From: Chitinophagales bacterium
GTDB taxonomy: Bacteria; Bacteroidota; Bacteroidia; Chitinophagales; Chitinophagaceae
NCBI GenBank assembly: GCA_021323755.1
Contig: JAJPKJ010000042.1
Location: forward strand, 1-64,000
Direction of reading: 5' to 3'
Length of the DNA: 64,000 bases
Below the pieces are notes generated by a model, which was not told the DNA's origin, searched no databases, and saw only the letters and a list, made by a program, of their open reading frames with translations. This document shows, in pieces, positions 1 to 64,000 of the stretch (positions are counted from its first letter, which is position 1; each line of letters starts with the position of its first letter). A program made the position numbers and the translations under genes.

Positions 1-140
1 AATTTTGAAAGCAATCCCTTCCCTTTTCTTGTCCTAAAATTTTTCTTTACAGAGATCTTTCCTGTTTGCACCGCATGAACCTTCACCTCTTTTCCGTTGG
101 ATCGATAAGTTGCGGTAGTTATAGATTGATCAGTTAACAT
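1..140 (-). CDS. MBL-fold metallo-hydrolase, N-terminal part only
   Basis: This minus-strand frame starts with ATG at 140 and stays open to the left window edge, so only about 46 residues are seen. From residue ~18 it reads KVHAVQTGKISVKKNF, then a basic stretch and GKGLLSK. This resembles the start of AttM-like metallo-beta-lactamase-fold hydrolases, which often begin MKVHAIQTGTV. The metal-binding HxHxDH motif would lie outside the window, so the activity is not shown. A GTG at 86 that would begin exactly at the family start (VKVHAVQTG) is a good alternative start. The ATG at 140 overlaps the stop of the upstream relic (ATGTTAA). The family call rests on the N-terminal signature alone. Confidence 0.55.
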   Translation of the reverse strand, partial: MLTDQSITTATYRSNGKEVKVHAVQTGKISVKKNFRTRKGKGLLSK

Positions 141-457
141 AAAACGTATTTTTCATTTTCAGTGTTGCAATTATCATCCATGATTTCCTGAGCTGTCACC
201 ACGATATCGTTTGCGTAAGCATTCACTGTTGAATCTGAAGGAGGGGTGATGGGGTAGCCTCTGTTCTTCCAATAAGCGGCAACATAGTCTGCGCTGTTCC
301 ATAAATTGCTGGCGACGTATACATCAGCATTGCAAACTGCGATGCTGTTTTTCGCGTTTACATTGGAGCCTGGGGCAAGAACCACTGTGCTGCTACCATG
401 CCAGTATACCAGCTCATTCACGGAAACCCTGACAAATAAACATCATCCCCATTATAG
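134..457 (-). pseudogene. Remnant of a YWKNG-repeat secreted protein, frameshifted
   Basis: Two frames together resemble the DVYVAGY...AKYWKNG repeats found in long Bacteroidota surface proteins. The upstream frame reads YYNGDDVYLSGF (about 457-424) and hits a stop. The next frame continues NELVYWHGSSTVVL, then SIAVCNADVYVASN, VAAYWKNRGYPI and NAYANDIVV down to 134. The second frame has no good start: its first codon would be GTG at 421, directly after the frame change, and a stop lies at 445-443. It looks like the last one or two repeats of a larger gene that has lost its 5' part and suffered a frameshift. A short expressed ORF of 95 codons cannot be excluded, because its stop overlaps the start of the next gene. 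Confidence 0.5.
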
Positions 458-548
458 TAAAGTTAGCAAAATCTGCTGGCGCAGCATTTATTTGATGTAA
501 CACAAACGGGATTTATACCCGGGAGCATAAGACCCAAAAAACCCATTT

Positions 549-2936
549 TTATTCGGTTCTTAGGCTTTTCACTGGGTTTGCCAAAGCTGCTTTGATCGTC
601 TGAAAACAGATGGTGCATGCTGCAATCATGAACGCGAGAGTGCCGGCGGTTAGAAAATCCTCCCATCCCACGCTCGTCCTGTAGGCAAACCCGCTTAGCC
701 ATTCATACATGAGCCACCAGGTCAATGGCGAGGCGAAGAGGAAAGCTATCCCAATCAGCATTAGGAAATCGCGGGCAAGCAGCCCGACAAGTCCTCTTTC
801 AGATGCCCCCAGGACTTTGCGGACGGCAATTTCCCGCCTGCGTTGCAGGGTGCTGTAGGAAGAAAGCGCAAAAAGCCCCAGGCAGGAGACCAGGATCGCA
901 AGCACGGTGAAATTAAAGAAAAGGGCGCTGAAGCGCTCTTCAGCCAGGTACTGGCTTTCAAAATGTTCATCGAGAAAATAATATAACAGCGGTCTCTTGG
1001 GGATCAGCTCATTCCATTTTTGATTGATCTGTTTTATAGTTGCCCGGAGGTTTTGTGTAGCTAATTTTACTGAGACCAGGAAACAGGCTTCCGGTTCAAT
1101 CCTCACTACAAGGGGTCGGATCTCTTCCTGGAGGGGGCGATAGTGAAAATCCTTCATGACACCGATGATCCTACCTTCACGCCCGATCTGACGGAATCGT
1201 CTGCCGATAGCATCCTGTGGTCGTTGGTAGCCAAATAGTTTTGCTGCTGTTTCATTAATGATCATGGACTGCGTTGTGTCACTTAAAAATGCGCGATCAA
1301 AAGCTCTGCCGGCAAGCATCCGGATCTGGTATTGGCTGATATAATCCCAGTCCACAAAATAGGAGTCCAGGTTTGCTGTCTGCAGCTCTCCTTTTTTATT
1401 TTCGATCTGGCAGTCCAGCGTATAGTCTTCACTGCCAGGAACGGAGGAAGCCAGGGAGGTGGAAAGGATGCCTGGCATTCCTTTTAACGATTGTTGGAAG
1501 GCAGGACCGGCGGGATCACCTTCAGTATTGATCACCATCAGCTGGTCTTTGGCAAAACCAAGATCTTTCTCCTGCATATAGCGTAGCTGGTGGTGTACCA
1601 CCAGGGTGGCAATGATAAAACCCGTGGAAAGACTGAACTGGACAAAAACGAGGATTCGTCTGAGGCGGGTCCCCCTTTCACTGGTTGAAAAGGCTCCTTT
1701 GAGTACCGCTTTTGGCTCAAATGCCGTAAGCACGAGTGCGGGGTAGATACCTGCGCCTATGCCAATAAGCAGGGCAGCACTAAAAAGATACCCTATATAG
1801 ACGAGGTGCTCAAAGAGACCACCAGAGATCGTTTTTCCCGCGAGCTGGTTAAATTCAGGGGTCAAAATAGCAATAAGGATCGCCGCCAGCAGGCAGGCGC
1901 TGAGACTGACCAGTACAGATTCTGTGAGAAACTGGCGAGCGAGTTGCCCCCGGCTTGCGCCGACTACTTTTCGGATCCCTGTCTCTTTAGCTCTTTCAGA
2001 GGCCCTTGCAGTAGCCAGGTTGACAAAATTAATGCAGGCGATCAGCAGGATAAAAGCAGCGATCACCGAGAACAGCCCGGCTGTCTTATATGCAGGGACC
2101 GCACCTGCGCCACGGGTAGAATACAAATGAATATCGGTAAGCTTTTCCAGTACCAGGGTGGTGTGGGATCTATCTTCCTTTATTTGGCTGCCCTCGACAC
2201 CGGCAACAAAATCCGGAAATCGTTTTTCAATTGACCTGGCGTCGGTGCCAGACCTGAGCATTACAAAAGCAAGCGGATGGTAGGAATTCCATTCCCAACT
2301 GTCTGCTACGCCCCGGTTGAGATGATCGGTCTCTGTGCTCATGGAAACGACCATGTCCGCACGAAATATTGTATTTTCTGGCAGGTCCTTCATTATCCCG
2401 GTTACCTTGACCGGCCAAGCTTTTTGAGCCATCAGCAGGGTCTGACCAATGGGGTTTTCGGTTCCAAAATATTTTTTCGCTGCTGACTCAGAAAAAACGA
2501 CACTAAAGGGGTCGCGCAGGACAGTCGTGGGGTCACCTTTAACTAACGGGAAATTAAAAATTTGGAAAAATTTAGGATCTGCAAACAACGAATGCTCCTC
2601 CTGGAACTTGATATCACCTCGGCGGATGAGCAAGCTGGACTGCACCGTGCGCACAGAAGCAGCGATCTCAGGGAAACGGGCCACCATCGCAGGCAGCATG
2701 GGCCATGCCGGGCCGTCCGCGCGAATCGTCTCGGTCGGTGTCTTGATATCAGCTGCTACACGATAGAGGCGTTCGGCGGCGGGGTGAAAAGAGTCATAGC
2801 TGCGCTCAAGACGAACGTATAAGAATATTAAAAAGCAGGCGGTCATGCCGACCGAAAGTCCGGCGATATTTATAATGGTGAATGCTCGCCGCTTCCAGAG
2901 GTGGCGAAGGGCGATAACCAGGTAATTTTTGAACAT
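549..2936 (-). CDS. FtsX/MacB-type ABC transporter permease, 795 aa
   Basis: The protein is an inner-membrane permease with the duplicated MacB_PCD-FtsX layout usual in Bacteroidota. A membrane helix at residues ~20-42 (INIAGLSVG) is followed by a periplasmic domain and three helices at ~285-410. A further helix at ~430, a second periplasmic domain and three C-terminal helices end in ALANPVKSLRTE. Such proteins work with a LolD/MacB-type ATPase in lipoprotein or peptide export or in envelope stress, but no ATPase gene is nearby, so substrate and partner are unknown. It is divergent from a MarR gene across an operator-like repeat and is probably controlled by it. By eye its DNA is more GC-rich than the permeases on the right side of the window. 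Confidence 0.9.
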   Translation of the reverse strand: MFKNYLVIALRHLWKRRAFTIINIAGLSVGMTACFLIFLYVRLERSYDSFHPAAERLYRVAADIKTPTETIRADGPAWPMLPAMVARFPEIAASVRTVQSSLLIRRGDIKFQEEHSLFADPKFFQIFNFPLVKGDPTTVLRDPFSVVFSESAAKKYFGTENPIGQTLLMAQKAWPVKVTGIMKDLPENTIFRADMVVSMSTETDHLNRGVADSWEWNSYHPLAFVMLRSGTDARSIEKRFPDFVAGVEGSQIKEDRSHTTLVLEKLTDIHLYSTRGAGAVPAYKTAGLFSVIAAFILLIACINFVNLATARASERAKETGIRKVVGASRGQLARQFLTESVLVSLSACLLAAILIAILTPEFNQLAGKTISGGLFEHLVYIGYLFSAALLIGIGAGIYPALVLTAFEPKAVLKGAFSTSERGTRLRRILVFVQFSLSTGFIIATLVVHHQLRYMQEKDLGFAKDQLMVINTEGDPAGPAFQQSLKGMPGILSTSLASSVPGSEDYTLDCQIENKKGELQTANLDSYFVDWDYISQYQIRMLAGRAFDRAFLSDTTQSMIINETAAKLFGYQRPQDAIGRRFRQIGREGRIIGVMKDFHYRPLQEEIRPLVVRIEPEACFLVSVKLATQNLRATIKQINQKWNELIPKRPLLYYFLDEHFESQYLAEERFSALFFNFTVLAILVSCLGLFALSSYSTLQRRREIAVRKVLGASERGLVGLLARDFLMLIGIAFLFASPLTWWLMYEWLSGFAYRTSVGWEDFLTAGTLAFMIAACTICFQTIKAALANPVKSLRTE

Positions 2937-2955
2937 GGCGCGGTTTGATTTTTTT

Positions 2956-3000
2956 TAAAGATACGATTGTTGATATATCAATTAATGACATATCAATTAA
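2956..3000. promoter_or_regulatory. Tandem operator and permease promoter between permease and MarR gene
   Basis: Two 15-bp direct repeats abut: TGATATATCAATTAA at 2971-2985 and TGACATATCAATTAA at 2986-3000, with one mismatch. The first contains the perfect palindrome TTGATATATCAA (2970-2981), a typical MarR-type site. On the minus strand TATCTTTA (2963-2956) resembles the Bacteroidota -7 element TAnnTTTG and lies seven bases from the palindrome. A bound MarR dimer would therefore cover the -33 region of the permease promoter. The role is inferred from position and symmetry. Confidence 0.55.
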
Positions 3001-3052
3001 CTGTCCTTTTTCATATCTGAACGGGCAAATTGGCTTATCTTCGGCGCGCTAT

Positions 3053-3490
3053 ATGGAAAAATTAAATGATATCTTTTTTTACCGCCTAGATAAAGCGATA
3101 AAAACATACCGCCAGTTCGCGCAAGGGGAGCTTAAGGCTTCCCGCATACAGATCACCATCGATCAGTGGATCGTGCTTAGGACGATCGTTGAGAATCCCG
3201 GGGTCTCGCAAAAGACCATTGCAGAAACCGTCTTTAAAGATGGGGCTTCAGTAACCCGGATCATTGAGCTACTCGTAAAAAAGGGTCTGCTCTTGCGAGG
3301 CTTCGCGGAAGAAGACCGGAGAAAGACTATCCTTGTTGCAAACCGCAAAACGAGATCCCTGCTTGAAAAGATAGAAAAGCTCGCGATAAAGAACCGTGCT
3401 TATGCCTTGCGCGGGATATCCGCCAGCGAGCTTGCATCCGCCAGAAAGGTACTAGACCGGATTTTCGCAAATTGCCCATCGAGATCCTGA
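3053..3490 (+). CDS. MarR-family transcriptional regulator, 145 aa
   Basis: This is a small winged-helix regulator. Helix 1 begins MEKLNDIFFYRLDKAI. The helix-turn-helix spans residues ~40-80 (VLRTIVENPGVSQKTIAETV, then SVTRIIELLVKKGLL). The wing contains EEDRRKT at ~88-95, matching the D-R-R motif of the family, and a C-terminal dimerisation helix follows. The ATG at 3053 is preferred over an in-frame ATG at 2945, because the longer form would translate the operator region. TATCTTCG (3036-3043) is a possible -7 element very close to the start. It is divergent from the permease at 549-2936 and probably represses both genes through the repeat at 2970-3000. The ligand is unknown. Confidence 0.85.
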   Translation: MEKLNDIFFYRLDKAIKTYRQFAQGELKASRIQITIDQWIVLRTIVENPGVSQKTIAETVFKDGASVTRIIELLVKKGLLLRGFAEEDRRKTILVANRKTRSLLEKIEKLAIKNRAYALRGISASELASARKVLDRIFANCPSRS

Positions 3491-3527
3491 GCGCAAATGC
3501 GGGTCGTATAAGGTGCAAAAGTTTGCC

Positions 3528-4730
3528 TCACTGCAGTTCGATCGATGCGGTCCATTTGAAGGAACCCCATGCCAGCACAAGTTCCCCGTGACGGTTGTCG
3601 CCTGTTATTATAGAAATGGTAAATTCTTCCACCGGTGAAGAGTTAACCCCGCTGGTGACACTTACTGAGCCCAGGTTAAATGTAGGGTTGTAATCTGTGC
3701 CCCATTCTTTGGTCTGTTTATTAACGATCAGGTCAACACCCCCTGTGTGTGGGGCGGTAAACAGCGTGTATGCTCCCGCAGGGACCGCCATCCCCGCAAG
3801 CTTTATCGGCGCTGAAATGATGAATTGTGTAGCTGCATTGGCTCCTGTTCTCCATACCCGGTCATACGGTATTACATCACCAAGTAGGGTTCGTCCGCGA
3901 ACCAGGGGTCTTCCATAGTCAACGGTGAAAGTCGCATTGCCAATCTGTGCCCGGACGGTATCCCGTACGCTTAATGACCTGACCCTGCCTCCTGCAGTCT
4001 CGGTAGCAGCAAAACGGTCAGCAACGGTTTTTACATCCGGAGGCGAGGCAAGTCGTTTTACCCGGACATCGTAAGTAGTTCGGGTGCCTGAATACTCAAG
4101 CAGGTTGCCTGCAGAATCGATTGTCGCTAGCCCGGTTCCCGCAAGCCAGTCATGTGTGATCTCCATTCTGCCCCCATTAAGCGGTGTTACCTGGACATCT
4201 CCCAAAGGGAAGTGGTCAAATTCACGGTCAACGTAGAACTGCTGCATCTGGACCGGGTTGCCTGGAGCAAGCTTTGAAGCCATTACTTTTTTTAAAGCCG
4301 CAGCAAAATAAAGCTCATAGAGACCATACATTTGCGGTACATGTGCAACTACGATATTGCCTCCGGTTGTAAAATCGCGATTGACCGTCCCCGTGCTATC
4401 TGTTTTAGAAAGATGTACTTTATTCCCGGTAATATCCGCAACCACTTTTCGATCCCGCTGACCAGAAGGCTCGGCCGGTGTATTTATGTTCATTTCAAAA
4501 TGTCTTATACTTCCATTCTCGTTAAGATCAACTACGGCATGGCGTATCCGCACTTCAGGAAATCGGTCGACCTCATCACTGGTTAAGGTATTTCCTTTTC
4601 TAGTTACACTTTCTAGAGAGATCGTATCGGTCCCCAGCATTGTTAAAAATCCGTATTGTTCCGCTTTTGGAACATTACAGGAAGTGAGCAAGACAATTGC
4701 AAAAATGAAAAGACATGTCGTTTTAGGCAT
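3528..4730 (-). CDS. DUF2911 lipoprotein, 400 aa
   Basis: The N-terminus MPKTTCLFIFAIVLLTSC is a lipoprotein signal with the acceptor Cys at 18, so the protein is probably membrane-anchored. The C-terminal ~150 residues match DUF2911: VDYGRPLVRGRTLLGDVIP, then DRVWRTGANAATQF, an AGAYTLFT segment and a final WGSFKWTASIEL beta strand. The preceding ~230 residues are a less familiar beta-rich region. The molecular role of DUF2911 is not known. It is convergent with the MarR gene (37-bp gap) and separated from the next gene by 637 bp. It looks full length and intact. Confidence 0.85.
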   Translation of the reverse strand: MPKTTCLFIFAIVLLTSCNVPKAEQYGFLTMLGTDTISLESVTRKGNTLTSDEVDRFPEVRIRHAVVDLNENGSIRHFEMNINTPAEPSGQRDRKVVADITGNKVHLSKTDSTGTVNRDFTTGGNIVVAHVPQMYGLYELYFAAALKKVMASKLAPGNPVQMQQFYVDREFDHFPLGDVQVTPLNGGRMEITHDWLAGTGLATIDSAGNLLEYSGTRTTYDVRVKRLASPPDVKTVADRFAATETAGGRVRSLSVRDTVRAQIGNATFTVDYGRPLVRGRTLLGDVIPYDRVWRTGANAATQFIISAPIKLAGMAVPAGAYTLFTAPHTGGVDLIVNKQTKEWGTDYNPTFNLGSVSVTSGVNSSPVEEFTISIITGDNRHGELVLAWGSFKWTASIELQ

Positions 4731-5367
4731 AAAACAAAGAATGAAAATTTCAAAAAAAATGGAGCATTATCTCCAGTTAAGCTAAGGAATTACTGCATAT
4801 TAATGCTAGACAAATTGAAGGGAACTCCTTTGACTATTTAAAAGGTTTATTCAAGGGCTGGAAGGCAGTATCGCTAAAGAATCGCTGGATTTGTCTTTTC
4901 CGTTGCGATCATTAAGGCACAAAGTATGTGTCAAAACCGTCCATTTTGTTTCTTGGAATTTTCACCAACCATTATGCAAAAAGTAGCAATGATTTTGGTT
5001 TTTTTGTTGGTGTGGAATGAGATAATCTCTGCGATATGATAAAAAGATGATCATGCGATTCGAAAATCAACTGCATCAGATTAATGGTGAGCCGTGCGCA
5101 AAAAAAAATAGGCGACTGGTTTACAAATGACTGTAATGACAAATCTATGATCCTTTCTGACTTTTGGTAAGACTAGAAAACACTCAATGCTGATTTCCTT
5201 TCTTTGTGTAAGAACGCAAAAGTATTTGACCTTTTCACCATGATTTAATAGATGTTGAATGGTCGATATTTTTGTGGAGATCTCTATGCATTTCGGGTAT
5301 CCGGCACCGTTAGTATAAGTCTTTTATTTTAGTTTCTTGATTCGGGGAAATGAATATTTCATTTAGA
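4731..5367. other. Intergenic region, no gene recognised
   Basis: Both flanking genes are on the minus strand, so this stretch should hold the promoter of the DUF2911 gene. No convincing reading frame, tRNA or strong hairpin is visible. TACTTTTG on the minus strand at 5224-5217 fits a -7 element but lies about 490 bp from the start and has no clear -33 partner. Confidence 0.5.
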
Positions 5368-6510
5368 TCAGTCTTTTGGGAATAAGGATCTGTCGATCCC
5401 GGGAACGATGCGCAATGCATTACGATAATAGATCTTTTTCAAGATATCATCACTGAGCCCTAGCCCATACATTCGCCAGAAAGCATGGTATTTTTTATGA
5501 TAAGGGAAATATTCATCCTTTGTCTCCAGCACCCTAAAATATGTGCTGTATTCTGAAGGAACCCAGCTGTCTTTGCCAAATAATATCCTGTCCTGGTATT
5601 TTTCAAAAAACTTTTTTGCAGTAATGGGTTGTCGTCCGATCTCGGCGATTATGGCACCAAACTCTACACAGACGTTGGGAAGTGCGGTGAGTAAGCTGTC
5701 CAGGGCCGACAAATTATTGGCAAGCCATCCAAAATGCGCGGCAATGAAGGTCGTGTGCGGATGTTTTTTAAACAGATGGTGTTGTTCGCTGATCAAGGTC
5801 TCCCAGGAAGGTAGCCCCTTTTTGTAATAACTACGATCGGGGTGAGTAGTGACTTCAAGCCAGCGCTCGTTATTCTTATCAACAGGGTCCCAAAAACTTT
5901 TCGGATCTGCGGTATGGATAAGTACGGGGATATGCAGTGCTGCGCATTTATCCCAGATGGGGTCAAGCCTGGGGTCATCGACGGGGATAAACTGGTCCTT
6001 CTCATCTTTGTAGACCAGACCGAAGTCTTTATAGATCTTTAATCCGCAGGCTCCTGCGGCAACATCTTTTTCCAGTTCCTTCACTGCTTTTTCCGTCCAG
6101 CCTTTTTCGCCAAACCCGACGAAAGAAAGGTTGGTGAACTGAGTGAGTCTTTTGGCATTGGTTTGGGCGATATGCTTGAAGCTGCTGACCAGGTAATCAT
6201 TATTCTGGACATCGAATTCTCCGTTTCTCCCCGGCGACTCCTTATAGCTTTTTCCACTAAGATTGTTCATGACTGCCATGTTGAGTTTATCCATGTCGGC
6301 AAATAATTCTTTCAGGTCCTGGTGAGGAACATCCCACTGGTGGTTGTGAACATCATAGAAAGGAAATTTTGCATGGGTCACAAGATGTTGCGGAACCACC
6401 AGGGTTGAAACGGGTTCATACTCTTCAAAATCCATGTGTTTGGCAGGGCTTTGTGCCGGCGCTGCAAAATAGGACAGCATCAGCAGCAAAATATAAGATA
6501 ATGGCTTCAT
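5368..6510 (-). CDS. Secreted amidohydrolase-family metal-dependent hydrolase, 380 aa
   Basis: A signal peptide (residues 1-19, cleavage near APAQ) is followed by an amidohydrolase TIM barrel. FYDVHNHQ at ~51-58 carries the first metal-binding His pair, PVLIHTADP the strand-5 His, TTFIAAHFGW the strand-6 His, and RILFGKDSW the strand-8 Asp. These are the usual ligands of the Amidohydro_2 group, which includes decarboxylase-like and lactonase-like enzymes. The substrate cannot be read from the sequence. Export to the periplasm is inferred. It stands alone, divergent from the YceI gene. The frame is intact and of normal length. Confidence 0.8.
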   Translation of the reverse strand: MKPLSYILLLMLSYFAAPAQSPAKHMDFEEYEPVSTLVVPQHLVTHAKFPFYDVHNHQWDVPHQDLKELFADMDKLNMAVMNNLSGKSYKESPGRNGEFDVQNNDYLVSSFKHIAQTNAKRLTQFTNLSFVGFGEKGWTEKAVKELEKDVAAGACGLKIYKDFGLVYKDEKDQFIPVDDPRLDPIWDKCAALHIPVLIHTADPKSFWDPVDKNNERWLEVTTHPDRSYYKKGLPSWETLISEQHHLFKKHPHTTFIAAHFGWLANNLSALDSLLTALPNVCVEFGAIIAEIGRQPITAKKFFEKYQDRILFGKDSWVPSEYSTYFRVLETKDEYFPYHKKYHAFWRMYGLGLSDDILKKIYYRNALRIVPGIDRSLFPKD

Positions 6511-6591
6511 AAAAAATGTTAGGTATAGAATATAATGCTAAAGTTAGTATAACGCTCTTAAATGATCTCTCGTTCAATGTCAGCACTTCGG

Positions 6592-6599
6592 TATATTTG
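6592..6599 (+). promoter_or_regulatory. Bacteroidota-type -7 element upstream of the YceI gene
   Basis: TATATTTG matches the TAnnTTTG consensus exactly. It ends four bases before the ATG at 6604, so the transcript would be almost leaderless, or translation could begin at the in-frame ATG at 6625. No clear -33 TTG is seen at the expected distance. Confidence 0.35.
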
Positions 6600-6603
6600 T
6601 TGC

Positions 6604-7143
6604 ATGAAAACAAATATATGCATGGTCGCAGGAGTGATGATCATCGCCATATTTTCTTTCACATTTATTCAGTCACAGGAATGGAAGATCAGTGATGATT
6701 ATTCTATAAAATTTACCGGCAATAATGCGACGGGTATTTTCCGCGGACTGAAAGGCACCGTGATCTTTGATGATGCCGATCTGTCCTCTTCCAGGTTTGA
6801 TGTAACTGTAGATGTAACCTCGATCAATACGGGCAGCGGCATGAAAAATACACATGCGAAAAGTGAGAAATGGTTTGACGCAGCAAAATATCCTTACATC
6901 GCTTTCAAGTCAACTTCCATCTCAAAAACGCCAGGCGGTTATGCTGCCAAAGGAAATTTGACCATGCATGGGGTCACCAAAGATTTCACGATTCCTTTTA
7001 CGTTCACTAAGAATTCGGGAGGCGGCGTTTTTGTGTCAAACTTTACGGTTAACCGTCTAGATTTCGGTATCCAAACACCAGAGCCTGACCTGGGCGCCGC
7101 GAGCGTATTGACGGTAGATCTCAATATCCCAGTTTTGAGATAG
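6604..7143 (+). CDS. YceI-family periplasmic protein, 179 aa
   Basis: A signal peptide or anchor (residues ~5-22) precedes a complete YceI lipocalin-like barrel. It begins WKISDDYSIKFTGNNATGIF, continues with FDVTVDVTSINTGSGMKNTH and KSEKWFDAAKYPYIAFKS, then GNLTMHGVTKDFTIPFTF, and ends DLGAASVLTVDLNIPVL. YceI proteins bind isoprenoid-type or other amphiphilic molecules in the periplasm; the ligand here is unknown. The ATG at 6604 is preferred because it gives an ordinary signal sequence. A start at 6625 (MVAGVMIIAIF) is nearly as good given the position of the -7 element. The gene is monocistronic and divergent from the amidohydrolase. Confidence 0.85.
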   Translation: MKTNICMVAGVMIIAIFSFTFIQSQEWKISDDYSIKFTGNNATGIFRGLKGTVIFDDADLSSSRFDVTVDVTSINTGSGMKNTHAKSEKWFDAAKYPYIAFKSTSISKTPGGYAAKGNLTMHGVTKDFTIPFTFTKNSGGGVFVSNFTVNRLDFGIQTPEPDLGAASVLTVDLNIPVLR

Positions 7144-7550
7144 TTGAACTTTCCTCGGCCAGTTCTTACCTAAAACAATAGGAAATTAATTTGAAGTATA
7201 GCATATTTTCTAAAGGAGGTATATTTATGGGCAGTTGAGCTCCAGATGAATTTGAATTGGAAAAAGGAGAAATGCCCGCTCTGCGTTTTTCCTTTAGTTA
7301 GCTTGTTATATTCAGCAAAGTGGGACTGGTCCATGTCTGAATTAAGATATTGTAAAGACACATCGCGGAGAAACTAATGTGGAACGATGAAAGTCGCAGC
7401 CAGCAAATTCAATATTGAGTTGCCTTTGAAATAATGGACAGATGCTGGGCTGGAGGGATAAGAATAGAGATCCTATCTGTTACCGGTATTGCCAATATTA
7501 CGTCAGATCATATATACTTTGAAATTAAAAATTTTTATAAATACCTGGTC
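7144..7550. other. Intergenic region upstream of the unknown secreted protein
   Basis: About 400 bp without a convincing gene. A plus-strand frame beginning at 7434 is continuous with the next gene, but its first 39 codons do not look like protein, and a clean signal peptide begins at 7551. TATACTTTG near 7511-7520 is an imperfect -7-like sequence. Confidence 0.4.
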
Positions 7551-8624
7551 ATGAGATTATCCATTCCTGTTTTGTTCGTCTCTATGATAATTTGCATCAA
7601 TGGAATTTCACAATCTAATGCTGATCGATCTGCCACTCAAAGTTTGTTTGAATCTGATGGAATATTGAACATCACAATAAAAGGTAACATCCGTGAATTA
7701 TTAAACAACCGTACAGGAGAAGCAAAAAGCTTTCCCGTTATTATGAGGTACCATGAGAAGGAAGCGGCCGAAGATTCCGTTTCTATCAGCATAAAGACCA
7801 GGGGACATTTCCGTCGGATGAAATCGAATTGCGATTATCCACCGCTCTTACTCCAGTTTTCCAAAAAGGCCAGGGTATCAAATCCTGTTTTTTCAAAGCA
7901 ATCAAAATTAAAACTGGTGATGCCATGCAAAGGAGAAGAATTTGTTGTGCACGAATGGCTTGTTTACAAATTATACAATATCATAAGTCCTTTTAGTTAC
8001 AGAGCAAGATTAGTGCGGGTAACACTGAAGGACGAATCAAGAAAAAAAAGCACAGGTCCTTTCTACGGCATATTGCTTGAAGAAGAAAAGCAAATGTCGG
8101 AGCGCAATAATATGATATTGGTGAAAAGAAAAATGAGGCCACAGCAGACAAAAAAAGAAGATTTTTTAAGGATGGCTGTTTTTGAATATCTTATTGGCAA
8201 TACCGATTGGTCTGTAGAATACCTTCAAAACATCAATCTTGTTGCGCCGGATTCCCTGTCTTTGCCCATCACAGTTCCGCACGATTTTGACCTTGCGGGT
8301 ATTGTAAATTCGCCGTACGCAATGCCGGCAGAAGAATTACAAATGAATTCAGTTCAGGAAAGACGCTATCGCGGTTATTGTGTAAGAGACATCACAGACT
8401 TTGACAGCACAATTGCTTTTTACAATTCGAAGAAAAAAGATATTTACGATCTATACTCGGGTTGTACATTATTGGAGGAAAAGTATATTAAAACGACCCT
8501 TAAATACCTGGATGATTTCTATTCAATAATCAATAATCCAAAAAAAGTGAAAAATGAATTCGGTTATCCCTGTGATCCCAATGGCACTGGCAATGTGATC
8601 TTGAAAGGACTGAAAGAAGAATGA
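7551..8624 (+). CDS. Secreted protein of unknown function, 357 aa, possibly CotH-kinase-like
   Basis: The start at 7551 gives a signal peptide (MRLSIPVLFVSMIICINGISQS). The mature part begins with a strand-rich domain (GILNITIKGNIRELL, then SISIKTRGHFRR and CDYPPLLLQF). The next part reads LKLVMPCKGEEFVVHEWLVY, then SYRARLVRVTL, GPFYGILLEE, EYLIGNTDWSVEY and VPHDFDLAGIV. The order, with an RG-x-FR motif, an LKLV strand and an NTDWS...DFDLAG tail, recalls CotH-type atypical kinases. It is only a resemblance and I would not assign activity. It lies 130 bp upstream of susC on the same strand and may be linked to that locus. Confidence 0.6.
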   Translation: MRLSIPVLFVSMIICINGISQSNADRSATQSLFESDGILNITIKGNIRELLNNRTGEAKSFPVIMRYHEKEAAEDSVSISIKTRGHFRRMKSNCDYPPLLLQFSKKARVSNPVFSKQSKLKLVMPCKGEEFVVHEWLVYKLYNIISPFSYRARLVRVTLKDESRKKSTGPFYGILLEEEKQMSERNNMILVKRKMRPQQTKKEDFLRMAVFEYLIGNTDWSVEYLQNINLVAPDSLSLPITVPHDFDLAGIVNSPYAMPAEELQMNSVQERRYRGYCVRDITDFDSTIAFYNSKKKDIYDLYSGCTLLEEKYIKTTLKYLDDFYSIINNPKKVKNEFGYPCDPNGTGNVILKGLKEE

Positions 8625-8683
8625 TCGCAGTATGATCACCGAATGAAATAATGGAAAAGGGCTAAAGACCCAATCTAATTTTT

Positions 8684-8710
8684 TTGCAAGTTTTAATTAA
8701 ATTACTTTTA
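8684..8710 (+). promoter_or_regulatory. Candidate promoter of the SusC/SusD block
   Basis: TTG at 8684-8686 and TACTTTTA at 8703-8710 are 16 bp apart, close to the Bacteroidota TTG/TAnnTTTG pattern but with a short spacer and a final A. Transcription would start about 35-40 bp before the SusC ATG. No operator symmetry is obvious. Confidence 0.3.
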
Positions 8711-8754
8711 GTAAGCATTGTTAACGACAGCACGCGACCAAAATCTGACTGATA

Positions 8755-11745
8755 ATGGACTTGAAAACAACACCAACCGCATTGTTGATTTTTTTATCTC
8801 TTTGCTCACATATATGCGTCACTGCACAAAATAAAACGATCACAGGCATCGTAATCAATGCAAAAGATAGCCTGCCCATTTCCAATGTTTCTGTATTTGT
8901 AAAAAACGCTCGTATTGGTACAATGACTGATACAAAAGGACATTTTCTGCTCACAGTTCCGGCATCTGCCGGCTCCCTGATGATTTCGGCAGAAGGTTTT
9001 AATTCAGTAGACGTCGGCATCAGTTCAACGAGCAACCTGCGCATTGCGATGAGCGAAGCTTATTCAAATCTCAACGATGTTGTTGTTATTGGGTATGGCA
9101 CATCAAAGAAAAAGGACCTTACCGGTGCTGTAACATCTATATCAGAAAAAGATTTCAATATAGGCAATATGGCTTCTGCTGATCAATTGATTCAGGGTAA
9201 GGTTTCAGGAGTTCAGATAATCAATAATAACGGTATGCCAGGCGGTGCGGCAACAATAACGATCAGGGGTAATGATGCACTTACGGGAACCGGGCAACCA
9301 TTATATGTAGTCGATGGCGTTCCCCTGGATGGACGATCCATTGCTGCCGGGGACAATGCGACCAATCCGCAAAACAGTGGCTCACTCCAGGCAGGGACAA
9401 ACCCATTGAACTTTTTGAATACTGATGATATTGCATCTGTTGAAATTCTCAAAGACGCATCCGCCACTGCAATATATGGTTCGAGAGGATCTTTTGGTGT
9501 GGTGATCATTAATACAAAGAAAGGAAAAACAGGACAGCCTAGGCTGGAGATAGGCAGTTCGATCGGCGTTTCCTCAATAATGAAAAAAATAAAAGTACTG
9601 GATGCTGCTCAATATCGAAAAGCGATAGGCTATTATGATGTTAGTACCTTAAATGATCTTGGATCCAGTGTAAATGCCCTGGACGCAATTTTGCATAATG
9701 GTTCTCAACAAAATTATTCAGCAGCAGTCAGCGGCGGCAATGAAAACGGAAAGTATAGGATATCCGGAAATCTCTTGAACCAGGACGGAATTATTATTCA
9801 TACCGGGTTTAAAAAATATGCCATCAACCTCTCCACCAATTTTAAATTTTTGGAAAGTAAAAAACTTGGATTGGATATAAATCTTATCTCAAGTCAGTTC
9901 CTGCAGACGGTGCCATTACCTGCCACCGGGGCAGACGAACTGGTATATTCAGCCCTGCAGTGGAATCCAACTAAACCACTGACAAATAAAGATGGAACAT
10001 TGAGTATTAATTCCGGTGATGATCCCCCAAATCCGGTAGCTCTTGCCAGTTATTTAAAGAACAATTTAAAAGTGACCACTATTTTAGGTAGTATTTCCCC
10101 ATATTATAAATTCACGGATTGGCTTGAATACCGCATGCTTTTCAGCATAAATTACAGCACGAGCATAGACCGGTTTTCTTTGGATGTTGCACTTGATCCC
10201 TACAATTCCAATGACCCCGGTGGACAGGTTTATATTGCCAATAATGAATTGACCACAGCGCAAATCACGCATACGCTCACATTTGATAAAAATCTGTCTT
10301 CTGATCTTCGCCTCACCGCGCTTGTGGGTTATGAGTACACGAAATCCGGGATGAAAGGGTATAATCTTTCTGCTTTCGGAGATCCAAACGTTGGATTTGG
10401 GAGTTACGGACTTGACTATACAAATTATATTCAATACTCTTTTCCGGGTTCACGAAGCCTGTACTCTTTCGCAAATCCGAATACAGAACTTCAATCTTAT
10501 TTCGCAAGAACTATTTTCAATTTTAAAGAAAAATATTTGCTGACTGCAACTTTCAGGGCAGATGGCTCCAGCAAATTTGGCGCAAATAATAAGTACGGTT
10601 ATTTCCCTTCTTTTGCCGCAGCATGGAATATTAACAAAGAGAAGTTTTTTAATTCTGATTTTATCAGCCTGCTTAAATTAAGAGCAGGATGGGGAGAAAC
10701 CGGCAATCAGGAATTCCCCCCGGGTTCTGCACAGGCAAGATATGTTTTTCAAAACGGAACATCAATCATCCAGATAAATAATCCCAACCCGGATCTGAAA
10801 TGGCAATCTGACAAACAATATAATATCGGGCTTGATTTTTCAATTCTTAATAAAAAAATTTCTGGAACAATAGATTATTTCAATAAAAAAACCACCAACC
10901 TCTTATATCCGAGCCCACCTATACAACCCGCACCTCCGCAATCAACTGTTCGATGGATCAATCTTGATGGAGAAGTCATTAATAAAGGAATTGAGGCTTT
11001 GATAAATATTAACCTTGTTGGCAAAAAAGACTTTAGTGTGGATGTTTCAGCCAATGCCACGTTTATTAAGAACAATGTTTCGGGATTGCCGGCAACCATA
11101 TATACCGGCGCTTTGCAGGGAAGCGGCGTATCCGGCGATCTGGTTGAAGTAATAAAAAACGGGCTTCCTATGAATGCCATTTATACAAGGACATACGAAG
11201 GTATCAATAAGTCTACGGGACAATCTATGTATGTTGACAGCGGGAATACTTTTCATTATGCAGGTGATCCGAATCCAAAAACATTGTTGGGAATGAGCGC
11301 AACATTCCGGTATAAAAAACTTTCGCTTATAATGAATATGTTTGGTGCTTTTGGTAGAAAGATCTTTGATAATACGTCGCTTAATGTAATCAATGTCGGT
11401 GGAATCAACATCGGAAGGAACATCGGACTGGATCTATTTAATAATCCAATTAAAGAATCAATTGCCAATCCCGTTACCCCCTCATCCAGGTACGTTGAAA
11501 ATGGTAATTATATAAAAATGGCTAATCTCACGATCTCATATAATTTAGGCGATATAAAAAATGTATGTAAAGCAGCAAATATTTATTTAACGGGACGCAA
11601 TCTTTTTGTGATAACAAAATACAAAGGGTTTGATCCGGAAGTAAATGCGGACAGAAATAATAATGGGGTTCCTTCCCTGGGTATTGGATATGTAGAATAT
11701 CCCACTGCCCGAATAATCAATTTAGGAATAAATTTTTCCTTATGA
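8755..11745 (+). CDS. SusC/RagA-type TonB-dependent outer-membrane receptor, 996 aa
   Basis: After a signal peptide (~24 residues, ending VTAQ) comes a CarboxypepD_reg-like beta-sandwich (ITGIVINAKDSLPISNVSVF, ~28-95). The characteristic DVVVIGYGTSKKKDLTGAV segment follows at ~101. The plug domain contains GVQIINNNGMPGGAATITIR, PLYVVDGVPLDG and VEILKDASATAIYGSRG, a hallmark of SusC proteins. The rest is a 22-strand-type barrel ending ARIINLGINFSL with a C-terminal aromatic-rich strand. It imports a substrate delivered by its SusD partner, powered by TonB. The stop overlaps the SusD start by 4 bp (ATGA), indicating translational coupling. No polysaccharide-degrading enzyme is adjacent, so the ligand may be a peptide, glycan or other nutrient. 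Confidence 0.95.
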   Translation: MDLKTTPTALLIFLSLCSHICVTAQNKTITGIVINAKDSLPISNVSVFVKNARIGTMTDTKGHFLLTVPASAGSLMISAEGFNSVDVGISSTSNLRIAMSEAYSNLNDVVVIGYGTSKKKDLTGAVTSISEKDFNIGNMASADQLIQGKVSGVQIINNNGMPGGAATITIRGNDALTGTGQPLYVVDGVPLDGRSIAAGDNATNPQNSGSLQAGTNPLNFLNTDDIASVEILKDASATAIYGSRGSFGVVIINTKKGKTGQPRLEIGSSIGVSSIMKKIKVLDAAQYRKAIGYYDVSTLNDLGSSVNALDAILHNGSQQNYSAAVSGGNENGKYRISGNLLNQDGIIIHTGFKKYAINLSTNFKFLESKKLGLDINLISSQFLQTVPLPATGADELVYSALQWNPTKPLTNKDGTLSINSGDDPPNPVALASYLKNNLKVTTILGSISPYYKFTDWLEYRMLFSINYSTSIDRFSLDVALDPYNSNDPGGQVYIANNELTTAQITHTLTFDKNLSSDLRLTALVGYEYTKSGMKGYNLSAFGDPNVGFGSYGLDYTNYIQYSFPGSRSLYSFANPNTELQSYFARTIFNFKEKYLLTATFRADGSSKFGANNKYGYFPSFAAAWNINKEKFFNSDFISLLKLRAGWGETGNQEFPPGSAQARYVFQNGTSIIQINNPNPDLKWQSDKQYNIGLDFSILNKKISGTIDYFNKKTTNLLYPSPPIQPAPPQSTVRWINLDGEVINKGIEALININLVGKKDFSVDVSANATFIKNNVSGLPATIYTGALQGSGVSGDLVEVIKNGLPMNAIYTRTYEGINKSTGQSMYVDSGNTFHYAGDPNPKTLLGMSATFRYKKLSLIMNMFGAFGRKIFDNTSLNVINVGGINIGRNIGLDLFNNPIKESIANPVTPSSRYVENGNYIKMANLTISYNLGDIKNVCKAANIYLTGRNLFVITKYKGFDPEVNADRNNNGVPSLGIGYVEYPTARIINLGINFSL

Positions 11746-13310
11746 TCAACGTGAAAAAAATTAGACTTGCTTTAGGCGTACTTCTATTAACGGCATTGGT
11801 AATTGGTTGCACAAAGCTGCATGAAACATTTCAGGGTGATCTTTCTCAAAGCCAGGTGGCGAGTAATCCATCTTCAAATTCCGCACTCCTTCAGGGAGTA
11901 TATAATTCCATGGAAAGTCCGTTCACTTTTCCTTTCGACATATTTCCGTTAGCAGAACTTTCAACAGACGAAGCCATTATACCTACTCGTGGTGGCGACT
12001 GGGATGATAACGGTGTCTGGCGTGCGTTTCATGAACAAAAATGGGACGCTGATAATATCCATATCAGCGGATGTTTTAATGACCTGGGGGGCATTGTTTA
12101 TGCCGCAACAGATCTGTTAAGATATGATACCGCCATATCAGACCGTGCTCAGGCAAGATTGATTCGTGCCTGGGCGATGTATTGGTTATTGGATTTTTTC
12201 GACCAGGTTCCTTACAGAGACCCGGGAGAAGATTTGATACAACCGGCAAGGGTGAGGAAAGGAATGGATGCGTTGAATTATATCATCAGCGAGATTGATA
12301 CGGTAAAAAGCGAGTTGCCTGAAGGACCCGCATATGTCGCAAACAAATATGCGGCGCTGGCGATCCTGATGAAATGTTACCTGAACAAAGCCGTTTATCA
12401 AAATAGAGCGACTCCTGTTTTTGATCCTGCCGATATGGATTCTGTGATCAGCTTTGCAGATGACATCATTAATAGCGGTTATTATCATTTTACGGGAAAT
12501 TATTTTGATGATTTTGCGCCGGACAATACCAATATAGGAAAGGAAAACATTTTTACGTTATTGAATCAGCCTCAGATAACCAATAATAATGGAGTATTTT
12601 TTGCTTGGATATTGGTTTTACATTATAACCAGGGCGGCCTAAATGGCGCCGCTACGCTACCTGACTTTTATTCCAGGTTTGATGTAGCTGACAAAAGGAG
12701 ACAGGCAATTTATCCCACAAATGGTTCCCCCCCAAATTCGGGCAATCGCATCAATCTTGGTTTTCTGGTTGGTCAGCAATATGATCTTACAAGCGATGCA
12801 CCCCTTACCTATGGTACATTCAATGCACCTTTGAGTTATACAGCGCAGGTACAAAATATTGAAACCGATAGCAACCTGCAGGTTACTGGAATAAGACCAA
12901 TAAAATATGCTATAGATTATCCCAATTATTTTAGCCCGGACAATGATTTTGTATTCTTGCGGTTTGCCGATGTGCTGCTAATGAAAGCAGAAGCAATTTT
13001 TCGGGGTGGGACACCAACTGCCGCCGGTATATACGGGAACTCGGCTACTGCTATTGTAAATGCGATCCGTACTGACCCTTCCAGGGGGATTTCTGCAATG
13101 TCTACGGTAAATCTTGATAGTTTATTTGATGAAAGAGGAAGAGAACTTTGGTGGGAAGGATGGAGAAGACAGGATATGATAAGATTTGGGAAATTCCTTC
13201 AGACTTTTTACGATAAGAATTATATAAGTGATCCGCATTATCTTATATTTCCTATTCCAAGTTCACAACTGGCAGTCAATCCAAACCTAAAGCAAAATCC
13301 AGGCTATTGA
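11742..13310 (+). CDS. SusD/RagB-family nutrient-binding lipoprotein, 522 aa
   Basis: A lipoprotein signal with acceptor Cys 23 (ALVIGC) is followed by the SusD alpha-helical TPR scaffold. Family signatures include SSNSALLQGVYNSM near the N-terminus, RLIRAWAMYWLLDFFDQVPY (~143-162), YAALAILMKCYLNKAVY and the C-terminal DERGRELWWEGWRRQDMIRF. The tail ends YLIFPIPSSQLAVNPNLKQN, the usual SusD ending. It sits at the cell surface as the lid of the SusC barrel and captures substrate. The 4-bp overlap with SusC and the 29-bp gap to the next kinase suggest one operon. Confidence 0.95.
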   Translation: MINVKKIRLALGVLLLTALVIGCTKLHETFQGDLSQSQVASNPSSNSALLQGVYNSMESPFTFPFDIFPLAELSTDEAIIPTRGGDWDDNGVWRAFHEQKWDADNIHISGCFNDLGGIVYAATDLLRYDTAISDRAQARLIRAWAMYWLLDFFDQVPYRDPGEDLIQPARVRKGMDALNYIISEIDTVKSELPEGPAYVANKYAALAILMKCYLNKAVYQNRATPVFDPADMDSVISFADDIINSGYYHFTGNYFDDFAPDNTNIGKENIFTLLNQPQITNNNGVFFAWILVLHYNQGGLNGAATLPDFYSRFDVADKRRQAIYPTNGSPPNSGNRINLGFLVGQQYDLTSDAPLTYGTFNAPLSYTAQVQNIETDSNLQVTGIRPIKYAIDYPNYFSPDNDFVFLRFADVLLMKAEAIFRGGTPTAAGIYGNSATAIVNAIRTDPSRGISAMSTVNLDSLFDERGRELWWEGWRRQDMIRFGKFLQTFYDKNYISDPHYLIFPIPSSQLAVNPNLKQNPGY

Positions 13311-13339
13311 AATTCATTTTGATCCAGAAAAAATTATGA

Positions 13340-16300
13340 ATGGCTTATAAACAAAGAACTATAATTATTTTATTGTTGATGCTTTCAGGAGTTGGCAGCG
13401 CACAAATCGTTAGACCAGATTTTAATCTTGTAAGAGGAACCAGTAATTACACATTCAATCATGTGATTAGTATAGCGCAGGACAAATATGGATACATGTG
13501 GTTTAATGATCAAAACAATACTGCCCTCGTGCGGTATGATGGGTATCATATCAAGGTCTACCACCACGATCCTGCAGATACAAATTCTCTTAGCCAAGAT
13601 CTTTTTGAATGTGTGGCAGCTGATAAGTCCGGCAATATCTGGATCGGTGTCGATAATGGTGTTGACCGGTTTGACTTTGCTACGAATAAATTTATTCATT
13701 ATCGTTATCCCAAAAATGAACATGGCGTGGGAGGCGAGGCTTTACTGGTCGATCATAGTGGAATAGTGTGGATGGGAGGTCATGATGGCCTTTGCAGGCT
13801 TGATCCTGTGACCGGAACATTTACCTATTTTGTGCACAAAGATAATGACCCCTCTTCGCTTAGTTATAACCATGTGCGTTGTCTATACGAAGATAAAAAA
13901 GGGGTATTATGGGTGGGTACCGGTATTGCTTTTGAAACCCAGATCAAAGACGGAGGATTGAACAGGTTTAATAAGGAAACGGGAACATTTACCCGGTATG
14001 TTCATGATCCGAATGATGCGCATAGCCTGATAAGCAATAAAATAAGAGCCATTTTTGAAGACAGCAAAGGGAATTTTTGGGTGGGATCCGATGGGGACGG
14101 GCTTCATTTAATGAACAGGGAAAAAGGAACTTTTGAAAGACTTACTTACGACTCGCTGCACCCGGAAAAATTAAGCCGGCCCCCGGTAAAAAAAGGGGAT
14201 GATTTTGATCACATAACTTTTATTACCGAAGACGTTACTGGCAAGATATGGATTGGAACCTACAAAGAGGGGCTCGTCGTTTACGATCCGTCCACAAAAA
14301 AATTGGATCATTTTACCGATGCAGACAGAAACAAGCACGGAGGATATATGGATAACACAACCTGGACGATCTATGCTTCAAAAGAAGGTGTGTTGTGGAT
14401 AAGTGACGATCACAACGATCTTTTCAGGGTGGATCCATTGCAAACGGGTTTTTCAGAAGTGAAACTCGAGGAATCTGCAGGATATTTAGCAGAAGATTCT
14501 TCGGGTATTATCTGGACCAACCCGGGGAAAGGTTTATTAATGATCAATAAAAAAACTGGGGAAAAAAAATATTTCCTGCATGATCCTTCAGACCCTTTTT
14601 CACTCAGTTCAGATCGGGTCTTTCTTGTAAAACAAAGAAAGGATGGTCTACTTTGGGTATCTACCTGGGATAAAGGGCTGAATCTTCTTAACCCCAAGAC
14701 AAACCGGTTTACCCGGTATTTCTACAATAGCAGTAAAGACGAAAGCAAGGATACCGGGGTATTTAGTTTACTTGAAACAAAGAATGAAATGTATATTGGA
14801 TTAAGTACGGGACTGTATGTACAGGATAAGAAGACGGGTGCCACCACCAATTATGTAAATAACCCTACTGATTCCACCAGTATTTCACCCGGAGGTAGTC
14901 TATCCTTAACAGAAAGTGGTGATACCAGTATTTGGATGGTTATTTGGAATAACTCAATGAGATCAATACTGAACTGCTTTAACAAGAGAACAAAAAAGTT
15001 CAAGCGTTATCTTACAGACATTACGACGATTTGGGATGTTTTTATTAGCAGTGATGGCAGAATATGGGTAGGTACGAGTAATGGACTATATAGCTACAAT
15101 GATTCTTCAGATTCTTTTATGCACGCAGATTTTGCAGGCATGGAATTCAGCACAACGAAGGTCAAATCGATGACCGAGGATGCTGGTAAAAATATCTGGG
15201 GAGTTTCATCATTAGGGATTTTCAGGTTCAATCCGGCTAAAAAGGAGATCAAAATTTACGGGGACAAGTATGGCACTTTTGATGTCGGTGCTTTAGCCTA
15301 TGAACCAACTTTCAGAACCTCGGATGGCGAATTATTTTTTGGCAATCCACACGGTTTCTATAGATGTTTTCCTGATCACGTGTTCAATTCCATACCACCC
15401 CAGGTTGTCATTACTGATTTTAAAATTGACGGGCATTCAGTAGAACCGGCCAAAGATGGTTTAATAAAAGGACCTGTTCAGGACCTGCAGGAGATAGAGC
15501 TTCAGCACAATCAAAATATTTTTGCCATTGACTTCGCGGGCATTCATTTCAGTGATCCGGAAAATAATATTCAACAATATATGATGGAAGGTTATGAAAA
15601 CAGATGGAGGAATGCTACGGTTGAAAAGACCGCTTATTATTTTAATTTACCTGTGGGTCATTATATTTTCAGAGTAAAAGCGACAAGCAGTTATGGAGTG
15701 TGGTCTGAAAAATCATTTAAATTAACTGTATTGCCTCCATGGTGGCAAACCTGGTGGGCTTATACATTGTATCTATTGGTGCTTGCAGGAATAGTGTGGC
15801 TCTTTATCAAGTGGAGAACAAAAGCGTTACAAAAAGAAAAGGATATACTTGAAGCTAAAGTAACACTTCGAACAAAGGAATTGAAGGAAGAAAAAGAAAT
15901 TGTTGAGAGCACTTTGTCTGAACTAAAAGCCACCCAATCCCAACTCATACAATCAGAGAAGATGGCTTCATTGGGTGAGCTCACCGCAGGCATAGCTCAT
16001 GAAATTCAAAACCCGCTGAACTTTGTGAATAATTTTTCTGAGGTAAATAACGAATTGATCCTGGAAATGAGAGAAGAAATCTCGAAAAAGAATTTTGATG
16101 AAGCGGATCGAATCGCACAAGACTTGCAAGAAAATGAACAAAAAATAAATCATCACGGCAAACGTGCAGACGCGATCGTAAAAGGCATGCTGCAACACTC
16201 CAGGTCCGGCAGCGCGGTAAAAGAACCAACTGATATCAATGCGCTGGCTGATGAATACCTGAAGATCGCCTACCATGGCTTTCGTGCCAAAGACAAATCT

Positions 16301-16717
16301 TTTAGCGCCGATCTCAAAACTGAACTTGACCCGAAGGTTGGAAAAATTAATGTCATTCCACAGGAGATCGGGAGGGTGATGCTCAATTTATACAACAATG
16401 CATTTTATGCAGTCAACGAAAAGAAGAAAAGTGACGAATCATTAACTATGGGCTATAAGCCAATGGTATCTATGATAACAAAAGCCTTAAGCGATAAAGT
16501 GGAACTGGCGGTAAGGGATAATGGAAATGGCATTCCGCAAAAAGTGATTGACAAGATCTTTCAGCCGTTCTTTACCACAAAACCTACCGGTCAGGGAACC
16601 GGTCTGGGATTATCCATAAGTTATGATATCATTAAAGCCCATGGAGGTGAAATAAAAGTGGAAACGAGAGAAGGTGAAGGCACCACATTTTTGATTCAGT
16701 TGCCGGCATCGAAATAG
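13340..16717 (+). CDS. Two-component-propeller sensor histidine kinase, 1125 aa
   Basis: A signal peptide (residues 1-21) leads into about 700 residues of Reg_prop repeats, visible as recurring units such as GNIWIGVDNG, GVLWVGTG and GNFWVGSDGDG. A Y_Y_Y domain follows (QNIFAIDFAGIHF to SYGVWSEKSF), then one membrane helix at ~800-820 (WWAYTLYLLVLAGIVWLF) and a coiled coil. The HisKA domain has the phospho-acceptor His in GIAHEIQNP (~884). HATPase_c has the N box NLYNNAFYAV, the G1 box DNGNGIP and the G2 box GTGLGLS. It ends after the ATPase domain, with no receiver and no AraC domain, so it is not a hybrid HTCS. It probably reports on a ligand of the adjacent SusCD system to a response regulator outside the window. 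Confidence 0.92.
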   Translation: MAYKQRTIIILLLMLSGVGSAQIVRPDFNLVRGTSNYTFNHVISIAQDKYGYMWFNDQNNTALVRYDGYHIKVYHHDPADTNSLSQDLFECVAADKSGNIWIGVDNGVDRFDFATNKFIHYRYPKNEHGVGGEALLVDHSGIVWMGGHDGLCRLDPVTGTFTYFVHKDNDPSSLSYNHVRCLYEDKKGVLWVGTGIAFETQIKDGGLNRFNKETGTFTRYVHDPNDAHSLISNKIRAIFEDSKGNFWVGSDGDGLHLMNREKGTFERLTYDSLHPEKLSRPPVKKGDDFDHITFITEDVTGKIWIGTYKEGLVVYDPSTKKLDHFTDADRNKHGGYMDNTTWTIYASKEGVLWISDDHNDLFRVDPLQTGFSEVKLEESAGYLAEDSSGIIWTNPGKGLLMINKKTGEKKYFLHDPSDPFSLSSDRVFLVKQRKDGLLWVSTWDKGLNLLNPKTNRFTRYFYNSSKDESKDTGVFSLLETKNEMYIGLSTGLYVQDKKTGATTNYVNNPTDSTSISPGGSLSLTESGDTSIWMVIWNNSMRSILNCFNKRTKKFKRYLTDITTIWDVFISSDGRIWVGTSNGLYSYNDSSDSFMHADFAGMEFSTTKVKSMTEDAGKNIWGVSSLGIFRFNPAKKEIKIYGDKYGTFDVGALAYEPTFRTSDGELFFGNPHGFYRCFPDHVFNSIPPQVVITDFKIDGHSVEPAKDGLIKGPVQDLQEIELQHNQNIFAIDFAGIHFSDPENNIQQYMMEGYENRWRNATVEKTAYYFNLPVGHYIFRVKATSSYGVWSEKSFKLTVLPPWWQTWWAYTLYLLVLAGIVWLFIKWRTKALQKEKDILEAKVTLRTKELKEEKEIVESTLSELKATQSQLIQSEKMASLGELTAGIAHEIQNPLNFVNNFSEVNNELILEMREEISKKNFDEADRIAQDLQENEQKINHHGKRADAIVKGMLQHSRSGSAVKEPTDINALADEYLKIAYHGFRAKDKSFSADLKTELDPKVGKINVIPQEIGRVMLNLYNNAFYAVNEKKKSDESLTMGYKPMVSMITKALSDKVELAVRDNGNGIPQKVIDKIFQPFFTTKPTGQGTGLGLSISYDIIKAHGGEIKVETREGEGTTFLIQLPASK

Positions 16718-16809
16718 TAAAATCTTTTTTGAAATCGAAATAATCATAAGTACGGTGATTTATTGCAGTTGATCTTGTATCGATGTTGGCTGCAGGATAA
16801 AGTATTTAC

Positions 16810-19800
16810 ATGAAGAATACCATTCAAATATTCTTTTTTTCATTTTGCCTGCTAATCATGCGGACTGTGCAGGTCTCTGCCCAGCACACTCCTTTGGATT
16901 TTAATCTGATCAAAGAATATAACGGGATTACGATCGGGAAAATAAATTCAATTACCCAGGATCGCTTCGGTTACATGTGGTTTGCAGATAACAATAATAA
17001 CCAGCTTATCCGGTTTGATGGCTACAAAATGAAAAGCTATAAATATGATCCTAATAACGGCAACTCGTTGGACAAGGGGGGTGGCAGCGAGTGTGTCGCA
17101 GCCGATTCAACTGGTTGCATTTGGACAAATACCGATGCCGGGATAGACAAATTTGACCCCTCCACAAATAAATTTTCTCACTATAGATACAAGGAGACTG
17201 AAACGCGGTCGATCTCATGCATACTTATCGACCATCTTGGCATTGTATGGATCGGAACCGATAAGGGTCTTGACCGCTTGGACCAAAATACCGGGAATTT
17301 TATTCATTATTCCCACAGGAATAATGATAGCTCTTCTCTCAGTTGCAATATGGTGCGATGTCTCTACGAAGATCATGAAGGCGTGTTATGGGTTGGCACG
17401 GGATGGGAGTTCGATCCGACAATTAAAGAGGGGGGGCTCAATAAGTTTAACCGAGAAAATGAAAAATTTACAAGATACATGCATGATCCAAAAAATCCAC
17501 ATAGCCTGGCGGGCGATAAGGTAAGGGCTATATTTGAGGATAGTCGCGGCGTATTTTGGATAGGCACTGATGGTGAGGGTTTGCATATTATGGATAGAAA
17601 GGCAGGCGTAATTGAGCGACTGAATTATGACCCCCAACATCCGGAAAAGTTAAGCCGTCCACCATTGGTAACTGGCAAGGACTGGGCAGACCATATTACT
17701 TTTATTACAGAAGATGGGGCAAGAAAAATATGGATCGGTACTTTTTATGCCGGACTTGTTCGTTATGACCCGATTACTAAAGAAATAACTCATTATGACA
17801 GCTCCGACAAATCCCGGCCAAAAGGTTTTACGGACAACAGCAGTTGGACTGCATTTAAATCCCGTGACGGCGCGGTATGGATTTCTACTCAATGGGAAGA
17901 AAACCTATTTCGTATCGATCCTTTGCAGTCTGAAATCACAGCAGTAAACATGGGCAATAAGGTTAATCGTGTTTTTGATGACCCTGCTGGAATAACCTGG
18001 TTTTGTTTCAGTGATAAAGGTCTGCTAAGAATTGGACCCAATAAAAATGATAAAAAGTATTTTATTCATGATCCCAAAGACCCATACTCAATCAGCAGTA
18101 ACAATATACTTTCCATTCGACCGGACACCAGTGGTTTTTACTGGGTAGCTACCATGAATGGACTCAATCATTTTGATCCAAAAACAGGAAAATTTGCAAG
18201 GTATCTGTATAATGAGATTAGCAAAGGTGATTTTAAGGATACGGCAGTTTTTGAATTACTGAAAAATGATAATGGAGAAATATATGTGACAACGAACTGG
18301 GGTTTTTTCATTATAGATTCCAAGACAGGTAAATTTATGCGTTATGAAAATAAGCTGTCAGATACAACCAGCCTCAACGATAATTTCACAACGGGATTAT
18401 TTAAAGAAAGTTCGGGCAATCTATGGGTGGGCACTTGGGCCAAAAAAGGAGTAAACCTGTTAGATATAAAAACAAAGAAATTCAAGCACTTCCTGTCCGG
18501 AATGACCACTACGAATATTTACCAAGACCAGGCAGGAACAATTTGGGTAGGAACTGATAACGGTTTGTATTATCGCAACGATTCAACCAAAATATTCATT
18601 CCTGTCGATTATGGAGGTCTAGAATTCAGGACCGCATTTATTTATGCGATAGGCTTTGAAGATGAACAAAAAAATATCTGGGGATTTTCATCTTTGGGTG
18701 TCTTTCGGATCAATTACATTAAAAAGGAATTGTCTGTTTACGGAACTAAATTTGGAGTAGATAAAAAAGATTTTGGGAATCTGATGAAATTAAGGGATGG
18801 CCGCTTGGTGCTGAGTAAGGATGGGGGCTATTATATTTTTGATCCAAATAATCTTCTGAATAATAAACCACCTGAATTAATTCTTACGGATTTTAAAATA
18901 AACGGTAAGCCCTTAACCCCAGGCAATAACACGGCATTTAATCGATCTATTGAGGCAGCAAAAGAAATAACCCTTCATTATAACCAGAATTCTTTTTCAA
19001 TAAATTTTGCAACCATCCATTTTAGCAGACCTGAAGACAATGTCTGCTATTATATCTTAGCGGGATATGATCCTGACTGGATAAGATCTGATTCAACGAA
19101 TGCTGTGGATTATCGCAATGTTCCCACTGGAAAATATGTATTTAGAATGAAAGCTGCCAGCAGTTATGGCGTGTGGTCAATTAAGGAAATAGACATTACC
19201 ATTACCCCACCCTGGTGGGTCACTTGGTGGGCGTTTGCGATCTATGGGCTTGTAGCTTATCTGCTTGTATGGGGAATCATTAAATGGAGAACACGGCTTT
19301 TACAAAAAGAAAAAATAATTCTTGAGGAAAAAGTGACAGAACGGACCCTCGAATTGAAAAAAGAAAAAGAAATTGTTGAAAGTACATTGTCTGAACTCAA
19401 AGCCACACAAAACCAACTCATTCAATCAGAGAAAATGGCTTCCCTCGGAGATCTCACGGCAGGCATCGCCCACGAGATTCAAAATCCGCTAAATTTTGTA
19501 AATAATTTTTCTGAATTAAATAGAGAATTGTTTGCGGAGATGACGGATGAAATGGGCAAAGGAAATTTTGAGGAAGCAAAAAAAATCGCAAAAGATATAG
19601 CAGCGAACGAGGAGAAAATAACGCACCATGGCAAGAGAGCCGATGCAATTGTAAAAGGTATGCTGCAGCACTCACGGTTAAGCACCGGTGGAAAAGAGCC
19701 GACGGACATCAATGTACTGGCGGATGAATATTTAAGGCTAGCTTATCACGGGTTAAGAGCCAAGGATAAAAGTTTCAATGCATCAATAAAAGCTGAACTG

Positions 19801-20175
19801 GATCAGCAGATCGGAAAAATAAATATTATACCGCAGGATATCGGACGTGTCTTGCTGAATCTCTATAATAACGCTTTTTATGCAGTAAATGAAAAAATGA
19901 AAGGGACTGATGAAAATTATCAGCCATCTGTTTCGATTCAGACAAAAAAAATAAATGATAAAGTGGAACTAACGGTAATGGATAATGGAAGTGGCATCCC
20001 GCAAAGAGTTGTCGACAAGATCTTTCAGCCTTTCTTCACGACAAAGCCACCCGGGCTGGGAACCGGACTCGGGCTCAGTTTAAGTTATGATATTATAAAA
20101 GCACACGGCGGTAAAATCAAAGTTGAAACGGTAGAAGGTGAGGGAAGCAAGTTTATTATTCAATTACCGGTATAA
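16810..20175 (+). CDS. Two-component-propeller sensor histidine kinase, 1121 aa (paralogue of the preceding gene)
   Basis: This gene has the same architecture as its neighbour at 13340-16717 and is alignable over its whole length, including the opening DFNL...N.I.SI.QDRFGYMWFAD. It has a signal peptide ending SAQ, Reg_prop repeats, a Y_Y_Y domain and one helix at ~803-825 (WWAFAIYGLVAYLLVWGII). GIAHEIQNP carries the His at ~887, and an N box and G boxes (DNGSGIP, GTGLGLSLSYDII) follow. The 92-bp spacing and tandem orientation indicate duplication of a single ancestral kinase, with the propellers then diverging. The two kinases may sense related ligands or form heterodimers. No receiver domain or partner regulator is encoded next to it. 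Confidence 0.92.
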   Translation: MKNTIQIFFFSFCLLIMRTVQVSAQHTPLDFNLIKEYNGITIGKINSITQDRFGYMWFADNNNNQLIRFDGYKMKSYKYDPNNGNSLDKGGGSECVAADSTGCIWTNTDAGIDKFDPSTNKFSHYRYKETETRSISCILIDHLGIVWIGTDKGLDRLDQNTGNFIHYSHRNNDSSSLSCNMVRCLYEDHEGVLWVGTGWEFDPTIKEGGLNKFNRENEKFTRYMHDPKNPHSLAGDKVRAIFEDSRGVFWIGTDGEGLHIMDRKAGVIERLNYDPQHPEKLSRPPLVTGKDWADHITFITEDGARKIWIGTFYAGLVRYDPITKEITHYDSSDKSRPKGFTDNSSWTAFKSRDGAVWISTQWEENLFRIDPLQSEITAVNMGNKVNRVFDDPAGITWFCFSDKGLLRIGPNKNDKKYFIHDPKDPYSISSNNILSIRPDTSGFYWVATMNGLNHFDPKTGKFARYLYNEISKGDFKDTAVFELLKNDNGEIYVTTNWGFFIIDSKTGKFMRYENKLSDTTSLNDNFTTGLFKESSGNLWVGTWAKKGVNLLDIKTKKFKHFLSGMTTTNIYQDQAGTIWVGTDNGLYYRNDSTKIFIPVDYGGLEFRTAFIYAIGFEDEQKNIWGFSSLGVFRINYIKKELSVYGTKFGVDKKDFGNLMKLRDGRLVLSKDGGYYIFDPNNLLNNKPPELILTDFKINGKPLTPGNNTAFNRSIEAAKEITLHYNQNSFSINFATIHFSRPEDNVCYYILAGYDPDWIRSDSTNAVDYRNVPTGKYVFRMKAASSYGVWSIKEIDITITPPWWVTWWAFAIYGLVAYLLVWGIIKWRTRLLQKEKIILEEKVTERTLELKKEKEIVESTLSELKATQNQLIQSEKMASLGDLTAGIAHEIQNPLNFVNNFSELNRELFAEMTDEMGKGNFEEAKKIAKDIAANEEKITHHGKRADAIVKGMLQHSRLSTGGKEPTDINVLADEYLRLAYHGLRAKDKSFNASIKAELDQQIGKINIIPQDIGRVLLNLYNNAFYAVNEKMKGTDENYQPSVSIQTKKINDKVELTVMDNGSGIPQRVVDKIFQPFFTTKPPGLGTGLGLSLSYDIIKAHGGKIKVETVEGEGSKFIIQLPV

Positions 20176-20261
20176 ATGCGGTCAATATGCCCATTTTTTA
20201 AATGAAGCTACCCTGAGCTCATTCTTCTTTGCTTTGGAAATCAATGATGACTGATTTTTAT

Positions 20262-21398
20262 TCATACAATACCAAACCACCGCGCTTTCCGGCTCGTCCC
20301 GAAATGTTCTTTGTCGGCGGCGAGCGTCACAGAAGCGCCGTGGTGAATTCCAAAAGGTTTAGGACCTGAAAAAAAGTCTACGTCCACACGGCCAACTTCG
20401 CCTTTACCAAATTCAATATAACAGGAGCCTGCGCCGGTATATGGGTCATTGTTCACTTGCCCTTTGAAGGCAGCGACGATCGATGCCGCCGCGATCTTTG
20501 CTGCTCCTTCTGCAAATACACCCGCTTTGGGTGTGCCTACGCTGGTGATGTCACCAATCGCATATACGTTGGGGAATTTGGTAAGGAGATTGGCCCGGTC
20601 TACGGGTATCCATCCATTCTCTGTCATACCGCTTTTGAGTACAACATCAGGGGCAATATGTTTTGGAATGCCCAAAAAAAGATCGAATGGCATTTCAGTT
20701 CCGTCATCAAGAATGGCTGCCCTTTTTGTTGCATCAAGTGAACTCACTTTTCTTTGAGGTATGAAAGTAATTTTTCTTTCTTCGAAAGCTTTGACCAGCG
20801 CCTTTGATGAATCCGGAGATGGGGGAATGGGGGAACCAAATGGGATTACAAGACTTATCGTGCAAGCATCACGAAATCCTGCCGCGGTCAGGTGATCATG
20901 AAGCATGAGCGCCGCTTCACTGGGTGCGGGAGGACATTTAAATGGCGCGCCGCATACGCCAATGATTGCATTGCCTTTTGTAAATGCCGGGATCACCTCC
21001 CTCAATTTCTGTGCCCCTTGAAAAGAATAATATTCATTGCCGCATGCTGCAAGACCTGGCGTAGCATCAATGTCGTAATTGGCGCCGAGTGCGATCACCA
21101 TAAAATCAGCTTCGTAGCTGCCAGTAGCGGTAGTGACTATTTTTTTTATGGGATCAATGGCTGTTATGGTTTCCTTACAAAATCTTACGCCAGGTTTTTT
21201 AATATTATTATAAGAGATCTTAACCGCATCGGCATGTTTGCGGCCAAACATAATATCCAATTTTGAAAAACCAAAATAAAACGAATCGTTTTGATCTATC
21301 AGTGTGAGATCAAGATCGTTCCCGATCTGATCAGAGAGTATGGAGCTAAGTTCGAGTCCCCCAAAACCTGCACCTAATACCAGCACGCGTAATTTCAT
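20262..21398 (-). CDS. FAD-dependent pyridine-nucleotide-disulphide-family oxidoreductase, SQR/NDH-2-like, 378 aa
   Basis: MKLRVLVLGAGFGGLELSS contains the N-terminal FAD-binding GxGxxG motif. The VIALGANYD segment (~90) and PNVYAIGDITSVGTPKAGVF (~285) are the second and C-terminal FAD contacts typical of sulfide:quinone and type II NADH dehydrogenase relatives. CGAPFKCPPAPSEAA (~145) is the usual central segment of FCC/SQR-like proteins; its Cys pair might be redox-active. The C-terminal GKGEVGRVDVDFFSGP resembles the tail of NAD(P)/FAD oxidoreductases annotated as FCC-like. The start at 21398 is chosen because upstream codons precede the FAD motif with no family counterpart. The substrate is unresolved. 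It converges on the second sensor kinase. Confidence 0.8.
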   Translation of the reverse strand: MKLRVLVLGAGFGGLELSSILSDQIGNDLDLTLIDQNDSFYFGFSKLDIMFGRKHADAVKISYNNIKKPGVRFCKETITAIDPIKKIVTTATGSYEADFMVIALGANYDIDATPGLAACGNEYYSFQGAQKLREVIPAFTKGNAIIGVCGAPFKCPPAPSEAALMLHDHLTAAGFRDACTISLVIPFGSPIPPSPDSSKALVKAFEERKITFIPQRKVSSLDATKRAAILDDGTEMPFDLFLGIPKHIAPDVVLKSGMTENGWIPVDRANLLTKFPNVYAIGDITSVGTPKAGVFAEGAAKIAAASIVAAFKGQVNNDPYTGAGSCYIEFGKGEVGRVDVDFFSGPKPFGIHHGASVTLAADKEHFGTSRKARWFGIV

Positions 21399-21460
21399 TT
21401 GTAAAATTTTTATTGCTTTTTTATCAGGGATTGAAGTTAATACCAAATCCATTTTAAATC

Positions 21461-21500
21461 AAAAAAGCACCGCCCCGAAAAAGAAGTTAAGATTCGGGCA
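21461..21500 (-). terminator. Probable Rho-independent terminator after the dipeptidase gene
   Basis: On the minus strand GCCCGAA (21499-21493) pairs with TTCGGGGC (21479-21472) across a ~13-base loop. A GGTGC spacer and a run of six T residues follow. It lies 64 bp past the stop of the dipeptidase gene. Confidence 0.5.
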
Positions 21501-21563
21501 GGATTAATATTCATTTCATCCAAGACGAACACATAAAAAATACCCCGGAAAAAATCATCTCCG

Positions 21564-22685
21564 TCAAGAGCTCATTGCCTTTGCAAATATTCGTGAGTAA
21601 TTGCCACCGCCGATCTGTTCTATTTCTTTTTCCGCAAAACCTGTTTTGAGCAATGCATCTACCACCACATAAAAAAATCCTTGCTTTTCATTATCCCAGC
21701 TCAGATTCGTCTTTTTTCCAAACCTGTCAGGTGCATTACTGGGCGGGGCCATTTTGGTATCCGTCCCCATTGAGACATGTTCTGTACCTACTATATCAAC
21801 CAGTGCTCTTATATTTCTTGCGTAGTCCAGTGGAGAGTTTGCCAAGTGTGTCCATACCCCGATAACCCCGCCAACAGCAGCAAATATTTTTGCCTGTTCC
21901 TTAGAAATCAGTCTGGGCATCATCATTTTTGCCATCTGCTCATCACCTCCGAGTTGCGTATTGAGTCCGGTATGCGAAATGATCATCGGTCTGGTAGAAA
22001 TCTCAATGGCTTTATTGACGGCATCAGTGCTGCAGTGCGCAAGGTCAATCAGGATGCCAAGTCTGTTAGATTCTTTGATGGTATTTACGCCAAACTCGGT
22101 CAGTCCTCCATATTTTGGCGGGTCTGTATAGATATCACCCATCGGTGGCGAGGACTGCCCGTCGTGCATGAGCCCAATATGCCTTAAACCTCTTTTATAT
22201 GCGATCTCTATCCGCTCTAATCTTCCTTCAATAAAATGGCCACCTTCCACGGACTGGATGACGATCTGTTTATTCTTACTATACGCTTCTTTTAAATCAG
22301 CAGCTTTCAAAACGCGTGTCAGCCCATTTTCTTTCAGTATCTCATCCATTTCATCGAGGGTAGTGATGAATCTTTCCCATGCTTCGCCTTCTTTGGTTAG
22401 CGCAGGACGATCGACGCAAAATGTCATAGCGATAGCAGTAAACCCTGAGTTTTTCAATTCACCTGCCAGTTCATATTTCTGTCCTTTAAATTCTGCTTTA
22501 TTAAATGGCAGATCCATGTGGTTATGCGCGTCAATGCCCATGATCCTGGTTACTATATTTTTTATTTTGGGATCTTGTTCTTCAACAGCCCAGGAACTAA
22601 TTGGATTGAGGGCAAGGGCGATGCCGGCGGTGCTCAGACGCGTGAGAAAGATTCGCCTGCTGTGATTTTGATTTATTTTATGCAT
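21564..22685 (-). CDS. Tat-exported membrane dipeptidase (peptidase family M19), 373 aa
   Basis: The N-terminus contains SRRIFLTRLSTAGIALAL, a twin-arginine signal (S-R-R-x-F-L), so the folded protein is probably exported by Tat. The mature enzyme carries the M19 zinc ligands: GIDAHNHMD (HxH/D), SVEGGHFIEG (bridging Glu), IDLAHCS and IISHTGLN (His), and a C-terminal MGTDTKMAP (Asp). This family hydrolyses dipeptides and some beta-lactams or D-amino-acid-containing dipeptides. The length is normal. It is a single gene between the oxidoreductase and the DUF6090-like gene and is followed by a good terminator hairpin. Confidence 0.88.
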   Translation of the reverse strand: MHKINQNHSRRIFLTRLSTAGIALALNPISSWAVEEQDPKIKNIVTRIMGIDAHNHMDLPFNKAEFKGQKYELAGELKNSGFTAIAMTFCVDRPALTKEGEAWERFITTLDEMDEILKENGLTRVLKAADLKEAYSKNKQIVIQSVEGGHFIEGRLERIEIAYKRGLRHIGLMHDGQSSPPMGDIYTDPPKYGGLTEFGVNTIKESNRLGILIDLAHCSTDAVNKAIEISTRPMIISHTGLNTQLGGDEQMAKMMMPRLISKEQAKIFAAVGGVIGVWTHLANSPLDYARNIRALVDIVGTEHVSMGTDTKMAPPSNAPDRFGKKTNLSWDNEKQGFFYVVVDALLKTGFAEKEIEQIGGGNYSRIFAKAMSS

Positions 22686-22810
22686 ATCATTTATCGTATC
22701 AATGATGAATATATTTTATTACTTAGTCAATCATCACGCTTAACAGGTGTGCTTCTCAATAGAATATCTTCGACTCACTTTTTCCAACCACGGATCTTTT
22801 AATAAAACTT

Positions 22811-22852
22811 CCTGGCAAAAAGTATTTGCATGGAGTTCTTTTTTCTGCCAGG
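22811..22852 (-). terminator. Long hairpin downstream of the DUF6090-like gene
   Basis: CCTGGCA (22811-22817) and TGCCAGG (22846-22852) are perfectly complementary, and the stem is extended by AAAAG/CTTTTT with a small bulge. It lies just past the stop at 22875 on the minus strand. The following T-rich stretch is weak, so it may act as a processing or stabilising hairpin instead. Confidence 0.4.
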
Positions 22853-22874
22853 TTATTTGAGCGAATCTCCATCA

Positions 22875-23627
22875 CTATTTTACATCGTATTTATCCTGTA
22901 AAAAAATCAACAGGTTTTCTGCACGTTTACGCATTTTAAAAAGCATGGAAAGATAATTATTGATAAGTCCCTGCATGGTGAGTATCATTTGTGCGTATTT
23001 TTTTAAGACTGTTCTTTCCTTGGTCAGCAGTGACATTGTTTGCGGCAATGGTGCCTTGCTAAAACTGCTATCCTTATTTAAATTCCACCGTATAAATGAC
23101 CGGTCAAAAAGCTCCTCTGCCCCAAAATAGATGCGCTTGACGGATTCGTACAGTATTTCTGCCTGACCCACGGCTATGTCTTTGTGGGGACCGTAATAAT
23201 TCATGATGCTGTCCGAGGTCCCTTGTTCACTCATCAGCCGGAGATTACCTGAAGTAAGCAACTGGCGGATCGTCCCATCATTCCAATCCATTTTGGCGAT
23301 GTTGGAAGCGTACCGGCTATTGAGTATATAAAGCTGCTTTTCATCATCAGGAGTGAGCGACGCCTTATTCAGTAATGATGTCATTGTGTCCACTCCCGCG
23401 GCTTTTTTAATATTGGCGTCAATCACATCATTGAGACCGGCAGTATCCCCCTTAAGGTCTGCGACCATGGAGTTGATGTATTGTTTTTCTTTTGAATGAT
23501 CAGCAAAATATTCCCTTATATTTTCCGCAAAAAAGCCAAGGGATACGGCAAGAAAGATCATTAAGAATTCCAAAAAATATTCTTTGAAATTTTTCTTTTC
23601 TACCTGGGGATGGTGATGGACTTCCAT
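22875..23627 (-). CDS. DUF6090-like single-pass membrane protein, 250 aa
   Basis: The N-terminus MEVHHHPQVEKKNFKEYFLE leads into one membrane helix (FLMIFLAVSLGFFAENI, ~20-37). A long, mostly helical extracytoplasmic region of ~200 residues follows, ending in LINNYLSMLFKMRKRAENLL. The pattern matches a Bacteroidota-specific family I believe is DUF6090; its function is unknown. It follows the sensor kinase at 23725-27354 by 97 bp on the same strand. A second kinase/DUF6090-like pair occurs at 47578-49938, with near-identical first ~35 residues. The repeated linkage suggests that the protein modulates or accompanies the kinase. Confidence 0.75.
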   Translation of the reverse strand: MEVHHHPQVEKKNFKEYFLEFLMIFLAVSLGFFAENIREYFADHSKEKQYINSMVADLKGDTAGLNDVIDANIKKAAGVDTMTSLLNKASLTPDDEKQLYILNSRYASNIAKMDWNDGTIRQLLTSGNLRLMSEQGTSDSIMNYYGPHKDIAVGQAEILYESVKRIYFGAEELFDRSFIRWNLNKDSSFSKAPLPQTMSLLTKERTVLKKYAQMILTMQGLINNYLSMLFKMRKRAENLLIFLQDKYDVK

Positions 23628-23724
23628 AATGATATTTTAGTTTTGCCAGCCTTGCAGTGAAGGAAAGATTAAAAATATGAAATGAGTACGACTTGGAGCA
23701 AACTTGTATGATCTTCAGAGATCA

Positions 23725-26700
23725 TCATTTTATTGGTAATTCAATAATAAATTCACTCCACTCGCCTTCTTTTGTTCTCACTTTGATTTCTCCGCCTTGT
23801 GCTTTCACAATATCATAGCTCAAGCTTAAGCCGAGCCCCGTTCCCTGACCTGTTGGCTTGGTGGTAAAAAATGGCTGAAATATTTTCTCTACTATTTTCT
23901 GCGGGATGCCATTTCCATTGTCACTAACAGTAATAGCTACACGATCTCCGTTTTTTTTTGTAGTGACTGAAATGGTTGGCTCATAATTTTCAGTTTGCTG
24001 TTTCTTCTTTTCAGTTACTGCATAAAACGCATTGTTATATAAATTTAAAAGCACCCTGCCGATGTCCTGCGGAACGATATTTATTTTGCCGAGCGTCGCA
24101 TCGAGATCAGTTTTTGTTGATGCATTAAATTCTTTATCCTTTGCTCTTAAACCATGATAGGAGAGTCGTAAATATTCTTCTGCCAGTGCATTAATATCTG
24201 TCGGTTCTTTTACACTGGCTCCTGAGCGGGAGTGTTGTAGCATTCCTTTGACGATGGCATCGGCGCGCCTTCCGTGGTGGTTTATTTTTTCTTCATTGGC
24301 AATTACATCTGTCGCAATTGCTTTTACTTCTTTCAAATTTCCTTTATCTGCTTCTTCTTTTAATTCAGTAAGAAGCTCCTGGTTCACGTCTGAAAAATTA
24401 TTGACAAAATTTAAAGGGTTCTGGATTTCGTGTGCAATTCCTGCAGTGAGTTCACCAAGCGAAGCCATTTTTTCAGACTGAATGAGTTGGGTCTGTGCCG
24501 ATCTCAGTTCACCCAGCGCAAGTTCGGCCCTTCGCTTTTCTTCCTGGAGTTGGTTCGTCCTGACCTGCACTTTTTGTTCAAGCAGTACTTTTTCCCGGTT
24601 CAATTTTTTTATCCTCCACCTGATAAAGCGTTGCATGAAAAAAGAAATGATGATCAGGTAGCAGACATAAGCCCACCAGGTCCGGTACCAGGGAGGCAGG
24701 ATCTCGAATCGGTATTCAAGTTCGCCAGGCTTTGCAACGCCAGGATTAAATGCTCTTAGCTTAAAAGTATATTTGCCTTCATGCAAATTTCCAAAACCAG
24801 CGATGGTTGATTTACTGATATCATTCCAGTTGTTATTATATCCTTCAAGCAGGTATTGGTATTCAACAAGCTCGGGTCGCCCAGGTTCTATGGCAGAAAA
24901 ATCAAAAGAGATCGTGTTATATTTATATGGAAGCTTAAGACCTGTTGGGAGTGAAATGAAATTAGTCAAGGAGTCAAAAGCAACTGCACTATATTTTTCT
25001 TTAATGCTGTCCCGTTCTTCAGCTCTTAAGAGTTTTTGATAAAGCATTTGCTCTTCATTGACATTTGCCAGGATAACGGAGCTATCGGTTTTTGCGGTGT
25101 CTGTTTTCAGGTCATGCCAGGGGACAGCTTCCCCGTTTATTTTTATTGAGTTTATGGATAATAGAGGTGTGTTGGTGTTTTTTCTGAGTTCCTGCTGATC
25201 AAATCGGACCAGTTTGTCTGAAGTTCCCGCCCATAAAATATTCCCGCTGTCCACAAAGAGGGAATTGGTATAATTGATCTCTCTTACAGGAAACCCATTC
25301 TTATAACCATAATTCACAAAAAAGCCGGTATAGTTAGCATACAGATAACTGTTATCCAGGGGAATGTCGCTACTGAAAATGGAGTCTTCTGCCCCTTTTT
25401 TCTTGGGTCTGAACTCAAGCCCACTAAGACCCAATCGAGTTCCTGCCCAGATGACCCCTTTTTTGTCCTCTTTGATATCTGAAACCAAATTATCCGGAAG
25501 ACCTTGGTCATGAGAAAAAGTAAGAAAACTTTTGCCATCATAGCGGCATATTCCTGAGCCGTTTGCAAACCACAGGTAATTATGACCATCTATCCAGCAA
25601 CCCAACATGCCCAATGTTTTGGAACCTTGAGGCTTTCCATAATTAATAAAAGAGCTGCCATCATATTTAAATATATCGCCTTCATCAAGACATAACCAGA
25701 TATTCCCGTCCTTGTCGGCCTTTACCTCATGAACATTGCCGGTCGATATCAAAGTGTCGATGAAAAAGCTTGTAAAAGTCTTTCTGTCATGGCTTAGCTT
25801 GCAAACTCCACCACCAAAAGTCGCAAACCATATGTTTCCATTTTTGTCCTGCGCAATACTCCATGCGGTGTTTGCTGAGAGTCCCTGTGCAGTAGTATAA
25901 GATGTAAAAGATCTGCCGTCAAAACAAGAGACACCGTCATAGGTTCCAAACCACATATTGCCATCACTGTCCTGATAAATGTCACCAATATTATTGCCGA
26001 TAAGCCCCTGATTTTTAGAAAAGGTCGTAAAAGACTTGCCATCGTAACTTGTGACACCATTATCGTAACCGCCGAACCATAAATCGCCATCACGTGACTG
26101 GAAAATGGCGTTAATGCTGTTTGATGGCAGACCCTGCCCCTTGGTCATGGTAATAAAGCCATTCCCGGGGTATTTGCAAATACCTTCTTCCGGACTTGAA
26201 ATCCAGATATTGCCTGATCTGTCTTTTACAATACTGGAGATGTTATTGCTTGCAAGCCCGTTTGATCTTGTATAATTCATAAATGTATTCCCATTATATT
26301 CTGATACGCCTCCATTATTTGTTCCGATCCATATGTGATGATCTGCGTCCTCCAAAATGCTGGTGATGTTATTGTCTAAAAGTCCATCAGCCGTTGTAAA
26401 ATTCTTAAAACTCTTTCCGTCATATAAAGAAATCCCCTTTTTTGTACCTATCCATATTATCCCCCCCTGGTCTTCCAGCAAACAGGAAATATGATCTCCT
26501 GGCAAACCATTTGCCATGGTAAAATTCGTGAAAGATCTTCCGTTATAGAGGGAAACGCCACTGTCGGTACCGATCCAAATATTTCCATTTTTATCAGTAA
26601 GCAGGGCGAAAGCGCTTTCATTGATCAAACCATCTGAAGTATGGAAACTTTTAAAGTACTTGCCGTCAAAGACTGAAAGACCGGATTCCGACCCCATCCA

Positions 26701-27354
26701 GATATTGTTTTTTTTATCCTGGGTAAAACTTTTGAAAACGCAGCATGTAGGCAGGTTTGAACTGGATGTATACAGGCTGGAATATCTTGTAAAACGCCTA
26801 CCATCATATTTGGTCACACCGTTCCAGCTGCCAAACCAAAGAATACCTTCCTTATCCTGGAAGATGGAAAAAATCTGGTCATCCACCAAACCATTTTCCA
26901 TGGTATAGCCAGTAAACGTCCTGCCATTAAAACAAGACACACCGCCATCTTCTGTTCCAAACCAGAGGTTGCCATCCCGGTCGCAGAAACTTGATTGTAC
27001 ATTGCTTTGCGCCAGTCCGTCTTCTACGTTGTAGGATTTCATGGGTATATTAAAACCAGCTTTGATTACCACTGGCGGGGTCAGGTCAATCTTGTTTTTA
27101 CCTTTCCCGTAGCTGGTCCCTGGCTTAACGGGCAGCGTAATGACCAGCGGAGGGGGACAGGTATCCAGCAAGGTCACCAAAGGGGGTTTATACATTTTGA
27201 CCGGAACAGGTTTTGCTGCCACCAGATTACTGGTCACAGATAAATCATGCCGCGCATTTTCCTGTTGATGGCAGCCAAAGACAAGCAGGATCAGGGCAAG
27301 GTAAGCGCTGCAAATTCCCTGGTTGAAGAAACGGAAGCCTGCAAATTTTTTCAT
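23725..27354 (-). CDS. Lipoprotein-type propeller sensor histidine kinase, 1209 aa
   Basis: A lipobox-like signal (ILLVFGC, Cys 28) is followed by a Pro-rich linker of about 70 residues and a long series of Reg_prop repeats with the units GNLWFGTEDGG, GILWFGSWNGV and GNIWIGTDSGV. A Y_Y_Y domain comes next (GLKLPYKYNTISFDFSA to YRFEIL), then a helix at ~895-915 (WWAYVCYLIIISFF) and a coiled coil. HisKA carries GIAHEIQNP (~971), and HATPase_c has NLYNNAFYAV, DNGNGIP and GTGLGLSLSYDIV. There is no receiver domain. If the lipobox is used, one protein would have both a lipid anchor and a membrane helix; it may instead be an uncleaved signal anchor. It forms a pair with the downstream DUF6090-like gene. 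Confidence 0.9.
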   Translation of the reverse strand: MKKFAGFRFFNQGICSAYLALILLVFGCHQQENARHDLSVTSNLVAAKPVPVKMYKPPLVTLLDTCPPPLVITLPVKPGTSYGKGKNKIDLTPPVVIKAGFNIPMKSYNVEDGLAQSNVQSSFCDRDGNLWFGTEDGGVSCFNGRTFTGYTMENGLVDDQIFSIFQDKEGILWFGSWNGVTKYDGRRFTRYSSLYTSSSNLPTCCVFKSFTQDKKNNIWMGSESGLSVFDGKYFKSFHTSDGLINESAFALLTDKNGNIWIGTDSGVSLYNGRSFTNFTMANGLPGDHISCLLEDQGGIIWIGTKKGISLYDGKSFKNFTTADGLLDNNITSILEDADHHIWIGTNNGGVSEYNGNTFMNYTRSNGLASNNISSIVKDRSGNIWISSPEEGICKYPGNGFITMTKGQGLPSNSINAIFQSRDGDLWFGGYDNGVTSYDGKSFTTFSKNQGLIGNNIGDIYQDSDGNMWFGTYDGVSCFDGRSFTSYTTAQGLSANTAWSIAQDKNGNIWFATFGGGVCKLSHDRKTFTSFFIDTLISTGNVHEVKADKDGNIWLCLDEGDIFKYDGSSFINYGKPQGSKTLGMLGCWIDGHNYLWFANGSGICRYDGKSFLTFSHDQGLPDNLVSDIKEDKKGVIWAGTRLGLSGLEFRPKKKGAEDSIFSSDIPLDNSYLYANYTGFFVNYGYKNGFPVREINYTNSLFVDSGNILWAGTSDKLVRFDQQELRKNTNTPLLSINSIKINGEAVPWHDLKTDTAKTDSSVILANVNEEQMLYQKLLRAEERDSIKEKYSAVAFDSLTNFISLPTGLKLPYKYNTISFDFSAIEPGRPELVEYQYLLEGYNNNWNDISKSTIAGFGNLHEGKYTFKLRAFNPGVAKPGELEYRFEILPPWYRTWWAYVCYLIIISFFMQRFIRWRIKKLNREKVLLEQKVQVRTNQLQEEKRRAELALGELRSAQTQLIQSEKMASLGELTAGIAHEIQNPLNFVNNFSDVNQELLTELKEEADKGNLKEVKAIATDVIANEEKINHHGRRADAIVKGMLQHSRSGASVKEPTDINALAEEYLRLSYHGLRAKDKEFNASTKTDLDATLGKINIVPQDIGRVLLNLYNNAFYAVTEKKKQQTENYEPTISVTTKKNGDRVAITVSDNGNGIPQKIVEKIFQPFFTTKPTGQGTGLGLSLSYDIVKAQGGEIKVRTKEGEWSEFIIELPIK

Positions 27355-27357
27355 GCA

Positions 27358-27607
27358 ACAGTTATTGGTAAATCAATGATAATTTTGCTGGATTCACCAG
27401 CCCCTGTTTCCACTTTTTATCCTCCTCCCTGTGCTATGATGATGTCATATCTCGAACTCTAGCCGAATCCCGTTCCTATTATCAACACATTTCTCTGCTA
27501 ACGGTTCTTTATTTATTTCAGGAAAATCATTAATAAAATTCAATGGACATTGAATTTCGTGCGCAATGCCGTCATTAGGCACACCCAGGTAAGTCATTTT
27601 CTCCAGC
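27358..27607 (-). pseudogene. Relic of a sensor histidine kinase with a large internal deletion
   Basis: The minus strand reads LEKMTYLGVPNDGIAHEIQ, then CPLNFINDFPEINKE, a decayed copy of the HisKA box (KMASLGELTAGIAHEIQNPL in intact paralogues). A few codons later it passes into NGIRLEFEI, matching GTGLGLSLSYDI, and then into a decayed copy of the kinase C-terminus (27358-27450). Everything between the H box and the G2 box is missing, and several stops are present. At DNA level 27358-27480 aligns directly with the end of the intact kinase (23728-23850). A tandem kinase array therefore once existed here, as it still does at 13-20 kb. Confidence 0.75.
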
Positions 27608-27897
27608 TACACATCGATCAGTATTTTTATTATAAATAACCTTATGTTACTGCTAATTGAATAATGAATGTTATTTCTTCATTTTCCCTGGTCCAAGCAA
27701 TTCATATTTTCTAACGGAAGAGCGATAAGAATGATTAAAAATATGAAATGAATATGAATTTCTTATCAGATCATTCTTATAATTTCAAAACTATTGGTAG
27801 ATTCGCGGCTGGTAATTTTTCTCTCAAGCGGACGATTTCTCTCCTCGAGTTCAAAAATCTTTATTCACATTGTATTCAAAAGGACTTAGAAAAAATT

Positions 27898-29184
27898 ATG
27901 CATTTCGGAATCTGCACTTATGGCTCACGCGGGGACACGCAACCTTATATCGCCCTTGCTCTGGGGCTAAAAAGCAGGGGACATGTGATCACCCTTTTTG
28001 CGAACGAGAATTTCTCCGGCATGATCACCTGTTACAATATTGATTTTTGTCCATTGCCGGGAGACATGGAAGAGGTGGTGCATTCTCCTGAGGTCCTGGG
28101 AATTTTAAGATCGGGGAATATGATCCGCTTTCTTCGGGAATTGCAAAAGGTGGGCAGGAAATTTCAACCTGCTGCCAATGCAGCCATGCTCAAAGGAGCG
28201 TCTGGAGTGGATGTGCTGGTTGCAAGCCCGCTCGCGATGATCTGGGTATATTCAATCGCAGAAAAGCTGGGTAAAAAATGGGCGGTCGTACAACTCAGCC
28301 TGCCTACAGTCCCCACCAGGGAATTTCCTTTCGCTGGTCTTTCATTTTTTGATTTTTCGTTATACAATATTTTTACTTATAAGCTGATCCACAGTATCTA
28401 TTGGAAGCTAAATAAGAAGGATGTTAATGGGCACCGTGCCTTGCTCGGACTCCCTGCATTAAAAACCCCGATCCAAAAAAAAATGAATGCACAAAAGATA
28501 CTCAATCTTTATGCACTCAGCCCCTCGCTTATTTCCCGCCCTGATGATTGGCCGGATGAAGTTCAGTTGACTGGTTTTTTTGCTATTTCGCAATCCCAAA
28601 GAATCGCTGGCGGGAACGAGGAACCGGATGCAAAACTTATCGAGTGGCTGGCAGCAGGTGCACCACCGATCTATATAGGATTTGGAAGCATACCGATACC
28701 GGACACTGACAGATTTTCGGGCATCCTGCACGAACTTTTGGATAATACAAATGAGCGTATTATTTTTTGCCAGGGTTGGTCTGAACTTCCGGACCTGCCC
28801 CGCCATGAAAATTTATTTGCAGTAAAAGCGATCAACCATGAATGGTTATTCCCCAGGTGCAAGGCAGCGGTCATCCATGGTGGCATCGGCACACTTGCTG
28901 CAGTGCTTCATGCAAAAATACCTGCGATCGTGGTATCCATTTTCGGTGACCAGCCCATCTGGGGGAAATTCATCCAGCAAAAGGATCTCGGGGTTCATAT
29001 TCCATTTAAAAAACTCACCACTAAAAAATTGCTTGATGCCATCGAGATATCGCAGATGGCACAGGTAAAACACAACGCCAACATCATGGGAGAAAAGTTG
29101 CAGAATGAAGATGGAGTGACAACGGGAGTGGAGATGCTGGAAAAATATTTTGGCACCTTATCTCAGCCAGCACAGCTTACATAA
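27898..29184 (+). CDS. UGT/MGT-like glycosyltransferase (GT1-type), 428 aa
   Basis: From the ATG at 27898 the protein begins MHFGICTYGSRGDTQPYIA, the N-terminal signature of sterol-glucosyltransferase and macrolide-glycosyltransferase relatives with the GT-B fold. The C-terminal nucleotide-sugar domain shows IYIGFGSIP (~255), AVIHGGIGTLAAVLHAKIP (~320) and FGDQPIWGKFIQQKDLGV, the donor-binding region where most GT1 enzymes have HQ/DQ. An in-frame ATG at 27748 is upstream, but its extra 50 residues look non-coding. The acceptor could be a sterol-like lipid, carotenoid or small molecule. It is monocistronic, with kinase relics upstream. Confidence 0.85.
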   Translation: MHFGICTYGSRGDTQPYIALALGLKSRGHVITLFANENFSGMITCYNIDFCPLPGDMEEVVHSPEVLGILRSGNMIRFLRELQKVGRKFQPAANAAMLKGASGVDVLVASPLAMIWVYSIAEKLGKKWAVVQLSLPTVPTREFPFAGLSFFDFSLYNIFTYKLIHSIYWKLNKKDVNGHRALLGLPALKTPIQKKMNAQKILNLYALSPSLISRPDDWPDEVQLTGFFAISQSQRIAGGNEEPDAKLIEWLAAGAPPIYIGFGSIPIPDTDRFSGILHELLDNTNERIIFCQGWSELPDLPRHENLFAVKAINHEWLFPRCKAAVIHGGIGTLAAVLHAKIPAIVVSIFGDQPIWGKFIQQKDLGVHIPFKKLTTKKLLDAIEISQMAQVKHNANIMGEKLQNEDGVTTGVEMLEKYFGTLSQPAQLT

Positions 29185-29547
29185 ATCATTCCATTGATAT
29201 AAAATCTGCTTCGTCCTGATCACGATTTCCTTTCTTTGTGATAGCATATTGCTGGTCAATCACTCAACATGCTAAAGGAAATTTAACGGTTCAGTATATC
29301 GTATTTTAATCAAAAAATGGGAGAAGATGGAACAGGTATGCATTTCCGTTACATATTTTGCATCCAAAGAGAAAAATCGGACTGCTATCATTTTTGGGTA
29401 TTATTTCACAGCCTCAAAAGTTTCAGCCATAAAGGGAAAATTAGCGCACGCATTCTCTAATTTTTTTACCTCCATGTTTTTGTAGTAAATCAATTCTGTT
29501 TCCTATTGTGTGCTAATGCAGTGGGTGATTTTGGTTACAGGTCGAAG
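29185..29547. other. Intergenic region with a short member of the tRNA-tail/KLENA repeat family
   Basis: Two convergent genes flank this stretch. At 29424-29480, minus strand, there is a short reading MEVKKLENACANFPFMAETF followed by EAVK and a stop. It matches the KLENAI...NFP.LATNF reading of the repeats at 31.8, 36.5, 38.9 and 52.0 kb but lacks the SLINEF segment. The rest holds nothing recognisable. Confidence 0.4.
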
Positions 29548-30903
29548 TTAGTCTTTGTTTACTTCTACAATTTTAATCGCTTGTTCAAGTTCACGGTCTC
29601 TTTTCTCGATCAGATCTTCAATCGATGGGTAAAGCGGGAAATCTGGCTCGATGCTCACTAAATTCTTTGCCAGTGGTTTTACCGCCATCGTGTATTTGAC
29701 AAGGGGGAGACGAATATCGATCCCGGTTGCGGGAAGGATAACGTGTATCTCATCGCCGGATACATTGCCATAATATCCGCCGCCAACAACATCGCCGATG
29801 AAAAGCCCGCGCCGGTTTGTCTTGACGATTGAAGAAAATTCAGCGCTTGCAGAAAAACTTCTTCCGTCAGCCAACACGAATAATTTTCCAGAATAATTGT
29901 TCTTCTGTGGTTGCTGAATCTGAAGGTTTGGATGATCCTTTTCTGAGAATTTCTCCTTGATCGTTTCCTGCGAAAGATAATAGCGAAAAGGTCTATCTGT
30001 AAGGTATGAATAGAGTAGTTCGCCATTGTTGTCATTCCCTCCCTGGTTGCGGCGGATATCGATAATTAATTTTTTTACATTTTTTTGCCGGATGTCCGTG
30101 AAAGCGGAATCTAAAAAGGAATGAAAATTCTCCTTAGTCTGTTGCAGGAACCCGTCAAAAAAACTCCTTATCGTCAGCACCGCGGTACTTCCTTTTTCGT
30201 AATGGAGTTCAAGATATTTTCCTGGTCTATTATAAGGAGATGCGCATAAGATCTCTTTAAATGGAGCACTATTGAGAGTAGAAGTCCCCACTTTTTCCTT
30301 AATCGTCCGATAAGTGATCGTATACTTGTCGCTCACTCCAAATAAAAGCTGATAATAGTAGTTGAAACCTTCTGGCAATTCAGTGTCCTTATGCGATGTG
30401 ATAAAACCATCTGATTGAACATAATCGTAGGTTCTTCGAATTATTTTCTGCATCGTCACTCCATTGATCGATAATAATTCAGTTCCGCGCAAAGCAGTAT
30501 CCTGATTGTTACAATAAATATAAGCGCGGTTGTGAATGAACACCACAAGAGCTGGAAAGAATTTTCCCTTATCAGTCCATTCAGCAAATACAGTTTTAGG
30601 CGGGTTGGCATTGGTATGTCCATCGCCGATCGCAGCGATGATATAAGCCACTCGCGTGAAAAATTCTAGATCTGTCTCACTATCCCGTATCGACGCATAA
30701 CAACTGTCAAAAATTTGATCCATGATTACTTTGCTGCGATAGCGATATAGTCCCGGATGATTCTTCTCCAAGGTGTCTCGCAGGATCAAAAAATCTTTTT
30801 GCAATAATGGCTTTGGAATGTGTTGGTCGTAATGGGGTATTTGGGCCTTTGCAGAAAAAAAATAACCCAGTATCAATATGGACATCAAGAAATTGCTTTT
30901 CAT
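29548..30903 (-). CDS. Secreted S41-family (C-terminal-processing-like) peptidase, 451 aa
   Basis: A signal peptide (ending SAKAQ, ~21 residues) precedes an N-terminal helical region (FLILRDTLEKNHPGLYRYRS, IAAIGDGHTNANPP). A PDZ-like segment follows (ALRGTELLSINGVTMQKI), then the S41 core with LIIDIRRNQGGNDNNGELLY (~285) and VLADGRSFSASAEFSSIVK (~345), which carries the likely catalytic Ser. A typical GGGYYGN loop follows. Family members cleave C-terminal regions of periplasmic or secreted proteins; the target is unknown. Length and frame are normal and the gene stands alone. Confidence 0.85.
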   Translation of the reverse strand: MKSNFLMSILILGYFFSAKAQIPHYDQHIPKPLLQKDFLILRDTLEKNHPGLYRYRSKVIMDQIFDSCYASIRDSETDLEFFTRVAYIIAAIGDGHTNANPPKTVFAEWTDKGKFFPALVVFIHNRAYIYCNNQDTALRGTELLSINGVTMQKIIRRTYDYVQSDGFITSHKDTELPEGFNYYYQLLFGVSDKYTITYRTIKEKVGTSTLNSAPFKEILCASPYNRPGKYLELHYEKGSTAVLTIRSFFDGFLQQTKENFHSFLDSAFTDIRQKNVKKLIIDIRRNQGGNDNNGELLYSYLTDRPFRYYLSQETIKEKFSEKDHPNLQIQQPQKNNYSGKLFVLADGRSFSASAEFSSIVKTNRRGLFIGDVVGGGYYGNVSGDEIHVILPATGIDIRLPLVKYTMAVKPLAKNLVSIEPDFPLYPSIEDLIEKRDRELEQAIKIVEVNKD

Positions 30904-31265
30904 TTAAACGTTTTATAGTTGGACCGACGTTGTAGGCAATTGTTGCACGTGATGTGCATTATAATTGGAGTTTTTCCACAGTTTTTATGAGGGCGTGATT
31001 TATATACCCAGAATAAAATGGGCATTATAGAAAAATTTTTTGTAGGCGGTCAGATGATAAGAGGTTCAATAGCGCATAGCCGAAAAAGGCAAATATCCAA
31101 TGAAATCAAATCCCTTTTTCGATAAGGGTCGGTGATTTTAAAATTCATATACCTAAACAGAGTCTGTTACAACGGGGCGCACTTTTTTGAAATGAATCAA
31201 CCAAAGAATTTTACAAAAGCAGGAATTACGCAAAATCTTTTTAATCACTTCGATTAGATTCGAGA
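30904..31265. other. Intergenic region, nothing recognised
   Basis: About 360 bp between two minus-strand genes. No gene-like frame is apparent. CACTTTTTTGAAATGAAT near 31180-31197 resembles the outer part of the repeat at 52.0 kb (CACTTTTTTGAAGTG), which may be a further eroded trace. Confidence 0.35.
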
Positions 31266-31751
31266 CTATTGTTCGATAATTTCTCCTGAAACAGTACCAT
31301 CTGGATTAAAAAACCGCATCCCGTTAGAATTTGATCCTGTTATCACACCCATTGGAATATTGCTAAATGTTGCAGTAATCTTGCCATTGGTAATTGTTAC
31401 ATTCACCGTGCCTCCTCCGGTTGATTCACATTGCAATTGTCCATTGGAATAAAATTCAACGTCACATGACGGTGTAGCATTATTAAATGGCGGATAATCA
31501 AGTACGGCATATGAATTAGAATCTGGCTTGGTGCTAAAATTGATCATTAACCATATTTGCGGACTATATGGATCGTCAACACTCTGAAGCGTTAGATCTG
31601 CGTAGGTGGTGGAATTGCCAATGAAATGAGAATTAGAAAGACTCCAGGTCCAATTTGATTTTGGGAGGGTTAGGGAGGATTTGGATTTATTACATCCATT
31701 CATGAATACCAATAGAAACAAAATCGAAGCGAGATGGATAAAGTATTTCAT
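31266..31751 (-). CDS. Lipoprotein of unknown function, 161 aa
   Basis: The start at 31751 gives a lipoprotein signal with acceptor Cys 20 (LLVFMNGC), so it is preferred over a frame extension to 31820 whose extra codons derive from a repeat. The mature protein is Ser/Thr/Asn-rich and strand-rich (WTWSLSNSHFIGNSTTYADL, QIWLMINFSTKP, GGTVNVTITNGKITATFSNI), resembling small Bacteroidota envelope lipoproteins. No known domain is recognised. Repeat copy D lies immediately upstream and may hold or replace its original promoter. Confidence 0.6.
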   Translation of the reverse strand: MKYFIHLASILFLLVFMNGCNKSKSSLTLPKSNWTWSLSNSHFIGNSTTYADLTLQSVDDPYSPQIWLMINFSTKPDSNSYAVLDYPPFNNATPSCDVEFYSNGQLQCESTGGGTVNVTITNGKITATFSNIPMGVITGSNSNGMRFFNPDGTVSGEIIEQ

Positions 31752-31775
31752 GGTTCGCGAAGTTAAATGTTTCAA

Positions 31776-31840
31776 AATTTGTGTAGCAAGAAAGGCAAAT
31801 TTAGCGAACTCATCAATCAATGATCTGATTAAGCATTTAT
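31776..31840 (-). repeat. Diverged tRNA-tail/KLENA repeat, copy D
   Basis: On the minus strand this reads IDEFAKFAFLATQIL, matching the INEFxNFPxLATNF reading of the copies at 36.5 and 52.0 kb. CTTTCTTGCTAC matches the 3' tail (CTCTCTCGCTAC) of the tRNA-like copies. The hairpin seen beside other copies is missing. It lies between the lipoprotein gene and a permease relic. Confidence 0.45.
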
Positions 31841-31877
31841 TCTAAATACAATCGCGTCAATCATAAAACCCCGTAAA

Positions 31878-32018
31878 CTTTTCGCCGGGTTTGTTATGCT
31901 GCTTTAAATATCTGAAAACTCAACGTTATCATGGCAATCATTAGTGCAACAACAGCCGAAATTATGAAATACCAATAATTCAGTGTTACTTTCTCTGCAA
32001 AACCTTCCAGCCATCTGA
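31878..32018 (-). pseudogene. C-terminal relic of an FtsX-type permease
   Basis: The minus strand reads RWLEGFAEKVTLNYWYFI, then ISAVVALMIAMITLSFQIFK, which is the last membrane helix of these permeases. After a 1-2 base indel it continues ITNPAKSLRG, matching the family ending NPVKSLRTE. Nothing of the other ~740 residues remains. It lies directly downstream of the intact permease at 32021-34417, so two permease genes stood in tandem before one was lost. Confidence 0.7.
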
Positions 32019-32020
32019 AA

Positions 32021-34417
32021 TTATTCTGTTCTCAAACTCTTCACTGGGTTTGCCATGGCTGCTTTGATGGATTGAAAACTGATAGCTATTAAAGCGATCA
32101 CTACCAAAAGAAGAGCTGTTAAAGCAAACATCCATCCACTGATGTGTATCCGATAGGCAAAATCCCTCAGCCATTTATTCATTGCCCAGTAAGCCAGGGG
32201 CGTTGCAATTACACACGCGATAATTACCAATTTCAAATAGTCTTTACTAATCAATTGTACAATGCTGCCGACACTTGCACCCAATACTTTCCTTATGCCT
32301 ATTTCTTTTACTTTAACCTGTGCCGTATAAGTTGTCAAACCAAACAGGCCAAGGCATGAAATAAAAATGGCGATGGCTGCGAAAGTTGTAAACAAAGTAC
32401 CAGTCCGCTGTTGCGATTGATAGTGCGATTCAAATGTCTTATCAAGGAAATCGTAAGAGAAAGGTGTGTTGTTTGCATATTTTTTATACTGCAACTCTAC
32501 TGCTTTGATGGCTGCCTGAGCACCCGCACCTGTTGTTCGTACATATAAAGTGTTCTTTAATCCAGACGTTCTAATTAATAAAGGACCCACGGGATCTAGC
32601 AGCGATTTAAAATTAAAATCCTTTATTACACCAACTATTTCTCCATTGGCAATGCCATAACCAATCTTTGTACCGACGTAAGGAGGTTTCAAACCCATCG
32701 CTTTTACGGCAGTTTCATTTAAAATATATTTATTTTCATCAGAAGGCGTTTCGCTAAAATTTGTTCCCGCAATGAGTTGGTACTTCATCGTAGGTATAAA
32801 CTTTTTATCTGCAGATACACGCCAAAGCATAAACGGAACATTTCCCTCTTTACCATCCCAAACAATATCTCCTGATACCTCGGTTACGTTTGTAATATCT
32901 TTTGCGCTGCTAAACGAAACATTTAGTAGGTTTTTTTGCAATAGCAATTCATTTTCTATAGCGGAAGCATTTTTCGTTGCTTCTGCCGGAAATGAAACCG
33001 TAAAAACATAGTTCTTATCATACCCCAAATCTTTATTCCTTATATAAGCCATTTGTTTTCCCATTATGATTGTAACAACCAGCAGTATGAATGAGATGGC
33101 AAATTGAAGAACCACTAACGATTTTCTGAATGAAGCCACTCTAATACCCAAAAAGCTTTTTTCACGTACTGCGCCTAAAGGATTAAAGGATGATAATAAA
33201 ATTGCCGGATAAATGCATGAAATAAGTATTGTTCCAAACAATACGCAAACCAATATTTCTAACATGGAAAAATTGGCCAGGGAAAGAATTAATTGTTCGC
33301 CTGTGATTCTATCATACAATGGCTTCAACAAATTGATTAAAACAAATGCGATGAAAATAGCAAACCCGAAAGTCAGGACTGTCTCAGTAATGAATTGCAA
33401 AAATAATTGTCCTCTTTTCGCACCAATGATTTTTTTTATGCTTACCTCTTTAATCCTTGTGAGCGCCCGAGCCGTAGACAGGTTTACGTAGTTAATGCTT
33501 GCAATGACCAATATTAATATCGCAACGAGAGTCATTATTTGTACCATTTGTAATGCAGCATGATCTCCATCAATTCCTGTAAGATGAAGGTCTCCTAAAT
33601 TCTGCAATTGGAAAGTTGTTGAAGTTTGACCATTTCCCATAGCCTTAAATAACTGTGTAAGTTTTGTTTCAATACTTGAAGTATTGGCATTTGGATTTAT
33701 CAGAAGGAACGTTCTGAAGCTATAGTCGTTTATGTCTTCATCGATTGTTTTCCAGCCGTGATTGCCACCGTGGTTAGCGAATTGTTGAGCATAATAATCT
33801 AGCGGAAAAATAGCATCGTATTGCAGAGAAGAATTATGAGGGAAGTTCTGCAAAACGGCAGTCACCGTAAAATTGTTATTATCAAACCGTACAGTTTTGC
33901 CAATAGCATCGTCTGTGTCAAATAATTTTTTGGCCGTTGACTGTGTGAGTGCGACAGAGTGCGTATTCGGCAAAAATGCATTTTGACCACCATGCAACAA
34001 GGCGTACTTGAAGAAGCTTAAAAAATTACTGTCTGCATAAACAATATTGTTGTTGTCAAATACTTTTGTTTGATCACTATTAGATAACATTTTATCGGAC
34101 AAGGTTGGATTTTCATTGTCACTCGCTAATCTTAAAACAGAAATTACACCAGGAATTTTTTTCGCCACTACAGATAATGGCGCAGGTATCCCTTGCCAGG
34201 CAAGTGATTTCCGTTGTAAAAAAGTAATGTGTGAATTTACCTGGTAGATATTTTTATACTCCCGGTTAAATCTATTGTAGCTAAATTCATACTGAACCCA
34301 AAGCAGCAGCATAATCCCTGTTGCAAGCCCCACAGCGAGTCCGCTTATGTTTACAATACTGTAAAATTTACTGGCTTTCAAATTCCGCCATGCAGTTTTA
34401 AAATAGTATTTAAGCAT
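32021..34417 (-). CDS. FtsX/MacB-type ABC transporter permease, 798 aa
   Basis: It starts MLKYYFKTAWRNLKASKFYS with a helix at ~20-42 (INISGLAVGLATGIMLLL), then a periplasmic MacB-like domain and an FtsX helix trio from ~285. A helix near 430 (SLVVLQFAISFILLVVTII) leads into a second periplasmic domain. The last FtsX trio has the conserved KEIGIRKVLGASVGSIVQLI and ends AAMANPVKSLRTE. It was probably an inner-membrane partner of an ABC ATPase encoded elsewhere. The promoter-like repeat begins just upstream (34441), with its TGCACG core 93 bp from the start, as at two other permeases. The frame is intact. Confidence 0.9.
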   Translation of the reverse strand: MLKYYFKTAWRNLKASKFYSIVNISGLAVGLATGIMLLLWVQYEFSYNRFNREYKNIYQVNSHITFLQRKSLAWQGIPAPLSVVAKKIPGVISVLRLASDNENPTLSDKMLSNSDQTKVFDNNNIVYADSNFLSFFKYALLHGGQNAFLPNTHSVALTQSTAKKLFDTDDAIGKTVRFDNNNFTVTAVLQNFPHNSSLQYDAIFPLDYYAQQFANHGGNHGWKTIDEDINDYSFRTFLLINPNANTSSIETKLTQLFKAMGNGQTSTTFQLQNLGDLHLTGIDGDHAALQMVQIMTLVAILILVIASINYVNLSTARALTRIKEVSIKKIIGAKRGQLFLQFITETVLTFGFAIFIAFVLINLLKPLYDRITGEQLILSLANFSMLEILVCVLFGTILISCIYPAILLSSFNPLGAVREKSFLGIRVASFRKSLVVLQFAISFILLVVTIIMGKQMAYIRNKDLGYDKNYVFTVSFPAEATKNASAIENELLLQKNLLNVSFSSAKDITNVTEVSGDIVWDGKEGNVPFMLWRVSADKKFIPTMKYQLIAGTNFSETPSDENKYILNETAVKAMGLKPPYVGTKIGYGIANGEIVGVIKDFNFKSLLDPVGPLLIRTSGLKNTLYVRTTGAGAQAAIKAVELQYKKYANNTPFSYDFLDKTFESHYQSQQRTGTLFTTFAAIAIFISCLGLFGLTTYTAQVKVKEIGIRKVLGASVGSIVQLISKDYLKLVIIACVIATPLAYWAMNKWLRDFAYRIHISGWMFALTALLLVVIALIAISFQSIKAAMANPVKSLRTE

Positions 34418-34440
34418 AAAAAGAGATTATTTGCTTTCTC

Positions 34441-34555
34441 AGCAACAAAAAGACCAAGATCGTTTTTAATTGTGTCTTAATCAATTAGTAGAATATCAGT
34501 GAAGTATTATGCACGATTTTGATACAGTTCTTGTGCGGTTATGATCGAATATTGT
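34441..34555 (-). promoter_or_regulatory. Permease upstream box, copy 1
   Basis: The region contains TGCACGATTTTGATACAG (plus strand, 34510-34527) and an AAAGACCAAGATCGTTTTTAAT segment nearer the gene. Both are shared with copies at 47.3, 54.9 and 60.2 kb. Here the near segment is the most diverged. The TGCACG core is 93 bp from the permease ATG. Position and conservation suggest a promoter or operator; no regulator is identified. Confidence 0.5.
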
Positions 34556-34562
34556 CTCGTCC

Positions 34563-34860
34563 TGGAAAAACTATACAGGTGGTATCGTCCTGAAAATAAC
34601 TGTCAGTTCTATATATGGGTGCTTCATCAACAAAAAGCCATTATTGTTTTTTGGTTGCGGATTCTTGAATGAAAGCAATCTGAAAGGTGTTTAAAGTTTT
34701 CTGATGTCTCCTTTAGGATTGATCGCCAGATTGCAGAAGTTATCGGAATGGAAGACATGTGACTGATTTTGGTTTATCAGTATTAATTTAATAGGGTGAG
34801 AAATCAATTTGGGAAGTTCTAACGGAAAGCAATTAATATTAAAATCGATAAGAACGCAAG
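34563..34860. other. Intergenic stretch with partial homology to the 47.4-47.5 kb region
   Basis: No gene is seen. Bases 34777-34817 (ATCAGTATTAATTTAATAGG and following) resemble 47436-47485 beyond permease box copy 2. The two upstream regions thus share a longer ancestor, interrupted here by about 210 bp. Confidence 0.4.
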
Positions 34861-35313
34861 CTATTTTGGAGGTGCGAAACGATTTTTCCTATAAGAATTT
34901 TTAATTGCAATTTTGCCATCCCTAAAAGTAAATAAATCACATCCAGTCACTTCAACTTTACTTCCATCTGATTTTGTTCCAGTGAAAAGCCATTCGGAAA
35001 AACCTCTATCGCCTAAAACAAAGTGGTAAGCATTTCCCCAATGGGCGTCATGAAAAATGGCAAAAACATTTTCAAAGGCTTTCTTTACTTCATCCTGTCC
35101 AATAAATTTCTCGCCGTCGGCTTTATCACCTGCAGATGCCTCGAAAATACAATCCTTTGTCATGAAGGACATTATTGCAGAGAGGTCATGTGCGTTGAAG
35201 GCATTAACAAACGAATCAAGGAACTTAACTGTTACTGGCGGATTTGTAGATTGGGCTGAAGCTAGAATCGGAAGCAATACAGCGATTAAGAATCTTGAAG
35301 TTAATTTGCGCAT
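34861..35313 (-). CDS. Secreted SnoaL/NTF2-like protein, 150 aa
   Basis: A signal peptide (residues 1-21, ending ASAQ) is followed by a single SnoaL-like alpha+beta domain. The N-terminal helix reads VKFLDSFVNAFNAHDLSAIM, then comes SFMTKDCIFEASAG, a helix with GQDEVKKAFENVFAIF, and the closing strands FSEWLFTGTKSDGSKVEVTG and CDLFTFRDGKIAIKNSYRK. Proteins of this fold include isomerases, hydratases and binding proteins, so no activity can be assigned. It is a single gene with no obvious operon partner. Confidence 0.8.
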   Translation of the reverse strand: MRKLTSRFLIAVLLPILASAQSTNPPVTVKFLDSFVNAFNAHDLSAIMSFMTKDCIFEASAGDKADGEKFIGQDEVKKAFENVFAIFHDAHWGNAYHFVLGDRGFSEWLFTGTKSDGSKVEVTGCDLFTFRDGKIAIKNSYRKNRFAPPK

Positions 35314-35576
35314 TTTGTATCTGATTTAAAAATTATTGAAATGAAGGGGATAGATTTTATCCTTATGAGTGAAATTGGACTATTTGGTCTTCTGTCATCA
35401 TCATAGATTGTCGCTATACAATAGCAGGCAACGGTCAGGGCTTTCTGCTGTGCTGATATTCGGTGATTCGTCAGTCCGGACTGCTGATGAGTAAAGTTAA
35501 TGAAGATGATAACAAATTCTGTTGCTCGGCTTTAGTTGTTCTGTAAGCTCCGCCAAGGGAGGAGGGCAAAGCCAAT

Positions 35577-36389
35577 TTATTTGACATGCCCTTGATGATA
35601 GACCTGGTTATTTGGGAAATCAATTTTTTTTAAATATTCTAAAATATCTTGCGCAGCTTTTTGACTTGCAGAATCAGTACCAACGTTAATTTTACTAAGG
35701 AGGGAAAATATATCTGGAGATCTGCCTTTAACTCCTCCCTCGATAGGGCTAGGTATCGGGAACTTTTTATCAACTATAAGATATCTCGCAACCAAAATAT
35801 TTTCAAATCCGTTGAAAAAAAGTTCATACCAGACCATATAGATATTTTCGTTGCGAAAGTATATGTTTGCTCCATTATCTATTAAAATCTTTGTACAAAG
35901 CAGGTTTGAAGTAGCCTCAGATAATGGAACAGTCATGCTCAGCGTATCATTATCTCTTCTATTAAATGAAGTATCATTAACGTTTGCGCCATATTTGATA
36001 AGTTCTTTTAAAATGCCGGCTGTATTTTTTTTTAAGGGTATGTATTTTGTTGCCTCCAATATTGGACTGAGATTAAATGAATCTCTTTTATTCACATCCG
36101 CTTTTTCTTTTAGTAAAGCTTTCACTGAATTGAGTTTGTCATTACCGACCGCTAACATCAGCAATGTTCTTCCAAATCTTGGTTCCTGAAAATTTAGATC
36201 ATATTTCCCACTCTCAGCAAGTCGTTTTATGGTCTCTACCTCTTCATTTTTTACTGCTTCCGCTAGTTTTTCATTTGGAGTATTATTGAAAAGACTAAAT
36301 TGATAGGCCTCACCAAAGCCCGATCTTTGGGCGCAACTGGATATATGAATAATGAATGCAAGTAAGAATATAATTTTGAAAGGCTTCAT
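35577..36389 (-). CDS. Ankyrin-repeat lipoprotein, 270 aa
   Basis: MKPFKIIFLLAFIIHISSC is a lipoprotein signal with acceptor Cys 19. Ankyrin-type repeats follow: NEEVETIKRLAESGKYDLNF, RTLLMLAVGNDKLNSVKALL, LSPILEATKYIPLKKNTAG and ILIDNGANIYFRN, spanning ~45-190. The C-terminal ~80 residues are less regular. Such proteins mediate protein-protein contacts in the envelope. The partner is unknown. Upstream lies repeat copy E with its hairpin. Confidence 0.75.
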   Translation of the reverse strand: MKPFKIIFLLAFIIHISSCAQRSGFGEAYQFSLFNNTPNEKLAEAVKNEEVETIKRLAESGKYDLNFQEPRFGRTLLMLAVGNDKLNSVKALLKEKADVNKRDSFNLSPILEATKYIPLKKNTAGILKELIKYGANVNDTSFNRRDNDTLSMTVPLSEATSNLLCTKILIDNGANIYFRNENIYMVWYELFFNGFENILVARYLIVDKKFPIPSPIEGGVKGRSPDIFSLLSKINVGTDSASQKAAQDILEYLKKIDFPNNQVYHQGHVK

Positions 36390-36418
36390 ATCATTATTGA
36401 TTGCTTAATTTACATGCG

Positions 36419-36545
36419 AAAAGCCACTCAAACGATTAATCCGAGCGGCTTTTGAAATTTGTAGCCAGAAGGGGGAAATTAGCGAACCCATTAATCAATG
36501 AATTTATTGCATTTTCTAATTTTTGAACATTACTTTTTTGCAATT
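36419..36545 (-). repeat. Hairpin plus tRNA-tail/KLENA repeat, copy E
   Basis: Read on the minus strand, the element gives KLQKSNVQKLENAINSLING, then FANFPLLATNFKSRSD and a stop, over 36545-36430. The DNA of the LATN part (CCCCTTCTGGCTAC) is a diverged form of the tRNA 3' tail seen at 44.7, 55.1 and 60.4 kb. Directly after it, AAAAGCCGCTC...GAGTGGCTTTT (36453-36419) forms a strong terminator-like hairpin. It lies downstream of the GIN-domain gene, which it could terminate. Confidence 0.5.
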
Positions 36546-36653
36546 TAGTAAATAAGGATATCTGTATGTAAATAATTCTTTAAAGCCTAACATTCGCTGA
36601 GAGAGTTTGGAAAAAATTATTTTTTGTCTGTCGATCAATCAAGTAACGTTCCA

Positions 36654-37388
36654 CTAATCAATCTTACTGATTTGCATTTCTCCAAAGTGGAACCACTTGT
36701 TTATTGTCGGATCTCCTTCGTAAGCTACAGAAGCTTCTCCAAAAGAAACAATCCTTATTGCATCAGAAACATGCAGTCGGAAACTCGCTTTACCGAACGC
36801 TGTTATTTTAGTGGTATGGTTATCTATAGCAACAGTGTTGATCCTGCTTTCCCCATAAGAAGTATATTTCTGATGACCAATTGAGCCCGTTTTGATATTT
36901 AGCTCTCCGTCACCATAGACAGAAGCCTTGAGCTTCCCGAGGTTTACTTCATTTAAAAAAACATGCGGGTTGCCATACATTTTTAACCTGAACTTCTTGC
37001 CGGCTAAGAGGCTTTGGCAGACTTGGGTCTCATCGCCCCGTATCGAAAGTGCTTGAAGGGCTTTATAATTTATGGTAGCCGCCACCACCGTGCCATGATA
37101 AATAGCACGCCTCCCGGTATACCCATCGTCTTCATTTTTAGTGATCTCTTTGGCACCTTCTAAATAAACGCGCAGGGTTTTACCATTCACTTCAATATGT
37201 ATTTTATCTATAGGAGCGCTGCACTTTTCAATAACTACATTTTCTTCATTTCCTTCAACAAATGTGACTTGAATGTGCGGGCTAACTATTATTTTTTCGA
37301 AATGGCGTACCGATATTTTTGTTTGCGCGAACGCTGCGGTACACATAAAAATTATAGCAATCGTAATACTGTGTTTTGATTTTAGCAT
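36654..37388 (-). CDS. Secreted GIN-domain (DUF2807) protein, 244 aa
   Basis: A signal peptide ending AAFAQ (~21 residues) precedes a right-handed beta-helix-like GIN domain. It begins FEKIIVSPHIQVTFVEGNEE and has regular strand repeats such as LRVYLEGAKE, LKASVYGDGELNIKTGS and HTTKITAFGKASFRLH. This domain (putative autotransporter adhesin head) is common in Bacteroidota envelope proteins. Its ligand is unknown. The gene follows the serine hydrolase at 37406-38809 by 17 bp and is probably co-transcribed with it. Confidence 0.8.
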   Translation of the reverse strand: MLKSKHSITIAIIFMCTAAFAQTKISVRHFEKIIVSPHIQVTFVEGNEENVVIEKCSAPIDKIHIEVNGKTLRVYLEGAKEITKNEDDGYTGRRAIYHGTVVAATINYKALQALSIRGDETQVCQSLLAGKKFRLKMYGNPHVFLNEVNLGKLKASVYGDGELNIKTGSIGHQKYTSYGESRINTVAIDNHTTKITAFGKASFRLHVSDAIRIVSFGEASVAYEGDPTINKWFHFGEMQISKID

Positions 37389-37405
37389 AAAATATTTTTA
37401 CAAGT

Positions 37406-38809
37406 TTATTTTTTATTTTTTTCACTTTCGAGCTCTTTGATTCGGCCTGCTGCATAATTATTGTTTGGATTGAGTCTGACCACTTTTTTGAAAGTTTCAA
37501 GAGCCAAATCTTTTGCGCCGGCTTCATCATATGCTTCAGCGAGACCTTCATATGTCATTGAGCTTTCCGGATGTTCCGATACGTTGAATGTAAAAATATC
37601 AATGGATTGATTTTTCATCTTCTTTCCTAAAAGAATAAACCCGAGATCATTCACATCACTTTCGGGCAAGAGAAAAGATGTATCTCTTTGTTTTAGAGCG
37701 TGTGCAATTTCAAGAGCATGATCATAGCCTTGCTTGTCCAATTCAGACCAAAAAGCCAGCATGTTCTTTTTTTCATAAAATTCATAACCATTCCAAATGG
37801 GCGGCCACCAGGTTTGTTTAGGAAAGAAAGCATTCAATAAATCAGTGGTGATATGTAATCCCCAATTACTATTGGTGAAGTAAACGAACGCCTGTTTTTT
37901 ATTTGGATTGACAATGCAAAAACCTTTGAAGTTGCCATTATCAGCCCACTGCCATGCCCACCGGCCAGTTTCATTTTCCTGCAAGCCCATACCGAGACCC
38001 CACCAGATATGATTATTCGCTTCCGTAACCCTGTGGTGAAACCATCTGGCTTCTGTTTGCTTTTCAAACATCATTTGCCGAGTCTGAGGTTTTAACCCGG
38101 TACCATTAATCAACGCGCGTAAGAAGACCGCATAATCATGCGCACAACTTAATAAACTTGCAGCAGCCATTTGCTTTTTGTGCCCGTTAACCGCATTTGA
38201 ATCGTTCCCAAATGCAGCTAATGTATCAAATTTATCAGTCCAGGTATAGCTCGAGTTTGTCATGCCCAGCGGTGTAAATACTTCCTGCTGTGCAATCTCA
38301 TTCAATGATTTGTTTGTTATTTTTTCTACTGCCCGTTGCAGGTACTGAAATCCTTCTCCCGAATAAGAAAATGTACTGTCCGGAGGAAAAATAAGTTTAG
38401 CAACCTTATCGTCGCCCCAGTTAGGCAAACCCGTGGTATGTCTCAACACCATTCTTGCCGTTATTTTGGCGTAACGGTGATCCGTTGAATCGAAACGTTC
38501 ATAATAGCCTGCATACCGGACTAGCGGCGTATCGAGGTTGATAACTCCTTTATCATACAAGCGCAGCACAGCGTATGCAAAAACACATTTGCTTAATGAA
38601 GCTGCCTCGAATATAGTATTTGCAGTTACTTTTTTATCCGATTCCGTACTTATCGTGCCGATATTGAAAGCCTCTTCACTCTTATCCTTTATACAAACGA
38701 GTTGTATGCCGGGAATACCGTACTTTTTCATTGACTCCTCCATAAGTTTTTGTTGAGCTAACAGTGGCAAAGAATATAGGAATGTAACAGCAACAAATAT
38801 TCCCTTCAT
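37406..38809 (-). CDS. Secreted serine hydrolase (class C beta-lactamase/PBP-like) with TPR-like tail, 467 aa
   Basis: A signal peptide (residues 1-18) is followed by a beta-lactamase-type transpeptidase fold. The nucleophile motif is ASLSK (S-x-x-K, ~71-75). TTGLPNWGD follows, then FSYSGEGFQYL supplies the Y-x-G/N motif. The usual C-terminal HxG/KTG motif is not obvious; WGLGMGLQE is the nearest segment. The last ~90 residues form TPR-like helices (AYDEAGAKDLALETFKKVVR). Proteins of this family hydrolyse D-amino peptides, esters or amides. Paralogues occur at 52242-53750 and 60502-61914. It heads a two-gene unit with the GIN protein. Confidence 0.82.
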   Translation of the reverse strand: MKGIFVAVTFLYSLPLLAQQKLMEESMKKYGIPGIQLVCIKDKSEEAFNIGTISTESDKKVTANTIFEAASLSKCVFAYAVLRLYDKGVINLDTPLVRYAGYYERFDSTDHRYAKITARMVLRHTTGLPNWGDDKVAKLIFPPDSTFSYSGEGFQYLQRAVEKITNKSLNEIAQQEVFTPLGMTNSSYTWTDKFDTLAAFGNDSNAVNGHKKQMAAASLLSCAHDYAVFLRALINGTGLKPQTRQMMFEKQTEARWFHHRVTEANNHIWWGLGMGLQENETGRWAWQWADNGNFKGFCIVNPNKKQAFVYFTNSNWGLHITTDLLNAFFPKQTWWPPIWNGYEFYEKKNMLAFWSELDKQGYDHALEIAHALKQRDTSFLLPESDVNDLGFILLGKKMKNQSIDIFTFNVSEHPESSMTYEGLAEAYDEAGAKDLALETFKKVVRLNPNNNYAAGRIKELESEKNKK

Positions 38810-38914
38810 AACAGAAAGTTTGTTGTAGTACGAACTTCATTGTATAAATGTTACAGGATAACTTTGAAGATTTAATAAATAACAAGAAACTGCCTTTCCA
38901 AAGACGAAAACAAT

Positions 38915-39025
38915 AGCTGCTAAAGAAAAATCTTAAACAGCTTTATGATTTGTAGCGAGAGAGGGAAAATTATCGAACTCATTAATCAAGGATTATATTG
39001 CATTTTCTGGTTTTTGAGGGTTATA
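38915..39025 (-). repeat. Hairpin plus tRNA-tail/KLENA repeat, copy F
   Basis: This copy links the two forms of the repeat. The minus strand reads QKPENAI, a stop, SLINEFDNFPSLATNHKAV and a stop, so it carries the KLENAI...SLINEF reading. The DNA that follows, CCCTCTCTCGCTAC (38965-38952), is identical to the tRNA tail of copies A-C. The hairpin at 38943-38915 (AAGCTGTTTAAGA...TCTTTAGCAGCT) is that of copy C. The in-frame stop argues against a functional gene here. Confidence 0.55.
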
Positions 39026-39182
39026 TAGAATAACGAAATTCGAATCAATCAATTTCTCAAATTGTCATGGTTGAATTTTGGAGGAACATACAAAGCAACT
39101 TGTTTAAGAAAATAAGAATACTTTGAACTTAACTGTAATATTTTTTAATAACTTGTAATTATATTTCAAACAGGTATTGTTT

Positions 39183-39644
39183 ATGTTGACGGTTAATGTT
39201 CCAGCTCCCGATTTTTCTCTATTCGCTACGCCCGATCAAAAATTAAGGTTAAGCGAGCTAAAAGGCAAAAAAATTATTCTTGCATTCTATCCCGCTGATT
39301 GGAGTGTTGTTTGTAGTGATCAGATGTCATTATACAATGCCACACTCAAGCTTTTTCATAAATACAATGCTGAGTTGATTGGTATTTCAGTTGACAGCAA
39401 ATGGTGTCATATGGCCTTTGCCAGGGACAGGAAATTACATTTCCCTCTTTTGGCTGATTTCCACCCCGCAGGCACTGTGGCAAGGCTTTATGATGTTTAT
39501 GATGAGGAGGAAGGAGAATGTAAACGTGCCCTATACGTGATCGATGAAGAAGGTGTTATTTGTTGGAATTATTTATCTCCTGTTGGAATAAATCCTGGTG
39601 CAGATGGTATCCTTGATGCTTTGGAAGAGATGTCAAAAAAATAA
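39183..39644 (+). CDS. Peroxiredoxin (AhpC/TSA family), 153 aa
   Basis: The thioredoxin fold begins VNVPAPDFSLFATPDQKLRL. The peroxidatic Cys lies in FYPADWSVVCSDQ (~45), which corresponds to the family PADxTxVC motif, although the usual Thr three residues before the Cys is Ser. Further segments are AELIGISVDSKWCHMAFARD and FHPAGTVARLYDVYDEEEGE. A second Cys in KWCHM may resolve the disulphide. The protein is cytoplasmic, with no signal peptide. The ATG at 39183 is preferred over a TTG two codons upstream. It is followed after 15 bp by a DsbA-like gene, suggesting a small redox operon. Confidence 0.88.
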   Translation: MLTVNVPAPDFSLFATPDQKLRLSELKGKKIILAFYPADWSVVCSDQMSLYNATLKLFHKYNAELIGISVDSKWCHMAFARDRKLHFPLLADFHPAGTVARLYDVYDEEEGECKRALYVIDEEGVICWNYLSPVGINPGADGILDALEEMSKK

Positions 39645-39659
39645 AAAAATGTATTGAAC

Positions 39660-40184
39660 ATGCTAAAGCCACCGGTTTCCGATAATGATCACACCCAAGG
39701 CGCAAAAAATGCCAGAATAGTGCTTGTTGAATATGGTGATTACCAATGTCCGCATTGTGGACGCGCTTACCCGATCCTAAAGAAGATTCAAAAGCAATTG
39801 GGCGATGATCTGAGGTTTGTATTTCGAAATTTTCCGATTGAAGAAAGCCACCCTGATGCTCTGAAGGCAGCAGTAGCCTCGGAAGCAGCAGCACTGCAAA
39901 ATAAGTACTGGCAGATGCACGATGCTTTATTTGAGCATCAATTTGATCTGAGTAAAAAAAGTATTTTGGCTCTGGCTGAGAACTTAAAGCTCAACATTAA
40001 GCAATTCGCCTCGGATATTCAGAATCCAAAGCTGTTTCAAAAAGTAGAAGAAGATTTTGAAAGCGGTGCCAGAAGTGGCGTTAATGGCACTCCGGGTTTT
40101 TTTATCAATGGACAGCAGTACTATGATAATTGGGAGTACGAATACTTTCTAAACTATTTAAAAGGGCTGTTACAATTGAAATAG
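39660..40184 (+). CDS. DsbA-family thioredoxin-fold protein, 174 aa
   Basis: The active site CPHC appears in VEYGDYQCPHCGRAYPILKK (~25-44), followed by the inserted helical domain (AAVASEAAALQNKYWQMHDA) and the cis-Pro loop GVNGTPGFFINGQQY (~145). It has no signal peptide and is therefore probably cytoplasmic, as are many thioredoxin_4/DsbA-like proteins with stress roles. It is adjacent to a peroxiredoxin and may act as its reductant or repair oxidised thiols. The ATG at 39660 is chosen over a TTG at 39654. Confidence 0.88.
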   Translation: MLKPPVSDNDHTQGAKNARIVLVEYGDYQCPHCGRAYPILKKIQKQLGDDLRFVFRNFPIEESHPDALKAAVASEAAALQNKYWQMHDALFEHQFDLSKKSILALAENLKLNIKQFASDIQNPKLFQKVEEDFESGARSGVNGTPGFFINGQQYYDNWEYEYFLNYLKGLLQLK

Positions 40185-40192
40185 GACTATGA

Positions 40193-40333
40193 TCCGTTAA
40201 CTTTTATAACGTTGTTGATGAAGCTAACGCTGATGGCTATGTGAACAACAACAAAGCGGAAAGAAAAAGAGCAACGATCGTTTTGGGTTATTCATTGCCG
40301 TTATATTCGAAGCATCCTCGTTACCGAGTTTGA
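40193..40333 (+). pseudogene. C-terminal protein remnant (NVVDEANADGYVN type), left copy
   Basis: The plus strand is open for 46 codons after a stop at 40190-40192 and reads SVNFYNVVDEANADGYVNNN, then KAERKRATIVLGYSLPLYS, and ends at 40333 without a start codon. A second, shorter copy at 44471-44545 reads NVIGWTNGNGYVNTGKKGS. The parent family is not recognised. The two copies flank the three-hydrolase/cupin block. The 40333 stop is immediately next to the stop of the hydrolase on the other strand. Confidence 0.45.
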
Positions 40334-40335
40334 AA

Positions 40336-41394
40336 TCATTTGGAATAACCACCAACCTCAATTATAGCATCTGCAAAATCCCGGGGAGCTTCCTGCGGCA
40401 GATTATGTCCTATGCCGCCCTTAATTATCCGGTTCAAATATTTGCCGGAAAATTTATTTGCATAGGCACTTGGATCCAAATGAGGTGCACCATTGGCGTC
40501 TCCCTCGAGGGTTATAGTAGGCACTGTAATGACCGGGGCTGTAGCAAGCTTTTTCTCAATATCGTCGTATTTTGATTCTCCCTCAACCAGCCCAAGCCGC
40601 CACCGGTAATTATGAATAACTATAGCAACATGATCCGGATTGTCGAATGATGCTGCAGAACGATCGAAGGTGGCATCATCAAAGGCCCATTTCGGTGAAG
40701 CTATCTGCCATATAAGTTTAGCAAATTCGCGCCGGTATTTGTCGTAACCTGCTCGGCCACGTTCAGTCGCAAAATAATATTGGTACCACCACTGGAGCTC
40801 AGCCTTTGGCGGCAAAGGCGCCTTGCCTGCCTCCTGGTTGCCAATCAGGTAACCACTTACAGATACAAGCGCTTTACAACGCTCGGGCCAAAGTGCCGCT
40901 ATTATATTAGCTGTTCGTGCTCCCCAATCAAAACCTCCGATAATCGCCTTATCGATCTTAAGCGCATCCATCAAATTGATAGTATCGATCGCAACTACTG
41001 ATTGCTGACCGTTCCGGACTGTTTCGCCGGAAAGAAAGCTTGTTGTGCCATAGCCGCGCAGATACGGAACGATCACCCGATACCCTGCCGATGCCAGTAA
41101 AGGAGCTGTATCTGCAAAGCTGTATATATCATAAGGCCAGCCGTGCAACAGGATTACGGGAGTTCCGGTTGAAGGACCGGATTCTGCGTATCCAACATTC
41201 AGCGGTCCTGCATTAATTTGCTTTATTGTTTCAAATGAATTGCTTGACATATGATTGATATGGGTTTCATCGCCATGGTTTGTGTTATAGGGTTTTGCCT
41301 CAGAAAGACCTGCGAGTGCAAATTCCGATGCAAAAAAGGTCATTGCGGCTGTACCCAAAAACCGGCGGCGGTCATATTTGAGTGCTTCAGACAT
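40336..41394 (-). CDS. Tat-exported alpha/beta hydrolase, epoxide-hydrolase/haloalkane-dehalogenase-like, 352 aa
   Basis: The N-terminus DRRRFLGTAAMTFFASEFAL is a twin-arginine signal. The hydrolase core shows VILLHGWPYD (the HGxP oxyanion motif, ~80), GYRVIVPYLRGYGTT, and the nucleophile elbow IIGGFDWGARTAN (~150). Asp in G-x-D-x-G is typical of epoxide hydrolases and haloalkane dehalogenases. The acid is likely in TLEGDANGAP and the His in GGIGHNLPQEAP. The substrate is unknown. It is the last of four minus-strand genes with short gaps (29, 112 and 47 bp), perhaps one detoxification or catabolic unit. Confidence 0.85.
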   Translation of the reverse strand: MSEALKYDRRRFLGTAAMTFFASEFALAGLSEAKPYNTNHGDETHINHMSSNSFETIKQINAGPLNVGYAESGPSTGTPVILLHGWPYDIYSFADTAPLLASAGYRVIVPYLRGYGTTSFLSGETVRNGQQSVVAIDTINLMDALKIDKAIIGGFDWGARTANIIAALWPERCKALVSVSGYLIGNQEAGKAPLPPKAELQWWYQYYFATERGRAGYDKYRREFAKLIWQIASPKWAFDDATFDRSAASFDNPDHVAIVIHNYRWRLGLVEGESKYDDIEKKLATAPVITVPTITLEGDANGAPHLDPSAYANKFSGKYLNRIIKGGIGHNLPQEAPRDFADAIIEVGGYSK

Positions 41395-41423
41395 ACAGTT
41401 GTTAAATTTTGTTTTGAAATTGA

Positions 41424-42686
41424 TCAGCGCAATGATTTAAATGATGCGCGCATTTCTTCAGCAAAAAGTGTTGGCTGTTCCCATGCAGCAAAGTGTCCGC
41501 CTTTAGGGAGCTTGTTAAAATAGATCAGCTTTGGATATGCCTTCCTTGTCCAACTCTCGGGCGCTGTATATATCTCGTCCGGAAATGCACTCACGGCTGT
41601 AGGGATCATTACATGTTTCGGAGCAAAAAAAGGAAGCTTGCTTTCCCAATACAGGCGGGCAGAAGATACAGCAGTGTTCGTTAGCCAATACAACGTAATG
41701 TTGTCGAGAATATCATCACGGGTGAGACCTTCCGGCTTACCATCAAAAACTCTCGCTATGAGAGAATAACTGCTCGCGTCATGGTCGAGCATCCAGGCTG
41801 CAAGACCGATGGGAGAATCTTCAAGACCATACAAAGTTTGCGGGCGGTTAGCCATTTCAGAGGCATAACCCAATCCATGTTTGTAAAAAAAGTCGAGCTG
41901 ATCCCATGCCCGTTTTTCATCTGGTGAAAGACCGGACGGCGGCGGGTTACCGAACTGTAATGCTGTAGCAACATCATCCGGAACTGTTGCAGGCATATTG
42001 GTGTGGATGCCGATGAGCCCCGGAGGTGCAAGCAGAGCCATTTGCTCCGTAACTGCATTTCCCCAATCGCCGCCCTGCGCCACATACCGTGTATATCCAA
42101 GGCGTTGCATCAACACAATCCATGCATGGGCGATGCGAATAGGATCCCAACCGGTTGTTGTCGGCTTGCCCGAAAAGCCATGGCCGGGTAAGGAAGGGAT
42201 AACCACGTCAAAAGCATCTTCAGCCCTCCCTCCGTAGGCAGTCGGATCAGAGAGCGGTCCAATGATCTTCAGCTGTTCGATGATCGAGCCCGGCCAACCA
42301 TGCGTGATGATGATAGGCAATGCATTTTTTTGTTTGGACCGAACGTGAATAAAATGAATATCTATACCATCAATTGTGGTTATAAACTCTGGTAATGCGT
42401 TCAGTTTCGCTTCCATTTTACGCCAATCATAATCTGTCGCCCAATAGCTCGCTAGTTTTTTCATTGTTTCGAGCTGCACGCCCTGCGATGCATCCGTGAC
42501 CGTTTCGTGATCAGGCCATTTTGTTGCAAGAATGCGGCGGCGGAGATCGTCGAGTGCAACCTGCGGAGTGTTTATATGAAAGGGGCGGATAGCTTCGGAT
42601 GATTGTGCGCCTGCAGTCAATCCCGATGCTGCGACTACCGCACCCGTAATGATCGTGGTGGCGATAATGTTTTTTGTCTTTTCCAT
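41424..42686 (-). CDS. Exported epoxide hydrolase with EHN domain, 420 aa
   Basis: A signal sequence (MEKTKNIIATTIITGAVVAA, cleavage near AGAQ) precedes the EHN N-terminal domain (IRPFHINTPQVALDDLRRRI, ~45-150). Then comes the alpha/beta-hydrolase core: IIITHGWPGSIIE (HGWP, ~120), IPSLPGHGFSGKP, and YVAQGGDWGNAVTEQMA with the Asp nucleophile in G-G-D-W-G (~190). The C-terminal KGGHFAAWEQPTLFAEEM provides the catalytic His. The start at 42686 is used because the 29 upstream codons would displace the signal peptide. It lies 29 bp before the next hydrolase gene. Confidence 0.88.
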   Translation of the reverse strand: MEKTKNIIATTIITGAVVAASGLTAGAQSSEAIRPFHINTPQVALDDLRRRILATKWPDHETVTDASQGVQLETMKKLASYWATDYDWRKMEAKLNALPEFITTIDGIDIHFIHVRSKQKNALPIIITHGWPGSIIEQLKIIGPLSDPTAYGGRAEDAFDVVIPSLPGHGFSGKPTTTGWDPIRIAHAWIVLMQRLGYTRYVAQGGDWGNAVTEQMALLAPPGLIGIHTNMPATVPDDVATALQFGNPPPSGLSPDEKRAWDQLDFFYKHGLGYASEMANRPQTLYGLEDSPIGLAAWMLDHDASSYSLIARVFDGKPEGLTRDDILDNITLYWLTNTAVSSARLYWESKLPFFAPKHVMIPTAVSAFPDEIYTAPESWTRKAYPKLIYFNKLPKGGHFAAWEQPTLFAEEMRASFKSLR

Positions 42687-42798
42687 AACCTTGATTTTTA
42701 AAATTTGATTTAAACAAATTTTGATGAATTCTCCAATCGTCCTGGTCGGATTTTGGATGAGCTTAGACTGCAAGCGTTGTGGACTACTGTTTCAAAAG

Positions 42799-43773
42799 TT
42801 ATTGCAGGTACTTTTTCAATTCGGCAGCTGCGAGTTCAATCAAACCTTTTACCTGCGCCGTTTCAGCCAATCCATTCAACATTCCAAAATCATGGATCAT
42901 ACCATTGTATCTGACTGATAAAACCTTCACACCGGCTTGCTCCAATTTTCTTCCGTATGCCTCGCCTTCATCTCTTAAAATATCGTTCTCTGCAACCTGG
43001 ATCAGAGCGGGCGGTAAATCTTTCAACTCTTCAAGAGAAGCCTGCAAAGGAGAAGCGTATTTTTCTTTCCGTTGTGCCGCATCCATAGTGTACCGATCCC
43101 ACGACCATTTCATCAAAGGAATGGTAAGAAAGCGTTGCTGTCCATATTGTTCATAGGAATCCTCTGTGAAACTGGTATCAGTAGCCGGCCACATCAATAT
43201 TTGCAGTTTAATTACGGGTCCACCTTTATGTTTTGCCTTCATGCACAATGCAGCAGTCATATTGCCTCCTGCACTGTTGCCCGCGGCGGCCATATTTTTT
43301 CCGTTTATATTGATTTCATCGCCATGTTCTGACACCCATTTGGCCGCTGCATAAATTTCATTGATAGCTTGCGGATAATGTGCTTCCGGGGAAAGCGTGT
43401 AATTAACAAAAACAGCAGCACAATCCGATGCTACAACCAGGTCTCTTACCAAACGTTTATGTGTAGGATAATCACCCAGCACCCAGCCGCCACCATGCGT
43501 GAAAATAAAAACCGGTAATTTTTCTTTCTTCCCTTTTGGCCTTACAATGTTGAGTTTTACAGTGTACCCATCTTGAGTAATCGTTTTTTCACTTTCATCA
43601 ATACCCGATAAATCGACCTTTACTGACGCCTGTAGATCTATCAATACATTTCGCGCATCCTGTTCAGACAAGGATTCTGGTGCAGGCCCTCCTGCATTCA
43701 GTGGTTTTAAGAATGCTTTCACTGCCGGTGAGAGATGCGGATCAACAGAATAATCCGGGGCTTTCTGTGCCAT
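42799..43773 (-). CDS. HSL-family (family IV) esterase/lipase, 324 aa
   Basis: The oxyanion motif HGGGW is in FIFTHGGGWVLGDYPTHKRL (~92), and the nucleophile is in GNSAGGNMTAALCMKAK (G-x-S-x-G, ~165). The acid lies in IQVAENDILRDEGEAYG (~265) and the His in NGMIHDFGMLNG (~295). This complete set defines a hormone-sensitive-lipase-like carboxylesterase. No signal peptide is seen, so it is probably cytoplasmic, unlike the two downstream hydrolases. It shares the strand and short spacing with the cupin and the other two hydrolases. Confidence 0.9.
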   Translation of the reverse strand: MAQKAPDYSVDPHLSPAVKAFLKPLNAGGPAPESLSEQDARNVLIDLQASVKVDLSGIDESEKTITQDGYTVKLNIVRPKGKKEKLPVFIFTHGGGWVLGDYPTHKRLVRDLVVASDCAAVFVNYTLSPEAHYPQAINEIYAAAKWVSEHGDEININGKNMAAAGNSAGGNMTAALCMKAKHKGGPVIKLQILMWPATDTSFTEDSYEQYGQQRFLTIPLMKWSWDRYTMDAAQRKEKYASPLQASLEELKDLPPALIQVAENDILRDEGEAYGRKLEQAGVKVLSVRYNGMIHDFGMLNGLAETAQVKGLIELAAAELKKYLQ

Positions 43774-43820
43774 AGTTATAATTTTTATTCAGGACTATGT
43801 ATGCGTTGGATTATTTGTGA

Positions 43821-44219
43821 TCATTGCACACTATCGTATTCTTCGTCGGTTACGGGTTGAAGCCAAGTCGCCTGGTCATCGCCTTTGTAATTGGTGATAG
43901 CTATGTCAACCATTTTATTTGTTGCAGATGCTCCGTGCCAATGTGGTGTATTTTCGGGAGCAATTACTACATCGCCTTTTTTTAGAGTGCGTATGGGTTT
44001 GCCTTTTTCCTGGTAAAGACCTTCGCCTTCAAGTATAATTAATATTTGTCCTTTCGGATGCGAATGCCAATAGCTTCTTGTTTTTGGTTCATAAATTAGA
44101 CTGCCTACTGTAAAATCATTGTTCTTGTCCCTTGAAACCAATGGAGATAAAAAAGCATCTCCAGTGAACTGATCGTTTGGTAATTTTTGTCCCGGGGGGA
44201 ACATGGCTGTTGTGCTCAT
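43821..44219 (-). CDS. Single-domain cupin protein, 132 aa
   Basis: The cupin metal motif 1 is YWHSHPKGQILIILEGEGLY (H-x-H-x(n)-E-like), and motif 2 is APENTPHWHGASATNK. The surroundings (QEKGKPIRTLKKGDVVIAPE) match small cupins related to (R)-mandelonitrile lyase or annotated next to carboxymuconolactone decarboxylases. The enzyme activity is uncertain. The ATG at 44219 begins MSTTAMFPPGQKLPND; an extension to 44348 would add 43 residues without counterpart. It heads the minus-strand esterase/hydrolase block. Confidence 0.82.
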   Translation of the reverse strand: MSTTAMFPPGQKLPNDQFTGDAFLSPLVSRDKNNDFTVGSLIYEPKTRSYWHSHPKGQILIILEGEGLYQEKGKPIRTLKKGDVVIAPENTPHWHGASATNKMVDIAITNYKGDDQATWLQPVTDEEYDSVQ

Positions 44220-44470
44220 ATTGTTTTGTTTTACATTGTAAATTCCGAGTAGGTGTTGTTCGGTTATTTTATCTTGGTCGGGTAAGAGATTTCGGTTTTC
44301 AAACTTGTAAGCAGGAGAAATGCCCAGCAGGATATTTCGCTGGGGCAAAACGAAAATATGAAAATATAACCGGAAAAATCTCAGATTTTTCCTTATTTAA
44401 TTATTAACATTTTCTCTCGCCATTTGTGGCTGTTGTGCAACAAGCTAAGTAGATACCTTTATCAACAACT

Positions 44471-44545
44471 TAAATTCTATTAACTTTTAGAATGTTATTG
44501 GATGGACTAACGGTAATGGTTATGTAAATACCGGGAAGAAGGGAA
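44471..44545 (+). pseudogene. Protein remnant, right copy of the 40.2 kb fragment
   Basis: TTAACTTTTAGAATGTTATT continues through CTAACGGTAATGGTTATGTA and aligns with TTAACTTTTATAACGTTGTT at 40197-40216 and the bases after it. Translated, it gives NVIGWTNGNGYVNTGKKGS bounded by stops, against NVVDEANADGYVNNNKAER in the left copy. It is too short to be a gene. Confidence 0.4.
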
Positions 44546-44647
44546 GCTAATATATGGGATGATAAATATCGAACTTATTTAGAGTAAGCTTTTAGATTAT
44601 TAGAAAGCTTTAAGTACTTCTCATTATCAATGGAAATACTTGAGTGA

Positions 44648-44718
44648 AAAATCTTTAACAGCTTTTGCAATGTAGCGAGAGAGGGAGTTTAACCCTCGAA
44701 CTCCGGGTTATGCAATCC
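44648..44718 (-). repeat. tRNA-Met(CAU)-like 3' fragment, copy A
   Basis: On the minus strand 44718-44672 reads GGATTGCATAACCCGGAGTT and continues through CGAGGGTTAAACTCCCTC to TCTCGCTAC. That is half of an anticodon arm with CAU, a variable loop, a T arm (GAGGG/CCCTC) and a 3' acceptor strand. The 5' half of a tRNA is absent. Half of the hairpin (AAAGCTGTTAAAGATTTTTC) follows, its second arm lost. It is located 57 bp past the permease at 44775. Confidence 0.7.
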
Positions 44719-44774
44719 AATGAACTAATCTGATCAATTTATTTTGCGTTACCGAATTTGCCATCCAAAACAAA

Positions 44775-47282
44775 TCATTCCGTTTTCAAACTCTTCACCG
44801 GGTTTGCCATTGCTGCTTTAACTGCCTGATAACCGACAGTAAGCAGTGCAATCAAGATTGCAGACATACCTGATGACAAAAAAATCCAACAACTGAAGCT
44901 GATCCTATAGGCAAAACCTTGGAGCCATTGATGTACCAAATAGTAAGCAACTGGCGATGCTATTACCATAGCAAGAACGATCAGAATGACAAACTCTCTT
45001 GCAAGCATTACAGCAATCCCTGTAACAGATGCACCCAAAACTTTTCGGATACCGATTTCTTTTGTTCTCCGTGCTGCCATATAGGTGATCAGCCCCAAAA
45101 GTCCAATACAGGAAATGAGGATTGCAACAACCATGGCAATATTCATGATCTCTCCGGTTTTTTGTTCCTTGCTGTAAAATGCGGCAATGGTTCTATCGTA
45201 AAAGCTATAATTAAAATCTTCGTCAGGGTAGATCATTTTCCATTGTCTTTCGATATTTTTTATCGTGCCATCGAAATTTCCCGGGGTTTTCCCATTTGTC
45301 GAGAGCTTAACGCTGATCATTCCTCCGCGATATTTGGAAGCGGCGATACAAACAGCTACTATAGGTTTATTTAGGGGCTGGGAATGAAAATCCTCCAATA
45401 CTCCGACAACCTGACCCGAGCGAAAAGGAATAAACTGTGTTTTCATAAAGCTTCCTTCCTGCACAAAATGACCAACTGCTTCACCCGGTCTTTTGAACCC
45501 CAGCTGTTGAGAACAAGTTTCATTGATCAGGAATTCAATTGAAGAATCTTTTCCAGTAGGTGCAACAAAATTGCGCCCGGATAAGATTTTGAGTCCGTAT
45601 AGAGAAATGAATTCATCGTCAGCATCCAAATATTGTGGCTCTGTCTGCGTCTGTTTATCTTTACATAAAATGGACGGACCACTCCTGGGAAAGGCGGTCT
45701 CAGGAGGATCATCGCTCACGCTAACTTTTTCAACGCCCGAAAGATGTCTGATCTTATCTGCAAGAAGATAATCATCCGTTTTCTGATGGTTGGCTGCATT
45801 AAAAAAATTAATGATTGCGTCTTTATTAAATCCCAAATTTTTAGTTATCAAATAGTGAACTTGCTGACCTATCATGATAGTTCCAATAATGAAAATTATG
45901 GAAACGCTAAATTGAAATACGATCAGGATCTTACGAAGCGGGCTTCTCTGATTTGAGATTTGCGATGCCGCTCCCATCAGGGATTGCACTGGTGAATAAG
46001 AGGATAAAACTTTTGCCGGATAAAGACCTGATAAAACTGTAGTGATGATGGCAATTGAAAACAGGAACAGCAGTAAGGATGGGCTAAACAAGTCAATACT
46101 GACACCATCAGGGATCATAGCGGGAAAAGCCTTCAATATGAGTCTGGTGATCAACATTGATATAACAATCGCAAGCAAAACCAAAATAAATGTTTCGCTA
46201 AGGCATTGCAAAATCAGCGCAACCCTGTTACTCCCCAATACTTTCCTTATCCCTATTTCCTTGGCCCTGCGTATAGATTGGGCAGTAGATAGATTAATGA
46301 AATTGATGGCTGCGATCACCAGCACGAGCACGGCAATTCCCATTAAGGCATATAGTGTATGTAAGTCGGATTGTATCGTATAAAAATCAGAGCCATAAAC
46401 AGGATTGAAGTGCATATCGGAAAGCGCCTGCAGGTGAATACTTCTGTTCACATTTGCAAACTTGATGTGTAAATTATTTTCTATATTAAGGAGTGAGGGT
46501 ACTTGGTTTGCTATTTGCGCGGGGCTGATTCCCGGTGACAATTTTATGAAAGCTTGGCCAAAATCATTCCAGAGCCATTTGGATGGATCTGTGACTGCTG
46601 AGAAATAGGGAGGTCTATTTAAAAAACTGTGCTCAATCGTGGAAAGGGAAATAAATTCTTTAAAAACAAAATCTGAATTTTTTGGATAATCTTTTACGAT
46701 CCCAGATATGGTCAGCCGAAGGGAATCGTTGTATACGATCTCCCTACCTATAACCTCAGTCAAAGGAACAGAACCAAAATAGTCGTGCACTTTATTTTCA
46801 CTAAGTACGACTTTAAAAGGATCAGAGAGCGCCGCTGATGGATTACCTGCAAGCCATTCATATTTAAAAATATCAAAGTAAGCTGGTTCGGTGATGATAA
46901 TATCTGAAACCACTTTTGAGGGGTCGGGGGTAGGAAATATTTTTATATTTCCATCTTTTGTCTTGACTGAAACTCTAAAATAATAATTAAAAAAATAAGC
47001 TGATTTTTCAATACCGGTAAAATGACTTTTTATGAACGATGCTTCTGAATAAGAAATCAGTGGAAAATGATTTTCACCATTAATGTCGCGAGTATCCGTT
47101 ACTGCACGGTAAATTCGATTCATGTCTGGCTGAAAATGTTCATACCCCAATTCAAAACTAGCAATCAGATAAATGCTTATACAGGCACTCAGCCCTATCG
47201 CAAGACCAGCTATATTGATTATTGAATAAAACTTGTTGCGAAGCAGACCTCTTAGTGCGGTGTTGATATAATTCTTGAGCAT
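44775..47282 (-). CDS. FtsX/MacB-type ABC transporter permease, 835 aa
   Basis: This is the longest permease in the window. It begins MLKNYINTALRGLLRNKFYS with a helix at ~20-42 (INIAGLAIGLSACISIYLIA), a large periplasmic domain and an FtsX trio from ~310. A helix near 460 (ILIVFQFSVSIIFIIGTIMI) and a second periplasmic domain follow. The final trio carries KEIGIRKVLGASVTGIAVML and ends AAMANPVKSLKTE. Substrate and ATPase are unknown. Upstream box copy 2 begins at 47300, its TGCACG core 92 bp from the start, and tRNA-like copy A follows the stop. This gives the full unit order box, permease, tRNA tail. Confidence 0.9.
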   Translation of the reverse strand: MLKNYINTALRGLLRNKFYSIINIAGLAIGLSACISIYLIASFELGYEHFQPDMNRIYRAVTDTRDINGENHFPLISYSEASFIKSHFTGIEKSAYFFNYYFRVSVKTKDGNIKIFPTPDPSKVVSDIIITEPAYFDIFKYEWLAGNPSAALSDPFKVVLSENKVHDYFGSVPLTEVIGREIVYNDSLRLTISGIVKDYPKNSDFVFKEFISLSTIEHSFLNRPPYFSAVTDPSKWLWNDFGQAFIKLSPGISPAQIANQVPSLLNIENNLHIKFANVNRSIHLQALSDMHFNPVYGSDFYTIQSDLHTLYALMGIAVLVLVIAAINFINLSTAQSIRRAKEIGIRKVLGSNRVALILQCLSETFILVLLAIVISMLITRLILKAFPAMIPDGVSIDLFSPSLLLFLFSIAIITTVLSGLYPAKVLSSYSPVQSLMGAASQISNQRSPLRKILIVFQFSVSIIFIIGTIMIGQQVHYLITKNLGFNKDAIINFFNAANHQKTDDYLLADKIRHLSGVEKVSVSDDPPETAFPRSGPSILCKDKQTQTEPQYLDADDEFISLYGLKILSGRNFVAPTGKDSSIEFLINETCSQQLGFKRPGEAVGHFVQEGSFMKTQFIPFRSGQVVGVLEDFHSQPLNKPIVAVCIAASKYRGGMISVKLSTNGKTPGNFDGTIKNIERQWKMIYPDEDFNYSFYDRTIAAFYSKEQKTGEIMNIAMVVAILISCIGLLGLITYMAARRTKEIGIRKVLGASVTGIAVMLAREFVILIVLAMVIASPVAYYLVHQWLQGFAYRISFSCWIFLSSGMSAILIALLTVGYQAVKAAMANPVKSLKTE

Positions 47283-47299
47283 TTGAAAAGATTAATTAC

Positions 47300-47412
47300 T
47301 TCGCAGCAACTAAAAGACCAAAATCAGTTTTGATTGTTTCATAACAGATTAGGCAAAACTAACAATTTAAAAATGCACGATTTTGATACAGATGTTGTTC
47401 GTAAATGGGCAT
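47300..47412 (-). promoter_or_regulatory. Permease upstream box, copy 2
   Basis: The box contains AAAGACCAAAATCAGTTTTG (47313-47332) and TGCACGATTTTGATACAG (47374-47391), the latter 92 bp from the permease ATG. On the minus strand TAGTTTTG between the two segments matches TAnnTTTG. An AATCA...TGATT inverted repeat lies in the near segment. A plus-strand frame from 47334 to 47585 runs through the box but has no support. Confidence 0.5.
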
Positions 47413-47577
47413 GTGGTACTGATAATCTTTTATCAGATATTAATTTAATAGGTTTAAGAAATAAACTTGGTAAGTTTTTAAGATGGGATGCGGCTGAAAT
47501 AAAACATCGTATGTTTGTCGACGTTAGTGTAATTCTACATGTGGATGATGATGTACTTCCATTTTTTGATAATTATT

Positions 47578-48282
47578 TCAATTAAGATCGTATATCCGGT
47601 TCAGCAAGTCAATCAGTCGGTTTGCATTTTGCAATTGCAATCCTAAATGATAAGTGTAAAATTTTTTCAGTCCCACATTCATAGTCGCTATTGTATTGAA
47701 AAGCTCAACTACCGAAGCTCTGTTTCCGCTGACAATTCGTGATGTCTCTGTTAAATTATCCGGTTCAAGTAATTTATGGTATAAATTAAAAATCTGCCAC
47801 TGAAAATAATTAATGTAGTCAGTGTTTTCATCAAGCACACCATTGAAATCATAATAAGCAAAAATGCTATCCACCACATTCTGCTGTTTAACAAGCCTGA
47901 AACCATCAGCACTTTTCATTTGGTCAAATGCAACTTTGCTGATCCTGAAAAAATCGAAACCCATAGCTGAGTCTATGCATAAAAAAAATTCTTTGAGGGT
48001 TTTTGTGTCTGTTAAATCCCGGTAACGAAATTTGTCTAAGCTGTCCAGGCCCCGTACTCTTGATTTAGTGAACTTAATAATTTCGCGGAGGTGAATGGTA
48101 TCTGTTTTTAGATTCGATACAATTGTTTCCATATTTCTTGTCACTGTCTCACGGTTAACAATGCCTTCCCTGATATTCTCTGCAACGAACCCCATCGTTA
48201 CTGCAAGAAATATCATTTAGAATTCCAGAAAATATTCTTTGAAATTTTTCTTTTCTACTTTGGGGTGATGATGGACTTCCAT
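47578..48282 (-). pseudogene. DUF6090-like membrane protein with an in-frame stop codon
   Basis: From the ATG at 48282 the sequence reads MEVHHHPKVEKKNFKEYFLE, then F and TAA (48219-48217), then MIFLAVTMGFVAENIRE and about 195 further codons without another stop. The intact paralogue at 22875-23627 has TTA (Leu) at exactly that codon, so one base change accounts for the break. The rest looks well preserved, ending LQNANRLIDLLNRIYDLN. Reinitiation at the ATG next to the stop would give a 212-residue protein beginning in the membrane helix. It follows the sensor kinase at 48301 by 18 bp. Confidence 0.75.
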
Positions 48283-48300
48283 GTTTGCAGTTTTCTTGAT

Positions 48301-49938
48301 TTAGCTTATTGGCAATTCTAATATGAAATTACTTCCCTCGTTTTGTTTTGTATCTACTTTTATTTCCCCTCCATGTGCCTTCACAATATCATAACTCAAA
48401 CTCAAGCCCAATCCAGTTCCCTGACCTGTTGGTTTTGTGGTGAAGAAAGGCTGGAAGATTTTATCAATTATTTTTTGCGGAATGCCGTTGCCGTTATCCA
48501 TAACCGTTAGTACAACCTTATCTTTTATCTTTTTTGTGCTCACTGAAACAGTAGGTTCATATCCTTCAATCTGTTGCTTGCTCTTTTCATTAACTGCATA
48601 AAAGGCATTGTTGAATAAATTAACTAACACACGAACTATATCCTGTTGAACTAGAGGAATTTTGTCAATGCTTTCATCAAATTCTGCTTTCAGGTTAGCT
48701 TGGGATAATTTATCTTTTGAACGAAAACTGTGATAACTTAATTTTAAACATTCTTCCCCTATTCTATTGAGATTTATAAGTTCTTTTTGACCTGAACTTT
48801 TTTGTGAATGCTGTAACATACCTTTTACGATTGCATCTGCTCTTTTACCATGATGATTTATTTTTTGTTCATTCTCTTTTATATCATTCAGGATTTCTTT
48901 GGCATCAATAATATTTCCTTTCTCAATTTCTTCCCCGGCTTCTTCTATTAATTCTGAATTTACATCCGAAAAATTGTTAATAAAGTTCAATGGGTTTTGA
49001 ATTTCGTGCGCAATGCCAGCAGTAAGTTCGCCAAGTGAAGCCATTTTTTCTGACTGTATAAGTTGTGATTGTGTTGCCCGTAGTCCATCCAACGATTTGT
49101 TTAATTCTAAGGTTCTCTCTTCTACTTGCTTTTCTAATGTTTCATTTTGTGTAGCCAGCAATTGTTGTCGTTCCTGTTCTCTCTGTAAATTTTCTTGTGA
49201 AAGGCGTTTTACCTGAATTAATTGCTGCTCCAGAGAAGTATTTGTGCGTGCATAACGGAGAGCAAGATAAATAACGACACTAATGGAGATTACAAACGGC
49301 ACAATTCCCAAAACAGAACCAGGTACTATTCCTTCTTTTCCAAATAATGAGAGAATACTGTCAATATTAATCAAAACAACTGCTAATGCCACCAGGCCTA
49401 TTAACCAGCTACCTGTACTTTTACTTTTAAATGCAGCCACAGCCTGGAAAAAGCAGATTACTGTGAAAGTTGCATGAACGAAGTTTTCAGTAAAAGCATA
49501 CTTCTCCTTTAGAATAAGACTTAGCGGAAAATCAATACATAAAGTAAAACCAACAAAGAACCAATAAACCGGTTTAAAGCGGTCAATTGCATACAAAACG
49601 AATAATAAAATACTCATTCCAATCATTCGGCTTAGAAGTCCTATGATACTATCCGCGAAAGAGCCATGAGCATTTGAACTAGCGATTTGATGGGTTATTA
49701 TCAGTAGTGCAAGACTGATATTATAGAGTGAGTAATAAATATTTAGTTTTTGCCGCGGATAGAAAATGAATAACATTAAGAAAAGTAATCCCAGAAGAAG
49801 AAATATAGATAAAAACCCAATTTGAATGCGCAAGCCCATCGACACCTGGCGAAGAGAAACAATGTCATTGCCCGCCTGGGCTATCACTGTTTTGATAGAA
49901 CTTGATAAAAGTAATATTATAATTACGGTCTTCTTCAT
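48301..49938 (-). CDS. Seven-helix membrane sensor histidine kinase, 545 aa
   Basis: A signal-like N-terminus (residues 1-21) and a short extracytoplasmic segment precede about seven membrane helices between ~35 and ~230 (FLSIFLLLGLLFLMLFIF to VPFVISISVVIYLALRY), resembling 7TMR-DISM kinases without their outer domain. A coiled coil (~235-290) leads to HisKA with GIAHEIQNP (~310). HATPase_c has NLFNNAFYAV, DNGNGIP and GTGLGLSLSYDIV. Its kinase core is very close to that of the three propeller kinases. No receiver domain is present. The start ATG overlaps the stop of a kinase relic (TAATG). It forms a pair with the broken DUF6090-like gene. Confidence 0.9.
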   Translation of the reverse strand: MKKTVIIILLLSSSIKTVIAQAGNDIVSLRQVSMGLRIQIGFLSIFLLLGLLFLMLFIFYPRQKLNIYYSLYNISLALLIITHQIASSNAHGSFADSIIGLLSRMIGMSILLFVLYAIDRFKPVYWFFVGFTLCIDFPLSLILKEKYAFTENFVHATFTVICFFQAVAAFKSKSTGSWLIGLVALAVVLINIDSILSLFGKEGIVPGSVLGIVPFVISISVVIYLALRYARTNTSLEQQLIQVKRLSQENLQREQERQQLLATQNETLEKQVEERTLELNKSLDGLRATQSQLIQSEKMASLGELTAGIAHEIQNPLNFINNFSDVNSELIEEAGEEIEKGNIIDAKEILNDIKENEQKINHHGKRADAIVKGMLQHSQKSSGQKELINLNRIGEECLKLSYHSFRSKDKLSQANLKAEFDESIDKIPLVQQDIVRVLVNLFNNAFYAVNEKSKQQIEGYEPTVSVSTKKIKDKVVLTVMDNGNGIPQKIIDKIFQPFFTTKPTGQGTGLGLSLSYDIVKAHGGEIKVDTKQNEGSNFILELPIS

Positions 49939-50024
49939 TACTTGAAAGGTAGTTGAATAATAAGTTCACTTCCCCTACCTTCTTTTTTTTCCGTTTTTAT
50001 TTCTCCGTAATGTGATTTCATAAT
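49938..50024 (-). pseudogene. Last ~27 codons of a lost sensor kinase
   Basis: The minus strand reads MKSHYGEIKTEKKEGRGSEL, then IIQLPFK and TAA, matching the kinase ending KAHGGEIKVxTKEGEGSxFIIxLP. The frame is open and its stop overlaps the start of the intact kinase (TAATG). Nothing of the upstream kinase is left before 50025. It is the second sign of a formerly longer kinase array. Confidence 0.7.
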
Positions 50025-50157
50025 TTACTCGCGATATAATATTAAAATCAATTTTTCTCGCACTGACAGTTTTGTTTTTAATGTTAAAAGATAAGGAAAT
50101 CTATCTAAAACTATAAAATATGTCACATTAGTTTGTTTTCATTGGGTAGGGTTAATT

Positions 50158-50475
50158 CTAATTCAGATACCAACTGGTGGATTTGTTTTCCAACGCATGA
50201 CGTATTTGCCCGGTGAAGTCATAGGCATTGACGCTACGCTCTAAAAAAGAATCTATATAACTGCTCTTGTTGGCAGATATAAGCAGATTGTAAAGCGTCC
50301 ACAAATTGATTGTTGGTTCATCAACATGAATGGTTCCTTCATCATCAAAATAAAAATCTCTGCAAACAGTATTGATCTGCGATTCATTAAAAAGTATAGG
50401 AGCTATATCTTTTTTACGGACAGTCGGTAAATAAGGAGCCGCATGTTGTGCGTAGTTTTGCTGTTTAGCAAACAT
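50158..50475 (-). CDS. DUF3871-like protein, C-terminal part only, 105 aa
   Basis: The segments INTVCRDFYFDDEGTIHVDE, then INLWTLYNLLISANKSSYID, SFLERSVNAYDFTGQIRHAL and ENKSTSWYLN recall the C-terminal half of DUF3871, a family of about 300+ residues found on Bacteroidota plasmids and integrative elements. The first ~200 residues are absent, so this is either a truncated gene with a new start or a relic. It supports mobile-element ancestry of this region. The family call is from memory of the motif. Confidence 0.5.
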   Translation of the reverse strand: MFAKQQNYAQHAAPYLPTVRKKDIAPILFNESQINTVCRDFYFDDEGTIHVDEPTINLWTLYNLLISANKSSYIDSFLERSVNAYDFTGQIRHALENKSTSWYLN

Positions 50476-50557
50476 TGCTTTGTCACTGATAAGATAGGTT
50501 TAGTTTTTTTGTGGTGCAACGATTAGAAGGGAAATTGGGTCATTCAAAAAATTTCGA

Positions 50558-51199
50558 ATGAAAAAGGTATTCTTTTATTTCGTCGTTTCCTTGTCCATGG
50601 CAGGGTGCAAAAAAGTCAACAGCAATAACAACAACCAAACCGCAACTGATGTTTTCCCCAATAAGGTTGGGGATACCTGGCTTTACCTTGTCAATGACAC
50701 TACTGTCAACAGGAGCGCACCGAACGACAGCCCGGCTGCTCAGTATAATTTGAGAGTATCTGTAATTGACAGTATTCAATTACAGGGAGGCATAAGAGCA
50801 AATGTCTGGGTCTATATTTATCCCGACAGGACTGATACCAACTACGTGTTCCAAAAGGGCGACACCATTCGTTTTATTGACATTGACCAAACAATTTATT
50901 CTGTTTACGCGAAGCAGTATATTATCCCTTTGAGCCTTAACAGCTCGTGGCAATATAGCACTCCTTCTTTTAGTGACGTAACTGTGGGTCTGCAATCTAA
51001 TATCATTGTCGGTCAGAACCATTTTGACAATACATTTCATCTTTCCGGGAATGCTGGTATGCCAGATGCAGGTTTTGTCATTGATGAATGGATTGAAAAT
51101 AATGTCGGTCTTGTAAAAAGACATTTTAACCCCTCTAATATGCTGATTGACCCAAGGCATGTTACCGCATGGTCTCTCATAAGTTATCACCTCGAATGA
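50558..51199 (+). CDS. Lipoprotein of unknown function, 213 aa
   Basis: MKKVFFYFVVSLSMAGCKKV is a clear lipoprotein signal (Cys 17) followed by an Asn-rich linker. The mature domain is strand-rich, beginning VFPNKVGDTWLYLVND and continuing YNLRVSVIDSIQLQGGIRAN, VWVYIYPDRTDTNYVFQKGD and VGLVKRHFNPSNMLID. Bacteroidota lipoproteins with the F.xKVGDxWxY opening are common but uncharacterised. It is the only plus-strand gene between 45 and 64 kb. Confidence 0.7.
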   Translation: MKKVFFYFVVSLSMAGCKKVNSNNNNQTATDVFPNKVGDTWLYLVNDTTVNRSAPNDSPAAQYNLRVSVIDSIQLQGGIRANVWVYIYPDRTDTNYVFQKGDTIRFIDIDQTIYSVYAKQYIIPLSLNSSWQYSTPSFSDVTVGLQSNIIVGQNHFDNTFHLSGNAGMPDAGFVIDEWIENNVGLVKRHFNPSNMLIDPRHVTAWSLISYHLE

Positions 51200-51581
51200 G
51201 GGAAGCGGTTTTAAAATTACGCACAACACTCAAATTTATGATATTATAAGCTGCTTTTCAAAAATCAACTCTATTGTAAATTAATGGTGCAGTGTTATAC
51301 ATTTTGAGATTGTCGTTGCGTCAATGACAAATACAGGAAATTGTAATATCACTAATTTTTATTCAAAACATTGCCGGATTTTCAGGGCGTTGCTAATGAA
51401 TAACCACCTTGCATTTTCAAACTTAAATGGAATTATAAACTTAGTGTTACATTAATACTGATGATGATAAAATATGATTAGGTGTCGAACTAGCGGTAAG
51501 GGCTATTCTATATTCCAAAGATTGATTTTATACGAATGCATTTTGAGAAATAGTGTTGAGAGAAAAATTGTTTATTTTGAT
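51200..51581. other. Intergenic region, nothing recognised
   Basis: About 380 bp of AT-rich sequence without a protein-like frame, tRNA or clear hairpin. Confidence 0.4.
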
Positions 51582-51755
51582 TCAAAAATTTCCTTTATTC
51601 TTATATTTATACTCGCTTGCTTCTTCATATGTTCGGAACACCAAGCATTTTCTGCCTAAGATTTCTGTTTGACCTTGTTCGATCAGGCGCTCCTGCTCTT
51701 CCCTAGATGTTAATACTTTTGATTCTGCTTCAATCTTAAAGTTGGATAAATCCAT
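51582..51755 (-). CDS. Possible small protein, 57 aa
   Basis: From the ATG at 51755 the frame reads MDLSNFKIEAESKVLTSREE, then QERLIEQGQTEILGRKCLVF and RTYEEASEYKYKNK. The composition is protein-like: charged, helix-forming, with one Cys. No family is recognised, no promoter is evident, and it stands alone in a long gap. It may be a real small cytoplasmic protein or a remnant. Confidence 0.35.
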   Translation of the reverse strand: MDLSNFKIEAESKVLTSREEQERLIEQGQTEILGRKCLVFRTYEEASEYKYKNKGNF

Positions 51756-51970
51756 TGCTAGCCCTGAAAGCACAAAATGATTTTTTGATGATTAAATTGA
51801 GAGAAGGTAGCAGGTGAGAATAGCTGGATCAGACTAGAATCCAAATGAACTGAAATGCTTATACGGTAAGACTTATATTATTTCAGGATTCATATACCCA
51901 AATAGAATGTTGTTACCTTGATGTCTGCCTTATTTGATTAGAAAATGAAAACAAGAAGTATGTAAAATGC

Positions 51971-52105
51971 AAAGCCTCCCAGATGTTCTCTGAGAGACTT
52001 TTAAAATTTGTAGCGAGAAAGGGAAAATTAGAGAACTCATTAATTAAAGATTTTATCGCATTTTCTAATTTTTCGCGACTCACTTTTTTGAAGTGTGAAA
52101 ATTGA
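51971..52105 (-). repeat. Hairpin plus tRNA-tail/KLENA repeat, copy G
   Basis: The minus strand reads FSHFKKVSREKLENAIKSLI, then NEFSNFPFLATNFKSLSENI, and stays open through the hairpin. The open frame runs from about 52164 to 51913 (83 codons). CCCTTTCTCGCTAC (52023-52010) is the tRNA-tail segment. The hairpin AGTCTCTCAGA...TCTGGGAGGCT (52002-51971) differs in sequence from those of copies C and F but has the same position. It lies past the stop of the serine hydrolase at 52242. Confidence 0.5.
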
Positions 52106-52241
52106 ATGTAACTCGTTAGCAGAATTAAATTTAGAAAAGGGGCCGCATTGTATTCTGGGTACAACTTCCGACACCAACTGGTAGAAATAAGTTAGATAAC
52201 TACGTATAAGTAAAGAAATCTTGTTAATAATTGCCGGAACT

Positions 52242-53750
52242 TTACTGCGATTCCAGCTTTTTTATTTGATCAGCTGCATATTTGTTGTCTGCATTAAGTT
52301 CCAATGATTTTTTAAAATTCTTTATGGCTTCAGCTTTTTGACCGTCCTTCTGAAGAGCGGTTGCATAAGCAGAGTATGCGTCCGAAGATGATGGATTTTC
52401 CTCAACATTCAATTCATAGATTGCAATGGATTCATTTATGCGTTTTTTTGAAGCCAGGAAGTCTCCAAGATTATTCAAGTCGTTTTCTATGGTATTAAAA
52501 TTATAAATAGGTTGTTCGGTTTTTTTGAGTTTCCGATAGTATGCAATTGCTGTTTCGATATTACTCTTTTGTAATGAATCGTAAAGAGCGTAAGCAGGCA
52601 ATGGCTTTGGCATAGATACTGTCTTATCATAGATTACCGCGATAATGTCGTTGATGATAGCATCGAGCAAGCCGCCCCTGAGACCAGCCCTTGAATTGTC
52701 CAGCAAAATAATAAAATTCTCATCTTCTAAAGTCCTACCTAACATGCTTGAAAAACCGTTGATACCGCCTGCATGAGCCATAGTTGTGATGTCTTTACCT
52801 GTTCCGATGAAATTTTTTTGGTGGAGAACTATAAGTCCGTAAGCATAATTATCCAAAACTGGAGTAAACATAATTTTCTTATTTTCTTCGGAAAGTAATT
52901 TGTCTGTTCGTAAGGCCTTGTCCCATAGTAGCAGATCCTCCACAGTGGAATACATCGCCCCACAACCAAAAGTGGAAGAAGCCATGTTGATATAGGGTGC
53001 ATTCGCATACCCATCGAAATTAAAATCATAGCCAGCTGCTCGATTAAGAATAATTTTGTCGGGATAATCAATCCCCGTATTTTTCATGCCGACAACATCC
53101 AGGATATTCTTCTGGAGCACTTCTTCAAAAGAATTGTTGGTAATTGCTTCAATGATCAGTCCTAGTAGAAAATAATTCGTATTTGAGTAATCTTTTTTTG
53201 TGCCCGGAACAAATTCCAAGGTATCACTACAGTATTTTAATGCAAACTCTTTATGATCAACATTTCCCCCACTTAATTCTTTTTCCCAGTTGGGTTTGTC
53301 GGTGTAATTGGGAAGTCCGGAGGTGTGGGAGAGCATCATATGAATGGTCACACTTTTGCCAACATCTTTTCTGTACCAAGGTAAATAGTCGCTAATGGTT
53401 GAGTGGAGGTTTATTTTCCCCTGTTGTTTTAGCTGCATAATTAGCATGGCAGTAAATTGTTTGCTGATAGAACCAATACGGAATTTGGTGGTGGGGGTAT
53501 TGGACATCTTCCACTCCATGTTTGCAAACCCATAGCCTTTTTCGAAGACAATTTTTCCTTTTTGTGCAACTAATACTTCGCCGTTGAACAGGTTAAATCT
53601 GTGATAGGTTGAGACAAGTGAATCGATGGTTTGAGCCTTGGACTGGGCGTTGATTTTGGTGAAGACAAATAACAGGAATAGAAACGAGAAAAAATTAACC
53701 CTGCTCCTGAGTTTTATTACCTCCCTCGTGTTGCTTTTTGATATAATCAT
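52242..53750 (-). CDS. Secreted serine hydrolase (class C beta-lactamase-like) with TPR tail, 502 aa
   Basis: A signal peptide follows a charged leader (FFSFLFLLFVFTKINAQ). The catalytic S-x-x-K is SISK (~94-97), the second motif YSN lies in KDYSNTNYFLLGLI (~193), and the third is MAHAGGINGFSSMLG (H-x-G). HTSGLPNYTDKP is the usual family loop. The C-terminal ~80 residues are TPR helices (AIKNFKKSLELNADNKYAAD). Substrate unknown; relatives include D-aminopeptidases and esterases. The far N-terminus may be shorter: VNFFSF, about 17 codons downstream, would also give a signal peptide. It lies 97 bp downstream of the AraC gene and could belong to its regulon. Confidence 0.85.
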   Translation of the reverse strand: MIISKSNTREVIKLRSRVNFFSFLFLLFVFTKINAQSKAQTIDSLVSTYHRFNLFNGEVLVAQKGKIVFEKGYGFANMEWKMSNTPTTKFRIGSISKQFTAMLIMQLKQQGKINLHSTISDYLPWYRKDVGKSVTIHMMLSHTSGLPNYTDKPNWEKELSGGNVDHKEFALKYCSDTLEFVPGTKKDYSNTNYFLLGLIIEAITNNSFEEVLQKNILDVVGMKNTGIDYPDKIILNRAAGYDFNFDGYANAPYINMASSTFGCGAMYSTVEDLLLWDKALRTDKLLSEENKKIMFTPVLDNYAYGLIVLHQKNFIGTGKDITTMAHAGGINGFSSMLGRTLEDENFIILLDNSRAGLRGGLLDAIINDIIAVIYDKTVSMPKPLPAYALYDSLQKSNIETAIAYYRKLKKTEQPIYNFNTIENDLNNLGDFLASKKRINESIAIYELNVEENPSSSDAYSAYATALQKDGQKAEAIKNFKKSLELNADNKYAADQIKKLESQ

Positions 53751-53847
53751 AACTCGCTTAGTTTTAGAATTTCAAAATTAGAGCATCCGTCAAGATGGAA
53801 ATAGAATGAGATTAGCTAAAATCAGTCGGATTATGAGAAGTTCTACA

Positions 53848-54645
53848 TTATAGATTCTTATAAGCAAATGGCAGGAAACCGGTGAATTCTTTAAAAGTTC
53901 TAATAAAATGGCTTTGATCAGAAAAGCCGCATTCGTAAGCAATACAAGTCAGGGATTGTTCCCTTCTTTTAATTAAAGCGAGCGCCTTTTCAATTTTGAT
54001 CTTCCTGACATATTCTCCCAAAGAACAGCAAAAGTATTTGGAAAAATATCTGGAGATTGTCACAGGGTGCACATTTGCAACTTTTGCCAATTCTTGTAGA
54101 CTGATTTTGTCATTCCAATTATCGTGCAAATAATCTTTAACAGCCGTCATCCAAATAGGCCAGCGAGATGGATCAGCATATTTTATTTTTGGCATGTGAT
54201 TGACAAGTTCCAACAGCATCATGTTGATAGAAATGGATGAAAAGTGATCGGGTTCATGGAGTTCTTTAAGTATTTTCAACATTAAAAACTTGGAATCAAG
54301 TTTTTTGTCTAGAGAGGTCAATACATAACTTTCATCCAATTTATATTTCGTAAAAAAAGTGGGTTCAATTTCAATATTAATGTGTCTGGAGTATTTGGCC
54401 ACGTTCTTTACCCGGTGATATTCCCCGGCATAATTGAAAACAATTTCCCCTGGAAATAATTCACGACTGTTTTTCTTTTTCAATTCGCAACCGCCATGTA
54501 ACACAAAGCTAATATTTGTGTTTTGATGGCAATGCCGCTGATTATCAAAATCCCTTTTACGATAAGAGGTTACACTCACAATGGTGCCATTATCATAGAC
54601 TCTTTGGATCACCTCACCCGTATATTGACCAGTATTAAGTATCAT
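53848..54645 (-). CDS. AraC-family transcriptional regulator, 265 aa
   Basis: The N-terminal cupin-like ligand-binding half reads RHCHQNTNISFVLHGGCELK and FPGEIVFNYAGEYHRVKNVA. The C-terminal double helix-turn-helix spans ~165-262: KISLQELAKVANVHPVTISR, YFSKYFCCSLGEYVRKIKIE and the second HTH with CIAYECGFSDQSHFIRTFKE followed by FTGFLP, the AraC/XylS signature. It may control the serine hydrolase directly downstream. It carries no receiver domain, so it is not the missing kinase partner. Confidence 0.92.
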   Translation of the reverse strand: MILNTGQYTGEVIQRVYDNGTIVSVTSYRKRDFDNQRHCHQNTNISFVLHGGCELKKKNSRELFPGEIVFNYAGEYHRVKNVAKYSRHINIEIEPTFFTKYKLDESYVLTSLDKKLDSKFLMLKILKELHEPDHFSSISINMMLLELVNHMPKIKYADPSRWPIWMTAVKDYLHDNWNDKISLQELAKVANVHPVTISRYFSKYFCCSLGEYVRKIKIEKALALIKRREQSLTCIAYECGFSDQSHFIRTFKEFTGFLPFAYKNL

Positions 54646-54925
54646 TAAATGAGTTTAGGGTTAACTTTGGTAGAAAATAAACAAAAATCTACCTAACAAA
54701 TAACTGGCTCTCTGATTGCCCTGCAACTTCCGACGAGATTACCTAAAAGCGCGCCCGGATATTCAACCTCACTGATTATCAAAATTAAAATATGTTTTAC
54801 TGATTGATTACAATTTTAGAGTTCTTCAACAAAATTATTTTCAACGAACCCGCAAGCAGCGATAAACATTCGGTGTCAAATTAATTCCGGCAACGGGCTA
54901 ATCTAAGTTTTTCTGCCAAGCTCCA
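54646..54925. other. Upstream region of the AraC gene
   Basis: About 280 bp with no gene. TGCAACTTCCGACG near 54722 resembles TACAACTTCCGACACC near 52160, beside repeat copy G, a further short match between two gaps. The remainder is unremarkable. Confidence 0.35.
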
Positions 54926-55040
54926 ACAACAAAAAGACCAAAATCATTTTTGATTGTTGCATAATGAATTAGTCAAAAACAAATAAAATAAAATGCACGG
55001 TTTCGATACAGATGATGTTCGATAATGAGCGAAATATTTT
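54926..55040 (-). promoter_or_regulatory. Orphan permease upstream box, copy 3
   Basis: This is a well-preserved copy with GACCAAAATCATTTTTGATT (54936-54955) and TGCACGGTTTCGATACAG (54994-55011). No permease start follows it; the next gene to the left is the AraC gene 280 bp away. It abuts the hairpin of tRNA-like copy B, as copy 4 abuts that of copy C. A permease was probably deleted from its left side. Confidence 0.5.
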
Positions 55041-55063
55041 TTGTATAGAAACTAAAAAAACAA

Positions 55064-55149
55064 AAGCCGCTAAAGAAATATCTCTAACAGCTTATAAAAA
55101 TTGTAGCGAGAGAGGGAGTTGAACCCTCGACCTCCGGGTTATGAAATCC
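55064..55149 (-). repeat. tRNA-Met(CAU)-like 3' fragment plus hairpin, copy B
   Basis: On the minus strand 55149-55103 reads GGATTTCATAACCCGGAGGT and continues CGAGGGTTCAACTCCCTC to TCTCGCTAC. The anticodon loop TTCATAA, variable loop AGGTC, T arm GAGGG-TTCAACT-CCCTC and 3' acceptor strand are all present, and no CCA is encoded. The 5' half of a tRNA is missing. The hairpin AAGCTGTTAGAGA...TCTTTAGCGGCTT (55092-55064) follows. It lies 57 bp past the permease at 55206. This is the best-preserved copy. Confidence 0.75.
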
Positions 55150-55205
55150 AATTGTTTAATCTGAGCAAAATATATTTCGTTACCTGAATTGGTACTCAAA
55201 ATAAA

Positions 55206-57683
55206 TCATTCTGTTCTCAGACTCTTTACCGGATTTGCGATCGCTGCTTTGATAGATTGAAATATCGATGTAAACAATGCAGCGAGCAACATTCCAGTTC
55301 CGCTGAGCGCATATATCCACCAGCTTATTGTTGTTTTATCAGCAAAACCTTCCATCCATTTATTCATAGCTATCCATGCAACAGGGCTTATGATCACAAA
55401 TGCAAGTACAATCAGCCATGCCATTTCTTTAGACAATAAAACAATGATCTGCGTTACTGTTGCTCCTAAAACTTTGCGCACACCAATTTCTTTTGTGCGT
55501 TGATTGGTTGTATAAATAGCCAAACCAAGCAATCCCAAACAACTGATCAATATTGATAACCCTGTTGCCCAACTCAGCAACGCTGATGTTTGTTGTTCAT
55601 TCGCATAAAGCCGGGCGATGCTTTCGTCAAAGAACTGGTATTCGAAATCATCATTCGGATATATTTGCTTCCACGCTTTTTCCATAGATGTGATTGCCAT
55701 TTTCCATTCATCGCCATTTGCCGTTTGCGGTTTAAGCGCGATGTGAAAAGTTCCATTATAGTGCGTTCCATTATAATCATTGTCGGTGGCAGTAAGAATG
55801 GCTAGCGGCATAATGGATTCATGTATCGATTCCTGGTTGAAATCGGAAACAACACCTACTATCTGCATATCTCTGTCGCCATTATATTTGCTGATCACTT
55901 TTCCCACAGCATCATGCGGATCTTGAAAACCGATCTGTTTTGCAAGAGTATTGTTGATGAGAAAAGCTTTCGATGTATCGCCGGGTAATAGATTGCGTCC
56001 CGCCAATAATTTGATGTGATAAACCTTGATATAATTCTCATCGCCGTACTTAGTAACAAGGCTCTGAATATGAATTTCTTTTTTCCCGTCTTGATAACTG
56101 CCGTCGGTATTATTTGAATAGTCTGAAGTTGGCGCATCATATCCTATGCTCACTAATTCTACTTCAGGAATTGCATTGAGCTTGTTAAGAAATACTCTAT
56201 TGAGACTCGACTTGCGATTTTTTTCCGGTGAATTTACAATGAGGATGGCATCTTTTTTAAATCCCAGGTCTTTATGTTTGGCATAATAGATCTGTTTGCT
56301 CACAAGGAGAGTGGCCATAATGAAAAATTGAGCAATAGCAAATTGAAGCACCGTAAGCGATTTTCGAAGTACCACTTTGCGCGTTTTGCCGCTGCCTTCA
56401 TTGCCCATATTTTTAATTGCAGAAACCGGTTTGAAACCTGAAAGTATCATTGCAGGATAAAAGCCCGAAGCCAGGCTTACAACGATCACCAATGATACAA
56501 GGAAAAGAATAATGTTTGGTTGTAAAATTTGTTCGTTCTGCACACCCTGCGGTATGAAACCTGAAAAAAGCCGAAGCACAACAGGGGTAATGATTACAGA
56601 AATAATGACGGAAACAAGTGTGATCAAAAAAGTTTCACTCAAAAACTGAAATATTAATTGCTTGCGGTCGCTGCCAAGAGTTTTGCGTATGCCTATTTCT
56701 TTTGCTCTTTGCGCCGATTGTGCAGTAGTGAGATTGATGAAATTAATGCAGCCCAATAATAATAAGAATAACGCAATGGCGGAAAGTTCTATTAGCGTAG
56801 ATCTGTCTGCAACGCGTCCATTATTGAATGTTCCGTAGTCGGTGTTGAAATGAATATCTGTCAACGGCTGTAATGCGAACACTTCGGTTACTCCCGCTCT
56901 TGGCTGAAGATTCTTTTTCTCGATATCATTCAACTGCTGTTCTATTCCTGCTTTTTTTGTTTGCGGCAATAATTTTACAAATAGCTGGTACGACCAACTT
57001 ACGCCTCCCCAATTATGTAAACGCAGTTGCGTTTTTAACGACGGGTCTGAAAAGGCAGTAGGAAAAGAAATAAAATCATGGAAAACGAAGTCGGTGTTTT
57101 GTTTAATGCTTTGCACAATTCCGCTCACTGAAGTTTTTAAAGTATCGTACATTACTACACGACCAAGCATTTGCTCATAACTTAAACCGGGGAAATATTT
57201 TTCAGCCTGATCAGAAGTAAGCACTACCTGGTAAGGAGAATTCAAAGAAGAAGCCGCAGAACCTGCCAGCCATTTGTATTCAAAAAGTTTAAAATAATCG
57301 CTGTCTGCAATAACTATGTTCTCCTGGTTTTTAAATCGGGTAGATGTTTTACTTCCATTGGTCACAGTTATATTTGGTTTCGATAACCAAAAGATAGGAG
57401 CCGTTCCCTGCAAACCGGTTACCTGTTCTTTAGTTGCCCATGGCAGCGGTCCGCAAACACCTGGGGCATACCAAGGAGTTCCTGATGTTGTAAAATTTGT
57501 TACCACGCGATAGATACGGTCGCTGTCTTTATGAAATTTATCAAAATTGAGATCGTAATGAATAAGCAGGTAAATAACCAATGCGGCGCTAGTGCCAATA
57601 GATAAGCCAACAACATTTATCAACGTAAATAGCTTATGCCGCCGGAAATTTCTGAAGGCAGTTTTGAAATAACTCTTGAACAT
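55206..57683 (-). CDS. FtsX/MacB-type ABC transporter permease, 825 aa
   Basis: It starts MFKSYFKTAFRNFRRHKLFT with a helix at ~20-42 (INVVGLSIGTSAALVIYLLI), a periplasmic domain and an FtsX trio from ~300 (FLLLLGCINFINLTTAQSAQ follows the first helix). A helix near 450, a second periplasmic domain and the last trio with KEIGVRKVLGATVTQIIVLL follow. It ends AAIANPVKSLRTE. It resembles the permease at 44775 more than the one at 57788, judging from the helix-loop wording INLTTAQS/INLSTAQS. It follows the permease at 57788 by 104 bp without its own upstream box, so the two probably form an operon. Confidence 0.9.
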   Translation of the reverse strand: MFKSYFKTAFRNFRRHKLFTLINVVGLSIGTSAALVIYLLIHYDLNFDKFHKDSDRIYRVVTNFTTSGTPWYAPGVCGPLPWATKEQVTGLQGTAPIFWLSKPNITVTNGSKTSTRFKNQENIVIADSDYFKLFEYKWLAGSAASSLNSPYQVVLTSDQAEKYFPGLSYEQMLGRVVMYDTLKTSVSGIVQSIKQNTDFVFHDFISFPTAFSDPSLKTQLRLHNWGGVSWSYQLFVKLLPQTKKAGIEQQLNDIEKKNLQPRAGVTEVFALQPLTDIHFNTDYGTFNNGRVADRSTLIELSAIALFLLLLGCINFINLTTAQSAQRAKEIGIRKTLGSDRKQLIFQFLSETFLITLVSVIISVIITPVVLRLFSGFIPQGVQNEQILQPNIILFLVSLVIVVSLASGFYPAMILSGFKPVSAIKNMGNEGSGKTRKVVLRKSLTVLQFAIAQFFIMATLLVSKQIYYAKHKDLGFKKDAILIVNSPEKNRKSSLNRVFLNKLNAIPEVELVSIGYDAPTSDYSNNTDGSYQDGKKEIHIQSLVTKYGDENYIKVYHIKLLAGRNLLPGDTSKAFLINNTLAKQIGFQDPHDAVGKVISKYNGDRDMQIVGVVSDFNQESIHESIMPLAILTATDNDYNGTHYNGTFHIALKPQTANGDEWKMAITSMEKAWKQIYPNDDFEYQFFDESIARLYANEQQTSALLSWATGLSILISCLGLLGLAIYTTNQRTKEIGVRKVLGATVTQIIVLLSKEMAWLIVLAFVIISPVAWIAMNKWMEGFADKTTISWWIYALSGTGMLLAALFTSIFQSIKAAIANPVKSLRTE

Positions 57684-57787
57684 AAAAAGGGATTTCTGAT
57701 TTTGAGATTTTGTGATGTACGATTTCCTCTATTGTCAATTCTGCTGGTTTTTTCATTTTCATATTTCCACATTTTCACATTTTCAAA

Positions 57788-60184
57788 TTACTCTGTTCTC
57801 AAACTTTTCACCGGGTTTGCAATCGCAGCTTTGATAGATTGAAAACTGATCGTTATCAAAGCGATCAATATTACAAGTGCCCCGCCTGCAGTAAACAAAG
57901 CCCACCCTGGGGTAATGCGATAGGGATAATGTTCAAGCCATTTGTTTGCGGCGATCCACACCAGGGGCATGGATATGAATAATGAAATGATGATCAGTTT
58001 CAAAAAATCGGTTGAAAGCGTAACAACAATGCTGTTTACAGAAGCTCCCAGCACTTTGCGCACGCCAATTTCTTTTGTTCTTTTTTCTGCAGACAACACC
58101 GATAACCCAAACAACCCGATGCAGGAAATAAATATGGTGAGTATTGCGCTGAATAAAAGAATCTCTTTCCATTTTGCTTCCGCCTGATAGCTCATGGCAT
58201 TCTGTTGTTCCAAAAAATTGTAGGCAAACGCGTTTAATGGAAACAGTGTTTTAAATGTTTTTTCTATCTGCTTCAGGCTTGCAGTTTCGGTGCCAGGTTT
58301 TATTTTTATAAAGGCCATTCCATAGTCATGAGCCGGGTTCATCGTAAATATTTGTGGCGCAATTTTTTCAGTCAATGGCTTGTAATGATAATTTTTTACA
58401 ACACCAACAACTGTGTAGGTCTTATTATTCTCATAGCTGATTATTTGTTTTCCGACAGTCTGATCCCAACCGGCTTCTTGTACCAATGCCTCATTTACTA
58501 AAACCGAATTTGTTGAATCGGATGGAAATTGCGCGGAGAAATTTCTGCCTGCTGTTACAGGAATTTTAAATAATGGCAGATAAGACGGATCGATGGTTTC
58601 AATCACAACGTTCACATCTTTTTCGGGGCTTGCTTTTACTGTATTATTATTGAACCCGGAATTTCTCGGGGTGACGTCAACTATATCATGATCCTTCATT
58701 AATTCCATTTTAAATAAAGCAGCTTCGTCGCGCGTCATTTCCGGTTTTTGAACAGAGATCAAATTGCTGTCATCATAGCCAAGACTTTGTGATGTGAGAT
58801 AATTGAACTGCAAAAAAATGGTAAGTGTAGCGATGATCAAAAATGATGCTAATGCAAACTGAAATACCACCAACGACTTTTGCAAATAATTTTTACTGCT
58901 CGAACGCAAGCGACCATATAGCGTTTGAACAGGATTGTAATTTGATAGCACCACCGCCGGGTATAACCCCGCCAATGCCCCCGTGAAAATAAAAAGCGCT
59001 GCATAACCAATGATAAGGTTAACGTCAAACAAATAAGAAACTGAAAGTATTTTGTTTGATAACTGGTTGAACACGGGCAACACTGCTTTTACAATAACAA
59101 TTGCCAGGCTGAAAGCAATAATGCAAAGAATAAACGACTCGCTGAGAAATTGAATCATCAATTGTTTGCGCGTGCCCCCGATCACTTTGCGCACGCCAAT
59201 TTCTCTCGCGCGTTTTACAGAACGCGCAACGGTCAGGTTTATAAAATTGATGCACGCGATCAGTAAAATAAAAATTGCTATGGCAGAAAGAATATAAGAA
59301 TACACCGGGCTGCTTCTGTCTGAAAGTATTTCATCTGTATCGGACACCATTTTGCCAAGATGAATATCACTAAATGGTTCAAGCGTCCATGACATGCTGA
59401 TGTCTTTGATGCCGTATCTGGTTTGCATATCGGCAATTGCAGTGTTGGCATCCGATTTAAAGACCTTATCCATTTTTGTGTGGAGGGCATTAACATTTGC
59501 GTCAGGTGCAAGCACAACAAAAGTGCTGAGAAAATAATTAAACCAATTCTTGCTATCATTTTCTTCTCCAGCAGATACTTTCAGCGGTAGCAATATGTCG
59601 AATTTGATTGATGAATTTTGCGGGCAATCTTTTGCGACGCCGGTAATAACGTGAGGTGCAAATTTTCCCGTTTCGTTTATCAATAATGTTTTGCCAAAGG
59701 CGTTTGAATTTCCAAAATATTTTTTGGCGATCGTTTCAGTAATTACAATTGAATTAAGCTGTGTCAACGCAGATTTGGCATCACCTTTTAATAAAGGAAA
59801 ATCAAATACGGAAAAGAAATTTGCATCCACAAAACTCACGCCTTCCGATTGAATATTTGGTCCTGATTTTATTTCAGCTCCGCTCGGTTGAAAGCGAACG
59901 AAACTTTGTATCTCCGGTATGTTTGCTGCAAAACGCGGACCTTGAACATAGCCGGTATAACTACTGTAATGAGCGCTGCCTTCTTCACGAACATTTTCTC
60001 TATCTATCCGATATATCTGGTTTATTTTTTTATGAAACTTATCAAAGCTCACTTCATCTTTTATATACAACATGATGAGCATGGCACAAGCCAAACCAAG
60101 ACTTAACCCCGCAATGTTGATGAAGGAATAAATTTTGTTTCGTGCAAGATTTCTGAGTGCAGTTTTGAAATAATTTTTTATCAT
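57788..60184 (-). CDS. FtsX/MacB-type ABC transporter permease, 798 aa
   Basis: It starts MIKNYFKTALRNLARNKIYS with a helix at ~20-42 (INIAGLSLGLACAMLIMLYI), then a MacB-like domain and an FtsX trio from ~290 with INLTVARSVKRAREIGVRKV. A helix near 425 (SLVVFQFALASFLIIATLTI), a second periplasmic domain and the final trio with KEIGVRKVLGASVNSIVVTL follow. It ends AAIANPVKSLRTE. It is the first gene of a two-permease unit. Box copy 4 starts 26 bp upstream, with its TGCACG core 92 bp from the ATG. Two such permeases might form a heterodimer with one ATPase. Confidence 0.9.
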   Translation of the reverse strand: MIKNYFKTALRNLARNKIYSFINIAGLSLGLACAMLIMLYIKDEVSFDKFHKKINQIYRIDRENVREEGSAHYSSYTGYVQGPRFAANIPEIQSFVRFQPSGAEIKSGPNIQSEGVSFVDANFFSVFDFPLLKGDAKSALTQLNSIVITETIAKKYFGNSNAFGKTLLINETGKFAPHVITGVAKDCPQNSSIKFDILLPLKVSAGEENDSKNWFNYFLSTFVVLAPDANVNALHTKMDKVFKSDANTAIADMQTRYGIKDISMSWTLEPFSDIHLGKMVSDTDEILSDRSSPVYSYILSAIAIFILLIACINFINLTVARSVKRAREIGVRKVIGGTRKQLMIQFLSESFILCIIAFSLAIVIVKAVLPVFNQLSNKILSVSYLFDVNLIIGYAALFIFTGALAGLYPAVVLSNYNPVQTLYGRLRSSSKNYLQKSLVVFQFALASFLIIATLTIFLQFNYLTSQSLGYDDSNLISVQKPEMTRDEAALFKMELMKDHDIVDVTPRNSGFNNNTVKASPEKDVNVVIETIDPSYLPLFKIPVTAGRNFSAQFPSDSTNSVLVNEALVQEAGWDQTVGKQIISYENNKTYTVVGVVKNYHYKPLTEKIAPQIFTMNPAHDYGMAFIKIKPGTETASLKQIEKTFKTLFPLNAFAYNFLEQQNAMSYQAEAKWKEILLFSAILTIFISCIGLFGLSVLSAEKRTKEIGVRKVLGASVNSIVVTLSTDFLKLIIISLFISMPLVWIAANKWLEHYPYRITPGWALFTAGGALVILIALITISFQSIKAAIANPVKSLRTE

Positions 60185-60209
60185 GCCGGAGAGTTTAGCA
60201 TTTTACTTC

Positions 60210-60330
60210 AATAAAAAGACCAAAATCATTTTTGATTGTTGCATAATGAATTAGCCGAAAGGTGAGAAAATGAAATGCACGATTTTGATACAGAAGTTGT
60301 GCGGTAGCGAACGAAATATTTTTTAGGACT
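60210..60330 (-). promoter_or_regulatory. Permease upstream box, copy 4
   Basis: The box contains GACCAAAATCATTTTTGATT (60219-60238), identical to copy 3, and TGCACGATTTTGATACAG (60276-60293), 92 bp from the permease start at 60184. An AATCA-N4-TGATT inverted repeat sits in the near segment. The outer end (GAACGAAATATTTTTTAG) also matches copy 3 and runs into the hairpin of tRNA-like copy C. Confidence 0.55.
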
Positions 60331-60334
60331 AGGC

Positions 60335-60420
60335 AAGCTGCTAAAGAAAAATCTTTAACAGCTTTCAAAAGTTGTAGCGAGAGAGGGAGTTGAACCCTCG
60401 ACTTCCGGGTTATGAAATCC
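60335..60420 (-). repeat. tRNA-Met(CAU)-like 3' fragment plus hairpin, copy C
   Basis: On the minus strand 60420-60374 reads GGATTTCATAACCCGGAAGT and continues CGAGGGTTCAACTCCCTC to TCTCGCTAC, one base different from copy B. The hairpin AAGCTGTTAAAGA...TCTTTAGCAGCTT (60364-60335) is a near-perfect stem with an ATTTTT loop. The flank to the right (GAGTAAAATATAATTCGTTACCTGAATT) also matches the flank of copy B, so more than the tRNA piece was duplicated. Confidence 0.75.
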
Positions 60421-60501
60421 AATTATTTAATTTGAGTAAAATATAATTCGTTACCTGAATTGAAACCTAAAAAACCTATAGGTAAGTTTCCTCTTTAATT
60501 T

Positions 60502-61914
60502 TTAATTAAGGCTTGATGTTATCTTTTTTTCTGCTAATAATTGTTTTATCATTCCCTCAGCTGTTTTATTGGTGGAATCAAGTTCCAATGCTTTTTTGTA
60601 ATAAATACCCGCCATTTGTTCACTGCTGCTTTTCAGATAACATTCGCCAATTAATGTATAAGCATAAGATATGCCTCCTGCATTCTTTAGATCTACTAAA
60701 ACGCTCAAATGAAAAATCTTAATGGCATCTTCAAAACGATTTCGTCTCATCAGATATTTACCTGTGCTATAAAGATCGACTACTTCGTTTGTCCAATCAT
60801 ATTTTTCTTTTTGAGCTACTTTGATATTGGTATAAAAAGCTATGCCCTGATCGAAATTATCAAATAATTTTTTTCGAATATCAAGATAGATCGATTTTTT
60901 AGGGACACTATAAGGTTTGTTGTTGAGGATACTTACTAACGCATCTTTTAATTGATTCACTTTAAAATTTTGATTGTTCGTCATTAAAATTATGGTCAGC
61001 CGATTTTCTCCGTCACTATATAACAATGCTTCATAGTTATTACCCGATCCCTGATGTACATGCAATTTTAAACTGTCTCCGCTAACTTTTACTAGTCCTA
61101 AACTACTTTCATTGCCGGCGAAGTTTTTGGACAATTCGCGGATGGAATTCTTATTGATAATCTGATAATGATCTATTGCTTCCGACCATTTATAAAGATC
61201 AGCTAAGGTGAGATATAATTCGTTATTTCCTTGGTAAGTTGTTGTTGAGTTAAAATCATTATCGAAAGATTGAGCAACCTCCGTGTTTGTTATCATGGGA
61301 TTGATAAGCACGCCGGACATCTTTAGTGGTTTAAAAAAATAGTTATCCATGAACACATCGAAATTCATTCCCGATTGTTTCTCTACAATTTTTCTTTGAA
61401 GAAAAATATTATCGTTGGAATAATTATAAGAAGTGCCCGGTTCAAATTCTAGCTTTTCAAGTTTCATCAGATTGCTCATGTATGATGAATCCGAATCGGC
61501 ATTTGATGAAGGCAAACCACTAGTGTAATCTAATAGCTGTTTTATTTGAATTTTGTCTGCCCAGCTTGGCAATTGTGGCAAATATTTGGAAACCTTATCT
61601 TCAATGCTAAGCTTATGTTTCTCCTGCATTAATAGAACTGCGACATTGGCAAATTCTTTGGTGATAGAACCGATTGCAAATCTCGATTCGGTATTAAGCG
61701 ATTTTGTTTTTGTATTGTCAGCGAATCCTATTTCTTTCTGATAAATTATTTTTCCCTCTTTTGCAACGAGTAGATTCCCGTTAAATATTCCAAATTCATT
61801 AGCTGCTTTTATAAGCGAGTCAATGCGTTTAATTTTCTCGGTTTGTGCGATGGCAATAGAAAAACTAAGACTTGTGATAAGCAAAATTGAAAAATGTCTG
61901 ATAAAATATATCAT
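60502..61914 (-). CDS. Secreted serine hydrolase (class C beta-lactamase-like) with TPR-like tail, 470 aa
   Basis: The start at 61914 gives a signal peptide (MIYFIRHFSILLITSLSFSI, cleavage near AIAQ). The nucleophile motif is SITK (~83-86) and the Y-x-N motif is YNYSNDNIFL (~165). The third motif is near HVHQGSGNNYEALLYSD. DYTSGLPSSNADS replaces the common HTSGLP loop. The last ~90 residues contain TPR-like helices (AGIYYKKALELDSTNKTAEG). It is a paralogue of the gene at 52242-53750. It sits between tRNA-like copy C and a permease relic, apparently inserted into an older permease unit. Confidence 0.83.
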   Translation of the reverse strand: MIYFIRHFSILLITSLSFSIAIAQTEKIKRIDSLIKAANEFGIFNGNLLVAKEGKIIYQKEIGFADNTKTKSLNTESRFAIGSITKEFANVAVLLMQEKHKLSIEDKVSKYLPQLPSWADKIQIKQLLDYTSGLPSSNADSDSSYMSNLMKLEKLEFEPGTSYNYSNDNIFLQRKIVEKQSGMNFDVFMDNYFFKPLKMSGVLINPMITNTEVAQSFDNDFNSTTTYQGNNELYLTLADLYKWSEAIDHYQIINKNSIRELSKNFAGNESSLGLVKVSGDSLKLHVHQGSGNNYEALLYSDGENRLTIILMTNNQNFKVNQLKDALVSILNNKPYSVPKKSIYLDIRKKLFDNFDQGIAFYTNIKVAQKEKYDWTNEVVDLYSTGKYLMRRNRFEDAIKIFHLSVLVDLKNAGGISYAYTLIGECYLKSSSEQMAGIYYKKALELDSTNKTAEGMIKQLLAEKKITSSLN

Positions 61915-61974
61915 GGAGGTAAAGTTTTTAGATTGATACTGGGCTCTAATTACCAAATTTGCTACTCAAAAAAA

Positions 61975-62145
61975 TCATTCTGTTCTCAAACTCTTCACCG
62001 GATTTGCGATGGCTGCTTTTATTGCCTGAAAACTTATTGCAAAGCCACAGCCATGCCTACAGCAAGTCCGCCAATATTAATGACAGAAGACATTCTGTCA
62101 TTAAACAAATTTCTCCAGGCAAGCTTAACATAATTTTTTGAGCAT
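61975..62145 (-). pseudogene. FtsX-type permease reduced to its two ends
   Basis: From the ATG at 62145 the minus strand has MLK, an extra A in an A run, then YVKLAWRNLFNDRMSSVINI and GGLAVGMAVAL, the N-terminus of a permease. It then joins out of frame to AISFQAIKAAIANPVKSLRT and E with TGA at 61975. About 2.2 kb between the first ~37 and last ~20 codons is gone. Its downstream flank matches those of the permeases at 44775 and 55206 (ACAAATCATTC type). Confidence 0.85.
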
Positions 62146-62236
62146 AGAAGGAAATTTCTGATTTGATTATGTCTGTTTTTTTTTCGGTTATTTATTACAG
62201 TTAGCTATTTGCTGTATTTACAATCACATTATCGTA

Positions 62237-64000
62237 TTATTCAGTTTTCAAACTCTTCACCGGGTTGGCTATTGCTGCTTTGATTGCCTGGAAAAAAATA
62301 CTAATCATTGCTAATGTAGTTGCTGATAATCCTGCTGCAAAAAATACCCACCAGCTGATATTGATCCTGTATGCAAAATTTTGCAGCCACTGATTCATAA
62401 GAAACCATGCAATGGGAAATGCGATTAATGATGCCAGCACAACGAGCTTGATAAAATCTCCTGAAATGAGTGCAACAATTTGAAACTCTCCAGCGCCCAA
62501 AACTTTTCTGATGCCTATTTCTTTTGTGCGCTGTACGGTTGTGTACGCGGCAAGTGCAAATAATCCGAGACAAGCAAGTATGATGGCAAGACTCGAAAAT
62601 ACGATGAATATTTTTGCTGTTTGTTGTTCCGTGTGATAAAGACTATTATAATTTTCGTCTAAAAAATGATATTGAAAAGGTCTGTAAGGCACTCTTTCTT
62701 TCCATACATTTTCCAAAGAGTGAAGCGTTGACGAAACATTATTACCTGAAATTTTTACGAATGACTGGAAAATATGAGCGTACCTCGAATCAAGAAAAAT
62801 AATCAGTGGAGCTATTTGCTGATGAAGCGGAGCAAAATGAAAATTTTTTATAACTGCTTTTACAATTCCCTTTTGCAAACCTCTATAAACTGTTTTTCCT
62901 ATTGCCTCTTCAGGTTTCCATCCCAATGCTTTTGCAAGTGATTCATTCAACATATATGTTGTGTGCGGATCAGGATTATTGGCACTGCTCATCTGCCTCC
63001 AGTCGGACAAACTGAAATCTTGACCCGCAACCAAATGTAATCCCATTGTACGAACAAAATCGATATCCGTTGGAGCTGCACGGACAAATAGTGGCGGGGC
63101 TGAAATATCATTTCTTGTTCTCACTTCATCATCCCATTGAATATTTGTAGTTTCTTCCGCTCCACAACTCACAGATAAAATATTTGGAACACGTTGAATT
63201 GATTCTTTAATTGCTTGAAAATTTTCGCGCATCGCACCATCAACCGGCAAAACAATAATGTGATCTTTATTATATCCGAGATCTTTATTCCTGACATAAG
63301 ACATTTGCTGAAAAATAATTACCGTAGATATGATGAGAAAAACAGAAACAAAAAATTGAAAAACGATCAGTGATTTACGAAATGCAAAGGAGCCCCCGGA
63401 AAAAGAAAATCCTGCTTTCAATATTTTTATGAGTTTTAAGTTTGACAAAATAAAAGCGGGGTTAACACCTGAAGCAAAACTGATTGCGAAAAAAAGAAGT
63501 ATTATCAAAGCGACCGAAAAAGGTTTAATCAGTATCGTTGCAGATAACGATCGCTCCACTAGCTGATTAAACTGAGGAAGGAATGTAATAACCAAAAAAA
63601 TGGCGAGTAGAAGTGCAAATAAATTCATCAAAAGCGATTCACCAATGAATTGACAGAATAACTGCCATCGCGTAGACCCCAATACTTTACGAATGCCAAT
63701 TTCAGAAATACGACTAGCAGATTGAGCAGTGGCAAGATTTGTATAGTTTACGCTGGCGATACAAAGAATCAGCATAGCAATTGCGCCGAGAACATAGATG
63801 TACGTTATGTTTCCGTTTGGTTCTAATCCCTCAAGATGGGAATACAAATGCACTTTTGCGAATGGCTCAAGATGAAAAATCAGGTAATCATTTCCAGCTT
63901 GTCCGCGATCTTGCTGATTATTCATGTATGTCGCGATATTTTTTTCCAATGCAGAAGCAATATCGGTATTGCGAAGTAAAAAATAAGTGGTGTAAATATG
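62237..64000 (-). CDS. FtsX/MacB-type ABC transporter permease, 5' end outside the window
   Basis: The minus-strand frame is open to the right edge (588 codons including the stop). The most upstream residues are HIYTTYFLLRNTDIASALEK, matching the periplasmic domain before the first FtsX trio. Then come AIAMLILCIASVNYTNLATA, IGIRKVLGSTRWQLFCQFIG, a helix at FQFFVSVFLIISTVIIFQQM, a second periplasmic domain and a final trio with KEIGIRKVLGAGEFQIVALI. It ends AAIANPVKSLKTE. About 210 N-terminal residues should lie beyond the window. The ATG/TTG codons near 63949 are internal and not starts. Confidence 0.88.
   Translation of the reverse strand, partial: HIYTTYFLLRNTDIASALEKNIATYMNNQQDRGQAGNDYLIFHLEPFAKVHLYSHLEGLEPNGNITYIYVLGAIAMLILCIASVNYTNLATAQSASRISEIGIRKVLGSTRWQLFCQFIGESLLMNLFALLLAIFLVITFLPQFNQLVERSLSATILIKPFSVALIILLFFAISFASGVNPAFILSNLKLIKILKAGFSFSGGSFAFRKSLIVFQFFVSVFLIISTVIIFQQMSYVRNKDLGYNKDHIIVLPVDGAMRENFQAIKESIQRVPNILSVSCGAEETTNIQWDDEVRTRNDISAPPLFVRAAPTDIDFVRTMGLHLVAGQDFSLSDWRQMSSANNPDPHTTYMLNESLAKALGWKPEEAIGKTVYRGLQKGIVKAVIKNFHFAPLHQQIAPLIIFLDSRYAHIFQSFVKISGNNVSSTLHSLENVWKERVPYRPFQYHFLDENYNSLYHTEQQTAKIFIVFSSLAIILACLGLFALAAYTTVQRTKEIGIRKVLGAGEFQIVALISGDFIKLVVLASLIAFPIAWFLMNQWLQNFAYRINISWWVFFAAGLSATTLAMISIFFQAIKAAIANPVKSLKTE

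Follow-up and report, generated by a model that had tools for sequence, protein, structure and literature searches.

The window, a stretch of 64,000 nucleotides from contig C45 of a Chitinophagales bacterium, holds eight tRNA-derived sites, all on the minus strand, and a ninth follows just beyond it at the contig end. We read this row, with a probability of roughly 0.83, as the product of tandem accretion, in which elements integrated site-specifically, one after another, at the 3' end of one tRNA-Met(CAU) gene. In our best reading about eight small units with two types of attachment site were added there, and no integrase of the type seen in the congener G025 survives. Tandem accretion at a tRNA gene is a known process; the array, known from one genome of the species, is unusually long for the genus. 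Arrays of tRNA remnants are also known from the tycheposons of Prochlorococcus.

Results and Discussion

Three of the sites, A, B and C, correspond to the 3'-terminal 43-47 bases of an intact tRNA-Met(CAU) gene with 94, 100 and 98% identity, respectively, and agree among each other in 43-46 of 47 bases. The preliminary description had recognised them as minus-strand 3' fragments of such a tRNA and had called for an intact parent with the same 3' end, which indeed exists (C36:24081-24155). Because ARAGORN found zero tRNA genes and Rfam gave nothing at gathering score within the window, A, B and C are fragments. The proposed genome-wide search with the tRNA 3' part recovered all three; further sites were found at the contig end and on contig C22. 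Both hairpins described behind B and C match the contig-end hairpin.

C45:64803-64838, outside the window: ninth site, a copy of the tRNA-Met tail at the contig end
60421..60472, minus: arm 1 of site C, non-tRNA, upstream of it; putative right end of an inserted unit
60374..60420, minus: type 1 site C, last 46-47 bases of tRNA-Met(CAU), 98%, E 1.3e-14
60335..60373, minus: tRNA-type hairpin after site C, 38/40 to the hairpin at the C45 end
55150..55201, minus: arm 1 upstream of site B, 44/52 to the C arm
55103..55149, minus: type 1 site B, 43/43 to the intact tRNA, E 5.8e-16
55057..55102, minus: hairpin after site B, 36/42 to the contig-end hairpin
44719..44770, minus: arm 1 upstream of site A, 36/52 to the B arm
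44672..44718, minus: type 1 site A, E 5.6e-13 to the intact tRNA

Upstream of each fragment the three sites share arm 1, with 34/52 bases common to the C and A arms. A decayed D arm was considered as its origin, given that GCTCAG in the B arm is tRNA-like, and was rejected: aligned with the tRNA 5' part, arm 1 is no nearer to it than shuffles are (p 0.28 for A, 0.23 for B, 0.41 for C). Thus, the tRNA-derived stretch stops in the anticodon arm, and the common tRNA part begins at position 30 both in A-C and in G025.

The intact tRNA is the last feature on contig C36, and C45 stops at 64838 inside a further copy of its tail. Because of these two ends the contigs are very probably neighbours, which would place the array directly downstream of its parent; the junction is read from a 9-base overlap and by elimination. 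An exact 11-mer of the tail, TCTCTCGCTAC, has 5 occurrences in the 4.08 Mb genome, namely the intact tRNA end, sites A, B and C and the copy at 38.95 kb, and the same pattern read backwards as a control has 1. The contig ends fall in the repeated tRNA tail, which explains the assembly break.

Five further places had been described as diverged relatives of A-C. They are indeed on the minus strand and mutually homologous (profile E 4e-13 to 2e-21, with a profile built from these five and two C22 copies, so that every scored copy is in the training set), but they are not simply decayed versions of A, B and C. They form a second attachment class, type 2, that combines a shared non-tRNA arm of its own, arm 2, with only the last ~17 tRNA bases.

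51996..52082, minus: type 2 site (52.0 kb), own-genome model search E 2.0e-22 as a training-set member; tail 15/17
38938..39022, minus: type 2 site (38.95 kb), tail 16/17, then a tRNA-type hairpin to about 38907
36448..36530, minus: type 2 site (36.5 kb), by profile/model (training set); tail alone 12/17, noise level
31765..31850, minus: type 2 site (31.8 kb), by profile/model (training set); tail 13/17
29405..29480, minus: type 2 site (29.4 kb), most decayed and farthest from the tRNA, by profile/model (training set); tail alone 11/17, noise level

The 38.95 kb copy is independently tied to the tail and hairpin of site A (E 3.1e-7). On C45, 17-mers that match the tRNA tail in at least 13 of 17 bases number 6 on the minus strand, all of them reported sites, and 0 on the plus strand. 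Tail-alone scores equal to or higher than those at 36.5 kb (12/17) and 29.4 kb (11/17) are reached at 11 and 32 places of the minus strand, so these two sites are recognised by the shared arm. At the thresholds used, full sites elsewhere in the genome occur only on C22, which has two type 2 sites and a 30-base tRNA piece; C50 has an arm-only stretch.

Across the eight sites, the farther one lies from the tRNA, the poorer is its match to the tail (Spearman rho -0.85 with p 0.007, and likewise 0.007 by random permutation; 0.018 in a second, non-random permutation confined to the first 5000 orderings). This gradient is partly confounded with site type, as the type 2 site at 52.0 kb lies between the type 1 sites B and A. 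GC content is 0.35-0.39 in much of the array and 0.455 at 40-44 kb, with no clear edge.

The nearest relative compared is G025, yet this is a distant congener whose two contigs are unjoined. Two genes upstream of its tRNA are orthologous to those in our genome (proteins 56 and 68% identical). The tRNA-Met ortholog is followed by a hairpin homologous to the array hairpins and by a frame-broken tyrosine recombinase, Arm-DNA-bind_5 plus Phage_integrase, which is spread over two frames. The second contig carries a displaced tRNA 3' part with its hairpin, identical in 94/94 bases and with sharp ends; the hairpin thus belongs to the tRNA and is carried along with its 3' part. Downstream of the orthologous tRNA the content differs from that of our genome. 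As the intact parental tRNA also exists, neither outcome named beforehand as refuting was encountered, and the suggestion made at the outset that units were stacked at tRNA-derived sites is supported. A G025 kinase 2.2 kb downstream matches the C45 kinase at 48304-49938 (62% over 276 aa); as three other C45 kinase genes match about equally, we ascribe this to a common domain. Searching our genome at the DNA level for the sequence that flanks the G025 copy gave no orthologous stretch, although such a search can miss one at this divergence.

A recombinase beside the parental tRNA, as the preliminary description had sought, is thus present in frame-broken form in G025, but our own genome has no integrase of the G025 type: PF17293 gave 0 matches, and nothing matched the G025 recombinase protein at E 1e-15. 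Among 29 window ORFs, the larger ones at positions above 22.8 kb, and two short pieces, Pfam found no recombinase; the same 29 ORFs gave no replication, packaging, conjugation or mobilisation gene. What our genome does contain are two integrase-side relics, after the 52.0 and 31.8 kb sites.

51797..52024, minus: tRNA tail, hairpin and integrase-leader relic, by blastn against the G025 stretch from tRNA tail to recombinase
30942..31156, minus: possible relic of an integrase leader and N-terminus after the 31.8 kb site, with one internal stop

The first matches L053 (blastn 61%, E 1.8e-8) and, at 51795-51919, L054 (72% over 125 bases, E 7.8e-17). For the second, a tblastn alignment with G025 covers 54 positions at 41% identity (E 3.5e-5) and blastn gives 62% (E 6.9e-6); its short 40-aa piece gave no Pfam match.

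The recombinase family adjoins tRNA or tmRNA genes in 21 of 30 loci. Ten of the 21, selected for long contigs (G010:C18, with its tRNA 3.6 kb from the contig start, was left out), were followed 10-60 kb downstream as integrase-linked controls. One displaced 3' fragment each was found in four of them (E 1.7e-19, 4.8e-12, 7.9e-5 and 7.9e-4), of which two include the region after the gene and one is in G026; the other six have none in the stretch read. None of 14 other congeners has a same-strand fragment downstream of tRNA-Met, and in L108 and L110, genomes with the same tRNA tail, the tRNA is intact and the neighbours are unrelated in the stretch read.

Under serial integration each arriving element would bring an attP with the tRNA 3' part and the hairpin, and because the incoming attP supplies both, the tRNA would be rebuilt at every integration. 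The old 3' end would be displaced downstream, with the older element behind it, so that the upstream side of a fragment would be the newer element's right arm and its downstream side the older element's left (integrase) side. Exchange would take place in the anticodon arm for type 1 (A, B, C) and nearer the T arm for type 2 (52.0, 38.95, 36.5, 31.8 and 29.4 kb). Later loss of the integrases of the G025 type would have left behind units of about 2.3-7.3 kb that are no longer autonomous. From this layout we infer the order and number of the events and the action of two different integrases.

The units might instead be cassettes of one to about six genes, bounded by tRNA tails, whose excision and reinsertion depend on a trans-acting integrase, much like an integron library. 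Their small size (2.3-7.3 kb between sites), the mostly single orientation of their genes and a genome without an integrase of the G025 type would suit this, as would C22, where a 1.2 kb single-gene unit stands between the tRNA piece and a type 2 site, with no tRNA in the two loci read. We nevertheless consider it unlikely: no shuffling of units is observed in the one genome, the integrase-side relics favour ordinary elements that have lost their integrases, and the type 2 sites lack the hairpin folding of integron attC sites. An apparent inverted repeat lies on either side of the arm in some copies, but when seven type 2 sites were folded as single-stranded DNA, z against shuffles was -0.82 to +1.01; with no signal, they are not attC-like. 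A bolder version, which we judge similarly improbable, is a living library on the tRNA tail: integrase-less units with their own hairpins would be moved in trans by visiting tRNA-Met integrases and could be lifted singly to secondary places such as that of the C22 unit, and two integrase classes with different crossover points would interleave units at the same tRNA.

The genes of the array are listed from the tRNA side.

62237..64000, minus (gene continues outside the window to 64636): P1, a MacB/FtsX-type permease, the first gene as seen from the tRNA
61978..62138, minus: relic of a further permease, N- and C-terminal pieces only (tblastn)
60502..61956, minus: beta-lactamase-fold protein with TPR (Pfam PF00144), cargo before site C
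57788..60184, minus: permease P2, cargo
55206..57683, minus: permease P3, cargo, ends 56 bases before site B
53848..54645, minus: AraC-type regulator, cargo
52242..53750, minus: beta-lactamase-fold protein with TPR, cargo
50158..50475, minus: DUF3871 protein, C-terminal piece (positions 231-318 of 318; Pfam)
48301..49938, minus: histidine kinase, cargo
44775..47282, minus: permease P4, cargo, ends 56 bases before site A
39177..44348: unit between A and 38.95 kb; cupin and three alpha/beta hydrolases (minus), AhpC/TSA and DsbA-like proteins (plus)
36654..38809, minus: unit between 38.95 and 36.5 kb; beta-lactamase-fold protein and DUF2807 protein
31897..36389, minus: unit between 36.5 and 31.8 kb; ankyrin protein, SnoaL protein, P5 and permease relic
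32021-34417, minus: permease P5
31897-32019, minus: permease C-terminal relic
29548..30903, minus: S41 peptidase, cargo of the last unit

Permeases are frequent in this genome, with about 60 genes, and in 3 of the 14 other congeners (G018, G027, G028) one lies 2-6 kb downstream of the tRNA on its strand. The preliminary description had allowed that simple tandem duplication of permease units might explain A-C, that is, one early integration followed by homologous recombination that multiplied a permease-plus-fragment unit. The succession of permease, 56 bases and fragment is repeated at both A and B, long tandem permease arrays without tRNA pieces exist elsewhere in the genome, and the contig-end site, C and B are each followed by a 116-base repeat, D2 (83-84% identity), which is found ahead of permeases. 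We rejected D2 as an att arm; since it also precedes the permeases of C40 and C27, which have no fragment, it belongs to the permeases and is read as their promoter region. The permeases themselves speak against duplication: P1-P5 share 31-40% protein identity and 24-40% identity at four-fold silent sites, and because they are thus near silent-site saturation whereas the fragments are nearly identical, duplication explains A-C poorly. Moreover, C is preceded by a gene other than a permease, and unrelated genes adjoin the type 2 sites, so that we regard this explanation as quite improbable. That duplication spread the fragments as functional terminators or small RNA genes is very hard to credit: hairpins follow several sites, and 7 of the 8 lie 46-159 bases past the end of a same-strand gene or gene relic, but the tRNA part starts in the anticodon arm like the targets of integrases, full sites are confined to this array and C22 (at the thresholds used), and neither a type 2 fold signal nor an Rfam match in the window was found.

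Serial integration has close precedents. In the Dehalococcoides ssrA islands (PMC3146451), a single RNA gene has a tandem series of islands downstream of it, and every island is bordered by a repeat of that gene's 3' end. An alignment across strains comprises 28 such repeats, none farther than 100 kb from ssrA; upstream of every repeat is a motif that cannot be aligned with ssrA, and the integration module is beside attL. The array has the same anatomy, including the non-target motif upstream of the repeats. Unlike those islands, which use serine-type recombinases and a tmRNA target and keep the module in 16 cases, it shows a tRNA-Met target, tyrosine-type relics, two attachment types and no remaining integrase of the G025 type. 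An additive island at tRNA-Lys of freshwater Methylophilaceae is described with its variation among strains and species (PMC10872708); our array, in contrast, comes from a single genome. With tycheposons, as described there (PMC10872708), the array shares a tRNA at the border and the carriage of cargo; it differs in having recombinase relics only (PF17293 genome-wide, Pfam on window ORFs) and no replication or packaging genes among the 29 ORFs. CIMEs, in an account of ICE/IME accretion (PMC5704250), keep att sites, have lost integration genes and are joined by later arrivals stacked at the same site. The array is likewise a row of att-bounded units without integration genes (eight window sites and the contig-end site), and unlike ICEs and IMEs it has no conjugation or mobilisation gene among the ORFs scanned.

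Islander (PMC4383910) pairs an intact tRNA with a displaced same-orientation 3' fragment and knows anticodon-centred and T-stem-region crossover classes. The array has the intact tRNA at one end, if adjacency to C45 is read from the contig ends, displaced fragments in the same orientation at A, B, C and the type 2 sites, given that junction, and two crossover regions. Islander also requires an integrase, and its 3919 islands include 4 tandems with three or more members. With at least eight sites and integrase relics only inside it (no PF17293 in the genome), the array would fail this filter.

Conclusion

The array represents a long integration record at one tRNA in a Bacteroidetes lineage, with two interleaved crossover classes and a gradient of decay. 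Island finders that require an integrase would overlook it, since none of the G025 type remains. If strains show shuffling of small units, the array would bear on gene libraries built without integrons.

Results and Discussion

In the source genome (4.08 Mb in 75 contigs), the window covers bases 1-64000 of C45, a contig of 64838 bases. Its minus-strand sites A, B and C correspond to the final 43-47 bases of tRNA-Met(CAU), and no intact tRNA is present in the window. The sole intact tRNA with this sequence is found on another contig (C36:24081-24155), where its end coincides with the contig end. Read on the minus strand, the far end of C45 starts in the middle of the tRNA-Met tail and continues into the same hairpin. 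The 11-base string at the tRNA end has five copies genome-wide: the intact tRNA, A, B, C and the 38.95 kb site. Because an assembler breaking in a repeat yields such contig ends, we put the array immediately behind its parent tRNA and infer that C36, read on the plus strand, is followed by C45, read on the minus strand. With increasing distance from the tRNA, the sites and their matches to the 17-base tail are:

60374-60420, minus strand: site C, type 1, 17 bases matching
55103-55149, minus strand: site B, type 1, 17
52.0 kb, minus strand: type 2, 15
44672-44718, minus strand: site A, type 1, 17
38.95 kb, minus strand: type 2, 16
36.5 kb, minus strand: type 2, 12
31.8 kb, minus strand: type 2, 13
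29.4 kb, minus strand: type 2, 11

Aligned with each other, A, B and C have tRNA positions 30 to 75 in common, followed by the hairpin and preceded by an arm of 52 bases. This arm is identical at 34 to 44 of the 52 bases and resembles the 5' part of the tRNA no more than shuffles do. The type 2 sites have another arm in common and, of the tRNA, no more than roughly its last 17 bases. A whole-genome search with a type 2 model, in which 150 of 5338 candidates were scored, gave seven full members, all from its training set, and an arm-only stretch on contig C50 (E 1.9e-6); the next match reached only E 0.006. Crossover sites are sorted into an anticodon-centred and a T-stem-region class in Islander (PMC4383910), and our types 1 and 2 would correspond to these, respectively.

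The tail match declines with distance from the tRNA (rho -0.85, p 0.007; 0.007 with random permutations, 0.018 when the first 5000 orderings were taken non-randomly). This gradient, partly confounded with site type, fits a stacking in which the newest unit lies next to the tRNA. Tail scores of at least 11 occur at 32 places on the minus and 18 on the plus strand of C45, and scores of at least 12 at 11 and 4 places; since their scores recur so widely, it is arm 2 that identifies the sites at 36.5 and 29.4 kb.

Two of the seven type 2 members are situated on contig C22, away from tRNA-Met, together with a 30-base tRNA piece (85467-88378). A single alpha/beta-hydrolase gene is enclosed by this piece and the first type 2 site. 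The piece is closer to site C (29/30) than to the tRNA itself (28/30).

In the nearest relative examined, the distant congener G025, the pair of genes preceding the tRNA is orthologous to the pair on C36 (56 and 68% identity). The tRNA is followed by a hairpin, a tyrosine recombinase broken into two frames (Arm-DNA-bind_5; Phage_integrase) and genes for an HNH protein and a kinase. This kinase resembles C45 48304-49938 (62% over 276 aa) but three other C45 kinases as well, while the other ORFs called downstream of this tRNA gave no C45 match at E 1e-8. On a second G025 contig, tRNA positions 30-75 and the hairpin are repeated with 94/94 bases identical; therefore, hairpin and tRNA tail travel together. 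With a permease C-terminal remnant before this copy and an integrase-leader-like stretch after it, G025 may likewise contain two or more elements in tandem. The stretch from the G025 tRNA to the recombinase has a counterpart in C45 directly after the 52.0 kb site, and the same stretch plus a bit of the recombinase N-terminus recurs after the 31.8 kb site. Such an order is expected if every site forms the left boundary of an element that arrived earlier. A 57-codon open stretch with no Pfam match (51584-51754, minus strand) follows the integrase-leader relic of the 52.0 kb site.

Neither Arm-DNA-bind_5 nor, at E 1e-15, the G025 recombinase has a match in the source genome, in a survey limited to this recombinase family. 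Because the genome is without an integrase of the G025 type, the units would be fossil or reliant on another integrase. Beyond 29.4 kb no chromosomal edge of the island was discerned. At 27360-27604, a histidine kinase C-terminus relic, in pieces and with stops, lies right next to a sensor kinase (23725-27354) that is intact and carries Reg_prop repeats.

Among 33 genomes of the genus, the source genome included, we inspected what follows tRNA-Met at 15 loci. Leaving G025 aside, the other 14 loci, each covered for some 9-19 kb, showed no fragment of their own tRNA on its strand; one short opposite-strand match each was seen in G022 and G032. In 3 of these 14 congeners (G018, G027, G028; loci L058, L060, L068) the strand of tRNA-Met carries a MacB-type permease 2-6 kb further downstream; it may be a cargo that recurs here. 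The recombinase family of G025 is frequent; 21 of 30 loci, drawn from a longer match list, adjoin a tRNA or tmRNA. Ten of these 21 were surveyed over 10-60 kb, and exactly one displaced fragment was seen in four and two in none, in a survey that short fragments may have escaped. In two other islands of this genus, L192 (tRNA-Pro of G015) and L175 (tmRNA of G026), the displaced fragment extends past the target gene into the sequence that directly follows it, like the fragments of the window. Since these loci show one displaced fragment at most, an array of eight is unusual among the loci read. Islander counts four tandems of three or more in 3919 islands, with an integrase required of every member (PMC4383910).

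The preliminary description had allowed that tandem duplication of permease units could explain A, B and C. We consider this origin unlikely: the MacB/FtsX-type permeases (five in the island, one outside) are only 31-40% identical across fifteen pairs, whereas the fragments agree at 43-46 of 47 bases. Identity at four-fold silent sites of the permeases is 14-40% overall and 24-40% within the island, and the conserved stretch found ahead of several island permeases stands in front of permeases on contigs C40 and C27 too. Gene conversion of the fragments by the tRNA is conceivable and would speak for duplication. The permease family is expanded genome-wide, with 98 domain matches and about 60 genes by manual count. 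Many of these genes stand in long same-strand tandem arrays (22 in a row at C73:191000-247400; others on C27, C12, C22 and C40), and no tRNA-Met pieces were found in them at the thresholds used. Of a permease at 61978-62138, about 30 N-terminal and 20 C-terminal residues are left, apparently as the result of an internal deletion.

Conclusions

The literature matches listed for Chitinophagaceae islands, tRNA and integrases include none naming this array. Integration widely leaves tRNA fragments behind, according to PMC9897764, and the anatomy of the array is that of tandem accretion as outlined in a review (PMC5704250). It comes closest to the islands at ssrA in Dehalococcoides (PMC3146451) and to the additive island at tRNA-Lys in Methylophilaceae (PMC10872708). 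We regard the array as very probably (about 0.83) the product of tandem accretion at one tRNA-Met gene, a process already known elsewhere, and the island permeases look like cargo from a family common in this lineage.
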